Assembly (NCBI GenBank): GCA_964007475.1
Contig: OZ023273.1
Coordinates: 21,935,557 to 21,999,556, forward strand
Reading direction: 5' to 3'
DNA from: Hybos culiciformis
Taxonomy: Eukaryota > Arthropoda > Insecta > Diptera > Hybotidae
DNA length: 64,000 nt
Below, one piece after another: positions 1 to 64,000 of the stretch. A program made the position numbers and the translations under genes. Every line of letters begins with the position of its first letter. The first letter of the stretch is position 1. The notes under the pieces were generated by a model, which saw only the letters and a list, made by a program, of their open reading frames with translations, was not told the DNA's origin and ran no database searches.

Positions 1-912
1 AAAAAATTTCACTCAAAATTAGTTTAGTTAAGGTAATAAAAAAATGTTTCTATCATTTTAAAAATATCATGAATTACATAAATTCTGCAATTTTTAAAAA
101 GGCAAAAAAATGTGGTATATCATCATCATTGCCTTTGTCCATTAACTGTCTTTATTAGTGCATTTTATAGACCATTTAGCATTTTAAAGCCTTGTTATAA
201 TATTCTTATAGAAATTTCATATTATCTATCATTATTATTATTATCTTTTTTTTTCCAAATATATAATTCCTCAATATCGTGTATAAAGTGAATCGATTAA
301 TGAAATTTTTTCTGATGTCAGCAATTTTTCTTTTATTTTCTCATAAACCTATGTTTTCAATGGAAATCTCATAAACCTATGTTTTCAATGGAAATCTTTT
401 TAAGCATATACATTCATATATTAATAATCTATTAAGTATACAATTGCGACTATAACAAAGAGATAATAATAATAAGAATAATAAGGATATATGTATGTAG
501 AAAATATGCCACTTTACACTTTTATTATTTTCGTCATTTTATATTGTATATATGTACCTTTTCATAGGTTGAAAAAAAAGTGAATTGATTACTATAAATA
601 AAATAATGCAAAAAATTTAATAAAATATTAAGTAAAACGTAAACCATACAAAAAAGATAATCATTTTCATTTTATTTGTTAAGGTGCAATTTATGAAGAA
701 AATAAAATAAAAAGGATGTGTCGAAGAAAATAAAAATTTTTTGAAAGATTCCTTTTTTTTTATAATGGCGATCTCTAACTTTTCAGATTTCTTATAAAAT
801 TTCCCGCGTACGGTATCTTTGCTTTTGGATTCCTTTTAAAATTATCAAAAAACATAATATTCTTATCTGATTTAGAGACTAGTATATGTATATAATTGAT
901 ATAATTGATATA
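1..912. other. gene-free AT-rich DNA
   Basis: No open frame with coding character and no recognisable RNA gene. The stretch is made of A/T runs and short ATA-type microsatellites. Its only structured part is a 28-bp tandem duplication at 339-394, listed separately. Confidence 0.6.
339..394. repeat. 28-bp perfect tandem duplication
   Basis: The 28-bp unit at 339-366 is repeated without change at 367-394. It contains the string ATAAACCTATGTTTTCAATG. A perfect two-copy repeat suggests a recent slippage or template-switch event. Confidence 0.9.
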
Positions 913-920
913 ATTATAAT

Positions 921-1707
921 GGGGTCCCGAAATAATTTATACGGACATAATTTATACGAAAAAACGACATTATTCCTACCATACAAATGAATTATGTCGC
1001 TTTCAGGCACGTCATAATTTATAAATGAATAAAGTCGTTTTTTTTTCGTATAAATAATGCCGCTTTTAAAACGACATTATTTATCATATGAATAAAGTCG
1101 TTTTTTTTTCGTATAAATAATGTCGCTTCTAAACGACATTATTTCTACATGAATAAAGTCGTTTTTTGATCGTATGAATAATGTCATTTTTAAAACGACA
1201 CTATTTATCGTATGTGAGTAAAAACGAATGTTGGCCGTACAAAATGTAGGTGAACTGACATAACTGCGAATATTGTGTTCTAAGCAAAAGGGCATAGAAC
1301 ACAAAATTTTATCGGAGATATTGTGAGGTAGGGAAGGGGGGACAACAGCAGGGCGGCGGGCGGCGCCAGCCACAAATCCCACTGACCAACCGCCCGCCGC
1401 CCTGCTGCCCCCCTTCCCGTGTGTACCTCACAAATATTTTATCCTTTTTACTCACATACGATAAATAGTGTCGTTTTAAAAACGACATTATTCATACGAT
1501 AAAAAAACGACATTGTTCATACGATAAATAATGTCGTTTTAAAAGCGACATTATTTATACAAAAAAAAACATGACATTATTTATCGTATGAATAATGTCG
1601 TTTTTTTTTTGTATAAATAATGTCGCTTTCAAACGACATTATTTATCGTATGAACAATGTCGTTTTTGTCGTATAAATTATGTCCGTATAAATTATTTCG
1701 GAGTGCC
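921..1707. mobile_element. Foldback MITE F1 with 8-bp TSD and GC-rich core
   Basis: A 787-bp non-autonomous element. Its ends are inverted: GGGGTCCCGAAATAATTTAT on the left, and GGCACTCCGAAATAATTTAT on the right read on the minus strand. The flanks are the 8-bp direct repeat ATTATAAT (913-920 and 1708-1715), the duplication length known for hAT and P-type elements. The arms are built of repeated modules such as AAAACGACATTATTTATCGT that form many secondary hairpins. The centre (about 1327-1430) is abruptly GC-rich and itself palindromic (GGGCGGCGGGCGG against CCGCCCGCCGCCC). Its loop carries CAAATCCCACTGACCAA (1373-1389). It has no coding capacity; an open frame across the core is a by-product of GC content. 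Superfamily assignment is open; the boundaries are firm. Confidence 0.85.
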
Positions 1708-1715
1708 ATTATAAT

Positions 1716-3100
1716 GCACATTTTCATATCGTCGGGGAATGTTTAATGAATTTTGATCCTCGAAGTATGTTTCGAAAAATTATCAAATTTGTTTTTCAAA
1801 AAATAGACGATATCTTTTTTATATATATTTTAAAAGCAATTCAATAACAAATTTATTCTCTATTTATTTGGATTGTTTGTGTACCTGATTTGCATTTAAA
1901 GTTAGGGTAAATATTTATTAACTTATTTTTTCTACAAAATAAAAATCAAACAACAATATTTCTAAAAAAAACTTAAACTTTATTTAAAAGGGGACATTGT
2001 GAATTAGCTTGCAGGAAAACAATTTTTTTTGTCTTCTTCAATAAATGTAATTTAAGAATAGATTTACTTGCAATCAATTTTATTTAAGTATATTATTTTA
2101 CATAAAAAATTTAATAAAAAATAAGAAAACAAGAATGTATAAATAAAACAGAAGTATGCGGGTAATATCCTGGAAAAAACTTTTTTTTTATTTTACCTAC
2201 AATTCATACATAATATTATGTTTTACAATTTATTAAATTTTCGTAAGAAAAAAGATGAGAATAATTTGTTTGTTACAATTTTCACATGAATGGGATTCTT
2301 TTTTAAATTAAAGTTTATACATACCTGTATATTTTAAATAAAAATTTCAATAAAAATTAAATTACATTATTTTTCAATAAATACATGTAGGTACATACGT
2401 AGTTACTACGTACATGTGTATTTATAAGAAAATATTTTCGTTAAGATATTCTTCCAGATATACAACTCCATGTTCATCGTCAATGTATTTTGTTGTTGAT
2501 TTTTTTTAACGTTTGCAAAATTACCTTAATTTTATCCTATCAGCAATATTCTCAATTAAATTATCATCATCTTTAATTTACTTAACTTATATTAAAAGAA
2601 TTCTTTAAAAGTTATATACAATTAACCTTAAAGTATTTTATTTTAAAATTCTCAGTACATATATTATATATAATTTTTTTTTTAATTTTGAAGAATTCAT
2701 TGAAAAAATTCCTAGCGCAGATAGTAACAATTGTAATAATTTAAGTAATAAGTGAAAATTCTGTGCACGTATTTTCTCAAGGGCATGAGGTGCACACAAT
2801 ACCAGACAATTTTTCTAAAGTATTAATTTTCCTCACTATAAGATTGAAAAATTCTATGTTTTCAATATAAACTTTTTTTTTTCCAACGTTAAACATATTG
2901 CTTTTGGCTTTCAAGATAAATTTAAAATATTTTTCCGTTGTTAACCACATTTTTTTTGAAGTTTATACTTCTTTTAACGCGGTGTATGATATAAATGAGT
3001 AATTCTGTAGGGGGTAAAAATTTTTTTACTCATTCGAATTTGAGTTAAAAAAAAAAACGACATGCTGTACCGTTTGAATACTCAAAAAAAATGAGTCAAC
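1716..3100. other. gene-free AT-rich DNA
   Basis: A/T-rich sequence with long homopolymer runs. I see no exon-like segment, RNA gene or element with paired ends. Confidence 0.55.
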
Positions 3101-3346
3101 TCAATAATCATTTGTTATTTATAAAAACAAAATAATTTGGCGCGAAAAATTTAAATTCAAATTATTTTTAAAAATCTTTCGTTTACAAATTTTTTAAAAT
3201 TTAAATTTTTTTTCAAATTAGGTAGTTCAATAATCATTTGTCATTTATAAAAACAAAATAATTTGGCGTGGAAAATTTAAATTCAAATTATTTTTTAAAA
3301 ATCTTTCGTTTACAAATTATTTAACAACTAAAATTTATTTTTCAAA
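3101..3346. repeat. two-copy tandem repeat, 126-bp period
   Basis: The segment beginning TCAATAATCATTTGTTATTT at 3101 recurs at 3227 with a few substitutions. Both copies contain ATAATTTGGCG and the AAATCTTTCGTTTACAAATT block. The repeat leads directly into the GGTAGGTCCGGTG sequence before the minisatellite, so it may belong to the same repeat family. Confidence 0.85.
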
Positions 3347-3457
3347 ATAGGTAGGTCCGGTGAAATAAAGATTACCTGCCGAAAATTTTTTGGGCGGTTA
3401 GGTCGTGCCGGCTAAAATATGTTAAAAAAAAATGTTTCCTCCGGTGAAATAATTAGA

Positions 3458-3517
3458 TTACCTGACCAAAAATTTTGGATACGGAGCTACAGTTAGAGTC
3501 TTCCCGCCTCAAAATAT
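3458..3517 (+). repeat. left copy of the 60-bp direct repeat bracketing the minisatellite
   Basis: This 60-bp segment starting TTACCTGACCAAAAATTTTG matches 7441-7500 at 52 of 60 positions in the same orientation. Shorter pieces of the same unit (GATTACCTGCCCAAAAA) recur near 3537 and 3576. The minisatellite therefore sits inside a larger repeated unit rather than in unique DNA. Confidence 0.85.
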
Positions 3518-3599
3518 ACCAAAATTATAAATAAAGATTACCTGCCCAAAAATATACCAAAATAATAAATAAAGATTACCTGCCCAAAAAAAAGGAAGG

Positions 3600-6500
3600 A
3601 AGTGAGGGCGGCAGTAAGGGCTGAAGAGAGGGCGGCAGTAAGGGCTGAAGAGAGGGCGGCAGTAAGGGCTGAAGAGAGGTCGGAAGGGAGGGCGGAAGGG
3701 AGGGCGGAAGGGAGGGCGGAAGGGAGGGCGGAAGGGAGGGCGGAAGGGAGGGCGGAAGGGAGGGCGGAAGGGAGGGCGGAAGGGGGGGCGGAAGGGGGGC
3801 TGAAGGGAGGGCGGAAGGGGGGGCGGAAGGGAGGGCGGAAGGGAAGCCGGAAGATAGGGCGGAAGGGAGGGCGGAAGGGAGGGCGGAACGGAGGACAGAA
3901 GTTAGGGCGGAAGTTAGGGCGGAAGTGAGGGCGGAAGTGAGGGCGGAAGTGAGGGCGGAAGTGAGGGCGGAAGTGAGGGCGGAAGTGAGGGCGGAAGTGA
4001 GGGCGGAAGTGAGGGCGGAAGTGAGGGCGGAAGTGAGGGCGGAAGTGAGGGCGGAAGTGAGGGCGGAAGTGAGGGCGGAAGTGAGGGCGGAAGTGAGGGC
4101 GGAAGTTAGGGTGGAAGTGGGGGCGGAAGTGAGGGCAGAAGTGAGGGCGGAAGTGAGGGCGGAAGTGAGGGCGGAAGTGAGGGCGGAATTGAGGGCGGAA
4201 TTGAGGGCGGAATTGAGGGCGGAAGTGAGGGCGGAAGTGAGGGCGGAAGTGAGGGCGGAAGTGAGGGCGGAAGTGAGGGCGGAAGTGAGGGCGGAAGTGA
4301 GGGCGGAAGTGAGGGCGGTAGTGAGGGCGGTAGTGAGGGCGGAAGTGAGGGCGGTAGTGAGGGCGGTAGTGAGGGCGGTAGTGAGGGCGGAAGTGAGGGC
4401 GGAAGTGAGGGCGGAAGTGAGGGCGGAAGTGAGGGCGGAAGTGAGGGCGGAAGTGAGGGCGAAAGTGAGGGCGAAAGTGAGGGCGAAAGTGAGGGCGGAA
4501 GTGAGGGCGGAAGTGAGGGCGGAAGTGAGGGCGGAAGTGAGGGCGGAAGTGAGGGCGGAAGTGAGGGCGGAAGTGAGGGCGGAAGTGAGGGCGGAAGTGA
4601 GGGCGGAAGTGAGGGCGGAAGTGAGGGCGGAAGTGAGGGCGGAATTGAGGGCGGAATTGAGGGCGGAAGTGAGGGCGGAAGTGAGGGCGGAAGTGAGGGC
4701 GGAAGTGAGGGCGGAAGTGAGGGCGGAAGTGAGGGCGGAAGTGAGGGCGGAAGCGAGAGCGGAAGTGAGGGCGGAAGTGAGGCCGGAAGTGAGGGCGGAA
4801 GTGAGGGCGGAAGTGAGGGCGGAAGTGAGGGCGGAAGTGAGGGCGGAAGTGAGGGCGGAAGTGAGGGCGGAAGTGAGGGCGGAAGTGAGGGCGGAAGTGA
4901 GGGCGGAAGTGAGGGCGGAAGTTAGGGTGGAAGTGGGGGCGGAAGTGGGGGCGGAAGTGAGGGCGGAAGTGAGGGCAGAAGTGAGGGCGGAAGTGAGAGC
5001 GGAAGTGAGAGCGGAAGTGAGGGCGGAAGTGAGGGCGGAAGTGAGAGCGGAAGTGAGAGCGGAAGTGAGGGCGGAAGTGAGGGCGGAAGTGAGGGCGGAA
5101 GTGAGGGCGGAAGTGAGGGCGGAAGTGAGGGCGGAAGTGAGGGCGGAAGTGAGGGCGGAAGTGAGGGCGGAAGTGAGGGCGGAGGTGAGGGCGGAAGTGA
5201 GGGCGGAAGTGAGGGCGGAAGTGAGGGCGGAAGTGAGGGCGGAAGTGAGGGCGGAAGTGAGGGCGGAAGTGAGGGCGGAAGTGAGGGCGGAAGTGAGGGC
5301 GGAAGTGAGGGCGGAAGTGAGGGCGGAAGTGAGGGCGGAAGTGAGGGCGGAAGTGAGGGCGGAAGTGAGGGCGGAAGTGAGGGCGGAAGTGAGGGCGGAA
5401 GTGAGGGCGGAAGTGAGGGCGGAAGTGAGGGCGGAAGTGAGGGCGGAAGTGAGGGCGGAAGTGAGGGCGGTAGTGAGGGCGGTAGTGAGGGCGGTAGTGA
5501 GGGCGGAAGTGAGGGCGGAAGTGAGGGCGGAAGTGAGGGCGGAAGTGAGGGCGGAAGTGAGGGCGAAAGTGAGGGCGAAAGTGAGGGCGAAAGTGAGGGC
5601 GGAAGTGAGGGCGGAAGTGAGGGCGGAAGTGAGGGCGGAAGTGAGGGCGGAAGTGAGGGCGGAAGTGAGGGCGGAAGTGAGGGCGGAAGTGAGGGCGGAA
5701 GTGAGGGCGGAAGTGAGGGCGGAAGTGAGGGCGGAAGTGAGGGCGGAAGTGAGGGCGGAAGTGAGGGCGGAAGTGAGGGCGGAAGTGAGGTCGGAAGTGA
5801 GGTCGGAAGTGAGGTCGGAAGTGAGGGCGGAAGTGAGGGCGGAAGTGAGGGCGGAAGTGAGGGCGGAAGTGAGGGTGGAAGTGAGGGTGGAAGTGAGGGT
5901 GGAAGTGAGGGCGGAAGTGAGGGCGGAAGTGAGGGCGGAAGTGAGGGCGGAAGTGAGGGCGGAAGTGAGAGCGGAAGTGATGGCGGAAGTGAGGGCGGAA
6001 GTGAGGGCGGAAGTGAGGGCGGAAGTGAGGGCGGAAGTTAGGGTGGAAGTGGGGGCGGAAGTGGGGGCGGAAGTGAGGGCGGAAGTGAGGGCGGAAGTGA
6101 GGGCAGAAGTGAGGGCGGAAGTGAGAGCGGAAGTGAGAGCGGAAGTGAGGGCGGAAGTGAGGGCGGAAGTGAGAGCGGAAGTGAGAGCGGAAGTGAGGGC
6201 GGAAGTGAGGGCGGAAGTGAGGGCGGAAGTGAGGGCGGAAGTGAGGGCGGAAGTGAGGGCGGAAGTGAGGGCGGAAGTGAGGGCGGAAGTGAGGGCGGAA
6301 GTGAGGGCGGAGGTGAGGGCGGAAGTGAGGGCGGAAGTGAGGGCGGAAGTGAGGGCGGAAGTGAGGGCGGAAGTGAGGGCGGAAGTGAGGGCGGAAGTGA
6401 GGGCGGAAGTGAGGGCGGAAGTGAGGGCGGAAGTGAGGGCGGAAGTGAGGGCGGAAGTGAGGGCGGAAGTGAGGGCGGAAGTGAGGGCGGAAGTGAGGGC

Positions 6501-7440
6501 GGAAGTGAGGGCGGAAGTGAGGGCGGAAGTGAGGGCGGAAGTGAGGGCGGAAGTGAGGGCGGAAGTGAGGGCGGAAGTGAGGGCGGAAGTGAGGGCGGTA
6601 GTGAGGGCGGTAGTGAGGGCGGTAGTGAGGGCGGAAGTGAGGGCGGAAGTGAGGGCGGAAGTGAGGGCGGAAGTGAGGGCGGAAGTGAGGGCGAAAGTGA
6701 GGGCGAAAGTGAGGGCGAAAGTGAGGGCGGAAGTGAGGGCGGAAGTGAGGGCGGAAGTGAGGGCGGAAGTGAGGGCGGAAGTTAGGGTGGAAGTGGGGGC
6801 GGAAGTGGGGGCGGAAGTGAGGGCGGAAGTGAGGGCAGAAGTGAGGGCGGAAGTGAGAGCGGAAGTGAGAGCGGAAGTGAGGGCGGAAGTGAGGGCGGAA
6901 GTGAGAGCGGAAGTGAGGGCGGAAGTGAGGGCGGAAGTGAGGGCAGAAGTGAGGGCGGAAGTGAGGGCGGAAGTGAGGGCGGAAGTGAGGGCGGAAGTGA
7001 GGGCGGAAGTGAGGGCGGAAGTGAGGGCGGAAGTGAGGGCGGAAGTGAGGGCGGAAGTGAGGGCGGAAGTGAGGGCGGAAGTGAGGGCGGAAGTGAGAGC
7101 GGAAGTGATGGCGGAAGTGAGGGCGGAAGTGAGGGCGGAAGTGAGGGCGGAAGTGAGGGCAGAAGTGAGGGCGGAAGTGAGGGCGGAAGTGAGGGCGGAA
7201 GTGAGGGCGGAAGTGAGGGCGGAAGTGAGGGCGGAAGTGAGGGTGGAAGTGAGGGCGGAAGTGAGGGCGGAAGTGAGGGTGGAAGTGAGGGCGGAAGTGA
7301 GGGCGGAAGTGAGGCCGGAAGTGAGGGCGGAAGTGAGGGCGGAAGTGAGGGCGGAAGTGAGGGCGGAAGTGAGGGCGGAAGTGAGGGCGGAAGTGAGGGC
7401 GGAAGTGAGGGCGGAAGTGAGGGCGGAAGTGAGGGTGGAA
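3600..7440. repeat. 3.8-kb array of a 12-bp minisatellite, GGAAGTGAGGGC
   Basis: About 320 tandem copies of a purine-rich 12-mer. The first 90 bases are a 24-bp variant, 3690-3900 is dominated by GGAAGGGAGGGC, and the rest by GGAAGTGAGGGC. Rare variants (GGTAGTGAGGGC, GGCGAAAGTGAG, GAGGTCGGAAGT, GAGGGTGGAAGT) come in runs, often of three. Marker variants recur at a spacing of 1104-1128 bp (gaaag triplets start at 4461, 5565 and 6693), so whole ~93-monomer blocks have been duplicated. Because 12 is divisible by 3 and the unit has no stop, both strands appear open for over 1,000 codons (RAEV repeats on plus, PPSL repeats on minus). I do not regard these as genes. Confidence 0.97.
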
Positions 7441-7500
7441 TTACCTGACCAAAAATTTTGGAGAGGGAGCTATGGTTAGGGTCTTCCCTGCTTAAAATAT
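7441..7500 (+). repeat. right copy of the 60-bp direct repeat bracketing the minisatellite
   Basis: Counterpart of 3458-3517, with 8 differences over 60 bases. It begins exactly where the last minisatellite monomer ends. Confidence 0.85.
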
Positions 7501-7502
7501 GC

Positions 7503-7742
7503 AAAAAAAACACACGAAGCAGTCATAGGAACTGCCGAAAGAAGTTTATACTTAAAGCTTTAAACTATGAAATAATAGTGGCTATAAATGATGGGCTGCT
7601 CAGTACAAAATGTAAATTAAAATAAAAATCAGTCCAGCAGTCCAAAAGCAGTCCATTATTTGTAGTCATTGTTATTTCATAGTTTGAAGCTTTAAGTATA
7701 AACTTCTTTCGGCAGTTCCTATGACTGCTTCGTGTGTTTTTT
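7503..7742. mobile_element. 240-bp foldback element or MITE
   Basis: Inverted arms of about 70 bp (7503-7575 and 7670-7742) match almost perfectly. Both contain CACACGAAGCAGTCATAGGA and the block AAGAAGTTTATACTTAAAGC. The ~95-bp loop has no coding content. A/T runs at both ends hide any target-site duplication. It lies a few bases beyond the minisatellite flank repeat and may have inserted into that repeat unit. Confidence 0.8.
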
Positions 7743-10700
7743 TTTTTGCTTTTATTTTAGGAAAAAAAAAAAAAAATTAAAAATAAGTGGCAAAAAGTCA
7801 ACATAAAGATGTTATCGGATCGGAATCAAATTGTAGTAATGTTCTTTGAACAAATTATAAACTAAAAATCTTACATTAATAATTATTATATTGAAAAAAT
7901 TCTTCAATATGAAAATTATGTCGGACAGAATATGGATTATATGAACTCGTAGAATTATATGAACTCGTAGTTTCTAATGATTTCTCTCGTTCGAAGTACG
8001 ACATAACCATAGAGATATTATTAGAAATATGAATATATGACATAAAAATACAATTCCGAGATTACATATCTCCTTTTTTATCAAAACAATTTTTTGAGAA
8101 AAGGTGCAATAATTTTGGGAGATCATTCCATCTAACTTACTCACTTTTTTGTATAACGAAATTTCAATACTGATTACAACTTTTTATGAGTGAGTAATAA
8201 CTAATAGCACTAAAAGGATTGCTAATAAAACTTCAATTCTTGGTTTTTCTCTTTTATTTTATTTTTGAAAGGATTAAACTAACTTTAACAGTGTAAAGAA
8301 AATTAAAATTTCATTATATTGCATTATTGTGAGAATCTTATCCATATAGGTCAAAATTTTATTGCCAATTTTCTTTCACTAATAAATAATCCTCAAATTA
8401 TTATTACTATTTCAACAAATAAATTTCTTTGAAAATTTTTCTCAAAAAAAAGATTTTAAAAAATATAGTTTTTCCTTGTCGAATCCTTTTTCGCCTTAAA
8501 AGATCTATTTCTATTCCTTTATTAGAGAATTTTATATTTAAATATGATTTAGCAGCTAGTTTCATATCACTTAATTTTTTTTCGACTGAACACAATCTCA
8601 TCAGTTTAAAAAAAAAAAATATAATAATATAATTTTATTAATTTATTTGCAAATAAAGTATCTAATGTTTCAGATATCTATTTCCATTTATCTTGCTCGC
8701 GTTGAGCATAAAACCGCTCATATTATTTCCGTATTTTTTGCCTTCAAAAAATATTTTCATTTTGTTCATTTTGTTCTTAATAAGGATATAGAATAAATTA
8801 AATGCAAAAATCTTAGTACAAAAATGCAAGATATATTTTAAGGTAAAGTAAGTTAATTCATAAAATATTTTTTTGAATTAATAACACAAATGTTATTGCG
8901 GTGAAAGAACTTTTGTTGAAATGTGATTCCTTTTTACAGGGTGTTTCAGTAAAGGGTTAAATTACTTCAGGGGTGCGTTCCTTGGTCAATTCAAGACGAA
9001 ACGTCAATGTGGACGAATTAAACACGCCCCAATAGGTTGTAAATTGTAACAAAATTTCAGATATGTAATGATTTTATTCATAATTTCAAATTAATCCAAT
9101 CAGCTAAAACAAATTACATCTTATTAGTTACGAACATTGAATAAATGAGACGTGATTTGTTTATGTAGATTTGAACTCATCTTTACGAAAATTATGAAAT
9201 AAGCATTTTTTTTGAATAAACAATATGTAATACAAATTATTTTATTTGTAAATAAAAGATTCAAATACATTAATTTTTTATTTGTATAATAACAAATTTT
9301 AAACCAATATAATTTTTTTTTCAAAAATCAATTAAAATAAAATATTAGAAAATAATTCTTTTTATATACTTCATGTTTTACTTGATGAGATACTTTATTG
9401 TATTTGATGCATATACGTATGTAATTGATGCACAAAGTTAAAATCCATAGTACTTATAAGTTAAAAAAATGATGAAAGACTGGAAGATACATATAAGTGC
9501 GAAATATCTATCAGGATTCAACAATATTTTTTTTTAAATTAAGAATTTGCTGAATTAATTAAGATTTTGCTGAAAATTTTTATAACTACATTATTCGTAT
9601 TTAGGTAGCTATTAAGATTTCACAACATAAACGATAAAAGCAATGAAATCCATTTTGTGTTAAATTAGATTAAATAAATCATATATCTACTCTAATCCTG
9701 ATTTTATTTATTTAACCTTTTCTCCTAAAGCTTTTAATTCAATCACAGAAAAAAAAAATTAAAAAGAAAGAAGTAAAAATAAATTAAAGTCAAAAATACT
9801 TAATAGCGCTTATTATGCTTAATAAAATCGACCAACAAAATTGTAATAATGTATAAAATTTGAAAGAAAAATAAGAAAGGAAGATTAGTAAAAATTGCTT
9901 TTAAAATATTTACTTTTTATGACACAACACTGTTTGGTAATTTTGTTGGTATTATTTGAAAAAAAAAAAAAAAAATAATTGATAAATATTTTTGTTTCAA
10001 TTGAAATTGAATAGAAACCGATAATTGATAATTTAGAGAAAATTTGGTCAACTGGAATTATCAAAATTATTCCAATTCATTATTATCGCTGCAATGGTCT
10101 GCTGAGTTACGAGAAAATTACTTAAAGTCCTTATCACTTTAATTTTGAAAGATGGATCGGAATGGTTTCTCAAACTATTCAACTAACAAAAAAAAATATC
10201 CAGACTGCAATAAATGGAAATTAATGCAAAATTAAAATTGGAAGTTAGAGACTAAAAAGTTATATATATAAAAAATTAAAAAATTAAATTTTATTATTTA
10301 AATATGTACCAAAAATGATCAAATAAAACTCAGTATAATTTGCGACTCCAAAAAAATATTTTTTTTACGTTACAAAATAAAAATTAAAATTAGGCTCTCA
10401 AATTCCAGAATTCCGAAAATTATACATATTCCTGAGTTAACCAAATATTTGTACATAAGAACACTATAGCAAGCATATATAAAAATTTTCTAACTTGTTT
10501 GAACTGCAACAGAAAGGGAAAAAGTTTAAAATCAATTAACTGCTTGTTGACAGTGAAATAATAAATATTCTTTTATATTATCAATTTTCTAATTCATTTT
10601 TGCTATTTTGTTTTGATATTTAATTGAAAACGAAAAACGAAAAAAAGAAATTGGGGAAAAGTATTTCTCAAATAAAAGTAAATCACACGATTAATTTTAT

Positions 10701-13700
10701 ATCTTTTTTTTTAATACTTAACTTAGCTTCTTTATAAAATATTAGTTTTTTTTTTGTTGTCTTTTTGTCATTTTTGTTTATAAATTTATTCGTAATTTTA
10801 TTATTATACTTTTTTTTCACGCTTTTCTTAAAATACAAATACGTAACAAAAGAAAATTTTTGAATTATATTTTTTTCTCACTATTTTGGAGGTGTAGAAA
10901 GTTAATGGATAAGAACTTATTTACGAAATTTTCTTATTTGGAAAAACCGTAAAGCTAAGAAAATGAAAGAAAATTTTACAATCTGTTTTAAAAATAAAAA
11001 ACTAAAAATTCAATTTTATTCCCTGCGAGAATATTTCAATTATGCTTCTTTTTTTTCATCATAGATAGTATAGCGAAAAAAAAATTTTATTTAGAAACCT
11101 GAAATTATTTTAAATGGGTAAAAATAGAAAAAAAAATTTAATATAATATAAAAACTGGATAATAATAATATATAAATTAGAACTTTTACGTACTGTTAAA
11201 AATAGTTTATTCTTTTTATGCTAATAAGTATTTAGTAGCAGTACCCGGCTCATCCACGAAATTTTTTATTTTTCTTCAATCGGAGCTTGAAAATGAAATT
11301 TGGCGGCAGCTCGGCTGAAAAATGCTTAAAAAAGAATTTTTTAAACTGTAATAGGCACATAAAAACCTGTTATTCAACGTTGTGTCAAAATCTGAAAGTA
11401 ATCGTTGAAGCACTTTCTAAGATTTTGAACAAACAGACATTTACATTTTTAGTTACATAGAATACAATTTTAAGGTACCAGTACTAGTTTGCCAGGTACT
11501 AGTTTGTTTCGTAATTGACTTATGAATACGGGTAAATTTTCTGTATCTTTTTACATATAATCCCTTATACAATATAAATATACTTTTTTTTAACACTTTT
11601 CTTAGTGAGCAGTTAGAAGCTCTGTGCCAATTTTCGATGCAATTGGTTTTGCTTATATTGTGATAGGATGGATAACTTCATTGAACGGGATCTGTTCTTT
11701 CAACTTTGATAATTGCCAAAAAAATGTACTTTCTTAAAGCCAAAATTTAACTACTTCTTAATATTTTTATTAAACTTCAAAAATATATATAAAAAAAACA
11801 AGATATTATTTCTTCCATTAAAAAATCCAGAAAAGAAGAAGAAATTAACTATATTTTTCCTGGAGTAAATCTTCCATGAAGAGATCGAAATAAAAAAAAT
11901 GATAACAGAAAATTAGGAATAATGTATTTGTATATATGTATAATAATCTTTTTGTGTACTATTCAAGGAAATTTTTTTGTGTACTAAAATGTATAGGTAC
12001 ATAAGAATTACTTAGATTATTATCTTGAGAAGCAAAAAATAAAGAAAGTAAATAATATACATATGTTTTTTCCACGAAGAAAATATGAAGATATAAATAT
12101 AATCTAATTACAGTATCATACAGTCTAATTTGTTACAGTTTAATTATATTCGAATTTTTTCGTAATTTTTTAGACTTAATGATTATCTGGAATTGAAAAA
12201 AATCAATAGTAATTTAATATTAATTCAGATTTATTCAGTATCTCCATAATGTATTCATTATCTCCATAATGTAAATAAACATCGTTCTAGTATTTCAAAA
12301 AGAAGAGGCATTATTTTTTCAAAACCATTTTGGTACATAGAAGCAAATGATTTATCCAAGATACTGGCATATAAAATATTAAAAGTTTACAAATTATAAA
12401 AATGTACTTACACAGTTAGGACGTTATGTAAAATTTTTGATATATTATATGATTTGTTTTCATGTTTGAGAAAAGATATTTAAAATTTTGTATTTTTTTT
12501 TCTACTATCGTTTCATTAATTTTGACAAACATTTCATCCATTTTTACAAAACAATTGATATTTGATGTATCGAACTTCACAATTTCCTAAGGAATAATGT
12601 ATATATGTAATAAAGGATTTGTTGCATATTTATGTAATAATAAATAATCATTGTATTCACACGTACTCTTAACATAATTTTTTTATGAAGAACTGGTATT
12701 GTATATATACAATATGAATAAATACAAATTTTACATTTACACGTTTATCTTGATTTTTATTTTTGATTAAATCATAATCTTTTGACACAAATGTATGATT
12801 CAAAAGATATTACAAAGAATAATACGGTATTCCAAAATGTTATACAAGATGATAGATTACAGAATCAATTGGTTTTGATTGTTTGGAAAATCTCAGCTTA
12901 TCATAATATTATTAAATGAAACATTTATCAACATGGAAAGAACATAAGAAATTTAATTAAAATATTTTAGAAAAATAATAAAATATATTATATATATTTG
13001 CCTACGGGGATAGAAAAATTTTATCAATAAAATTTCTACCAATCTCATCTTATAATAATACTTTAATTTTCAAATTTAACACTCATCAAGGAAAACTCAT
13101 ATGTGTAGCCAAATGAAAAAAAATAAAAGAAAAGGATTTTTTTAAGTTGTTTGGTCACCGTAATATATCTTTCGGTAATGAATATCGTTATTTATCAGAA
13201 ATGAATCCTTTTCATTTAACGCTGGGTATGGTAAAAAGGATAAAATGTTCAAAAAAGTGTTTACATATTAAATTCTCATAACTAACTATATTATTGTTAT
13301 TTTATGAAAAATGTTGAAGTGGTTTAAAGGAGAATAAAATTTCAAAAAAAATCCAATGTTTGAATGAAATTAGTATCTATCATATGTTGCTTGGAGGTCA
13401 AAAACATTATGGTCAACCAAAAAATTAATAATACACCCATTTATTAAAAAAAATCAAATAAAAGTAAAACACAAACTTCTCACTTTAAAAAATAATTAAC
13501 ATTAAAGCATTTAAAAAGTTTTCCATCTAAATCTAAAGCAAATTATAACAAATTTTCGGGTTTAAAAGAACTGATTTTTATTTCTAATTTTCTTTACATA
13601 TTAAACACATTTATTTATGTCCTCTTTAATTTGATTTATAAATTCACTTCCTTGACTTATGTCATCAATAATAACCTTGGCTATTAAGTGAAATTTTCCA

Positions 13701-14073
13701 AAGGATGCCCAAGACAATTTAGAAAGATATTCTGAAACAAATAAAATATTTTAAATTTGTTTTTTTTGAGTTTATTTGTTCTAACTTTAGAAAAAATCTT
13801 TTTTTATTGCTTTACTTTTATTTTATTTTACATTAATAAAACAAACTTATAATAATAATTTTTTCAAGTAAACGAATTTTAGGGTATCCTCCATTCAGGT
13901 TTCTCTACCGATAAATTTTATGTGTATATTAATTTTTGACATATTTAATGGAGATTATATTACACTAAACTTTAAATGGGAAGTTTTGCACCCGATTGTG
14001 TTCAAGGAAGCGAAAGGGGCGCAGAGAGAATAGATTGCAATCAAAATTAGTATCTGAATAGGGAGCGGTTGTA
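7743..14073. other. gene-free AT-rich DNA
   Basis: No supported gene. Short frames at 8407-8632 overlap on both strands and consist of F, I, K and L, as expected from A/T-rich DNA. A short GC-richer piece at about 8937-9055, starting CAGGGTGTTTCAGTAAAG, resembles transposon-terminal sequence but no partner end is visible. A two-copy repeat (ATTATCTCCATAATGTA-like) lies near 12240-12270. Confidence 0.55.
11235..11465 (+). mobile_element. possible retroelement 3' end fragment
   Basis: A moderately GC-richer patch begins near AGCAGTACCCGGCTCATCCA. It ends with text of the type AAAATCTGAAAGTAATCG ... AACAAACAGACATTTACA, which resembles the 3' tails of insect non-LTR retrotransposons and their SINEs. 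No coding region, poly-A junction or target-site duplication can be read, so this is a resemblance only. Confidence 0.25.
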
Positions 14074-14486
14074 CACTGTAAAAAATAATGTAAAATTACA
14101 CAAAACTTTACACTGCTAGACACGTAAATTTACAGTACCTACCAGGTAAAATTTTTTTCATGGAACATTACAGAATTTTACGTTACAATATTACACAAAT
14201 TCTACAAATTTCCTGAATTTTTTGTACTTTTGCAAATCAAACTGAGTTTTTACACAAATTTCTATTAAAATTACATAGATTCTGGAAAAGTAATATGTAT
14301 TTTTAGTAAACAAAGTAAAATTGGATGGTTTTTGGCGTCTAAAACTACATTCTGTAAAACTGTAAAATTACAAACCAGGTGAAAATTTACATTTTGGAAA
14401 AACAAAATGTAATAGTTCATGAATTATCGTTGGATAGAAAAAACCAACGATAATTCATGTAAAATCACTAAAAATTTTTACCAGTG
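14074..14486. mobile_element. 413-bp MITE with CACTG ends and TA duplication
   Basis: Left end CACTGTAAAAAATAATGTAA; the right end read on the minus strand is CACTGGTAAAAATTTTTAGT. It is flanked by TA on both sides (14072-14073 and 14487-14488). The interior is made of repeated TGTAAAATTACA-like words. It carries a perfect 16-bp hairpin, CATGAATTATCGTTGG (14418-14433) pairing with 14444-14459. CACTG termini and a 2-bp duplication resemble the CACTA-like giant element at 43.5 kb. Tc1/mariner-type mobilisation is an alternative because the duplication is TA. Confidence 0.75.
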
Positions 14487-14488
14487 TA

Positions 14489-17400
14489 TAGAAATAAAAA
14501 AATAATATCGGGAAATATTTGAAATTGAAATATTGACAACGAGCTCCTTACTTCATTTAAGAGGGTCTGTTCTATATTTTATTTTAATGTAAATAATTAA
14601 GAATAATCGGAAGCTAAAACTTATTTGATTTTTCTAACATTTATTTTCGAATTTCCTTTTTCCTACATAAATTTAGAACCTTGGATAAATTGTGAGAAAC
14701 AAAAAAAAACAATAATAGGAAGGTATTCAGTATTCACCTCACGATTGTAAACAAAAAAAAAAAATTTTTTTTGAAAATTTTTAAAGCGGACAATGGACAT
14801 GTCTTTTACTTTTATTTGCTTTTTTCAATTTTCATACAATATTATTGCTCTTTCAATAGTTTTTCTTTTTTATATTTTTTTATTTCTATAATCTTTTTTT
14901 TTTTATAAAACAAATGTTCACCGGATATAAACATGTATATCTTGTCAATTTTTAAGGAAATGGCACATTAAGGTACAAAGTTTTCCTTTGAGATAAAAAC
15001 AATTACCTCTCTTCCTTATTTTGTTTTTTTTTTATACTTCTTGAAAGCATCTTATTTTCAGGAAATGTGAAAAATTTTCTAGATTTTTACTTCTTATGAA
15101 GTTAAAAGTGCAAAGAAATGTTCATATAAGATTTATTGTTGGACACACATAATGTTTTAACATTTATTTTTGAAAAAAAAAATGGATTTCATGAGGGTTT
15201 ATTGGAATTTTTACATTCAAGAAATTAAGGTTGAAGACATGTTTCCATATTTTTGTTAAGTTTTCGAACTGAATAGTCATATATTTAGGTCAAAGATTTT
15301 CGAGTTGAAAAAGAAAAAATCAATACCCAAAAAGTTGTACCCAATTTTATTTCCAATTTAATAGGTAAATTTTTTCAAAAAAAAAAAGTTTTTTTTTAGC
15401 TGAGTATAAGTTTTGTTAAACCAAAAAACTGGTCAAATGTCAGATTGGCAAATGTCCGTGGGCAAATGTCAGATTGTCAAATTTCATTTGGCAACTGTCC
15501 GGGAGTCAAAAATTTGAATCCTATTTCGATTTTATTAAAAAAGTAAATATAAGTTAAACGATGTAATTGCAAACATTTTAACGATATTCCAAAAATAAAT
15601 ACTAGAAACAGCATAATTTATAATTTGTAAACAAATCCATCAAAATATATATATAATTTTCTTAATGGTCCATATTAAAGGATAATATGACATTTTTATA
15701 TATTTAATCCTAACATTTGTACAAATTCTCACGAATTTTTACCTAGAAGTAAAAGTGAAATTACTATAAACAAAAAAAAAACTTTCAAAGATATTTACAT
15801 AAATGTATAAAGAGTGAACTAATCTCTACAATTATTTTTACACCAAAAATATTTTTTTTTATCAAATTAGGACAACAAAAACTGAAGAACTAGAGATTTA
15901 AATATTATTTAATTAAATTTCCATTTTAAAATACTTAATGTTCTGAACAAAAACATTTAATGAGTTCAAGTCACAGTTTACTTGTTTTGTACGTCATAAG
16001 ATCTTTCGTTTCCAGATAATTTCCAGATAATTGATATCCTCTCTCTATGTCTTATTAGGGTCTAATAATAGTAATAATAATAATAATAAATTATCGAGAT
16101 CTTAATATCCAAATGAGAATATATAAATCAGTTTTTGGTCTCACGGCTCCAATCTTTCAATATTCTGTAGAACTTCTGCAATGTCTTAAATAATGTTATG
16201 CAGCATTTTAAAGTTATTATAGTCATCTTTTAAATTTGTTCTCTTATCAATCTTAAATATACTATATAAATAGAAAATAGATATATTGTGGAAAAACTCA
16301 CTTACTTTATCGATTCAAATCAAGTATATTTTAAATTTTTCAGTTCGCTGTTTCTTATAAAATAATTCTAATATAATCTACTGTTTTATATAAGGATCTC
16401 TAGCCATCCTAGTTTTAACCCTTTATATTGTATAATAAAACTCTGTATTGTGTATAATCAAAATCATTTACAAAAATATTTATTTGCTCATTTGAACAAA
16501 AAAAAAAATTCTCACTAATAAAACTTAATCTCAATTTCAACAAATTATCTATTCGTAATATTTTAATTAGAATTTTTTTTGTTGTTATCATTCTACCTCT
16601 TTGAAAAATGAATTTTAAATTTTTTTTCAATTCTAATGTAAACTTTAAAAACATTTTCAGATTTTAATGAATATTTTGGAAAATGTGAATAATGGATGCA
16701 AATGTTTCCGGAATATTACATTAACCGTAACAATGGGTTTTTTGACTATTTATCGCAAAAAAAAAAACTCGGCAATAATAAAAATATTTATTAAAGAAAG
16801 CAGAATTTCATTCTCTGAAAAAGACTTTTACACGACTCCATGAGTCCTGATGAAATGTCAAAATTAGTTCAAATCATTGTAAATTTCGATTAGTTTGTAC
16901 CAAAAAAATTTTTCTTAAAATATGATCAGTATATTTAATAAATAATTTCGTAGCATCCGCATAAAAGTTTATTTCCCTATATTTTAAAATTATGCAAACA
17001 AAAATTTAATTAATTTTTATTAAAAGAAGTAATAAACAATAACGAACAATCAATCTTATTCAAATTTTTAATACTTCGGGGAATAATGTGAAGAAAAAAG
17101 AAAATAATATATATTTTTTTTAAGACGATAATAATTCACACCGAAAAAAAAAAAGGTTTTCCAAGGATTTATGATTGAAAACATATTTTTCATACAACAA
17201 ATACACTTTTAAAAACAAATAATATACATAGTATATAAATAAGATTGTAAAATAAGTAATCCTTTTTTCTCTTGATATTAGGTCTAATAAAATAAAATTG
17301 GAAAAAAATTTAATTCCACCTTGAAAATTAAAAAAAAAATTCCAAATAAACGAAATAAAAAAATTTACAATTTAAGACTTAATGGAGTAAGTAAATAAAA

Positions 17401-18377
17401 AATTAATGGAGAATTTTTACTTTGAGTATAAATTAAAGTTTTCCTTTAAAACAATTTGTTTATAATTAATAATTATTATTTTTTTATTATTATTCTCATT
17501 ATTGTTATTATTGTTGAAAATAATGTCAAAATTATGATTATTACAATGGATTATTACAATGGTTGTAATCAATTATTTTTATACCTTTTTGTATGCAAGT
17601 GCATTTAATATCGTTTTCATAGCACATTATCAAAGACCAAACAAGTCTGTTGGGGAAAATGAAAATTACATTAAAATAAAATTCTATAGTCATTAAAAAA
17701 GCTTTATGAGAAAACTTTTTTATAAATATAACTAACGAAATATATATTCCGTCCGTCATCAGAATCATTTATTTTTTGAATTTAAACTGGAACTATTTTA
17801 AGATCAAAACGTCTTCATAGAGTTCATACACATGTTAAAAATAAAAAATTATTAATTAAATTATTACCTATATTAAAACAGACAAAATTTGCATCTTAAC
17901 AATAAATATAATGTATTTAATTCTGTGGTCAGAAAACTGGTCAGAAACTGAGGTCAGAAATAAGTTGGTAACTCCATTAGATTAAAGATATAAACATACA
18001 ACATTATTTAATAATTTCTAATGACATGATTTAATATGTATGTATACAGAATGTCGAAACCTTGACAATGAAAATGATTAAAATGAAATACTCTAAATTT
18101 TTAAATTATTTATATGTATAATAAAAACCTTGAAATGAGAAAAATATACAATTTGCTTGTCCGTATTATTTCCTGAAAATTTTTATGGTTCGTTTGCATA
18201 GTAGATATACACATATCTGTATTTCTGAAAAGTATAAATATCAATGGAGTATTTGTTTCTATTTTAATTCGCCATCTGCATTTATTTGTGTTTACAGAAA
18301 TAAGTAGTATTAAATAGTTAGTTTTAAAGGTGTAGAGAAAAATAACACATAATAAAAATAGAACCACTAGTATTATT
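14489..18377. other. gene-free AT-rich DNA
   Basis: No gene recognised. At 15433-15500 a short word (GGCAAATGTC with AGATTG) recurs three to four times, a degenerate mini-tandem. At 14541-14580 lies a 40-bp segment that reappears near 62849. At 16069-16090 there is an ATA/AAT microsatellite. Confidence 0.55.
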
Positions 18378-18385
18378 GTTTAATA

Positions 18386-18889
18386 CAGGCATGTGCAACT
18401 CAATTGCGAGCCAGAGCCACAGAATAAATTTCGTACCTTGGCATGAGCCACATATAAAAAAACGAATGAATAAAGTAATAATGGTTTATTGGTTTTTATT
18501 TGATTCAGAATTTGTAATAGTAATTTAATTTAAAAATTGCAACGTAAAACGTAACAAAATATAAAATAAATCTACAAAAAATAAAAAAATAAATAAAAGT
18601 TAATGAGAAATTTGAGTGTTTTCGCTTTGTCTCAATTTATTCAAATCAGGTGCAATTTTTGTTGTTGAAATCCTGAGTTGATGTTTCAAGTTTATATTTA
18701 TTACCTTTTCTTGCAAAACAAACAAATCATTGCCAGCTAATAAACATTTTTTCAAAATTAAAGCAAAACAATAGTTCTTTTCATACAAAAAAGAGCCACA
18801 TATTAAGTAAATCAAAACATTGATGTGAGCCGCAGATAAAAATCAAAAGAGCCGCATGCGGCTCATGAGCCGCAGGTTGCACATCGCCG
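18386..18889. mobile_element. 504-bp non-autonomous hAT element with 8-bp TSD
   Basis: Ends are CAGGCATGTGCAAC on the left and CGGCGATGTGCAAC on the right (minus reading). The flanks carry the perfect 8-bp direct repeat GTTTAATA (18378-18385 and 18890-18897). Both terminal regions contain repeated GAGCC(A/G)CA words, including GAGCCGCATGCGGCTCATGA near the right end. The 8-bp duplication and CAG...-type ends are typical of hAT elements. A minus-strand remnant inside looks like the very C-terminus of a transposase, so the element is an internally deleted derivative. Confidence 0.88.
18600..18815 (-). pseudogene. relic of hAT transposase C-terminus
   Basis: A 71-codon minus-strand frame lies inside the hAT element and ends just inside its left half. 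Its last residues (LRISTTKIAPDLNKLRQSEN, then TQISH and stop) resemble the tail of SCAND3/ZBED5-like hAT transposases, which often end in an L-R-x-A-x-T...PDF..L...Q-x-S-H pattern after the dimerisation domain. Everything upstream, including the catalytic core, is missing. Position and orientation fit a deletion derivative; the similarity is short and judged by eye. Confidence 0.4.
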
Positions 18890-18897
18890 GTTTAATA

Positions 18898-21800
18898 GAA
18901 AAGAATCAAGAACCTATAATTTTTCATTTCGACGTTAATTTACTTTGCGGTTTGAATTAACGGCCTAATTAAGACCCAATGTTTTAAATATTCAAAGTGT
19001 ATTATTTTATTTTTTTTTTTAATTGAGATCATGATTATGGCAATGACATTTTAGTTGTCAACGATTTGAAATTAAAGTAAATGTTTATATTTTTTATATG
19101 TTTCAAAATTTTTGAAATAAGAAAAAGTGTGTTCCAAGTACTTATATATATACTTATATCATGAAATATACTTATGTAATTCATAATTTATGTACAACAA
19201 TATTCAGACTAGAATATTAACAATTCTTAGACGAGTCTATTAACAATTCTTTTTAACTGTTTCCAATTAATAAAATAACAAATTTTATTTTTTTTAGAAA
19301 TTTCACTTAAACGTGTTTGAGGGTAATTTGAATGTTGTGTGGTAGATGGAATGGGTTATATGCAAATAGCGAAAAATAAAACAAAAAAAAACCCTTAAAA
19401 AATAAAAAACTTTGTCTTTTAAAATTTAAAATTTTTTGTGACTTTTTATTATATTTACATGTAAAATTTGTTTTTTCTATGTTTTTTAATTAAGTTTTCT
19501 TTTTTCTTAAGATTTTTTTTAAGAAAAGTTAATTCCTTGAAAATATACGTGTTTTACATTTTCAGGAGCTAAAAAAATATTTGCGGTGAATTTAATTTTT
19601 TCTTATGAATTTAATTACTCAAAAATACATATGTTGTATACCCAAGTATAATATTTGGAAAGATATATGAAATGACATTAAAGTAAAAAACAACAACTAA
19701 AAATAAGATTAAAATGTTCTTATTTTTAATTGCAAAAAGAATAATATTGGTTGTTTTTTTTTTAATAATCCAAAATCACATAAAAGATCGTACATATTAT
19801 TAAATTTTTAATTAAAGCATTAAAATTCTGAATTTAAAATGTTAGCTCCAATTCATGTTAAGCACCGTATTAGAATCCTTCTTAAAAGACATAAATATTT
19901 TGCTGTTTTCCAATTGGAAAAAGACCTGTTCTTCTATTTTATATGTACATGTGGCTCAGAATAATAACTATACGAAGTTACAAACAAAGAATAAAATTAT
20001 TTGAAGCTCAGACTATTTTTTTAAAAGCAAAACAACTAATTTAAACGTTTAATTTATTTTAAACATTTGATTTGTTAATTTATTCTAAATTTTTAATGAA
20101 TACACACATTATTGGCGTAAAAATAATTAAAGTTATTCCAATTATCTTTTCTTGAATTTTTTTTGCTAGAAATTTTACTCCTCAAAATTTTTTCGTGTCG
20201 AAATTGAGTTTTAAGTCTAATCAAATTTATTTTTGTTTTAAATTCAAAATCATAATATCTTGAAAGTAAAGTCAAACTGCCAAAATGCATCTTGCACTAT
20301 CATTAAATTATTATTTTTTAAGGAAATATTTACGTTCAAAACCATTTAAAGACAAGGAATCTTATTACGCTAAAATCGCTAGAAATTTTATATAATTTTA
20401 TAGTGAAAATGTGGAATTAATAGATAACATCTTTACAATTATTAAGCATCTTATGGAACCATGGAAAGAAAAACTGACTCTGGAACTTAAAGTTAATGTT
20501 AATGTTAAATTTAATGTTGTTAAATTATTAATGTTGAAATAAATCTATGTACGACGAATAATATTAATATCGTTGTTTACACTTTAGATTTAAAAATAAT
20601 AACAAAAATAAACAATTTTTATATTAGTTTTCCCTTTTTTATGAAACAAACTAAAAATGATTTAAGATATAAAGTAAATATACCTTTTAACCACATTATT
20701 ATTTTCTTTTTATTATAGAGAAACATAAGATGACCGTTTAAAATTTACATTAGCTGCAACACTTATTATTTTTTTTATTTGAAGTTGAAACTTCAACAGA
20801 ACATCCCTCTTTTACAAAGAAAAAGAATTAAATATTAAATCATGCACAATGCCGAAAAGACTTGTTTTCGAAGTTATAAACTGATATCTCAGATAGATAA
20901 AATAGAACTTTATTTTAAGGATTTGGCATACATTTTGGTTTCAATACTGAACAAGAATAAAGCCAAATAAATTGGTTTGTAAAATTCATTCAAATTGGAG
21001 TCTTAGGAGGTAATCGAAACACCACTAAACAACGTCGTGCCGTAGCATACCGACAATATCAATACCACATGAGGAAGTTTCTAATTATTGAAAACTAATT
21101 ACTAATTAAAAGGCACTAATGTTTGTAACCTGTAACACTTTGTTTTACAACCTTTTTTTATTTAAATTTTTATTAAATTTTTTTTAATTATTTTTTTTTT
21201 ATTTTTTTTAATATTATAAAATAATATAATTTTTTATATAATATAAACATTACTGAATCATTAATCTCCGATTAAGTGAGTGAGTGAGTAGCATACAAAA
21301 ATTACTACAATAATTTTAGTAAGACATGCGTTGAAAAAGATTTTATAAGGGAAATTTATATTTATTATAATAATTTCTGCATAATTCTTTTTAAGGAAAA
21401 TTTATGCAGTAAACAAAAAAAAAATTATTGAAAAGTACAAACTGTTTCAGACAACTGTTAGCAAAAAAAACATTCTTATATTTTCTTATAATAATATCAT
21501 TGACCTTCTTTTTTGTAATACGAAAAGAAATGGTTTTTCTGTTCCATTTTCTTTTCAAATTAAACTTTCGAAAATAAAATAACAAACTGTCCACAGACTT
21601 TTTGTATACTTTTCGTACAAAAAAAAAAAAAAAAATTTTGAAAATATTTTTGTTTAATTTGATGAGAAAAAGAAAAATGTTTTTTTATTATTATTTTAAA
21701 ATTATTATTTTTTTTTTAAATATTTTCTTTTTTTAAGAAAACACTTACAAAATTTCAAAAACAGGAAATCTCATTATAATAATTTAAAGATTCTATAATT

Positions 21801-22206
21801 TTATCGAAGTTTAAAGAACAATTAAGTCCAATTCATTATCTGAGTTTTTATTTTTATTCAATTATTAATTTATTTATTTAAAAATAGTTCAAATAGTCTT
21901 TGTTAATCTCATTCAGAAAATCTCTTATTATTGAAATTTTACTTCAACATAAAGCTTCATCTTCCATTTAAATTTCATAAAGTTTATTTCTACCGATTCA
22001 TCGTCGACAAACCTAAGTATTAAATATTAAGAAGTCTCTTTTTCTAAAACTTCTTTAATTTCTAGCATAGTATTAAATATTAAATTTTTCAAAAAGTGTT
22101 GTAGTTAGTATCAACCTTTTACTTAACCTGTAGATTATATTTAAGATAATACTTAAAAAAAAAATTTTATCTCTGTTAATTTTTGTTGAATTTTAAGGTA
22201 ACTATA
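18898..22206. other. gene-free AT-rich DNA
   Basis: No supported gene. The short minus-strand frames at 20093-20290 and 21391-21594 have A/T-driven composition. The only GC-richer text (about 20995-21075) has no long open frame or paired splice sites. Confidence 0.55.
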
Positions 22207-22208
22207 TA

Positions 22209-22455
22209 CACTAGAGCCTCGAGTTGCGTTGTTCCAACTTGCGTCTTTTCGAGTTGCGCCAGAAAAATTTTTGATACCCCAATTTTGAGTTGCGTTGCTA
22301 ATTTTCGAAATGCGTCGAAAAAAAGTTTTAAAATTAAATTTAATCAAAAAATAGCATAACGTCTATATTCAAAAATTAAAATTTCGAATTGCGTTGTTTC
22401 GAGATGCGTCGCGATTTATTGGAACGCATTAACGACGCAACTCGAGGCTCTAGTG
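22209..22455. mobile_element. 247-bp pogo/Tigger-like MITE, TA duplication
   Basis: Perfect inverted ends CACTAGAGCCTCGAGTTGCG, flanked by TA at 22207-22208 and 22456-22457. The interior repeats GAGTTGCGTTG and CGAAATGCGTCG-like words in both orientations. The CACTAGA...CCTCGA style of end and the TA duplication match pogo/Tigger members of Tc1/mariner. No coding capacity: the minus frame at 22153-22347 just reads through the repeats. Confidence 0.82.
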
Positions 22456-22457
22456 TA

Positions 22458-25400
22458 TATTGCTTTCTATGTTCGGTCGAAATCAATACAAATTTTAATT
22501 TTCTATATTACATACATAATAATAAGTTTATAAAAAAACAAATAGCACAAACGCATTAAACAAATCATTGCAATACTACTTAAACGTGATGACGACGAAA
22601 AATAAAAAAATGCGTCAAATTAATTACAAGAAAATTCTAAATATAAATATTTACTTAGAATAAAATTATTTTGCTACTAAAATGTGATATTATTTCGGAA
22701 ATATATAAACAGTAAAGTGGCGTCAAATTTGAGTCTAGAAGCAAGCATAAAAGTGCCAAAAAATTTAAAATTTTATTCCGCACGATGAATAGTTAAAAAT
22801 TCGCAACCAAGAATTGACTATATATGTTTTACGTAGGTACATTAATAAGCATACCCATTCATAATGTGTAAAATAAAAATTCCAATATATGTTCTGATGC
22901 TGTGCGAATTTTTTTTTTCTAAATTTACTTTGTTTTTTTTTTACTCAAAAACATCACAAATACTCTAGGTATATAACTATTTTTATTTATTAAATATATA
23001 TAAACGTTATTTATGTGAAAGAATTTTCCATATATATTAATTCTAGGTCATCGCATTTCATATATCTAAAATGTATCTATAATAAATATAATTATAGTAT
23101 ATATTTATACACGACGTCGTTTATTCTACATGCAATGGAATATCCTATATATATTTATGTATGATGTATACTGTACATAATACTTTATTCTTTTGTTATA
23201 AAAAAAATCGATTTATTAAAAAATAAATAATATAAAATTATGGTTTTATAACGCATATATACATAGCTTTGTGTATCCATATTATATCTTATATTTATGC
23301 ATACCTACATAATATAAATCTACTAAATAAATATAACTAAGTATATAATATTTTATAATCTGTTGAAGTAAAAAACTGAACGAAGGACATTGTCCTTACA
23401 TAGGCTGCTTTTTTATTTAAAATACATTTCGTTTATTCCTTTTTATATAAATAACTAGTTTTTTGTTTGTATGTACAATGTACCATGCATATAAAATACT
23501 AAGTGTATATTAAATATTTATACTTTATGCGAATATTATAAAATATTTAATACATTTTTTTTTTTTGTATTACGTATATATTTTCGATAATTTATAGAAA
23601 CTTCAAGAGTTTAGTTATTTTATGTGTATCAACAATGCTTAAATTAACATATAAATGTATATAAAAATGAATAGATATAACTTAAAATTGGTAGCTACAA
23701 ATAAATTTATTTCAAATATTTGAGACCCTCTCATACATCATGTGTAATTTTTTTTTAATTAGATTTTTATTTTTAGATTAACATTTTTAAAACATTAGAC
23801 TTGATTAAAGAAAAACTTAACATTAGTATTTATATTAGTAATAGAAAATTATTAAGAATAATTAAAATTTTGACAAAAAAGTTTTGTAACATTAGTTTTC
23901 AAAAGGTCTTCCAATTTGACAACCAATTATAAACTATTTTCTTTTAGCAATAATTTTCCTTTTTTAAAGGAACTGCATACTCAATATGAAACAATTTTTC
24001 GTGATTTAATATTTTAGCTCCAAATAAAGTATTCTAGTTTGACCAGAAAAATTTAAATTCTAACTTCGTTTTTCCTAAAGAATTTTTTTACCTATTTATA
24101 AAATGAATATTATATTTCTTGTATGTATTAGTAACATTCAGCATTACTATAAAAAGCATTTTAATCTTAAGTATACGATTCGAAGAAATTAATTTCACAT
24201 ATATCCATTCCACGTATATATTATATTTTTCTTTTTTTAAGAAAATATATTCACATTTCCGACGGAAATACATAATATATATTTCTCTGATTATTGTATA
24301 TATACCTGTTTTTTGTAAAAAGCTTTTGTGCGGTTAACAGCAAAAAAATATATATTCATTCATTGGTTGGAAATAAATCACATTTTTTAAAATATTTTAT
24401 TTTTTTCGTACATCATCCACACCTGAAAGGGTGGAGTTTCACCTTTTCAAATATACGTTCAGGTTTTATTCTCACAAACTTACTTTTTTAGGTGCAAAAA
24501 CACACCTATCAACAAATGTGTATCCAAAAGGTGCGCACAAGAAAATTTTCCAAACATCAGCTAAAAATTTTCTTGTTTTTTTTTTTGGATTTTTTTTTTA
24601 TTTGCAAGAATAAAATTACATAATGTTAATGTATAGAGAGGTACATATAAAATTTGCTGAGTATATAATACCTACACCTATATTTAAGAAATTTTCCTAG
24701 GTACATAGGAAAAATATAATAAACGTATTATAATAAAAAAAATATAGGTACATTATGTATAAATATTAATGTAGATACTTAAATAATTTTTAAAATTATC
24801 TGCCATTTTATTTCAACCCTTGGACTACAAGACCTTATTCTTTGAATTCGTAATTTTTAATCTTTCTGTGCATCAATAACATTTTTTCAGGAAAAATTAG
24901 TGAATCAAGCATCAAATTATATGGTTAAGTATCTAAATTTACAATAATCTATGATAAGTAGACTTAAGTTTATTTACTTTAAAAGTTCTAAACTTAATAA
25001 AATTTGCATATTTATACAAATAAGTATCAGATATGCGCTTTTCTTTTTTAAAAATAAACTCCCAAGAACCGTTTTCAATAGATTTAAAGAAAGAAGTATA
25101 TAATAAAAAAAAAAGGAAGTTAAAATGCAAGAAAAAACGGAGACGAAGAGAAATTTCTTAAGATGAAAAATAGGATACCTTTAATTTAGAGGTGGATTCA
25201 AAGAAATTTTTAAGATTGTTTGCGTGAAAAAAAAAAACAAAATAAAAAAAAGTAAAAAATATAAATCATGAGTGTTGCGATTGTGTTTTTTCTTCTTAAA
25301 AATATCTGTCAAAGTCAAATAAGTACGTGTACATATTATGTTTTAGTTTTAATAAAATAAAATAAAAAATACAATAAATATCAGTTTCTATTATAAATTT

Positions 25401-28400
25401 AAGTTTCAATATTTTTTATTATTATATTTGCACTCTAATGTTATATTAGATTAAACATATTTCATCTATTTACGAGTTTAAATATTATTCATTTCACTGT
25501 TTTGAAAGCTAGAATTTACGGATAACAAAGAATTGACTATAATTTATATTTAAATAATTTCTTTATTCTAAACTGAATTTCTACAGCAATTATACTTTGT
25601 TTATTTCAGTTAGTAGAAATTGGATTATAAATTTAACTTACACAGTCTACTAATTTTCATATTTCCAATGCATAGTTTCCATATTTCAAGATAATGATTA
25701 ATTATAAAGCTTTATTCCAAAACAAAATTTCTAAAATCTAGATAAGTAAATATATATAAACTGTACAGGATGAAACAAATAAATCATCCAAAAAACAATT
25801 TAGTTTCGAAACTTAATCTATTTATTTATTATTGTTACTTTATAAAATGTTGAATTTACTTTAAACTAAACTAAAACAACATTATTTGTAATAAATGTAC
25901 CTATTTTGTTGTTTTTTTTTTATTCACACTAAAATTTCTTATTAGTTTTTCACTTCTTGGAAAGTAAATATATAAAATCAATAGAAATAAGTACACAAGT
26001 ACAGAAAAATATAATATTTTAGATAATAAAAAATAAATGAAACAAGTATATAAGAGGACAACTTATTTATTTTAAAAATATAAAAGTAATAGAAGATTTT
26101 TTTCACATTATTTTGAAAAAGCTCTCTTTAGGAGATATTTATTCAAACTTAATCTCGTACATAAATATTTTCCTTATAGAAAATTTTAACAATGAATAAT
26201 ATTTATGAGTAAGCTTTTTCTGTATACCTATATAAGTGAGAAATTAAGAGAAAATAATAAGAGGACACTGAACATATTGAATTATTTTTTGGGAACACTT
26301 TAACTCAGCAAGTTTTCGAATTGAGACTATATTTATTCTAAATTGATTGTGCTAGATTTTATTTTTTATTTTTGAAAGATACCTAAAAATTTCTCAAATA
26401 TGTAGTACACGATTTTGTTCCTGACTCTTTTCTTTCATTTCCTTCCATTACTTCCATTTATTTCCTATCTTTCGGCTTTTAATTCAATTTCGGATTTCGA
26501 TAAGATTTTTCAAAATCCTTATGTATATTTATGATAAAAAAAATACAGAACAATAACTCATAAATGAAGTATAGATTTCGCTTTGGATTTAAAATTATTT
26601 CCGGAATATTTTTTTATTTCTTCTAATATCGCTCTGTTTATATATAAAAATGATCCTCAACTTGGCTTATGTCAAAGATATAAGATATGGCTAATTGGGA
26701 AAATCAAAGAATCAGAGTTCCTTATTATTAAAATAAATGTGCATTTATTCATATGGATGAAAAGCAGGACTAAACCAAGCTTAGTAAGAGAATTACAATT
26801 AAATCACATGAATTCATTTTGATAACAAAATATAACTTTTCAAAATTAAAACAAAAATAAAAATAAGTTGCAAAATTCATTGTATGTACTATCAAAGGAA
26901 CAAGAGAGCAAAAAGTATATTAAAAATAACGACTTCCTTTGAAAAAATCTTTGTTAATAGGAAACTCAAAAATTGTTAAGGATAATATTATAAAATAACA
27001 AATAAAAAAACTTTTTGTGAGAATTCTTTTTAGTTTTTTTTATCTCCATTTTGTGTGCAAATGAATAATAAGATTTATATCAAGGATACGAAAGGATTTT
27101 TTTTTACTATTATTAACAATACAATATTAATATTAGAAAAAATACATTTCGCAAATTAATTCATGATAAATAAAAAGTTCACATAAAATAATTTTTATTA
27201 TGTATAACAGTATTCATACAGTACTGAGCAGCTAAATGTAATATTCAATAAATATAACTATATATCAATAAATATAACTATATCACCATCAGTTGAATTA
27301 ATATTTTTGTACAATACTGGATCGTTCGGAGTGATAAACACTTACGAACCAATTAGAATTTTTAACAAGCAAGATTTTTGTTTTCGACATTTCATAAGAC
27401 TAACTATTATTGGTTTTTCGAATCAGTGCTTAGAAGTAAGTTGAATTAACTACTGATTAGTTTATGTAATTTTGTAATTATTTTGTTATTATTATATTTA
27501 AAATATTTGTACACGGTAGATTGAAATAAATAAATAAAAAATAATTTCATAATATTAGCATAAAATAATAAAAATTAAATGTAAAATGCAGAAATTAGTC
27601 ATTTACTGCACTATTCTGTAGATGAACAATTAACATTGCACATATTTACATAGTTCGATTAAATAAAAATAATTCAATAATCACTTTCATTAAACTGGTT
27701 GTAATCGAAAACATGTTCTACTTCAAGTGGAAATTTATATCGATTTAATAAACCAGACAAATTTTAAATTTATTATGTGTCTGCTGAGCTATAAAAATAT
27801 TTTAATTGAAGAATTTTTAGCACATACGTTATACACGTACACATATTCATGTATATTATAATTGCTCATGAAACTATAGTATTTTTAATTTTTTGAATAA
27901 AATTGGTTATACCTATATTCAAGTTCTAGATTGTTTAAAATCCATGATAGTACTTTCCATATTACTTGTAATTTTTGTCACATTTTACGGACAATTAAGT
28001 AGGGTTATTTGTTATTTGCATTTTATAACTTGATGAACAAATTGAAATGAAAGAGATCACAAAAGATTACATCCAAAAGCATTTTAACAGCAAAACCAAG
28101 AAGGAGCCCATTTTTATTTATTAACTCTATACTGTTTTCATAGACGAGTGAGTCTACAAAAATTGATTCGACTATTTTACTATGAAAAAAAAAATATTTT
28201 AGCAAATAAAAGCAAGTTAAATTCTGTACAAAATATTATTATTTCAATTTAATAAATAGTTATAGGTATACAATAGTTATAGTAAGTAAAAATAAAAAAA
28301 AAAATTTCATTAAGTTGTTTTACAAAAAAAAATTCCATTATTTTGGTGAAAATAAAAATGTTTAATTTGAATGAAATCAATAAATTGCACATCATATTGC

Positions 28401-31400
28401 TACATTATTATCACAACGACTACATTGCAAATGTGCTTATGTGGTTCTTCTGCGGCTTCAAGTTTTATACTGACACTGACTGACAAATTTTCTTCTTAAT
28501 CATTATTTTCTTTCATAAGAGCCATCGTTCGTTAAATTTTTGGCATAGTGATTGGTCACGAATAGTTGAAAATCTTAAATAATAGAAAATACAAGCGTTA
28601 AAGTAATATAATAAAATTAAGAAAATTTCTGGGTATTTTTTGGTGTAATTTGACATAAAATTTCAATCTACGATTATCTACAAAAAATAAGAAAATAAAG
28701 AAAAATTATCATTTAAACATATTTTGGTAATGACCGATTAACTCTACCTAAGTTAAAAAATAAATAATTTTCTTATATTTAATTTATTTTTCAATTTCAA
28801 TTCAAGTTCATTCATTTTATTCGAATAAGTTTTTTTTTTTTAAAACTTTTTTTTTTTCAAAAAGTAAATAAAAAATTTAATAGCATAATTAAAAATTCTT
28901 AATTAGTTGACAAAATGGTAAAATATTAAGAAAAATCATTGACACCTTTAATTTATCAAAGAATTTAGAAAAATTAGTGTGGCATTTTTCACTTAAAAAA
29001 TTAAATAAAATTAATTGACATTAAATTTGGAGAAGAAGAAACTTGTTTTTTGTGGTTGAATATATACTGAATATTCTTTTCAAATTAATATTTATAGAAA
29101 ATATATAACATACAAAATAACAATAATAACAATAATAATAATATACAATAATATACAAAATTAAATGGTTTTTGTTAAATCACAAATTTTTATTATACAT
29201 AGCAACATTAACTTACAAAATAGTATATTAGAAAATTTAACCTGAACGATTTCTATTGGAGTTGTTCACCAATCAATGTTGAGAATATTTATTTTTCCAC
29301 AAGTTTCTTTTTTAGAGTTTTTTGGTTACAATATTCTTAAGAAAACTTAAACCCCATCTAGAAGCGCCTTAGTTATTTAAGTGATCAGTTTTCAATTAAG
29401 CTGATCTATGCCTGTTATAACTTATTTCGATTAAAATAGCGAAAAAGTAGAAATAAACGCTTGTGTGAGTTTTTTATCTAAATTTTCAAAAATAGAATTA
29501 ACCTTGATTTTGGAAGAACAACATATTTGGCAAATGAAAAAAAAAAAAAAAACTAGCTAATTTTTCATTAAATTTCCACCTGCTAGAATTAAAAAATTTA
29601 AATGTTTTGACAAAAATTATATTTTTTAATATTTTTTTAACTTATTTTTTTTTTTTTATATAGTTTGTGAGAAGAAAAAAATTAAATATTTTGACAAAAT
29701 TAAAATTGATAAATTGGATGTTTTTTCTTTTTTTAATGAATTTGTAATGTATATGATATAATACATACTATACAATATATCTAATTTTTCACCTTTACGA
29801 CCTATTCGGTAATGTATTCGGAAAAAAATATTCAAGTGAAAGATATTCAAGTGAAGAAAATTAACATGAAAGAAATAATATTTTTCTTTTCACTTTTTTT
29901 TTTGTAAAAATCTATTTCTAGAAATACATATAATTCTTTGATATAATTTTTCAAAGGTGAATTCGTTTTGAAAAACTTATGCACCTGTCGTGAATATGTT
30001 GCCTCCAACGTGACGGTCCAAAAATAAAATAATTTCAATTGTTTCTCTATATTTAGCTGCATTAGTTTTAATATTAAACTATTTTCATATGATTTGTTTT
30101 TAAATTTTCTATAAACGTGAAATTAACACGAAAAAGAAAACGGATATATGTAGATAATAAATATTTTTCTTTGAATAGAAAATGCATAAAAAATTTCCAT
30201 TCCCGTCTTATAAAAATAAATTTAATATTGAATAGAAGATAGAATTCAAAATTTATTAGGTTCAGAAAATCATATTTTATATTTTTATCTTTGATGTATA
30301 ATCAAAATAAAATTCCAAGGTATTTTGTCATTTAAATAAATCATTCTAAAAATCAGTAACTCACAAAAATAATAATGAATTTAAATATTTCAATAATTAT
30401 ATATTTCTTTTTTTTAACATTCAAAATAAGTCTCATTTTAAATAACAAATCAACTGTACATTAAGGTCAAGAAATTTTGAATTGAAATTCTGTCTATTTA
30501 ATTCAATATTAAGTTGTTGTCACTGTATAGTACTCTGTGAATCCTTTCCTAACCTTATTCTAACTATATTTATTACAAATTCCCCAAATCTAGAAAATAC
30601 GAACAACATAGAATTTCAATGTATAATATGCTTTATGACTCTATAAATTTTAAGATTTAAAAGTTTTCAAATTTCTATTTTATGTTATTTGTAATATTTG
30701 ATATATAATTGAAAGGTTACTCAAGAGAGTAATAAAAATGTAAGCCAGCAAAAATTTCGATAATCGCGATACATATACATTATTTTTATTTTATTTTTTG
30801 TTAGAAGTTTTTTATTACAATAAAATAAATTTTTACCAAGGAAATATCTTTATAATATATATTTAAGTTATATATAACTTAAATCCCCACATATTTTGTT
30901 ATTCAATTTTTTTTTTGAAAATTTTATGTTTATGATTTTTAACAAATATTTATTAAATATTATATATATTTTTATTACCTGACAAAGTTTCTTAATAAAA
31001 ATCAAATTAAACTCAAATCATGTGTGATTTTTACTCTAAAAGAGCTTCTTTTGTCCAAGAGTAATACCACTTTCCATCTGTCTACAAATTCTTTATATTA
31101 ACTTACGGGTACCTCCACCTTTATTTTATGTACATTATAAAGTCATTTGGTAAATGGGTTATTGAAATATAATTATTAAAAATGATAAATGCTTGATAAA
31201 TCATAGGCTTATTGATGGAGACATTACGACGCAATGTTAACATAGTTTATAGCGAAAAAAAAAATTAGTATGCACTAACATGTTTGAAAAAAAAATATGT
31301 TTAATGTTTAATGCAATATTTCTTCATGATTTTCATTTTTTATTATTGTTATTTTTAAAGCTTTTTTATTTTGAAGCATAGAAATATTTTGCCAAACACT

Positions 31401-34400
31401 TAAAAAGATATTATCAACAAAAAGAAAAAAAAAATTAAATAATAATAATTATATATAATTTTAAATCAATTAAATTTTGAGATATAATCTTTATTGCCAC
31501 CCAAAATGCCTAAATTATTTTAAAATTTATAATATTAAAAATTTTAAGAAAAATATGTATTAAAAATTGCATTATAAATTTATAATTTGGCTAGATATCA
31601 AATTATTTGTTCGAATTATAATATTTGTTGAACATTATTATTATGATTATTTTTCTTAATAAAAAAAAAACTTAAAATCTCAAAAAGAAATAAATTTTCT
31701 TCATTTATAGTTGCATTGAAATTTCAATAATTACATAAGTAAAATTCATTTTCACGACTCTTTAAAAGCTATATATTCGCGGGCATATACAATGTTTATA
31801 ATTTAGTAATTACCTATAATTTTTTTTCTTTTGTTTTGATTTTAAATAAAGTTTTCTAAGTAGGTATAGGTATCTATCGTATACGTAAGAATTTACCTTT
31901 AAATTTAAGTGCAGATAGTCTACTAATAAATGAAATAAAACAAAAAAAAAATGAATGCACATATTACTTTTAAATTCATTCAGTTTTATCCAATCTGCAA
32001 ATAAAAATTTTTCAAATGAAATCATTTATTTTTTGGTTATTTTGTAATCGCTCGCAAAAAAGTTTTTGATAAATTGTTTGAATTATTTGTTGTATCTTTT
32101 TCATAAACATTTATATTACGCTCAAAAAATATAACAAAAAGCACAATAAAATTTGTTTATGCTATTGCCACCTTTTTATGCCCACAGCTCTCCTTTGAGA
32201 GTTAAATCAAAAACTTAAATCAAATATAAAATACCATACTATAATTTATTCATTATAGATTGTGTACACAAAAGGGAGCACTGACCAGTTGTTGAATGAA
32301 TATAACCGCACAATTAAAAAAAAAAAAATTAAAGCAAAAACTTTAATTATTTTAATTTTATTTTTTATTTTTAGTATTTTTTATTAACTATATTTAATTT
32401 TAGTTTTGAGGAAGATTTATTTTAGTTATGAGAATAATTTAAATTTTTAATAATAATATTAAAATAGAAAACAAAGAGTAAGAGCAGTAACAATTTTAGT
32501 TTTTAGTCAATTTTAGTTTCATGAAAAACGCATAATATATGGTTTATTCTGAATGGTCGTTTAAACTGAAAAAAATTACTATTAAAAAGAATTTCATTTA
32601 AATGGACTAAAATTGCACAAAAGAATGCTTTTTATGTTGTGTGAAGTTTATTGAATGCAATATTTTTTTTTTGATATATATTTTATGTTCAGTTTTTTTT
32701 TTTGTTTCAACTTTCAAATACCTATATATATATATAAAAAAAGTGATTCTTTGAACAATGCAAAAAAGATTAATTGCTTTAAAAGGCTTAAAAAAACATT
32801 AAGTCTTATATCTATATGTAGGTATGTGGATAGCTTTATTTTTGCCAAAACTTTTACTACATTTGATAAAAATTACTCAATTGTTCAGAGGTCAATGTAA
32901 ATTAGAGCATTTTGGGAATTGGATTTAAAAAAATTAAATGATCATTCAATATTATATAACAAAACTATTGAAATGGAATGGAAATGCAGATTTTTAAAAT
33001 CCTTTCTATAGAGCTTGATACCAAGTTTAATTTTTGGATTAGATTAAGGTTGAACAGATTATACGATTATATAAATTTTAAAATCACGATACTATGTTCG
33101 GAATTGTTTATAATAATTAAAAAAAAAACAAATTTTCATTAAAATAATAAACGCTTCATTAAAATAACATCATTAGCAATGATTAATTGAATTTTCATCA
33201 ATCTATCAAGTTGTTAATTTTTCATAATTTACCACACCAATGCTATTTTGTTTTTCATTGTTTCTATTTTAGGTGATAACTTAACTGAATTTTTTTTAAT
33301 TTTAATTTTTTTTTGTAGAATTTATAATCAAATTATTAAGGTTGAAATATAGAGTGCGAAAAATGTTCTCTTAGGTTTATTCTTCATTAAATTATCATAA
33401 AAGTTAACAATTAAATATGACAAAAAGTTTATTCTAAAGACCAATGCTTAGAATTTAGAGTACATAAGATAGATAATAATTTTTTGGAGCATTAGGCTGA
33501 AAGAATTTAAATTTTTTATCCAAGTATGGTATAGAAAGCGTTATAAGTTTGTATATCGAATGCTTTATCTAATGAAAAAAAATTAAAATTTATTCAATTC
33601 AAGGACAGACAATTAAATTTATGGAATTTATGTACACATATAATAATTTAATTTCAATTTTATCCAGTTTTTATAAATGAATTTAAATATTACGAATGAT
33701 ATTTAATCTCGATTGTTTGTTTTTAATAATCCTTTTTTTTTAGGTTTATGTGTACAAGTAATTTTTTTTAAGTACACATATGTATACATATTTAGTTGAA
33801 GTGCACACCGTTATTATTTCAACATTTAAAAATTATTACAATTTTTAACTTTTCGATATGAATTGTAATAAATTGCGGTTGTTAATAAAATAGTAAATTG
33901 TGTGTACGTAAAAGAACATATTATGAAAAATATTATAGCCAGAAGGAAACTCTTTAAAAAATAAATTTTTTTTCAACTTTTTAAATTGTGGAATTGTTAA
34001 AAATTTGGCTGGTAAACTTTTTAGCAACTCGATTATTGAAGTTAAAACATCGGTTTGTTTTTTCACTGAAAATAAAATAGATTCATTTCAACATCTTGTT
34101 TTGATAGTCTTTGACTTTGGCTAGGTACTTTAACTAACCGACAATGTTCGAATTTAATTCCTAAGTACATAATTTAAATATAACAAAATGCACAGAATAC
34201 TTTCTGTATATTCACCACACTGAATTAATTGTATTGGCAAAACAAAAATTAATAAAAATTATTGAATAAAATAAGTTTTAAATTGAAAAATCAATTTATT
34301 AATACGTTATATATACGTATGTATCTAAATAAATATATATTATTTTCATTAATAAGAATTTTTTTAAAAATAATATGTATTCACAAAATAATTTTATAGT

Positions 34401-35757
34401 AAATATTATTTTAAGTGGAAGAAACTTTTAATCTTAATATAACTTTTAATCTTAAAAATAAATAGATCATTTTAAATTAAAAACAAATAAAAATATTCAA
34501 TTAGATAACATAGAGATATAATTAAAATTAAGCGAACTATACTAAAGGGCTAATGGCGATATTAAGTATGTAGTGAATTTAGGAGTTTTGTCCTAAGACC
34601 GCGAGTGTTCAATTGTGAATAAAATTTGTGTAAAGTATTCAATTATTTCAATTAGCCGTACTTGATATTAATTTTCTGTTATATTTAATTTTTCAGATTT
34701 ATAAACTTAAAAGGTGTATCTAGGTTTCAGGAATTTCTTTATTATATATCTATATATCTTTATAATATATCTTTATATCTTTATAATATTTTAGTCATTA
34801 TCATATTTTTTTTGTATCACAAACTTATGTAAATTTGTAAATTTATACGCTTCAATTAGTTTTTTTTTACCTTTTATTTATTCATAGTTTTTTTTTTATC
34901 TCCAACTAGAAAACAATCAAATAAAAATATGTCTGATTCATCGGCCATTTTTCTTATTCAATTTAACAATTTCAAAAAAGGTTAACAAAAATATTATAAA
35001 GAATAGTAATATTTTATAAATCTTATTTATTATATTAAAAAAAAATTTATCTTTAAAAGTCAGAGAATTTATACTACTATGACTACATATGAAAAGTGAT
35101 AACATAAAAACAGCAAAAAAAATGTTTAATGTATTGTACATTATAAAATAAATAATAATTTTAATGTTCAGTTCTGATTCATACTTTTTTTTTGTGAAAA
35201 TAACACACACTAAGGTGTTTTTCTTACAAGAAATTTCTGTGGATTCGAAGTAACTAAAGGAAAATATCATTATGAGAAAGATTTTATATTGAGTAATATT
35301 TTTGTTGAAATATTTTTGATAGCCGCGAACATTTCTACTACTTGTGCAATATATTTTTCTGTCTGTCACGCTTAATAGCTAAAAATGTCAAATTCCTATA
35401 CAACAATAATATTCTTTGATATTTGTTTAAAGAACAGAAAAAAAAAACAAATTAATTTGTTGCAAGAACATGAAATGAATTTATTTATATTTTACTAATA
35501 AACAATACGAAAATTACAACAAAATACAAAAAAAAAAAAAAGAAAACTATATGCATAATGAATGACCAATACTTTTGATCAAACCAGAAATTATACAGCA
35601 AAACCACTTACATTAAAAGAAATTAAAATATGTATGTTTTTTATACAAAATAAAAAGACGTTCTACATTGAAAGTATCTTAAGGTTAATGCTGTGAACAT
35701 ATAGAATATTTTATTCTTAATATAAAATGTATATATAAAAATTGTACGTGTATAAAG
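22458..35757. other. long gene-free AT-rich stretch
   Basis: Thirteen kilobases with no frame of coding quality. The longest frame (34938-35369, minus, 143 codons) is rich in F, I, K, L and N and could be read as hydrophobic segments, but its composition mirrors the DNA. At 34560-34680 a patch reads like a possible LTR fragment (GTCCTAAGACCGCGAGTGTT followed by AATAAA), but no paired LTR, primer-binding site or coding region is visible. The stretch could be an intron of a very large gene. Confidence 0.5.
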
Positions 35758-35807
35758 ATGAAAAACCACATGAGATCACCTCGAAATATGTATCACGACT
35801 CCCGCAG
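35758..35807 (+). CDS. candidate small exon, host gene
   Basis: A GC-richer island in very AT-rich DNA. It can be read as ATAAAG followed by an open segment MKNHMRSPRNMYHDSR and then CGCAG|GTAATT, an acceptable donor site. The upstream ATAAAG could be an acceptor or ordinary sequence. I recognise no protein family. The case rests on base composition and the donor only; a conserved regulatory element is equally possible. Confidence 0.22.
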
Positions 35808-38762
35808 GTAATTGTAATGCATATAATATGTAGCTAAGGAAGTAGATGAAATTCATTAAATAGATTTTTTAACTTATATACAGTATTCACAAATCTTGAG
35901 TATCTGTTATTTTATATGTTAATTTTGAATGCATTTTTATGTTCCTATATAGGTATACTTAAAAAAAAGAAGTCACATAATAGAAAAAATTGGCATCTTC
36001 TATACCACACGTAAATTTTTATGGTAATGCAGTATAAACCAGCTGTGAGTTTTTACTATACATACATAAGAAAAAAATTTAAATCACAATTTTTCTTAAA
36101 ATTATTTTTAAGAAGTGTGCAATAAAATTACATTCGAAATACAAAATCAGAGAACTAACTAAAAAAATTATATTTCGATCCGACGCATTTTGATTTTGTA
36201 TTAAATCGAGTATATTCTACCGATTGACAATATATAAAAATATATATATTTTGACAAGTTCAAACGTTAGAATTTTATTTGGTTTGATTATAAAATAAGA
36301 AAATGATTTGTATATGATATCTGAAATATGTTACATATAATGCATGTTTAAATTTCACGAAGCAAAATTCAAAAAGAATCTTTGAATGATGAAAAACTAA
36401 ATTTTCATGGAGTTGTATTTAGGTAAAAACAGAAAATCATCGCGAGGTTGATTGCAATCTTTTTATATTTTACCTTTTCTTTTAAATTAAATTGTTGAAA
36501 TAATAGAAAGATTCAGCAATGATTCAGCATAGAAAATATTTAACCTCAAAAAAAAAAAAACAATTTAAATAAAAAACTTTTTATTAAAATCAACTTATTA
36601 TTATTAATCGACCAATTTTTTTTTAAATTATTCCGGAAAAAAATATATTTTTATGCAACATAAATTTAATGACAGACATCATGTAATATTTCAAAATTTT
36701 ATTTCTGAAAATTAATAAATTTTTGATTTTTGAAAATTTGTTTGTCTACAAAGAAACCACAAAACAAGTATATATATGACACTAAAGATCTATATTTAAT
36801 TTATGACGCAATCTTGAGGTACAATGTAAATTTGTTTTTAATGCTTTTTATTTTTTCTTGAACATAAATCATAAAAGTTTTAGAAAAAAAAAACTTCTTA
36901 AATTGATCTTGAAAATTTCAATCATTTCCATCTAAGTTTTCCATCACAAGAAAAAAAAGAGAGACATATTAATTTATAGTATTCATAGTTTTTTTTATTT
37001 TTTTATTAAAATTTAAATTAGTTTTTATGGTTATAAATAAATTGATTGTATTCTTTAATTAAAACATGTGAATTAATCTTTTTTATCATCTTAAGATGTA
37101 CATGAATAGTTTTTGAATATCTTTTTTTTTTAAGCTCTGTTATAAACATAATTTACGATGATTTAACTTTATTTTATTCATTTTCCATTATTCCTGGATA
37201 TTGTTTAATACATATACAAAACATATACAAATCTTTTACAAAAAAGTTAACAATTAAACAAGTGTAAACAAAAAAAAAATTTATGTTTTTTACAACAAAA
37301 AATAGTTAGACTCTGTATATCTATAGTAATCAACTAAATATGATTCTGTTTTACTCTATTTTTTTTAATTCAAGGTTTTACAACTTCTTTTTTATTTATA
37401 GCGTTCCAAAATTTGAAATAAAAAAGAGACACCGTGATAACGATAGTATAAAAAAAAAATTTCATTGAAATATTTATTATGTGTATCTCTATACAATATA
37501 TTATCTATTTATAAGTTTCATGTTGCGAAATAAAATAAATTATTATATCTATACGAGTATAATAATATTATCATAATTCTGAATAAAAATATAAAAAAAA
37601 AACTTTTTTTTGAATAACGAATAGAAGTCAATGGCTCTTTTGGCGACTGTTTGGCTATCATCATATCCTTTTGTAAAAGAATTATATCTTTTTTTTTTTT
37701 TAATTCAAACGATATATAAAATAATATGTACATTTTATTTGAAACGATACCTTTTTGCAAAAAGGACTTTACAAATCTGAATTTAATAAAATATGAATCT
37801 AACTTTCTACATTTTGCATAATTTATGTATACCTATGTTTCTTTTCTATCTTTTAATTTTTGAAGAGCAAAAAAAATAAAAAATATTCTTTTTTTTTAAT
37901 CTTTTTTATTTTTATTTTTTTTTAAATATTGAATAAAAAAAGAATTACTAAACAATCATTACAAGAGGTATAAAATGCAGGCATTAAATTGAATGTAAAT
38001 AAAGTGGTGCATTGTACATGCAAATTAAGGAAGTATAGTTTGAGATTTAGATTAAATTGGTAGTTAATTAAACTAGAAAGAACTCAAAAAGGTCTAAACA
38101 ATTTTTAAACAAATTTCTTCGTTATCGTTAAAATGGTATAAATTTTAACCTATATAATACAAGGTAACTAGAAAAATGGATTTATACCTTTATGCTTTAT
38201 GTAACTTAATAAAGCGTAAAATTTTCTTGTACGCCACTTTCAACCATTAACTTCGCAAATTAAGATTAACTTCATTTTACAAATATGGAATTTTATTTCT
38301 CCTTCTAAAGTAGAAATGCGTTAAACAGGTTTTTCTTCATATAAGGGTTCAATGATAAATAACTTTCAAATGGTTTCAGTTTTTAATTCTTGTTTAAGTT
38401 TATTTTATATATGATATGTATTAGTTTTTATGACTGAATAAAAAGAAACAGGTTCATTAATTTTAGTAGTAGGGTGAAAAAAATTATTTAAAAATTTTCA
38501 GTTTTATAAAAAAAAAATTTTAAGGTGGAACTTTTATATCAAATAAAATTTTCTGTTAGTGCACCTATGTTTTCATTTTTTAAATAATGGATTCGAGAAA
38601 AGATATAAATTATGAAATAAAATTATTTACTCAATTAAAGTTATCATGAAATAAATACCAACAAAATATAATTTTAGATAAAATAAACATAATGATTTTG
38701 TATTTGTACATACATTAAAATTTTGATTATGCCTTGTATACAGTACAATGAAAATTTAGCAG

Positions 38763-38845
38763 ACAAATTAAATGGAAACATACCGAAGTTCACGTCTGCC
38801 CGCAGGCAGCCTTTAACTCATGTGATTAAAGAAACTGATTCTTAA
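38763..38845 (+). CDS. candidate terminal exon, host gene
   Basis: A sharply bounded GC-richer island (about 38785-38825) follows a usable acceptor, TTTAGCAG. Two frames stay open after it. One gives KLNGNIPKFTSARRQPLTHV... ending with TAA at 38843-38845. The other gives QIKWKHTEVHVCPQAAFNSC and then D, ending at 38829; that frame would be in phase with the candidate donor at 35807. On the minus strand the same island has a strong GTATGT donor. I cannot tell which reading, if any, is real. Confidence 0.25.
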
Positions 38846-40194
38846 TTATTTTTTTAACTGATCTTAAGTCCTCCATAAATTGAAAAAAAAAAATACAAAG
38901 TTTTCATTTTTTATTGACACTTCGTTCCGCTTCGTTTGGTAGAATAATGCTAATGGTGTTAGAAAAAAATAGTTTTCGGAATTTGTATTTGAGAAGGAAT
39001 AACAAAAAAAATTTCTTAGCAGTAAAATAAGGTCGCTTATAACAAATTTACATTAGCTTATCTATGGTAGATTCATTAATCATAATTTCTAATTTTTTTT
39101 TTATTAAAGATTTTTTTTTCTATGTTGATAAACAATAAATTTCTGAATTAATCTTTTTTTATATATATATATATGTTCTTCTTTTGCACCATAGTTCATA
39201 ATCAAAAAAATGGTAACGAATCTGTCCACTTCACACATTCAAGGCATTTTGTGTGGCTAAATTTATTTTTTCTAGTTGGGGGGTGTAAATTCCCTAAGCT
39301 ATAAAAATATTACAATAAAAAAGTATAAATGCTTTAGTTTTTTTTTTATCTTCCATGTTGCATTATTATTTATTCTTGACCAGAATTCACAACTGAAAAA
39401 AAAAATTACTGCAGGCTAAAAAAGTCATAATCGAAAGTCTATTTTGAATTTGAAATTAAATTTTGTAGAATACGTTTTTGTTTGTTTATTTATTTTTAAA
39501 GACGAAATAGGTAAAAATTTGCTTTAAATATTTTGAATTGATATCGTTATTTTACTATGTGCTATGGTGACGCAAATAAATGATATTTCAAATGTAGACC
39601 TAAGTACTACCCTGCCAATACGTTAATGAATAAACCTGATTTTAAAAGTCCCTTTTTTTAAATAGCGGCGCTCAACGTAATAGTAATGTCATAATGTTGA
39701 ATTTATCTTATCATAAAATTTCAAATATTTTAACTTTTTTTCAACATAAAACTTTTATGTGACAACTTTATATCTTCATTTATATTTTGCTACTGATTTT
39801 TCCTTAAGTTTGTGTCGTTAATAAAATTTATCACCGTGGTTAATTGATTTTAATTTTATTTATTATATAGCTATACAAGAAAATTACGTGAAATATTTAA
39901 CCAAAAGTATATTGTTTTGAAAATTTGACTGCCGTATGTTTTTTTAACATTATAATGATCAGCATGGATTTCGATTTGACTAAATATCAGACTTTGTTAA
40001 CAAGTTGGGCTTAAATATTTGCTTTTATTGCGAATAAAACGAATAAACTATAAATATACCTAAAATCTTATTCGAAAGACACGCATTATCGAAAAATTCT
40101 TTATATTGATCTATGATCAAGACTTTCTTATGGTTATCTAACTAGAATCTATAAGTCATGAGTATAGAATTCATTTATAATATTTTTCACTTAC

Positions 40195-40275
40195 AACATT
40201 GGAAGTTGGTGAATGCATCATTTCATCTTTATCCAATTCATTCTGTTGTTCATTGTTGACATGAATGCGGTGATG
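40195..40275 (-). CDS. candidate 27-codon internal exon, minus strand
   Basis: Between TTTTGTGGCAG| (acceptor) and AATGTT|GTAAGTG (near-consensus donor) the minus strand is open for 27 codons: HHRIHVNNEQQNELDKDEMM, then HSPTSNV. The composition is polar and unlike the chance F/I/K/L frames around it. The adjacent 250 bp upstream on the same strand are also GC-richer. They include a phrase LQQHLMMAYLAAAAAK and stop, and a 25-bp near-perfect duplication (40436-40485). The block may be part of a transcription-factor-like gene with long introns, or a UTR. No family recognised. Confidence 0.33.
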
Positions 40276-40539
40276 CTGCCACAAAACTTATGTTGCCATT
40301 TGGTATTCATATCACCTAAAGTTATTAAACAACCGGGATTGGACATTGATCAAATGCCATTATTGTCATTATAGTTTATTTAGCAGCAGCTGCTGCTAGA
40401 TATGCCATCATCAAATGTTGCTGTAGTTTTTATTTTCCATTAAACTGATTTAATAAGATATCCATTAAACTGCTTTAATAAGATCATTCAAATAAGAAGT
40501 TGGTGGTGATGGTGTGCCTTTGAGAAAAATATTATTATT

Positions 40540-43446
40540 ACTATGATTGTTATGTAGTGATCCTAATTTTGAAATCATTCCATTCTATCTTCTAAATTAC
40601 TCAATTTGTCAGCTCTAAAAATATCCGTGATTCCTATTTGAAAAACTATTTTTCTATTTCCTTATTTTTAGAAAAAAATTTCTTCAGCCTGCGTTCCATA
40701 TATATGGATATATATAAAAGTCGCAATGTTTTTTATTCATACTTATTTATAACAAGGATTAGAAAAATAATATACAAAAAAAAGTTGAATATTTGATGTT
40801 TTTTTTTCTCGAATATGTCTACAATACAAAAATTTTCGATGTTCTAAAACAATATGTTTATTAAAAAATAAAAAATAAAAATCTAACAACACCATAGACA
40901 TTACCTGTAAACTAGATAGCTTTTTATGAAATGAATGACATTTTGTAATGATATCATTATGTGCATTTGATGCTCTTTATGGGTGGCATATTATCACTTA
41001 TTGCATTCTTGTGGTTATTAATAATGATAACGCAGACTAGATGTTAATGCGGAAACTGCAAAATACAAGAATACTATTTTTATTTTATATATACTTCTAT
41101 AATTTTGATTATATGAAATTTTTCTTAGATCGTAGTGCAGAGATTACAGAGATTACAGATTGTGAAAGTAAAAAGATCAAATTTTATTCAGAATAACAAG
41201 GACCATACAAAAAAAAACAAAATAAAACATCAAAGTATAAAATACAATGTAGGAAAGTTTAATTATATCTATATACTATAACAAATTATTATAAAGTTAA
41301 ATAATTTAATAGTTTTGTTTGTAGAACTAATAAACGAAACTGACAGATGCTATTATGCATATTATGATATTGTGTAAATGAAGGTTTGTTTTTTTTCAAT
41401 AAATTTTTAGTTTTGATATTCTGTTATTATTATTTTTTTATAAAACAAACAGAAAAACGAATGGTGATTTTGTAAAGTATTTATTTATGTATTCTTAAGA
41501 ATGTAATATTTGAAATTGTTTTAAGAAAGCATTTAAAGTTCATACACAAAGTTAATTTCTCAATGATTCTCCCTCATAAAATATAAATTGATGATCTCAT
41601 CTTAAGGTTGAAGTTTTTAAAGTAAATTAAAACGAGTAAAATGAGTATAAAAAAGTGGGGAACATATATAATAAGTACTTATTATATATATAAAAGATTT
41701 TTACGTTAATTTCTTGCATGTATATTCGATGATTAAAAACATTCATAATATCAAAAAAAAAGTTAAGATTATCAATTTTCATTGAGGTAAATAGACCATC
41801 AAAAAGCGCAAAACTTAAAAGAATACATATTAAAATAGTTTTTTCTTACAGATTTGAATATAAAAATTAAATTGTTATGTATGTAAATTGCACTTTATGA
41901 AATAATTTACTCGAGGAGCTTTTATTAATATTTTCAGAATTTTGTTTTGGTTTTTTGGATTTTACGTTTATGATAATAGGACTGCCGAAAGTTAATATCT
42001 TGTTGAAATTTGGTTTAAAAAAAGATTTTTTCTTTTATTATTTGAACGGCACATCATTTGATTGATAGTTTTCTATAAATTTAATATTTATAGGTAAACA
42101 GCATCATCTACCTATATATTGAACATGTATAAAAATTTAGACATTCGCATGACTATATACAAAGTCATTAATTTAGTTCTATGAACTGTTGTACATAGTT
42201 ATTAATTTTATGAAGAAAAAGTGTTGAAATTCAATAATATGTGTACCTTAATTTAGGTCAATTAAGTACAACAAAGAATAGAATATAACCACTTAAAAAC
42301 GTTTATCTTTATTAAGTACTTATTGTTTGTGATCTTGTTGTAAACGACATCATGAACGAAATTATAATTTCTTAATGTGTAAACTTTTGATTTTTAGCAT
42401 ATGGATTATATTTTGATTCGAACAATCTTAAATTTTTCTTTTTCATCGAAATTATTTTTCAATTTTATTTCAGCCAAATATTTTTAAACATAAAATAATT
42501 TAAAATTGACGTTCATGACAAAAAAAAATTACAGTTTTTAGTTTTTGTTAAATATATGTTTACTATATACAAACATATATCTGTATATATTATATATAAT
42601 ATATTTTAATTGAAAGAAATGTGGGCATCACATAGTACATATGAATCTGTATTGGTCGCGCATTATTGTAACTTGTGTTAACAACCGTGGGGTAATATCT
42701 TTTTACAAATACCGTTGTATTCAATAATTGTTGTTGTTTTCTTATTTTTATTTTATTTATTTGATTTTTTTTTTTTTGCTCTCGATTATAAAACTATCTT
42801 TATATGTTTATGAAGGTAGACAGACTATAAAAGAATATATTAATTTCCACGAAAAAGAGTCACTGTTAAATTGACGAAAGAATTTTATTATTTTTTTTCT
42901 TATCAATTTATATTATTTTTATTTAAGTAGATTTATATATATACATTTTTTTCAGTAAGGTTTTTTAAAAAAATATAACGGTTGGTTAAGTGCGGGCTTT
43001 ATGATTCTTTGAAAACTTCAAGGAGTTTTTTTTTATTCTGTTGATGTGCGATAGAGGTACATTAAAAAAGAAATTAAGAATCAGCAAGAAAACATAATAT
43101 TTTTTATTAAAATAAATTTATTAAAGGGAATTAATTATATAAAAAGCAATTAAGTTTGATTAAGGTTCTTAGATAATTGAAAAATTTTTTTTTTAATATT
43201 TAATTTTTAATTGAAATAATTACTATATATAGGTGGTTAACAGAATTCTATACGTAAACTTAAAACTATGTACTGAATTAAAGCGATGATTACGACTGCG
43301 ACAACGACTAGAAATTGTATTTGAGTATTAAGGTATATTTTCTTTGAATCTAATAATATTTACAAATCTAGTCCATTACTAATGTTAGGTATATAATTAT
43401 TCAAATAAAAAGTTTGAATTATTAAAATATAAATATATAAAAAGAT
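40540..43446. other. gene-free AT-rich DNA
   Basis: A/T-rich sequence with no supported gene or paired transposon ends. It runs up to the 45-bp duplicated target of the giant element. Confidence 0.5.
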
Positions 43447-43501
43447 GATGTTTCTGGAAAGGTTCAATATAATGACAGAGTAAAAAAATATGATGTTTCT
43501 G
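43447..43501 (+). repeat. 45-bp tandem duplication forming the transposon target
   Basis: GATGTTTCTG at 43447-43456 recurs at 43492-43501. In the first copy it continues into GAAAGGTTCAAT. In the second copy the continuation GAAAGGTTCAAT is found only at 63887, after the 20.4-kb element. The first copy therefore preserves the empty site and fixes the insertion point at ...TTTCTG|GAAAGG. Confidence 0.9.
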
Positions 43502-43541
43502 CACAGAAAAAAATTTGCTCGTACTAATAACTAAAAAAATC
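43502..43541 (+). repeat. left terminal inverted repeat of the giant element
   Basis: It starts CACAGAAAAAAATTTGCTCG and continues TACTAATAACTAAAAAAAT. The counterpart at 63845-63884 differs at a few positions after base 24. The next bases enter the CGTTG/CAACG subterminal array. Confidence 0.9.
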
Positions 43542-44540
43542 GTTGAAAATCAACGAACAATTCGTTATTTTGGCTACAACGAACATTTCGTTGAAAAAAG
43601 CTCGTAGTTCGTTAAAAATGTTCGTTACGCCAACGAATCGAATCAAATAGATATAACGAGATTTTCGTTGAGGTTTTTAACGAATTTTTCGTTGAAATAA
43701 CTAAGTCTAAGTAAAAATCGCACATTAAAATTACGAAAAATTCGTAACTGCAACGGTCACAATTTCGTCGCGCTAACGATAAGAAACTATTTGAAATAAT
43801 GAAAGCTTCGTAACTACAACGATCAGAATTTCGTCTCCCTAACGATCAAAATTAAATTGATGTAACGAAAACTTCGTAACTGCAACGAGTAGAATTTCGT
43901 CGCTCTAACGATCAAATACTTTTTGAAGTAACGAAAGCTTTGTAACAACAACGATCAGAATTTCGTTGCTATAACGATTAAAAACTAGTTGAGACAACGA
44001 AACCTTGGTAACTGCAACGGTCAGAATCTCGTCGCCATAACTATGAAAAACTATTAAAAGCAACGAAATGGTCGTGGCTCGGACGGTCAGAACTTCGTCT
44101 CCCTGACGATGAAAACTAAATTGATGTAACGAAAACTTCGTAACTGCAATGATTAGAATTTCGTCGTTCTAACGATCACAAACTTTTTGAAGTAACGAAA
44201 GCTTTGTAACAACAACGATCAGAATTTCGTTGCACTAACGATCAAAAACTAGTTGAGACAATGAAACCTCGGTAACTGCAACGGTCAGAATCTCGTCGCC
44301 ATAACTACGAAAAACTATTAAAAGCAACGAAATGGTCGTGGCTCCGACGGTCAGAACTTCGTCTCCCTAACGATCAGAAACTATTCGATGTAACGAAGCT
44401 TACGAAACTAAATATTCGTTTAAATAACGAAAATTAAATTAGCTTGGTTTACGAAATAGTCGCTCCAAAACTCGTTGAAACAAAGGACGTTTTCGTTTAA
44501 TAATTTAAGTTATTTCGACGAATTTATTTTCGTTGGATCG
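43542..44540. repeat. subterminal repeat array (AACGA/TCGTT), left end
   Basis: About 1 kb densely filled with AACGA and TCGTT words, organised in degenerate units of roughly 65-80 bp such as GATCAGAATTTCGTCGC followed by TAACGATCAAAA. A longer block starting GATGTAACGAAAACTTCG at 43859 recurs at 44123 (264 bp later). In CACTA elements, subterminal repeats of this kind are bound by the element's accessory protein and are needed for end pairing. The same role here is inference. The ordered spacing is unlike a simple microsatellite. Confidence 0.85.
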
Positions 44541-44633
44541 ACGGAAATTTTGTAAACATTTATATATTCAATAAATTCAACCACGAACATATCGTAAATG
44601 ATGACCATTGATGAAAAATACTATACTTCTTCA

Positions 44634-44751
44634 TATAAGATTAGTTATTTTCATCAACTTTTTTTGTATTTTTATTTGGATGTGTTCTAAAAAAAATACA
44701 CATTCAAATAAAAATACAAAAAATGTTGTATCAAAATAGCTAATCTTATAG
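44634..44751. repeat. 118-bp foldback repeat
   Basis: The left arm 44634-44685 (TATAAGATTAGTTATTTTCA and onward) pairs with 44699-44751 across a ~13-base loop. Several mismatches show it is not brand new. It lies between the subterminal array and the 3' end of the SAM-like gene, and is probably a tiny nested MITE. Confidence 0.7.
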
Positions 44752-45262
44752 TAGTAATCATCATCAATAATTTAAGTTACTAAGTTTTCGTCGTTAAATT
44801 CATTGAAATAATAAACATTTGCGAAACTCCCTGATTCCAACAAACCCAAATAGGTGAAATACCAAAAACTTAGAAAACTTTCAGGGATGTTCTTAAGTAA
44901 ATATCCATTATTTCAGCAAGTTCTGCAAAAAATTTCTATTTAATTTTCATTATTTAAAAAAATGTTACTTACAAAAACATTCCTCATATATTCTATGTTC
45001 TGATAACACATAATTCCCCAGTACAAAACAAATAATCCAAATCATCTGAAAACTCATACTTCTACAAATGAAAAAAAAATCAATTATAAGTTAGAACGGA
45101 TTTTTATTTTAATAGTTCAGATAATTTTTTTTAGTTCTTAACTTCACATTACTAAAATTATGTGTTTAATTAATATTAATATTCAAAGCTTAATATTTTA
45201 AAGTATTTTGTATTAGTTTTTTCATAAATACATTAAACAAAAAAATTAATTGAATTTATTTA

Positions 45263-48200
45263 TCACTTCTTTAATTGCGAAATTAAAGTAAGTACACAAG
45301 ATGCAATCTTGTTTTGAGACTCAATCTCAAAAAAAAATCGTTCAATAAATTTGTAAAAATTTAACGATTCTTTTGGAAATTCTAAATTAAAGACGTAAAA
45401 ACTTTTGAATAATACCACAAAAGCTTTCAGAAAATTATTAAATTCGTATTTTATCCCATCTAAGTAAACATAATACTTGTCAGCATTTAAAGTTGACCCA
45501 TTTGTGCTGACACAAAAAATAAAAGGCTGCATCTTTTGATCATTAAAATCTTTTGTATCACTTGCATTTCTAAGTATTTTCAAAACTGAATTTTGAGAAT
45601 CTTCAACCGTACATTTTTTAACTCTTGTTGGTTTCAATAGACAGTGCAGGAACATCATAATACCAGCATTGTGCGGACCATCATCTAAAATTTTCAAATT
45701 ATGAACATTACAATTTTTTATGTTGAAAATAGTGTGGTGCCGAAGCCCACCATTCTTGATATTTTTTGAAGAAAATTAATAAAAAAGTATTTTTATAACT
45801 GAAATTTCTAAACTAAGCTACTAAAAAAAGGCGTTCTCAAAATACTATATAAATGGTAATCGTTATCAAAATTTGTTATAAAATAAAATTATTTTGAAAT
45901 AACCTAGAGTTAGCATTGATGTCTTACTTCACTACTAAGTCAATTTTAACTCTACCCTCTTTGTAGGTGCGGCAGAGCTACATTTGAATTCCTATTTCGG
46001 AAACCCAATTTTTTTTCGCAGTTTCGGATTTGAGCTAAAAATACGTACGATTTGTCTGATTTGTCTAGCACTAATGTATTTTTGTTCGAGGAATGAAATT
46101 TTGATTACGCACATTTTTTCAGAGTACTTATTACTCGAGATATTTGAGTTTCAGGTTAAAAAATGATTCCGTACTAAATCAAAAAAAGTGAAAACATCAG
46201 ACAAAAAATTTAAAACATATCAAGTGACACTCCAATGGGGTAGTGACGTTTTAATATTTTTTATCTCATTTTTGATTAATTTTTTTTTTTTCCCGATGGA
46301 AGCTATATATGACTTTCTTTATGACCCTACTTCAAATTAACTTTTGAATTTGTTAAAAAAATAACCAATTAATAGTTTCGGAAATTTTAGCTCAGTAAAA
46401 TTTTGATAGTTACGTACTACCTTTGATTAATAATACTACCAAGATAGTAACTTCATACATTGTTTTTTGTTCTAATAAAATGTTATTATAAATTGAATGT
46501 GTTAGTAAAACACAATAAAATACTACAGTATTTTACTTTGTTTTACTTACACGTTCAACTTATAATACCATTTTATTAGAAAAAAACAATGTATGAAGTT
46601 GAAAATCTTGGTAGTATTCTTAATCAATGGTACTACGTAGTTACGATTTAAATCTTGATAGGATAACTATAAATGAAAAAGTCTGAAAAAATGTTAGCTT
46701 ACTTTTTTCCAAATCATCCGTTGTTTTTTCTTTATCATAATTCAACATTTCTTTTTTAAATTTAATCCAACATTTTTTTTTAGTCCCGGATATAAGAGTG
46801 TCATAAAGTGGTGTAATTTTTCTTACAAAAAGATCCCAATTGGAAAAGAAATTTTCTTGATATTTATAATCGAAATCAATATGAATCTAAAAATTATTTT
46901 TTAAAGCATAATTTTTTATTACGTTTATTCATAGATTAAGAATACAGATCTGTATTCTTAATCTATGGTTTAATGTAATATTTACCAATTGATGACCGTA
47001 AGATTGGGTGAAAGGCTTCCATTCAGATATTAGGTTTCTCAATGATGCATCACCTTCATATTTCTGAAAATCGTTCCTCCGATAACTGATTGTTTCATTC
47101 CAAGCTTCTAATATTTTTGACATATCTTCACCATAATAATTATGATTTAAGTTGGATTTAAGACTTTGGCACCTTTTTTCTGCGAAAAAAACGAAAAAAA
47201 CTGTAAAATGTAAACCTTATTTTGTGTTCTTTATTTAAAGGAGTTATTAGTAAAACATAATAAAATACTGTTTTGTACATGATAATATAAATGGATTTTG
47301 TTTTCTTTTAACAAAGAAAAATACAACAAAAAAGTTGTATGAAAATAACTCATCTAAAAGAAGTATTCTTAATCAATGTTAAAACCTAAAGCATAGTGAA
47401 ATTATTTAAAAAAAGGTTCAATTTTAACATTTTCGAAATATAATATAAACACACCATCGTCAAAAGATAATTTTCCATCGCAATCGAGTGAGATGTTGGG
47501 AAGTTCTTCACTTTCTGTTTCTAATTGTTTTTTAACAGCAGATTTAGCATAAAAATCCATTTTGGTAATATTTGATTTTTTTGTAACCAAGATTCCACCA
47601 GCCTTTTGACCTTTTGTTTCTAAAAACCATGCTGATTTATTTTCGTTTGGAAATTTCTTAACTATTTGTACTGCTAAGTTTTCCATTACTTTGTTACTTA
47701 ATTTCAATTCATTGTTGTAAAAATATCTCATTATTTGATAAGAAAGTTGTTGTCGATCTGTATTTTTCAATATTCCTCCATTGGAATCAAAGTTTTCTGA
47801 AACTTGTTTTAAGACTGAATCTGGTATTATTTCACTTAAGATCTGCAATTTAATAAATTTAAAAAAATTATACAGTTACATAAATTTTAGAACAACAATT
47901 TTACTTACATATTGTAATGGAGAACTAGATTGAGTTGAAATGTTTTGCTTTGGTTTTGTTGAGATTTGTTCATTATTTTTTTTCCACTCCTGGAGAGAAA
48001 ATCTAAAGCGAGCCATTTTCCCCATCTCTTTTGGTGGAAACATTAATCTTATATCTTGGTTATCTAAGTATTGCAGCTGATCAGATGAAATATTATTTTC
48101 TAAAATACAATTTTTAATAATATCTACTATTATGTTAGTTTTTTTTTTAAAAAACAATCATACCTATACATAACGAATAAGTTAGTTCTAAAAGATCTTT

Positions 48201-48302
48201 ATCAATTTCAGTTAAAGAACTTAATAATTTTTCATCATTGCTTGCAGTTGATAATGATGAATTTGTAGTCCCAATACTTTGAAGATCAAATGACTTTTCC
48301 AT
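45263..48302 (-). CDS. SAM-domain-like (SAMD3-like) accessory protein of the transposon, six exons
   Basis: Spliced model on the minus strand, all exon phases agreeing: 48302-48164, 48126-47909, 47842-47455, 47179-46986, 46886-46703, 45684-45263. It predicts 514 residues from ATG to TAA. Residues ~60-100 (from ISSDQLQYLDNQDIRLMFPP) look like a degenerate SAM domain. Residues ~250-320 carry KRCQSLK, LISEWKPFTQSYGHQL and IDFDY. The last exon has MQPFIFCV, YVYLDGIKYEFNNFLKAF and LEFPKES, then FIERFF. This order is that of the widespread animal proteins annotated as sterile alpha motif domain-containing protein 3-like, whose function is unknown to me. Several donors fit consensus well (TAT|GTAAGT at exon 2). 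Exon 3's donor GATG|GTGTGT is the weakest and was chosen by phase. Intron 1 would be only 37 bp, with a CTAAC branch-like site, which is unusually short. Introns 3 and 5 carry MITE copies. It lies downstream of, and parallel to, the transposase, so I infer a transposition accessory role. Confidence 0.78.
46404..46660. mobile_element. palindromic MITE in intron 5 of the SAM-like gene
   Basis: Long inverted arms (about 125 bp each) meet near 46526 at AATACTACAGTATT. The outer ends read TTGATTAATAATACTACCAA and, inverted, CTTGGTAGTATTCTTAATCA. The arms share CTTCATACATTGTTTTT and TCTAATAAAATG. No coding potential. It lies wholly inside a predicted intron, which explains that intron's size. Confidence 0.8.
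47232..47390. mobile_element. half-copy of the same palindromic MITE, intron 3
   Basis: It shares ATTAGTAAAACATAATAAAA and GAAGTATTCTTAATCAATG with the right half of the element at 46404-46660, in the same order. The middle is diverged. It lies in the intron between exons 3 and 4 of the SAM-like gene. Two copies in two introns of one gene suggest local re-insertion. Confidence 0.6.
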
Positions 48303-48748
48303 TTTCTATATTTAGAAGCTTTAAAATATTTTTTTTATGACTTAATTATAAATTTACAATAGTTTTTAAAATATACATAATGGAAAATGAAATAATAAGT
48401 ACATATAACGATGTGTCGATGTCGAAAGTTAATGTTGAAAATACTGTGGAAACCAATTAATGAAAATGAATAACTGTATTTTTGTGTACCTACTTAAATT
48501 TTATAAATTTTAAAATGTTTCACAGAATATTTAGATTCTTTCACTGATTTTTTTACATTTATATCAGCAACTTATTGAAAACGTTTCATAGACAATACAA
48601 TTCAATTATTTAAAAAAAATACAAATTTAAAAATGGTATTTAGACTCTAATGTAGTTCAACCAACGACATAAGTTTATTATAAAAATTTTAGCATAAAGA
48701 AAGGTCATCGTGAAGAAAAAATACAAATAAAATAAGAAGACAAAATTA

Positions 48749-49559
48749 GGCATAACTTGAAATGACGTGTGCGCACCGATTTGGCTGAAAATTCTAGGGA
48801 GCGTAGAGGCGGTGCTCAAAACCCTCAGGTACTTGCCCTTTTTTGGGGTGAGGCCTCGTTTCAGAGATATGGCCCCTCAAAGTTTTCATATATCTGGCAA
48901 TATTGAATTCTTTTTTTTGAATGCAGATTTGGAGAGGCGGTTCCCCAGATATCTTTTGATTCTGAGCCCCGTTATCGACTTCCAAAGATTTCACATGCAG
49001 TTTATACTACCAATTCGCAATATAACTAGCACGTTATTACCAAAAAAGGAAAATGGCAAATCCCACTGACCCACCGCCGAACCATCGCCAAACCACCGCC
49101 GACCCACCGCGCCCGCCTCTCCGACTGACCCACCGCGCCCGCCTCTCCGACTGACCAACCGCCCGCCCACCGCGCTCACCCTCCCACTGCCAAACACCCA
49201 TCTCCCACGGGCAACCGACCGCCCGAAGCGCCTCCCTCCCACTGACCAACCGTCCTAATTATATTGCAAATTAGTAGTACAAACTGCATATGAAAACTTT
49301 GGAAGTCCATATCTCTGAAACGGGGGCTCAGAATCAAAAGATATCTTGGATTCGACATCTGGGGAACCGCCTCTCCAAATCTGCATTCAAAACAAATAAT
49401 TCACTATTGCCAAATATATGAAAACTTTGAGGGGCCATATCTCACAAATGGGACCCGAGCCCCAAAAAAAGGAAAGTATCCGAGGGGTTTGGGCACCTCC
49501 TCTTCCTCTCTCCAATTTTCAGCCAAATCGGTGCTGCACACGTCATCTGCAGTTTCTCC
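48749..49559. mobile_element. foldback MITE F2 with 8-bp TSD and GC-rich core
   Basis: An 811-bp element flanked by the 8-bp repeat CAAAATTA (48741-48748 and 49560-49567). The ends read GGCATAACTTGAAATGACG and, inverted, GGAGAAACTGCAGATGACG. The arms of about 290 bp pair over CACCGATTTGGCTGAAAATT and GAGATATGGCCCCTCAAAGT. Within each arm a module (CCGTTTCAGAGATATGG plus TCAAAGTTTTCATAT) is repeated. The 200-bp core (49050-49255) is GC-rich with repeated CCACCGCGCCCGCCTCTCC words, and contains CAAATCCCACTGACC (49057-49071). Open frames here are by-products of the GC-rich core. It inserted between the two transposon genes without disrupting either. Confidence 0.88.
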
Positions 49560-49567
49560 CAAAATTA

Positions 49568-49868
49568 TATTGCATCAAACTCAACATTAGCTTTTAAGTA
49601 GTTTGCTTTTTATGTATTTAAATTTTCAAAATAATATAGGTCTTTTTTTAAACCTTTTAATTTGTAAAATCATATAGATCTATCTATAAACTATTTCGTT
49701 TTTAAAATTTTAAAAGCTATAAGGTCTTTTTACAGATAGAAAATATGTTTTTTTTTTAATTTTTTTTCAATAAGTATTTTTTCTTTTCGATGGTTCCTCT
49801 GTTTATATAATTTTATCTTTTCAAATTTATCTCTTATTTAAAATCTTAACTTATGCAGCCCTAAACTC
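49568..49868. other. 3' flank of the transposase gene
   Basis: AT-rich sequence of 300 bp between the F2 element and the transposase stop codon. Poly-A signal-like AATAAA/ATTAAA words on the minus strand are possible, but in DNA this AT-rich they are not informative. Nothing else seen. Confidence 0.4.
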
Positions 49869-52352
49869 CTAATGACTTATAAATATATTTTTTGGTCTAA
49901 TTGCTTTGAACCCATCTGGTAAGTTATACAAATGAATTGGAGCGCCAGAGAAAAATGAAATAGGATGAATATTAATGGAAGATGGGATGGCATGTAAACT
50001 AAATCCTTCAAAATCTTTTCTGTACCTGCATTTATATGTTGTTTTTGTTACCACAAAAACCATTTGTTTCTCCGAAATAACAATTAGTTCTAAAATTTCA
50101 AATAAAGAAGTTTGAAGCTGATCTTTGTAAGTCACAAAAAAACCTGTTTGATAGAATGTACCCTTATACCTAATTTTATGGTAAGCTCTCCACTCAACTG
50201 ATGTCAACTGGGGGTTTTTGTTGATTTCATCAGTAAATTTACATTCAATTTCATGAATGCTTTCAACTTCAATAAATTTCTCGTCTTCATTATTTAGTAA
50301 AGTAAAAGCATATTTCAACTGGTTTTTTAAAGCTAATGAGAATATAATGTTTTTTCTACAAGATGTACTATTTGCGTAAATTTTAAACTCTCTGTGTTTA
50401 GATTCTAATCTATAAGTATGATAAGTTCTTGGAGGGCCTGATTTTCTTATTATCATAGGGTAATGGGTAAGAATATGATGTTTGGGTTTGAGGGTATCAT
50501 TAAAGCACGATATATATTCCGAATTATGCTGTTTTATTACTAAGGCAAGTTGTTCAATATTTTGTTCACTAAAACTAGGAGAAACTATCAAATCCATCAT
50601 TTTCAACATAACGCAAAAATATTTCCATTCTTTTGAATAGGTATCTACTAAGTCAAAGATCATGAATGGCAAAAGATTTGCAAACGACCAAATTTCGCGC
50701 GCTTTCATTTTTAAATTATTCGCTCTCAATCGATCAAGTGAAATATCGACGACTTTATTTCCTATTTCAAGTACCCCATAATCGAAACGATTTTTCCTTT
50801 TATTTAATTTCTTTATGTCGAACCATTTGAAAGTTTCAATGCATTGAACAAGAAATTTACATAAGCCATATTGAATAACCCCCTCATGAAGATCGTGCAT
50901 ATAATCATTTTGAAAATTTTCAACAATGTGAAAGCCTTTAATATCGTTCAAAATAGATTCTCCAACATATCCAGTCTCTTCCGGTTTATCTTTCGTGATA
51001 TCTTCGGCATAATTTTCTCTATTTCTTAGCAGTGAATTGTCTTGAACAGTACTGATTTGACAAACTTTATTTTTCATTCGACAGAATCGGCAATAATAAT
51101 TAGCATTAAACGATTTTTGCATATCCAAGATTGTATTGACACCAAGGTTGTCTCCTAAAATAAGGCCCAGAATAAACCGTATATTTGCTATTTTCCCATT
51201 AAGTGGAAAATTCAATCCTTCCACAGCCAATTTATTTATCTGTTTTACTAGTTGACATAGGCAGCAGGTGTTTCCGAATTCTTTCATTGTCTTGGACTCA
51301 AAAAAACCGTAAAGTAAAATATTTCTTAATTTTGTAGGGTCGGGCAGGTTAGGAAAGTAAATGTACAATGCTGAAATGGAAAAAGTGTGAGGTCCTAGCG
51401 CATTATTTAACTACAAGTCATCTATATAAAGAAAATATACTATTACAGAAGATGTATCAGGTATCCCAATTTCAACTAATTTTTTTTTATAGGTCTCACC
51501 TTGAATATAACTTGAAATATTTTCTTGACCTGATTGTAAAATACTTTGTATGTTATTAAGAGTAGCAGTAAGGTTATTGTTTCTAGAAAAAAATGTTTGA
51601 AATTGAAATTCAAGAGGAGAAAATACTCCTTTTGTTGCTTTATCTTCAAAAGCTAACACGCCTTTTTTGTGACATTCAACAATTTTATTATCAATAGTTA
51701 TTTCTACTAGATTTTGGAAAATGTTTCGAGAAAATAGTGTTTTCAAAAATAAGTGCTCGGATTGTATGCTGTCAAAAGGGGTAGACGCCATAGCAATAAC
51801 TTGAGTTTTATAATCTAATGACTTTTCATTCGAATCAAAATTTAAAAATATTTCACGGATAATAGAAAAAATTGGTTTTAAAATATCATCTGTTACAGAA
51901 TCTTGAATAGAGAAAACGTCTTTTCTATTGAAATTATTAACATTATGTAAACGCAAGGAAAATTTAAGTGCAGCGGTTTCAAACATTCGTGCTATTTCAG
52001 TAAGGGGACGTTGAGTTGAAAATTTATTGGAAGCATTGTCTTGATCAACCTTGAAATATGAGTTTAAATCACGAGGGATGGAATTTAATTCCTCGGTGTC
52101 CAAGCTTATTATATTTGATTTTTCAGAGTCTTCTGAATATTTAATTTTTTTGCTTACCCTATTTGGAATGTCAACTAATTTTAAGATGCAAGACTTAAAA
52201 TGACTCTTGAAAACAGAAGAATTTGAATAGATATGTTTACAGCTCGAACACCGATATGTTGAATACTTTGATAAACCATGATCACGTTTAAAATGTTTCA
52301 TAAATTCGTCAATTATCGAAAAAATTTTATGGCATTCAAAGCAATTAAACAT
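49869..52352 (-). CDS. Tnp2-like (CACTA/EnSpm) transposase with N-terminal zinc fingers
   Basis: Two exons on the minus strand: 52352-51500 and 51370-49869. They join through CAAG|GTGAGA and TTTTTCCATTTCAG| across a 129-bp intron and keep the frame, giving 784 residues. The N-terminus has a C2H2 finger (C4, C7, H20, H25) and a C2HC finger (C35, C38, H51, C55), probably for DNA binding. The core carries the blocks of Tnp2-type transposases: LGLILGDNLGVNTI with D358; NYYCRFCR, a cysteine knuckle (C378, C381); DYMHDLHEGV with D444; KPKHHILTHYP (579-589); and YRLESKHREFK with E607. D358, D444 and E607 are my candidates for the DDE triad. No stop or frameshift interrupts it, so it may be active. 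The short downstream spacing to the SAM-like gene was later widened by the F2 insertion. Confidence 0.88.
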
Positions 52353-52730
52353 GGTTATTTAATATTTAACAAAAAATTAGATTACATGTAATTATAATAT
52401 AAAAACGAAAATGGAAAATAATTTTCTTGTGATCCTAAAAAAAAGGAAAATTATTGTATATATTTTTAAACCAATACTCAAAAATAAAAATACCTAACCT
52501 GTACCTTAAAAATTAAGTACAGAACTTCCGTCTCGTAAAGAGCTTAAGTTTTTTAATTTCTAATAGTAATTAACTTCTTAATTTCTAATAGTAATTAACT
52601 AATTTCTAATAGTTAATAGTTAAAAAAATAGTTAAAAGTGGTAAATGAGATACAGAGCTCAAATAAAAAATTAAATGGCTTACTTCAAACTTCAATTTAT
52701 TGGATCCACCACCTTAGATTTGAATGTCAC
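52353..52730. other. 5' flank of the transposase gene, with small tandem repeat
   Basis: This should contain the transposase promoter, but no motif can be singled out in the AT-rich sequence. At 52552-52622 the unit TTAATTTCTAATAGTAATTAA is repeated two and a half times. Confidence 0.45.
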
Positions 52731-52739
52731 TTAAAATAT

Positions 52740-53800
52740 TTAAATGATATATTTTTTTTGTTTTATTTCGATTGATGAGCCTACAATGATTTATATTTTT
52801 TACTGAAAATCAGCTGTATAATATTAAATAGGTAGGTAGGTAGGTACGTAGGTGTTCACATTATAATTAAAAATTATGGTTAATGATCCTTAAAATAGAC
52901 ACCTCTACATTATGTTTTCCTTTTTTAGTATTTTTTACGGAAAATGTGCAGTAAAATATTTAATGGGTATTAAGGTAGGTACCTACTTCTATTTATCGTA
53001 TAAATACATTTTAACTATTACAAAATTCACGATTAGTAAAAATTATGGTTGATGAGCTTGAGAATATAGATACCTACCTACATTATGTTTTCTTTTTTTA
53101 ATATTTTTTACTGAAAATGTGCAGTAAAATATTTAATAAGTGGGTAGGTCAGGTACCTATGTCTGTTATCACCGAAATAACAAATAAGTGGCATATGTAT
53201 TTTGTATATTTTTAGTATTACAAAAATACACAATTAGTAAAAATTTTGGTTGATGATTAGATAAGTTAGGTAGGTGCCTATTTTTATCACAAAAATAACA
53301 AATAAGTGGTGGGTGTGGGTATAAATAGAGGAATATGGAAACAAGAATTTTTTTCGATTTTTGGGACCACCACCTCTAGCACTTTATTCTCAAAATTCTC
53401 AATCCAGATAATGCACCTACATACACTTGAAAATTGGAAAATTTTTCTCAAAAAAATTAAATAAAACTTACCTTAAATATTTTGTTCTTCGAGCGATTTG
53501 CTATACCACGATGAGGACGATTTTGTAGGCTTCTACTAATTTTGGGCCTGAGCGTTGAATCTAAAAATTTAGATATTAGTTGTTTTTTACACAATTTCAA
53601 GTATTACAAAATAAAGGATAAGTAAAAAGTATGGTTGATGAGGTTGAAAATATAAATATAGATACCTACATATAAAATATTTTAATTTTTCAGATTCAAA
53701 ATCCAAGAGATGAATTTTTTGTGGAGTTTAATCGTTGAATGTGCTAATAATATAGCCTTAATGTAGTCTTTTAGTCGAGTTAAGTTGATTTAAAATAATT
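52740..53800 (+). repeat. complex direct repeat, copy D1
   Basis: A cluster of degenerate 170-200 bp units, each with TTTTTACTGAAAATGTGCAG, a GGTAGGTAGG run, AACAAATAAGTGG, TACACAATTAGTAAAAATT and GGTTGATGAG. The last ~650 bp (from TGTCTGTTATCACCGAAATA at 53160) is nearly identical to 59704-60400 in the same orientation, including CTTCGAGCGATTTGCTATAC and TGAGCGTTGAATCTAAAAAT. No reading frame, LTR-type ends or target duplication. It lies just upstream of the transposase gene inside the giant element. Confidence 0.85.
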
Positions 53801-54054
53801 ATTGTGTATATATTATACGATTATACATCTGCAGCAAGCTTTTTAGCTTTTTTTTCCCCTACCAACATAAACATAACATTTTTTCGGTTGATGACCATCT
53901 AAAAGTCTACAACTGCACAAAGTCTTTTACTTTCAATCAGCATACATCCTGGAGATACATACATACTTCCTGGAGATACACACATACATTTTTTATAAAG
54001 ATTAAATTCACAGATAGACATGACATATAGATACTTATTATCGTGTGATAATAC

Positions 54055-54188
54055 CTTCCCGATCTGCAGAAATGCTTCGAGAGCGTAATTCATGTTCTAA
54101 TGGTGGCCACTGAAATTCACGTTTACGTCGCCAGCGATTAATTTTCAATACTGTGTTACGCTCAACATTCAAATGATGATCGGCAGGG
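54055..54188 (-). CDS. exon-like coding fragment, family unknown, probably captured
   Basis: On the minus strand, AATTAAG| is followed by 134 open bases and then GGGAAG|GTATTA, a plausible donor. The reading contains PADHHLNVERNTVLKINRWR, then RKREFQWPPLEHELRSRSIS and ADRE. The composition is rich in R, E, W and P, quite unlike chance frames in this DNA. The base composition is clearly higher in GC than its surroundings. I do not recognise the family. No neighbouring exon is visible, and it sits between repeat D1 and a duplicated segment inside the giant element, so a captured single exon is the best reading. Confidence 0.5.
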
Positions 54189-54254
54189 CTTAATTTTTAC
54201 TTTTTGTTTATTAAAATTTTGTTCTAAAAAATTATATATAAACAGTTATACATT

Positions 54255-55027
54255 TATTAAATAAGGATGCTAAATTTTAATTTATGTATATTAAACTGAC
54301 CATATTTGTACCACTTAATGCGGTACAAATGTGGTACATTTTTAGTTATTCGCAAATATCTCGAAAACGGTGCGTTTTTTAGCATTTTTGAGGTAGCCCA
54401 ACCGTAGGTGACCATCAAATCAACTTTTAATTACCTATTCAAAAAGTACTGGAACTTAAAAAACTATCAAAGGGTTACTGAGATATTGAATTTTGAAAAA
54501 AAAAACAAAAATAATAAATTATATATATTTTTCAAAATTCAATATCTCAGTAACCCTTTGATAGTTTTTTAAGTTCCAGTACTTTTTGAATAGGTAATTA
54601 AAAGTTGATTTGATGGTCACCTACGGTTGGGCTACCTCAAAAATGCTAAAAAACCCACCGTTTTCGAGATATTTGCGAATAACTAAAAATGTACCACATT
54701 TGTACCGCATTAAGTGGTACAAATATGGTCAGTTTAATGTATATGCATAGTAATTTACGTAAAAAAAATAAATTTGACAACATTTATCTATGGAGTTGAT
54801 TTCTGGAAACTTTACTGATTCTGAAAATTGTCAGCTTACTGCTTACAGCTTTTTCGAATCAGAAATCTAGATCAGTCATTTGTTCACTTTTACCACTTCT
54901 GCTGTCAACTTCCCCGCGCAAAAAAAAAAAATTGTTTATGTTTTGAATTTTCTTTGATTTTGAATTCAAAAATTAGGAATAAAAATTTATAAAAAAAGAA
55001 AAAAATAAAAACAATCAATTTTAATAG
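54255..55027 (+). repeat. duplicated segment, copy A (interrupted by a hairpin element)
   Basis: After removal of 54291-54737, this copy matches 55770-56088 over about 320 bp with few differences. Shared text includes TTTGACAACATTTATCTATG, GAAATCTAGATCAGTCATTT and CTGTCAACTTCCCCGCGCAA. It ends exactly where the element at 55028 starts. Confidence 0.9.
54291..54737. mobile_element. 447-bp hairpin element with 210-bp near-perfect arms
   Basis: The arms 54291-54500 and 54528-54737 are inverted copies with one clear mismatch (GGTGCG against GGTGGG), separated by a 27-base A/T loop. The outermost bases are TTAAACTGACCATATTTGTA. Reading TTAA as the duplicated target would suggest piggyBac-type mobilisation, but the second copy of the host segment (55770 on) is too diverged at the junction to prove it. 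The near-identity of the arms points to recent insertion or ongoing arm correction. Confidence 0.88.
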
Positions 55028-55768
55028 GGAGTGGCTACAGTTACGGCAAACGTAACTCTTTTTTTTTTTTTGAGAGTTACGGCAACCGTAATCCTGTTGA
55101 AAATTGACTAAAGTTACGGCAAACGTAACTCTTTTTTTTTAGAATTACGGCAACCGTAATCCTGTAGAAAATTGTGTAAAGTTACGGCGGACGTAACTTT
55201 TTTTTTTTTTAATTGATTACGGCAAAGTTTTTTTTGAGCATTATGACTTTTTTTTAAAATAAAAAGTTGTTATGCTGAATGGGGGAGGGCCGCCGCCTCC
55301 CCCAAACCCCCTAGGGCTTCTTTTTTTTTTGCTTTGGCGCTTCGCGCTTTTAAAACTATTTTTGTATTTTTGTATAACGATGTAAGGTTTTACTATTCTT
55401 GCATTTGTTGTATGACGATGTAGGGTTTTTACTTGTCAATAACTTTCACATGTACACATAATTTATATTTTCTATTTTGTACACGTTTATAATTTTAATA
55501 CTGTAGCCGAGAGGTAGAGTGGTAGAATGAAATGCTAAAGAACGAGGTTCGAATCCCGAAGAAAGGGTTAAGACAAAAAAAAGAAAAAAAAAAAAAAAAA
55601 AAATTAAATAAATTTTTTTTTTCGACAAACAAAAAAAATTGCCGTAACTTTAAGCATTACCTAAAAGTTACGGTTGCCGTAACTTTAAAAAACAAAAATA
55701 AGTTACGTTAACCGTAACTGTTAAAAAAAAAATATAAGTTACGGTTACCGTAACTGTAGCCACTCCCT
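55028..55768. mobile_element. 741-bp MITE with AGGGAGTGGCTACAGTTACG ends
   Basis: Inverted ends AGGGAGTGGCTACAGTTACG match perfectly. Inside both ends, short palindromes of the type AGTTACGG(C/T)(A/T)ACCGTAACT are repeated three to four times, separated by T or A runs. The interior has a GC-rich strip (55276-55315, GGGGGAGGGCCGCCGCCTCC) and a tRNA-like segment. The end style recalls hAT (C/T)AGGG termini, but no 8-bp duplication is visible. It lies exactly at the junction of duplicated segments A and A'. Confidence 0.8.
55499..55572 (+). ncRNA. tRNA-like segment with A and B boxes (SINE relic)
   Basis: TAGCCGAGAGG (55504-55514) fits a Pol III A box of the Ser/Leu tRNA style. GGTTCGAATCC (55546-55556) is a perfect B box. 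The spacing is close to that of a tRNA gene. The acceptor stem does not close convincingly, so this is a tRNA-derived SINE head or decayed tRNA rather than a working tRNA gene. It sits inside the 741-bp MITE. Confidence 0.6.
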
Positions 55769-55769
55769 G

Positions 55770-56088
55770 TATTAAATAAAGATGCTAAATTTCAATGTAT
55801 GCATAGTAATTTTACATAAAAAAAAAATAAATTTGACAACATTTATCTATGGAGTTGATTTCTGGAAGCTTTACTGATTCTGAAAATTGTCAGCTTACTG
55901 CTTACAGCTTTTTCGAATCAGAAATCTAGATCAGTCATTTGTTCACTTTTACCACTTCTGCTGTCAACTTCCCCGCGCAAAAAAAAAAAAAAATTGTTTA
56001 TGTTTTGAATTTTCTTTGATTTTGAATTCAAAAATTAGGAATAAAAATTTATAAAAAAAGAAAAAAAATAAAAACAATAAATTTTAAT
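55770..56088 (+). repeat. duplicated segment, copy A'
   Basis: Uninterrupted partner of 54255-55027. It begins exactly after the 741-bp MITE and ends 56 bp before the CAF-1-like fragment. Copy A' also shows the site lacking the hairpin element. Confidence 0.9.
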
Positions 56089-56144
56089 CATATTTACAAG
56101 GTGTTGGACAGGCTATTGATGTTTCTTCCAAATCAGTGTAAAAA

Positions 56145-57403
56145 CATCGAGCAAAATTTCTTTTGTTTTGTGATAATCGTCGTCCACCATATTATGGAAC
56201 ATGGAGAAAGAAAAGTGAAACCATTAATCCAAGAAAACCTTTTGCTATTGATAAGGTATTTTAACTTTGTAGACATTATGTCGTTTTTTGTTCGTTTACA
56301 AAATTTAAATCAATTTTAAATTTAAATGAACTATTGATTCAAAAATGTAAACTTTTTAGATACTATTTTATTATGAAGTAGATCCAGATGATGAATGGGA
56401 AGAAGATGAACTTGGTGAATCATTGCGAGGAAGCGATGATGAAAAGGAAAGCGAAGATGAGTACGAAGTGGATAACGATTTCTTTGTTCCACATGGTCAT
56501 TTGAGTGATAAAGAATTACAGACTGATGATGAAAATATTGAAATTAATACACCACAAAATCAAAAAGCAAAATTAAAAATATTACAACAGGAATTCGCTC
56601 AAGAAATGAAAAAGAAAACTGAAAAAATTAAGCCGAAATTAATTGGAATATTCTGGGCTGATGAAAATAGAAATCATGGAATTGATTGCCCAGAAATAAT
56701 TTGGAACTCATTAAATAAACGTGCAATGATGTTATCAGACCCAATTACTTTAAAAGTTGAAAATCCTTTACAGGCACCAAGCTCTCCGTCACTAAATAAA
56801 AAAATAATTAAGGAAAAGCGGTTTCTATTTCTGATTTAATAAGATTATTACGTGGAAATCGTAACAGTAAAAAATGTTTAATTAAATAATTTTTAGTATT
56901 TATAGCCATTAAACAGGAAAACAAAAGTGGAACTGCTAAGTATTACACAAAATCATCTATTAAAGATAAAATTGACGAAATTTCAAGTTGGGACAAATTA
57001 TACAGAGTGGTTCACTCGGAAGTTTTTAATAAATATGAATTACAAAAGTTAACTTTTGTAAATCATTATACTTATTACTTAAAACCGAAGATTAAATCAG
57101 GAAATAGTCCATCCGAAACAATGAATGAAAGCAAAAGTGAGAATAACGAGAAGACAACATCAAAAAAATTAAATATCAAAAAATTTACAAATAACTTTTG
57201 TTGTCACACTAGATTCTAATAGCAGAAATGGTAATAGTTCTGAAACACTGATTCAATAGTAACAAGAAAAGTTAAAAAACAAATTAGAGCCATTTTCTCG
57301 GCAGAAAAACTCATCAATCAGTAGTTTTTTAATAAAAGGTAAAATGGAATTAAAGGAAGATTTTGTGAATAATTTAAAAAAACTGAAAACGTTGAAAATG
57401 TAA
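56145..57403 (+). pseudogene. C-terminal fragment of CAF-1 large subunit (p150/CHAF1A-like), decayed
   Basis: Exon 56145-56255 reads AKFLLFCDNRRPPYYGTW then RKKSETINPRKPFAIDK, ending at GATAAG|GTATTT. After a 104-bp intron ending TTTTTAG|, exon 56360 onward reads YYEVDPDDEWEEDELGESL, then an acidic run, then YEVDNDFFVPHGHLSD. These are hallmark blocks of the CAF-1 p150 acidic/ED region. Near 56818 the frame shifts, and ISDLIRLLRGNRNSKKCLIK continues in another frame to a stop. A segment from 56906 (GTAKYYTKSSIKDKIDEISS) fits the C-terminal winged-helix region, and after 57219 the match shifts again with two stops (LIQ** at ~57258). CAF-1 deposits H3-H4 at replication forks. This copy lacks the N-terminal two thirds and cannot make a normal subunit. 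The retained intron argues against a processed retrocopy and for capture of genomic DNA by the element. Confidence 0.82.
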
Positions 57404-59040
57404 TCACAATTAATTAAAAAAAAATATTTTAGTGAATTATTTTGTTATATGTAATTCGATTTTAGGTTAGAAAACTTAATTACTATTATATTTAATACTT
57501 TAGATTTATTTCAAATAAACATTTAGTGAAAAGTTTCTTAAAGATTTTTAATTTAAATATTATTTTTATTTTGGAAAATCACAACGGCAAGTTTCTTATA
57601 CATTAAAGCGCACATAACTAGAAGATGTCAGTTATACAATTTGATCCAATGCTCATTTTTAAAATGATACCGATTCCCGCTTTTTGTCAAAAACGAAAGG
57701 CGAGTCGAGTTCCATGATAAGAGCAAATACGAACATACAACCAAACTACTATGTTTTCTTACGATAATTTTCTAATTTTGTTTGTTCTTATAACCTGTAA
57801 GTTTTTTTACCTTTATATTTGCAAAACGTTATTTTGTGATCCAGTAATTACAGTTGTTCACAGTTTGCCGAATATTAGTTTATAATAATTATGAAAGTAT
57901 GTTGTTTCACTGAAAAATTACAAACTAATGTTTAGTGTAGATTGCTGGAATTCTACAGATGGTCTCATGTTCTGAGAACACTAAAATGGTGTTATAATAA
58001 AAAAGATAGTTTTCCCATAACTACTACGTATAAATATTTAAATAACATTTTTTATTTGGGATTTTTTTTTTATAAAAATATATCAAATATTTTATAACAA
58101 AATATTGGGGTCGAATTTTTGATGGTTAAAAAGTTAAAAAAAAAACAAACAAGTTACGCGAGATTTAACTTAGATAAAAGGGTTGTTAAGTTTTCGAGAA
58201 ATTTTTATTTCGTTAATATTTAATGTTATTATTTTAAAAATTATTTATGTATAATTTGATATTTAGATTTGAAATAGAAGTCGAAGTCGTGTATACAATA
58301 TATTTAAAAAATATCTTAAAAGTAAAACTTAAATTTTCTGTTTGTATTTTGTGTTTTTTTATCCGGTATAAGAGCTACTGACAAAATACCTTAAGGTTAA
58401 ATTAAAGCCTTAAGGCAAATAAAATGTCAAGACACATTAATCTTAGATAGAGGACTATAAAACAAAAGCAATTATTTTTCTTACCCTGATTATTCTAGTC
58501 ATAAAAAAAATAAAAACTTTATTAACATTAAGTATATATGTATATAATTATCTATGTCCAACGAATAAACATATATATTTACAAATATATAAACGCACAA
58601 ATTTTTCTTCTATGTGCGAAATTAAAAGTATTTAAAAAATCTATTTGATATATGTATATCTTATTCTGATGCTGATACTGAGTGTAAATTTATAACATAT
58701 CCCTATTTTGAATATCGAATAATTTTTCTAAAATTAAACAAATACATATATTGAAAAAGATTTATAGTAGATACAAAATCATTAGATCTCGTCGTTCAAA
58801 AAATACTAAATTATGTTTTTATTTTTCAATTTCAATTTCTATTGCATAAAATAAACTGAGTCATTTGACCGCGAAAAAAGGGACAAGAAACTTTCCGGAA
58901 ATAAAAGGTGTTAAAAGATATAACAGTTTCAAGCATAAGTGCAAAGGACAGAGCTTGATAATTTGATCCAAAATTTTATTTAAAGGTTTTTTCTTATTTA
59001 AAGGTTTTTTCTTAAATTAAGGTCAGAGTCTAAAAGTATA
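57404..59040. other. AT-rich DNA after the CAF-1 fragment
   Basis: The first part may be the captured gene's 3' flank. No further coding blocks seen. A small two-copy repeat (ATTTAAAGGTTTTTTCTT) lies at about 58977-59013. Other patches such as GCGAGTCGAGTTCC (57700) are too short to interpret. Confidence 0.5.
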
Positions 59041-60440
59041 GGCCAGGTGAGTATCTACCTAATGCTCTTTTTTTATAATTATTTTGACTGGAAAAGTGCT
59101 TTTAAATATTAAATAGTTAGGTAGGTAGGTTCCTATTTCTGTTTGTAGCTGAAATAACAAATAAGTAATGGGTTTTGTACTTTTAGCATAAAAAAATACA
59201 GCATAGTAAAAAGTATACTTGATGCACCTAAAAACATAAATACCTACCTAGGTAAGGTACATTATGTTTTTCTTTTTCAATATTTTTTACTGATATCTGC
59301 TGTAAAATATAAAATAGTAGAATATTTGTTTTGGTAACATAAATAACAATTAAGTAGTGGATTTGTTATTTTTAGAATTAAAAAATACGATTAGTAAAAA
59401 TCATGGGTGATAGCATATTAGTATAGATCAGGTAGATAGTGTTTTCCGTTTTCTTAAGTATAACTGAAAATGTGCTGTGAAATATAAAATAGATAGGTAA
59501 GGAAGGTAGGTCCCTATTCCTGTTTGTAACAAATAGATAACAAATAAGTATGTAGGTAACTAGTGTATTTTGTATTTTTAGTATTAAAAAAACACGATTA
59601 GTAGAAATTATGTTTGATGAACTTTAAAATATATATAATGATTTTATTTTTTAAAGAAATGTGGCTGTAAAATATTTAATAGATGGGTAGGTCAGGTACC
59701 TATGTCTGTTATCACCGAAATAACAAATAAGTGGCATATGTATTTTGTATATTTTTAGTATTACAAAAATACACAATTAGTAAAAATTTTGGTTGATGAG
59801 CCTGAAAATATAGATACCTTCCCTACCCTACCCACATTATCTTTTCTTTTATTACATAAGTTAGGTAGGTGCCTATTTTTATCACAAAAATAACAAATAA
59901 GTGGTGGGTGTGAGTATAAATAGAGGAATATGGAAACAAGAATTTTTTTTCGATTTTTGGAACCACCAGCTCTAACTCTTTGTTCCCAAAATTCTCAATC
60001 CAGATAATGCACCTACCTAAAGTTGAAAATTGGAAAATAATCTCAAAAAAATTAAATAAAACTTACCTTAAATATTTTGTTCTTCGAGCGATTTGCTATA
60101 CCACAATGAGGACGATTTTGTAGGCTTCTACTAATTTTGAACCTGAGCGTTGAATCTAAAAATTTAGATATTAGTCGTTTTTTAAAATTACAAGTATTAC
60201 AAAATAAAGGATTAGTAAAAAGTATGGTTGATGAGGTTGAAAATATAAATATAGATACCTACATATAAAATATTTTAATTTTTCAGATTCAAAATCCAAG
60301 AGATGATTAACTTTTTTTTGTGGAGTTTAATCGTTGAATGTGGTAATAATATAGCCTTAATTAAGTCTTTTAGTCGAGTTAAGTTGATTTAAAATAATTA
60401 TTGAGGAAAAGGGGTATTAAGGTAGGTACCTACTTCTATT
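59040..60440 (+). repeat. complex direct repeat, copy D2
   Basis: Five or more degenerate ~190-bp units of the same type as D1, with GGTAGGTAGGTTCC runs, then a ~700-bp stretch nearly identical to 53160-53800. It ends in GGGTATTAAGGTAGGTACCT (60413), a sequence that occurs inside D1 at 52965. The two copies are about 6.5 kb apart and bracket the captured fragments. Confidence 0.85.
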
Positions 60441-60458
60441 TATCGTACCTACTTCAGT

Positions 60459-60983
60459 TTGGGCTAAAGTATAGTATTGCCCCCCACTCGATGAATCGGT
60501 AGAGGCGAGGTCCATAGCCCCCCAAATCGAAAACCGTTCATGAAATAACGCTCCGTTTCGGAGATATGGGCATTCAAAGTGTTCATATGATCTTAGATTA
60601 ATAACAAGGAAGTAATTTTTTTATGAATAGAAAAAGAAAGAAGCCAGCAAGAATTTATTTTTAATAAAATAGGATTGTGTCGAGGGGAGGGAGGGGGTGG
60701 GGGCGTGGGGATGGGGGTTCGGGCTGGCACTTGGTCAGTGCGATTTGCAAAGCTTTGCAAATCGCACTGACCAAGTGCCAGCCCGATCCCTAATCCCGGC
60801 CGCAGCCGCCGCCACGCGTTTTTTTTTTTTTCTTGCCTTCTATTCGTAAAAAATTGCTTGCTAGAAATTAATATGAAGAACATATGAAGACTTTAAAGGG
60901 ACATATCTCCGAGACGGGGCGTTATTTTCAAGAACGGTTTTCGATTTTGAGCGTTTTTGCACCGTCTCTATACTGGCCCCCTT
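60459..60983. mobile_element. foldback MITE F3 with a 68-bp perfect palindrome at its core
   Basis: The arms pair over AAATCGAAAACCGTT, CGGAGATATG and TCATATG-type text, then over a divergent outer part, so the exact ends are uncertain. The module CCGTTTCGGAGATATGGGCA, then TCAAAGTGTTCATATG, is shared with F2, showing one family. The centre is a perfect 68-bp palindrome (60719-60786) that contains CAAATCGCACTGACCAA (60758-60774) and its inverse. The left core is G-rich (GGGAGGGAGGGGGTGGGGGC) while the right core is CG-rich (CCCGGCCGCAGCCGCCGCC), so the outer core is not symmetrical. Confidence 0.75.
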
Positions 60984-61907
60984 TTTTATATTTTTTAATG
61001 ATTTTTTTTTATATTTTTTAATGATCTAGAAAACATAAAAAACATAAAATCTGAAAAGCAGTCTAAAATGGGAAAACGGGCTAAAAATAAAACTTACCTG
61101 AAACTTTTGTCCACAATGTGGAAGATATAATTTTTCGGTTTCAACTGGCTTGGCTTGGGCCAGTTATTATTTTTTTTTTAATTTTTACTAAACGAACGCC
61201 AAATTGAAAGATGGCGTTTGAAATTTTTTTAAAACTTTTTTAAGAAAAAATCCACGATATTCTTCAAAAAAAATGATCACAATTATTACAAATTAATTAA
61301 AAAATTTATTTGTAATTAAAAATAAAATTTATTTATAATTAAAAAAATTTTACTGCCACGAAAATAAAACACGTCATCTATCGCTCAAGTTTTTTTGGTC
61401 TATGATTAACCGTAATTTTTATTAACTGTAATTTGCTACACAATTAAATAAAACAAAACAAAAATTAATAAAACACCTGCATATTGTAGGGGATAATGGG
61501 CACTTATTACAATTAAGTATGGATGTTATCTTTATGTTTTTAACCCAATATTTTTTTCAGAGTTGTAAAATAATAATTTTTTTTTCTTTCTTCTTATTCT
61601 TTTTATTTTTTTCATAAACAACTTTTTTTTCATTTAGTACCTATATTTATTTTTTTCACTTTTATTTTTAAACCAAACACTATTTTTTAAAAAGAAAAAT
61701 TGTTTGACACTTAAGAAAACTTACGTTGTCACTGTACTAATTCTAATATTCACGTTTACTTACCCCACAAAAAACTTTATTTTCTTTTTGCCAAATCAAA
61801 ATAACAATAACAACAAAAATTATTTTCGGATACTTTTAAATGTATGTTATTGCTAAAGTATCCTGTTTTACCCTACTGGAAATTGCATGTGTTGCAAATA
61901 TTTCGAC
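60984..61907. other. AT-rich DNA without recognisable genes
   Basis: No coding segment. A short hairpin, AAACG(A)ACGCCA against TGGCGTTT, lies near 61190-61232. The rest is A/T runs. Confidence 0.5.
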
Positions 61908-61910
61908 TTA

Positions 61911-62235
61911 GGGGCTGTTCACAAATTACGTAACGGCCTAGGGGGGGTTTGAAAATTTGTTACGGTTTGTTACGAGGGGGGGGGGGGGGGGGGGTGTTTA
62001 AAAAATGTTATGTAACCAAATTTCCTCCTTTTTATTTATTTTTTTTTGGTTACTTATTATTATATTTTTTCCATTTTTGTTTTTATTTTTAAGTTATAAT
62101 GAATTTTGTTTTCTTTATTCGAATAAAAAAATTGTTCTAAAAGTAATTTAAAAAGTGTTTAACTTTTGTTACGTTATCCTTAGGGGGGGGTTAAAAAACG
62201 GCAAAAAAAGCGTTACGTAATTTGTGAACAGTCCC
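61911..62235. mobile_element. 325-bp PIF/Harbinger-like MITE with TTA duplication
   Basis: Ends are GGGGCTGTTCACAAATTACG on the left and GGGACTGTTCACAAATTACG on the right (minus reading), flanked by TTA at 61908-61910 and 62236-62238. A 3-bp TTA duplication is the signature of PIF/Harbinger. Inside are CGTTACGTAA-type repeats and a ~19-base G run near 61977-61995. No coding content. Confidence 0.85.
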
Positions 62236-62583
62236 TTATCAAAAAATTGACGAGCTATGTACTTACTTGAATATACCAAAAATATAAGGGGTGATTATAA
62301 GAGTTTAACAATCATGAAAATAACAAAGCTTATAGGAAATTTGTTATTGAAAAAAGTTCATAATTGTTATCAGAAAAATTTATATTGGGAGAAAATAAAT
62401 TGTTGATTGTTATGAACAAAGTTTTTTTTTTTTAAACTTTTGGAATGACAGTCATTATTTCCTATTGGTCTATTTTGTGTACAAATAAGAAACATTATCG
62501 TGAATATGCAAGACTACCTTAAATAATACGATGAAGTAGTTGAAAACCAATGTCGACTTTTATTGTTTCCAAGGATACGGCCT

Positions 62584-62730
62584 AGGGTTGCCAGGTGTCC
62601 AGATTTTGTCTGGACAACCTAGATTCCTGATGCCTTGTTCAGATTTCCAAAAATAAAAATCTGGACATTTTGATTGTCCAGAAATTTTAGAGAAAGAAAT
62701 CTGGACCACTTGACTTCGATTGTGTCCAAG
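62584..62730. mobile_element. transposon end fragment (AGGGTTGCCAGGTGTCC type)
   Basis: AGGGTTGCCAGGTGTCCAGA followed by TTTTGTCTGGACA is a widely seen transposon terminus with internal TGTCCAGA/TCTGGACA repeats, several of which follow up to 62706. No matching opposite end is found, so this is a truncated copy or its partner is diverged. Confidence 0.45.
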
Positions 62731-62848
62731 ATTTGAACTGGGTGCTGAAAATGGATGATGATGAAAATTAGAATTTGAGTAGATGTTGATTGAAAGAGCA
62801 TAAGAAAAATATTTTACCCCCGATTCTTACCAACGAAACTCTGAAACC

Positions 62849-62888
62849 GAGCTCAATACTTCATTTATGAGGTACTGTTCTATATTTT
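62849..62888 (+). repeat. dispersed 40-bp repeat, second copy at 14541-14580
   Basis: Both copies read GAGCTC..TACTTCATTTA.GAGG..CTGTTCTATATTTT and match at 35 of 40 positions. At 14541 it follows a CACTG-ended MITE; here it precedes the GC-rich minisatellite. It is likely part of an unidentified dispersed element. Confidence 0.7.
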
Positions 62889-62945
62889 TGATTCCTGGAA
62901 TCGAAAATTCTGAAAATATCGGAGTAGAATATGTGTACAGAAAAG

Positions 62946-63109
62946 TGGTCCCGGCCGGGAAAAATGGTTACGGCCGGGAAAAATGGTTCAGGCCGGGAAA
63001 ATTGGTCCCGGCCGGGAAAAATGGTCCCGGCCGCAAAAATGGTTCCGCCGGGAAAAATGGTCCCGGCCGGAAAAATGGTTCCGCCGGGAAAAATGGTCCC
63101 GGCCGGGAA
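62946..63109. repeat. GC-rich 18-19-bp minisatellite (GGTCCCGGCCGGGAAAAAT)
   Basis: About nine tandem units vary at CCCGGCCGGG, TACGGCCGGG and TCCGCCGGG. Further scattered and inverted units (TTTTTCCCGGCCGG) continue to about 63270. The unit contains the self-complementary CCCGGCCGGG. Several overlapping frames on both strands run through it and are not genes. Confidence 0.92.
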
Positions 63110-63299
63110 GTTCTTTCTGGTTAAAAACCTTTTTCTGGCAATATTCTTCTGGCGAATATTTTTCCCGGCCGGACACATTTCCCCTATTTATTTTTTACTC
63201 GACCGGGAAATATTTTCACGGCCGGGATTTTCGACTGGACTTTTCTGCATAATACCTTTTTCCCGGCGGGACGTGTGCAATAATAGACTCCCTAAAAAG

Positions 63300-63480
63300 T
63301 AATATAAGAGAGCTTCATAATTCTGGGTCGTAATTCCGGATACCATTATTCCAGATCTCAGAATTTCAGATCTCGAAATTCCGGAATATTTTTAAGATTT
63401 TAAGAAACAAAATTCGTAAAATTTCAGATCTCAAAATTCGATCTCAAAATTATGGAACGGAGTCCAACTACAACCGTGAG
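63300..63480. repeat. imperfect AGATCTCAGAATT-type repeats
   Basis: The words TTCCAGATCTCAGAATT, TTCAGATCTCGAAATTCC and TTTCAGATCTCAAAATTC recur five times over about 120 bp, forming a short degenerate tandem next to the GC-rich minisatellite. Confidence 0.6.
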
Positions 63481-63689
63481 GAATACACATTATAAATATA
63501 TATTACAGGCATATTACACTCATCACCAATTTTCTATTAAAATAAAATAAGATAAGTATACCTACTTAAAAAAGTTTTTTTTTTTGGTAAATTTCCTATT
63601 TCTAAAAATAAGCCCAAAAAACTTTGACTACAAAAAATTTTTAGTATGCCCAATTTTTTTGCCTAAAGCAATTCCTAAATTTTATTTCT

Positions 63690-63844
63690 AAAGCAAAAAA
63701 AATTAAGCGATCGATTAACGAACTTTTTTAACGAGTACTAAAAATGGAAAAAAAATTCGTAATAAGAAAATAAACGAAATTTACGTTACAAAAACGTAAT
63801 TATTCATTATTTTTCGTTATCTTAACGAGAATGTCATTAACGAA
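63690..63844. repeat. right subterminal AACGA/TCGTT cluster
   Basis: ATTAACGAACTTTTTT occurs twice (near 63715 and 63837), with further AACGA, TACGTT and TCGTTA words between. It mirrors the left subterminal array but is only ~150 bp long, giving the element unequal ends, as is common in CACTA transposons. Confidence 0.75.
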
Positions 63845-63884
63845 CTTTTTTGAAGTAATGAGTACGAGCAAATTTTTTTCTGTG
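63845..63884 (-). repeat. right terminal inverted repeat of the giant element
   Basis: Read on the minus strand from 63884 it begins CACAGAAAAAAATTTGCTCG. It is followed on the plus strand by TG (63885-63886) and GAAAGGTTCAAT, the continuation of the target interrupted at 43501. Confidence 0.9.
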
Positions 63885-64000
63885 TGGAAAGGTTCAATAA
63901 ACTTATAATGTCAGATTATAAAACTACCTTACAAGTGTGCCAAAAGTAAATATACACCTACATATTTAGTAAACATTTTTTTTTTTATGATTCTTAAAAT

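Follow-up and report, generated by a model that had tools for sequence, protein, structure and literature searches.

The CMCT clade (CACTA/EnSpm-Mirage-Chapaev-Transib and kin) was described with 5'-CA..TG-3' termini and target-site duplications (TSDs) of 2-5 bp, and its transposases with D, D and E residues and C(2)C and H(3-4)H motifs between the second D and the last E (PMC12730594). In the same source, the EnSpm TSD was given as 3 bp. The TRC elements, SmTRC1 of Schistosoma together with Tribolium and Aedes elements, were described as 4.5-9.2 kb long, with ends starting with CCC, 2-bp direct repeats and a CXXC motif (PMC1636069). TSDs of 2 bp were also reported for another animal element (PMC2884549, Daphnia CACTA; PMC4298943). 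Gene capture by terminal inverted repeat (TIR) transposons was studied mostly in plants (PMC8277862). Across 100 animal genomes surveyed with a search up to 5 kb, Pack-TIRs had a median duplicated size of 224 bp, the largest human case was 3,585 bp, and they were rarely multicopy, with four such cases (PMC8277862). Enlarged EnSpm elements of 16-20 kb with 4-5 ORFs were described in the red alga Chondrus crispus (PMC6431247).

The element analysed here lies in the window, the whole stretch of 64,000 nucleotides under study. It shared with CACTA/EnSpm the CAC..GTG termini and the C(2)C and H(3-4)H motifs between the second D and the last E. However, its TSD was 2 bp, it reached 20 kb, it contained a captured gene, and it gave no Transposase_21 Pfam match. 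Like TRC, it was an animal CACTA-related element with 2-bp direct repeats and a CXXC motif, and an empty site in paralogous sequence served as proof in both cases (PMC1636069). In contrast to TRC, its TIR started with CACAG or CACGG, and the first-D motif contained DD where TRC has DG (PMC1636069). The TRC motif [LVI]-D-x-[LM]-H-x3-L-G was replaced by NDYMHDLHEG in the window and VDIMHDLFEG in L047, with E instead of L before G in both and N at the first position in the window. As in animal Pack-TIRs, host DNA with an identifiable parent, the CHAF1A locus, was located between the TIRs. However, the source stretch of about 6 kb spanned a whole gene, six copies were found and the transposase was self-coded. 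The element was in the same size class as those of C. crispus, but it belonged to an animal and had two genes plus a probably dead host gene. A recently active giant gene-capturing CACTA-like element in an animal is unusual, and the kind is already known. In a limited search of the open-licence literature, we recognised no report of a 20-kb CACTA element present in several copies in an animal, or of CHAF1A within a transposon.

Boundaries and target site

The ends were read directly and placed the transposon at 43502-63884 (20,383 bp). Host ...GATGTTTCTG was followed by element CACAGAAAAAAATTTGCTCGTACT at the left junction, and element AGTACGAGCAAATTTTTTTCTGTG by host TGGAAAGGTTCAATA at the right junction. 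The features at the two ends were as follows.

43440..43489, + strand: uninterrupted target-site twin (29/30 match to joined flanks, single TG)
43500..43501, + strand: TG target-site duplication, left copy (direct read)
43502..43525, + strand: 24-bp terminal inverted repeat, left, CACAG... (direct read; genome count of the 24-mer)
43526..44561, + strand: left subterminal array, AACGA/TCGTT (motif count, 66/264-bp period)
63714..63860, + strand: right subterminal region (common to sister elements and miniature copies)
63861..63884, - strand: 24-bp terminal inverted repeat, right, ...CTGTG (direct read)
63885..63886, + strand: TG target-site duplication, right copy (direct read)

The two 24-bp ends matched perfectly. 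The exact 24-mer occurred 331 + 335 times genome-wide and its reversed control 0 times, so the repeat was not due to chance; in viral contigs the terminal inverted repeat had 0 occurrences. A near-identical empty target was found 45 bp upstream of the transposon. From 43440, 29 of 30 bases were the same as in the joined flanks, beyond which the sequences diverged. A precise empty site for the window transposon would read TTTCTGGAAAGG. We read the twin as part of an older tandem duplication of host DNA with a 45-bp offset. This empty site close to the element settled the duplication length at 2 bp.

Subterminal repeats are typical of CACTA elements. The left 1,060 bp contained 39 AACGA/TCGTT motifs (36.8 per kb) and the right 184 bp contained 6 (32.6 per kb), whereas the density was 1.75 per kb within the element and 1.53 per kb for host DNA. 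The ends thus had some 20-fold the motif density of the interior, and 200 shuffles of the ends gave a maximum of 8 on the left and 3 on the right. The left array had a 264-bp/66-bp period within 43733-44397. The inverted CACAG ends, the TG duplication, the uninterrupted target 45 bp upstream and the asymmetric AACGA arrays had all been described in the initial annotation, and each was borne out by these results.

Copies of the 20-kb unit

Genome searches were performed with the element ends, and the best 40 of 439 and the best 40 of 453 candidates were scored. Including the window copy, five complete copies of the unit were found at differing sites, each with its own 2-bp duplication: A (window copy, TG), B (20,485 bp, TA), D (20,486 bp, TA), E (20,098 bp, TA) and F (20,518 bp, TG). 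The four copies beyond the window, 20,098-20,518 bp long, had flanks that were all different. A sixth copy, C, was colinear as far as window position 62497. Some 0.7 kb beyond this point the assembly has a gap of 200 N, behind which the right end of C lies. Copies A and B showed 99.6-100% identity in every aligned 1-kb block. The TSD was 2 bp in 12/12 insertions with both ends in hand (7 giant, 5 miniature; TA 9, TG 2, CA 1), and the 3-bp flanks were unequal at all seven giant copies checked. C and G, each with one end unreadable near an N gap, and S1, in which the right end was not found, were left out of this count. The ends of the sister elements were CACGG...CCGTG in S2 and CACGG...CTGTG in S3. 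The initial annotation had proposed that one unit mobilised the whole 20 kb and that copies sharing its ends should be sought, copies ending near 52-53 kb being evidence against it. The proposal was confirmed, as the complete copies spanned the whole unit.

Transposon genes

The element carried two genes of its own.

49872..51410, - strand: C-terminal part of the transposase, 513 aa (CACTA-like signature residues: second D, C(2)C, H(3-4)H, E)
51411..51413, - strand: premature in-frame stop codon (in the window copy only, among six of its type)
51414..52352, - strand: transposase, N-terminal 313 aa (Cys/His-rich start, first D)
45266..48305, - strand: second transposon gene (six or more exon-like ORFs)

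The transposase reading frame was open in 5/5 sister copies (825-827 aa). The window copy was not intact, because its transposase has a private stop. In comparison with S2, the transposase gave dN/dS = 0.24. The catalytic-type motifs YIDD[LF], GDN, CRFC, HH[IN]L[TL]H and R[LF]E[SA]KH were shared by the window copy, the sister elements S2 and S3, and a relative with 36% identity; the signature residues in them were assigned by eye. Further relatives, at 28-44% identity, were present in the same genome. Pfam Transposase_21 (PF02992) had no match in the window ORFs (E limit 1) or in the open S2 transposase (E limit 10). A PDB search with the transposase gave just weak troponin matches (E 0.46-0.5), and the AlphaFold model, from a 5-row alignment, had a mean pLDDT of 34.6, too low to serve as evidence for the RNase H-like or RAG1-like fold of the CMCT clade. 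Three stretches in viral contigs fitted the transposase pattern, none of which was confirmed.

In the case of the second gene, the exon-like ORFs were 45266-45775, 46644-46886, 46932-47216, 47405-47875, 47879-48157 and 48150-48305. All six were conserved in S2 (dN/dS 0.17-0.41), and both transposon genes were under purifying selection. The second gene had no Pfam family above its cut-off. An Rfam search gave no match at gathering scores.

On sequence features, the element is filed as CACTA-like within the CMCT clade only, because Tnp2 was unconfirmed by Pfam while the catalytic signature of the clade was present. The 5'-CA..TG-3' termini were present in the five complete copies, S2 and S3. The earlier CACTA-type claim was thus supported as CACTA-like by the ends, arrays and catalytic signature, whereas the "Tnp2-type" label was not confirmed.

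Captured CHAF1A DNA

Host DNA was located to the right of the transposase gene.

54832..58994, + strand: captured host CHAF1A-locus DNA, in pieces (88-93% identity to C3:46746453-46752519)
56142..56261, + strand: CHAF1A exon 2 remnant (Pfam CAF1A_dimeriz 1.2e-11; host exon)
56360..57400, + strand: CHAF1A exon 3 remnant, frameshifted (human CHAF1A in PDB 1.5e-13; host-exon alignment)

The pieces were 54832-55023, its second copy 55891-56086, 56092-58351 and 58354-58994. They were derived from the host gene CHAF1A (CAF-1 p150), whose locus is on another large contig and has three exons, all open. The cargo was taken up as DNA and kept an intron. No match to exon 1, which holds the start codon, was found anywhere in the element. 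Compared to the host exon, exon 3 had five frame-breaking deletions in copy A and seven indels, six of them not multiples of three, in copy F. Each of the two copies also had a single stop codon when read in the host frame. A gap at 56836-56890 could be read as an intron, but this reading was rejected; host exon 3 was one open frame there, so the gap represents decay. A 10-bp deletion was common to A and F, indicating a single capture. Since exon 1 was lost and the frame was broken, the captured gene is probably a dead passenger. The initial annotation had described apparently intact genes and host-like cargo. The host origin was traced, but the cargo was a decayed fragment and the transposase was interrupted.

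Mechanism and alternative explanations

We are highly confident that this is a giant cut-and-paste transposon of the CACTA-like (CMCT-clade) type, recently active and with captured, decayed CHAF1A DNA. The predicted DDE transposase (825-827 aa in the open sister copies) and the conserved second protein would bind both the 24-bp CACAG ends and the AACGA-type arrays next to them, and the 20-kb unit would be cut out and reinserted with a 2-bp duplication. An earlier ancestor acquired DNA of a host stretch, about 6 kb long, that covers the entire CHAF1A gene; the gene may have been taken up in one piece, most likely via template switching in excision-gap repair. The captured gene then lost exon 1 and its frame, with the transposon genes meanwhile under purifying selection. 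The whole unit appears to have spread recently, after capture and decay.

The transposase genes were nearer the left end, about 11 kb from the right end, as expected if the right end were part of a second, adjoining element and the span accidental to this locus. However, four other complete copies had the same left-to-right unit with matching 2-bp TSDs; this reading was rejected as extremely improbable. The near identity of the copies could also result from segmental duplication of one locus, without transposition. This was likewise rejected and had very little probability, because the ends were exact, the flanks differed between copies and a TSD accompanied each end pair. In the case of composite transposition, two miniature elements flanking a host segment would have moved together, and several hundred miniature relatives (~750 bp) with the same ends were present by estimate. 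However, both genes of the family were part of the unit, and in the five miniature copies that were read only about 126 and 169 outer bp were in common with the giant ends. When the 601-bp sequences of the left and right ends were searched, matches over the full length fell at the giant copies and a gap-cut right end, G (best 40 of 439 and best 40 of 453). These results indicate family-specific sequence immediately inward of both giant ends, and we regard a composite origin as highly improbable.

The cargo was carried by 6/6 copies A-F and its dN/dS against the host gene was 0.6-0.7, under 1, which would fit a cargo gene that still functions for the transposon, such as one for a truncated CAF-1 p150 interfering with host chromatin assembly. 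However, constraint in the host lineage itself would depress dN/dS, and the missing exon 1 and the broken exon 3 of both A and F argue against function. In addition, the CHAF1A locus had no match above the chosen threshold in S2, and when the genome was searched for the CHAF1A domain none was found in S1-S3. A functional cargo is therefore very unlikely. It is equally doubtful that cargo transcripts give small RNAs against host CAF-1 p150, weakening replication-coupled silencing; if true, such RNAs would help the element and its miniature relatives spread.

For the gene-capturing transposon that we favour, a complete chromatin gene lies within the 6-kb stretch whose DNA was captured by one animal element, and the 20 kb of this element are now at five or more sites. 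The element shows that in animals large cargo can be moved by a transposon that codes for its own transposase, and it gives the order of events as capture, decay and burst. In addition, copy F was a mosaic, in which most outer blocks were about 99% identical, the cargo arm 95-98% and one block 84%. The history of the element thus includes recombination or arm exchange besides transposition.

Ends and copies of the element

The window element (copy A) began and finished with exact inverted ends.

43502, start of left end: CACAGAAAAAAATTTGCTCGTACT
63884, finish of right end: exact inverse of the left end CACAGAAAAAAATTTGCTCGTACT

TG flanked the element on both sides. In the upstream host DNA, the target was present a second time without interruption; this twin matched the joined flanks at 29 of 30 bases and diverged thereafter. 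The twin had a single TG, so the target-site duplication (TSD) was 2 bp. Judged from sequence, the twin was taken to belong to an older tandem duplication of host DNA. The density of AACGA/TCGTT at the element ends was about 20 times that of the interior and of host DNA. A GC-rich 19/36-bp minisatellite (62940-63109) was located close to the right end.

The initial annotation proposed that one unit moved the whole 20 kb. The 342-Mb assembly (509 contigs, with about 307 Mb in C1-C3) was searched with both ends, and the best 40 candidates of each search were scored. The 601-bp left end was found at full length at six places with about 100% identity and at three further places with 76-77% identity (best 40 of 439 candidates). 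The 601-bp right end was found at six places with 97-100% identity (best 40 of 453). After the loci were fetched, five complete units including that of the window were obtained (20,383, 20,485, 20,486, 20,098, and 20,518 bp), all with different flanks and with TSDs of TG, TA, TA, TA, and TG. A right end belonging to a second element was the rival explanation. It was removed by these units, because those elsewhere also span both ends, and the single 20-kb unit was confirmed. The check proposed in the initial annotation, whether other copies with these ends cover the full 20 kb, was thereby passed. A sixth copy (C) was colinear up to window position 62497, with a 200-N gap about 0.7 kb beyond. 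A seventh copy (G) is possible, since its right end was seen and its left part would fall behind a gap. Assembly gaps of 200 N were present near breaks in two element copies, at C2:91684097 (L026-L028) and C2:27258k (L012-L014, L025).

Aligned pieces of copies B-E were 98.4-99.9% identical to the window element. Wherever A and B could be aligned, each 1-kb block was 99.6-100% identical. A stretch of about 0.7 kb near 55.0-55.7 kb was present in A and absent from B, and roughly 0.6 kb near 62.4 kb was present in B, D, E, and F and missing from A. In the case of copy F (L021-L023), pieces longer than 1 kb were 93-99% identical to the window element. Compared with B, it was uneven: most outer blocks were about 99% identical, the cargo arm 95-98%, and one block 84%. 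F was a mosaic in this comparison, which suggested recombination or arm exchange between elements. The right arm also contained a direct repeat of about 0.8 kb with 85% identity (53008-53804 and 59574-60403). Palindromic MITE-like stretches were nested in the element (54271-54757, 46411-46639, 48754-49554, and 60524-60947), and one of these separated exon-like ORFs in the second gene.

Transposon genes

The transposase ORF was open in all five sister copies (825-827 aa) and in the related elements S2 and S3 (818 aa). The window copy, alone among copies of its type, had a premature stop, and the transposase of S1 was broken. The dN/dS between copy B and S2 was 0.24. The residues followed the order D, D, C(2)C, H(3-4)H, E, which is the signature described for the CMCT clade (PMC12730594). 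Pfam Transposase_21 gave no match in the window ORFs (E limit 1) or in the open S2 transposase (E limit 10). The AlphaFold prediction, from a 5-row alignment, had a mean pLDDT of 34.6, too low for a usable model. The second gene comprised at least six exon-like ORFs and was conserved (dN/dS 0.17-0.41); no Pfam family was over the cut-off in these ORFs.

Captured CHAF1A DNA

56142-57400, + strand: region resembling CHAF1A (Pfam CAF1A_dimeriz, 1.2e-11; human CHAF1A structures, 1.5e-13)

This cargo DNA was found at seven places: A-E (about 100%), F (94%), and C3:46749081-46750475 (93%). The last belonged to a host gene in which three exon-like frames, the putative exons, were open. Against Pfam, the host gene gave 2.5e-5 for the p150 acidic region, slightly under the cut-off, and 1.3e-5 for the dimerisation domain, over the cut-off. 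Matching pieces in the element extended from C3:46746453, upstream of exon 1, through C3:46752519, past the stop. Two stretches of the host locus in between, of about 2.4 and 0.4 kb, had no match in the element, and the larger took in exon 1. The simplest reading would be that the whole gene was taken up as DNA and decayed afterwards; the alternative is that the pieces were captured separately. In cargo exon 3, copy A had five frame-breaking deletions and copy F seven indels; a 10-bp deletion was common to both, and dN/dS against the host gene was 0.6-0.7. Since the cargoes of A-E were about 100% identical to each other and yet 7-12% from the host, the sequences indicated that capture long preceded the burst of copies. 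A second CHAF1A-type dimerisation domain was observed at G000:C372:9185-9391 (L048) on a 13.6-kb contig, with 40% GC over 901 bases read versus 26% at the CHAF1A locus. This contig is possibly from a contaminant eukaryote.

Related and miniature elements

S2 (16,037 bp) and S3 (15,633 bp) were complete sister elements, each with a TA duplication and its own long right arm. Their transposases were 81% identical to the window type in protein and 82-83% in DNA. The CHAF1A locus had no match in S2 at the threshold used, and the genome search for the CHAF1A domain did not find it in S1-S3. That the arms share no DNA similarity is weak evidence, because neutral sequence was much diverged (dS about 0.45). 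More distant transposases were numerous, mostly 28-44% identical (55 of 352 candidates scored).

The exact 24-bp terminal inverted repeat occurred 666 times in the genome (control, 0). The first 100 places listed gave 44 pairs and 12 unpaired ends; 43 pairs spanned 709-791 bp, and the remaining pair was the window element. From this proportion, about 300 paired miniature copies were estimated. Five miniatures were read. Their outermost bases, about 126 and 169 bp, were as in the giant element, the middle was different, and all five had a 2-bp TSD. These terminal bases therefore seem to be enough for mobility.

Place among known elements

The 2-bp TSD is common to the window element and to TRC and other animal CACTA-related elements (PMC1636069, PMC4298943). 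Pack-TIRs are known from animals (PMC8277862), and EnSpm elements of 16-20 kb from a red alga (PMC6431247). It is the combination that is unusual and striking: a self-coded animal element of 20 kb that holds captured DNA from across a whole gene and is present in several recent copies. The CHAF1A match and the genes nearby in the window point to an animal host.

Elsewhere in the window, a repeat array of about 3.9 kb (3538-7440), apparently a 12-bp minisatellite, had a GC content of about 65% versus about 22% in the surrounding region. It was open in several frames, with repeats such as PHFR and TSAL.
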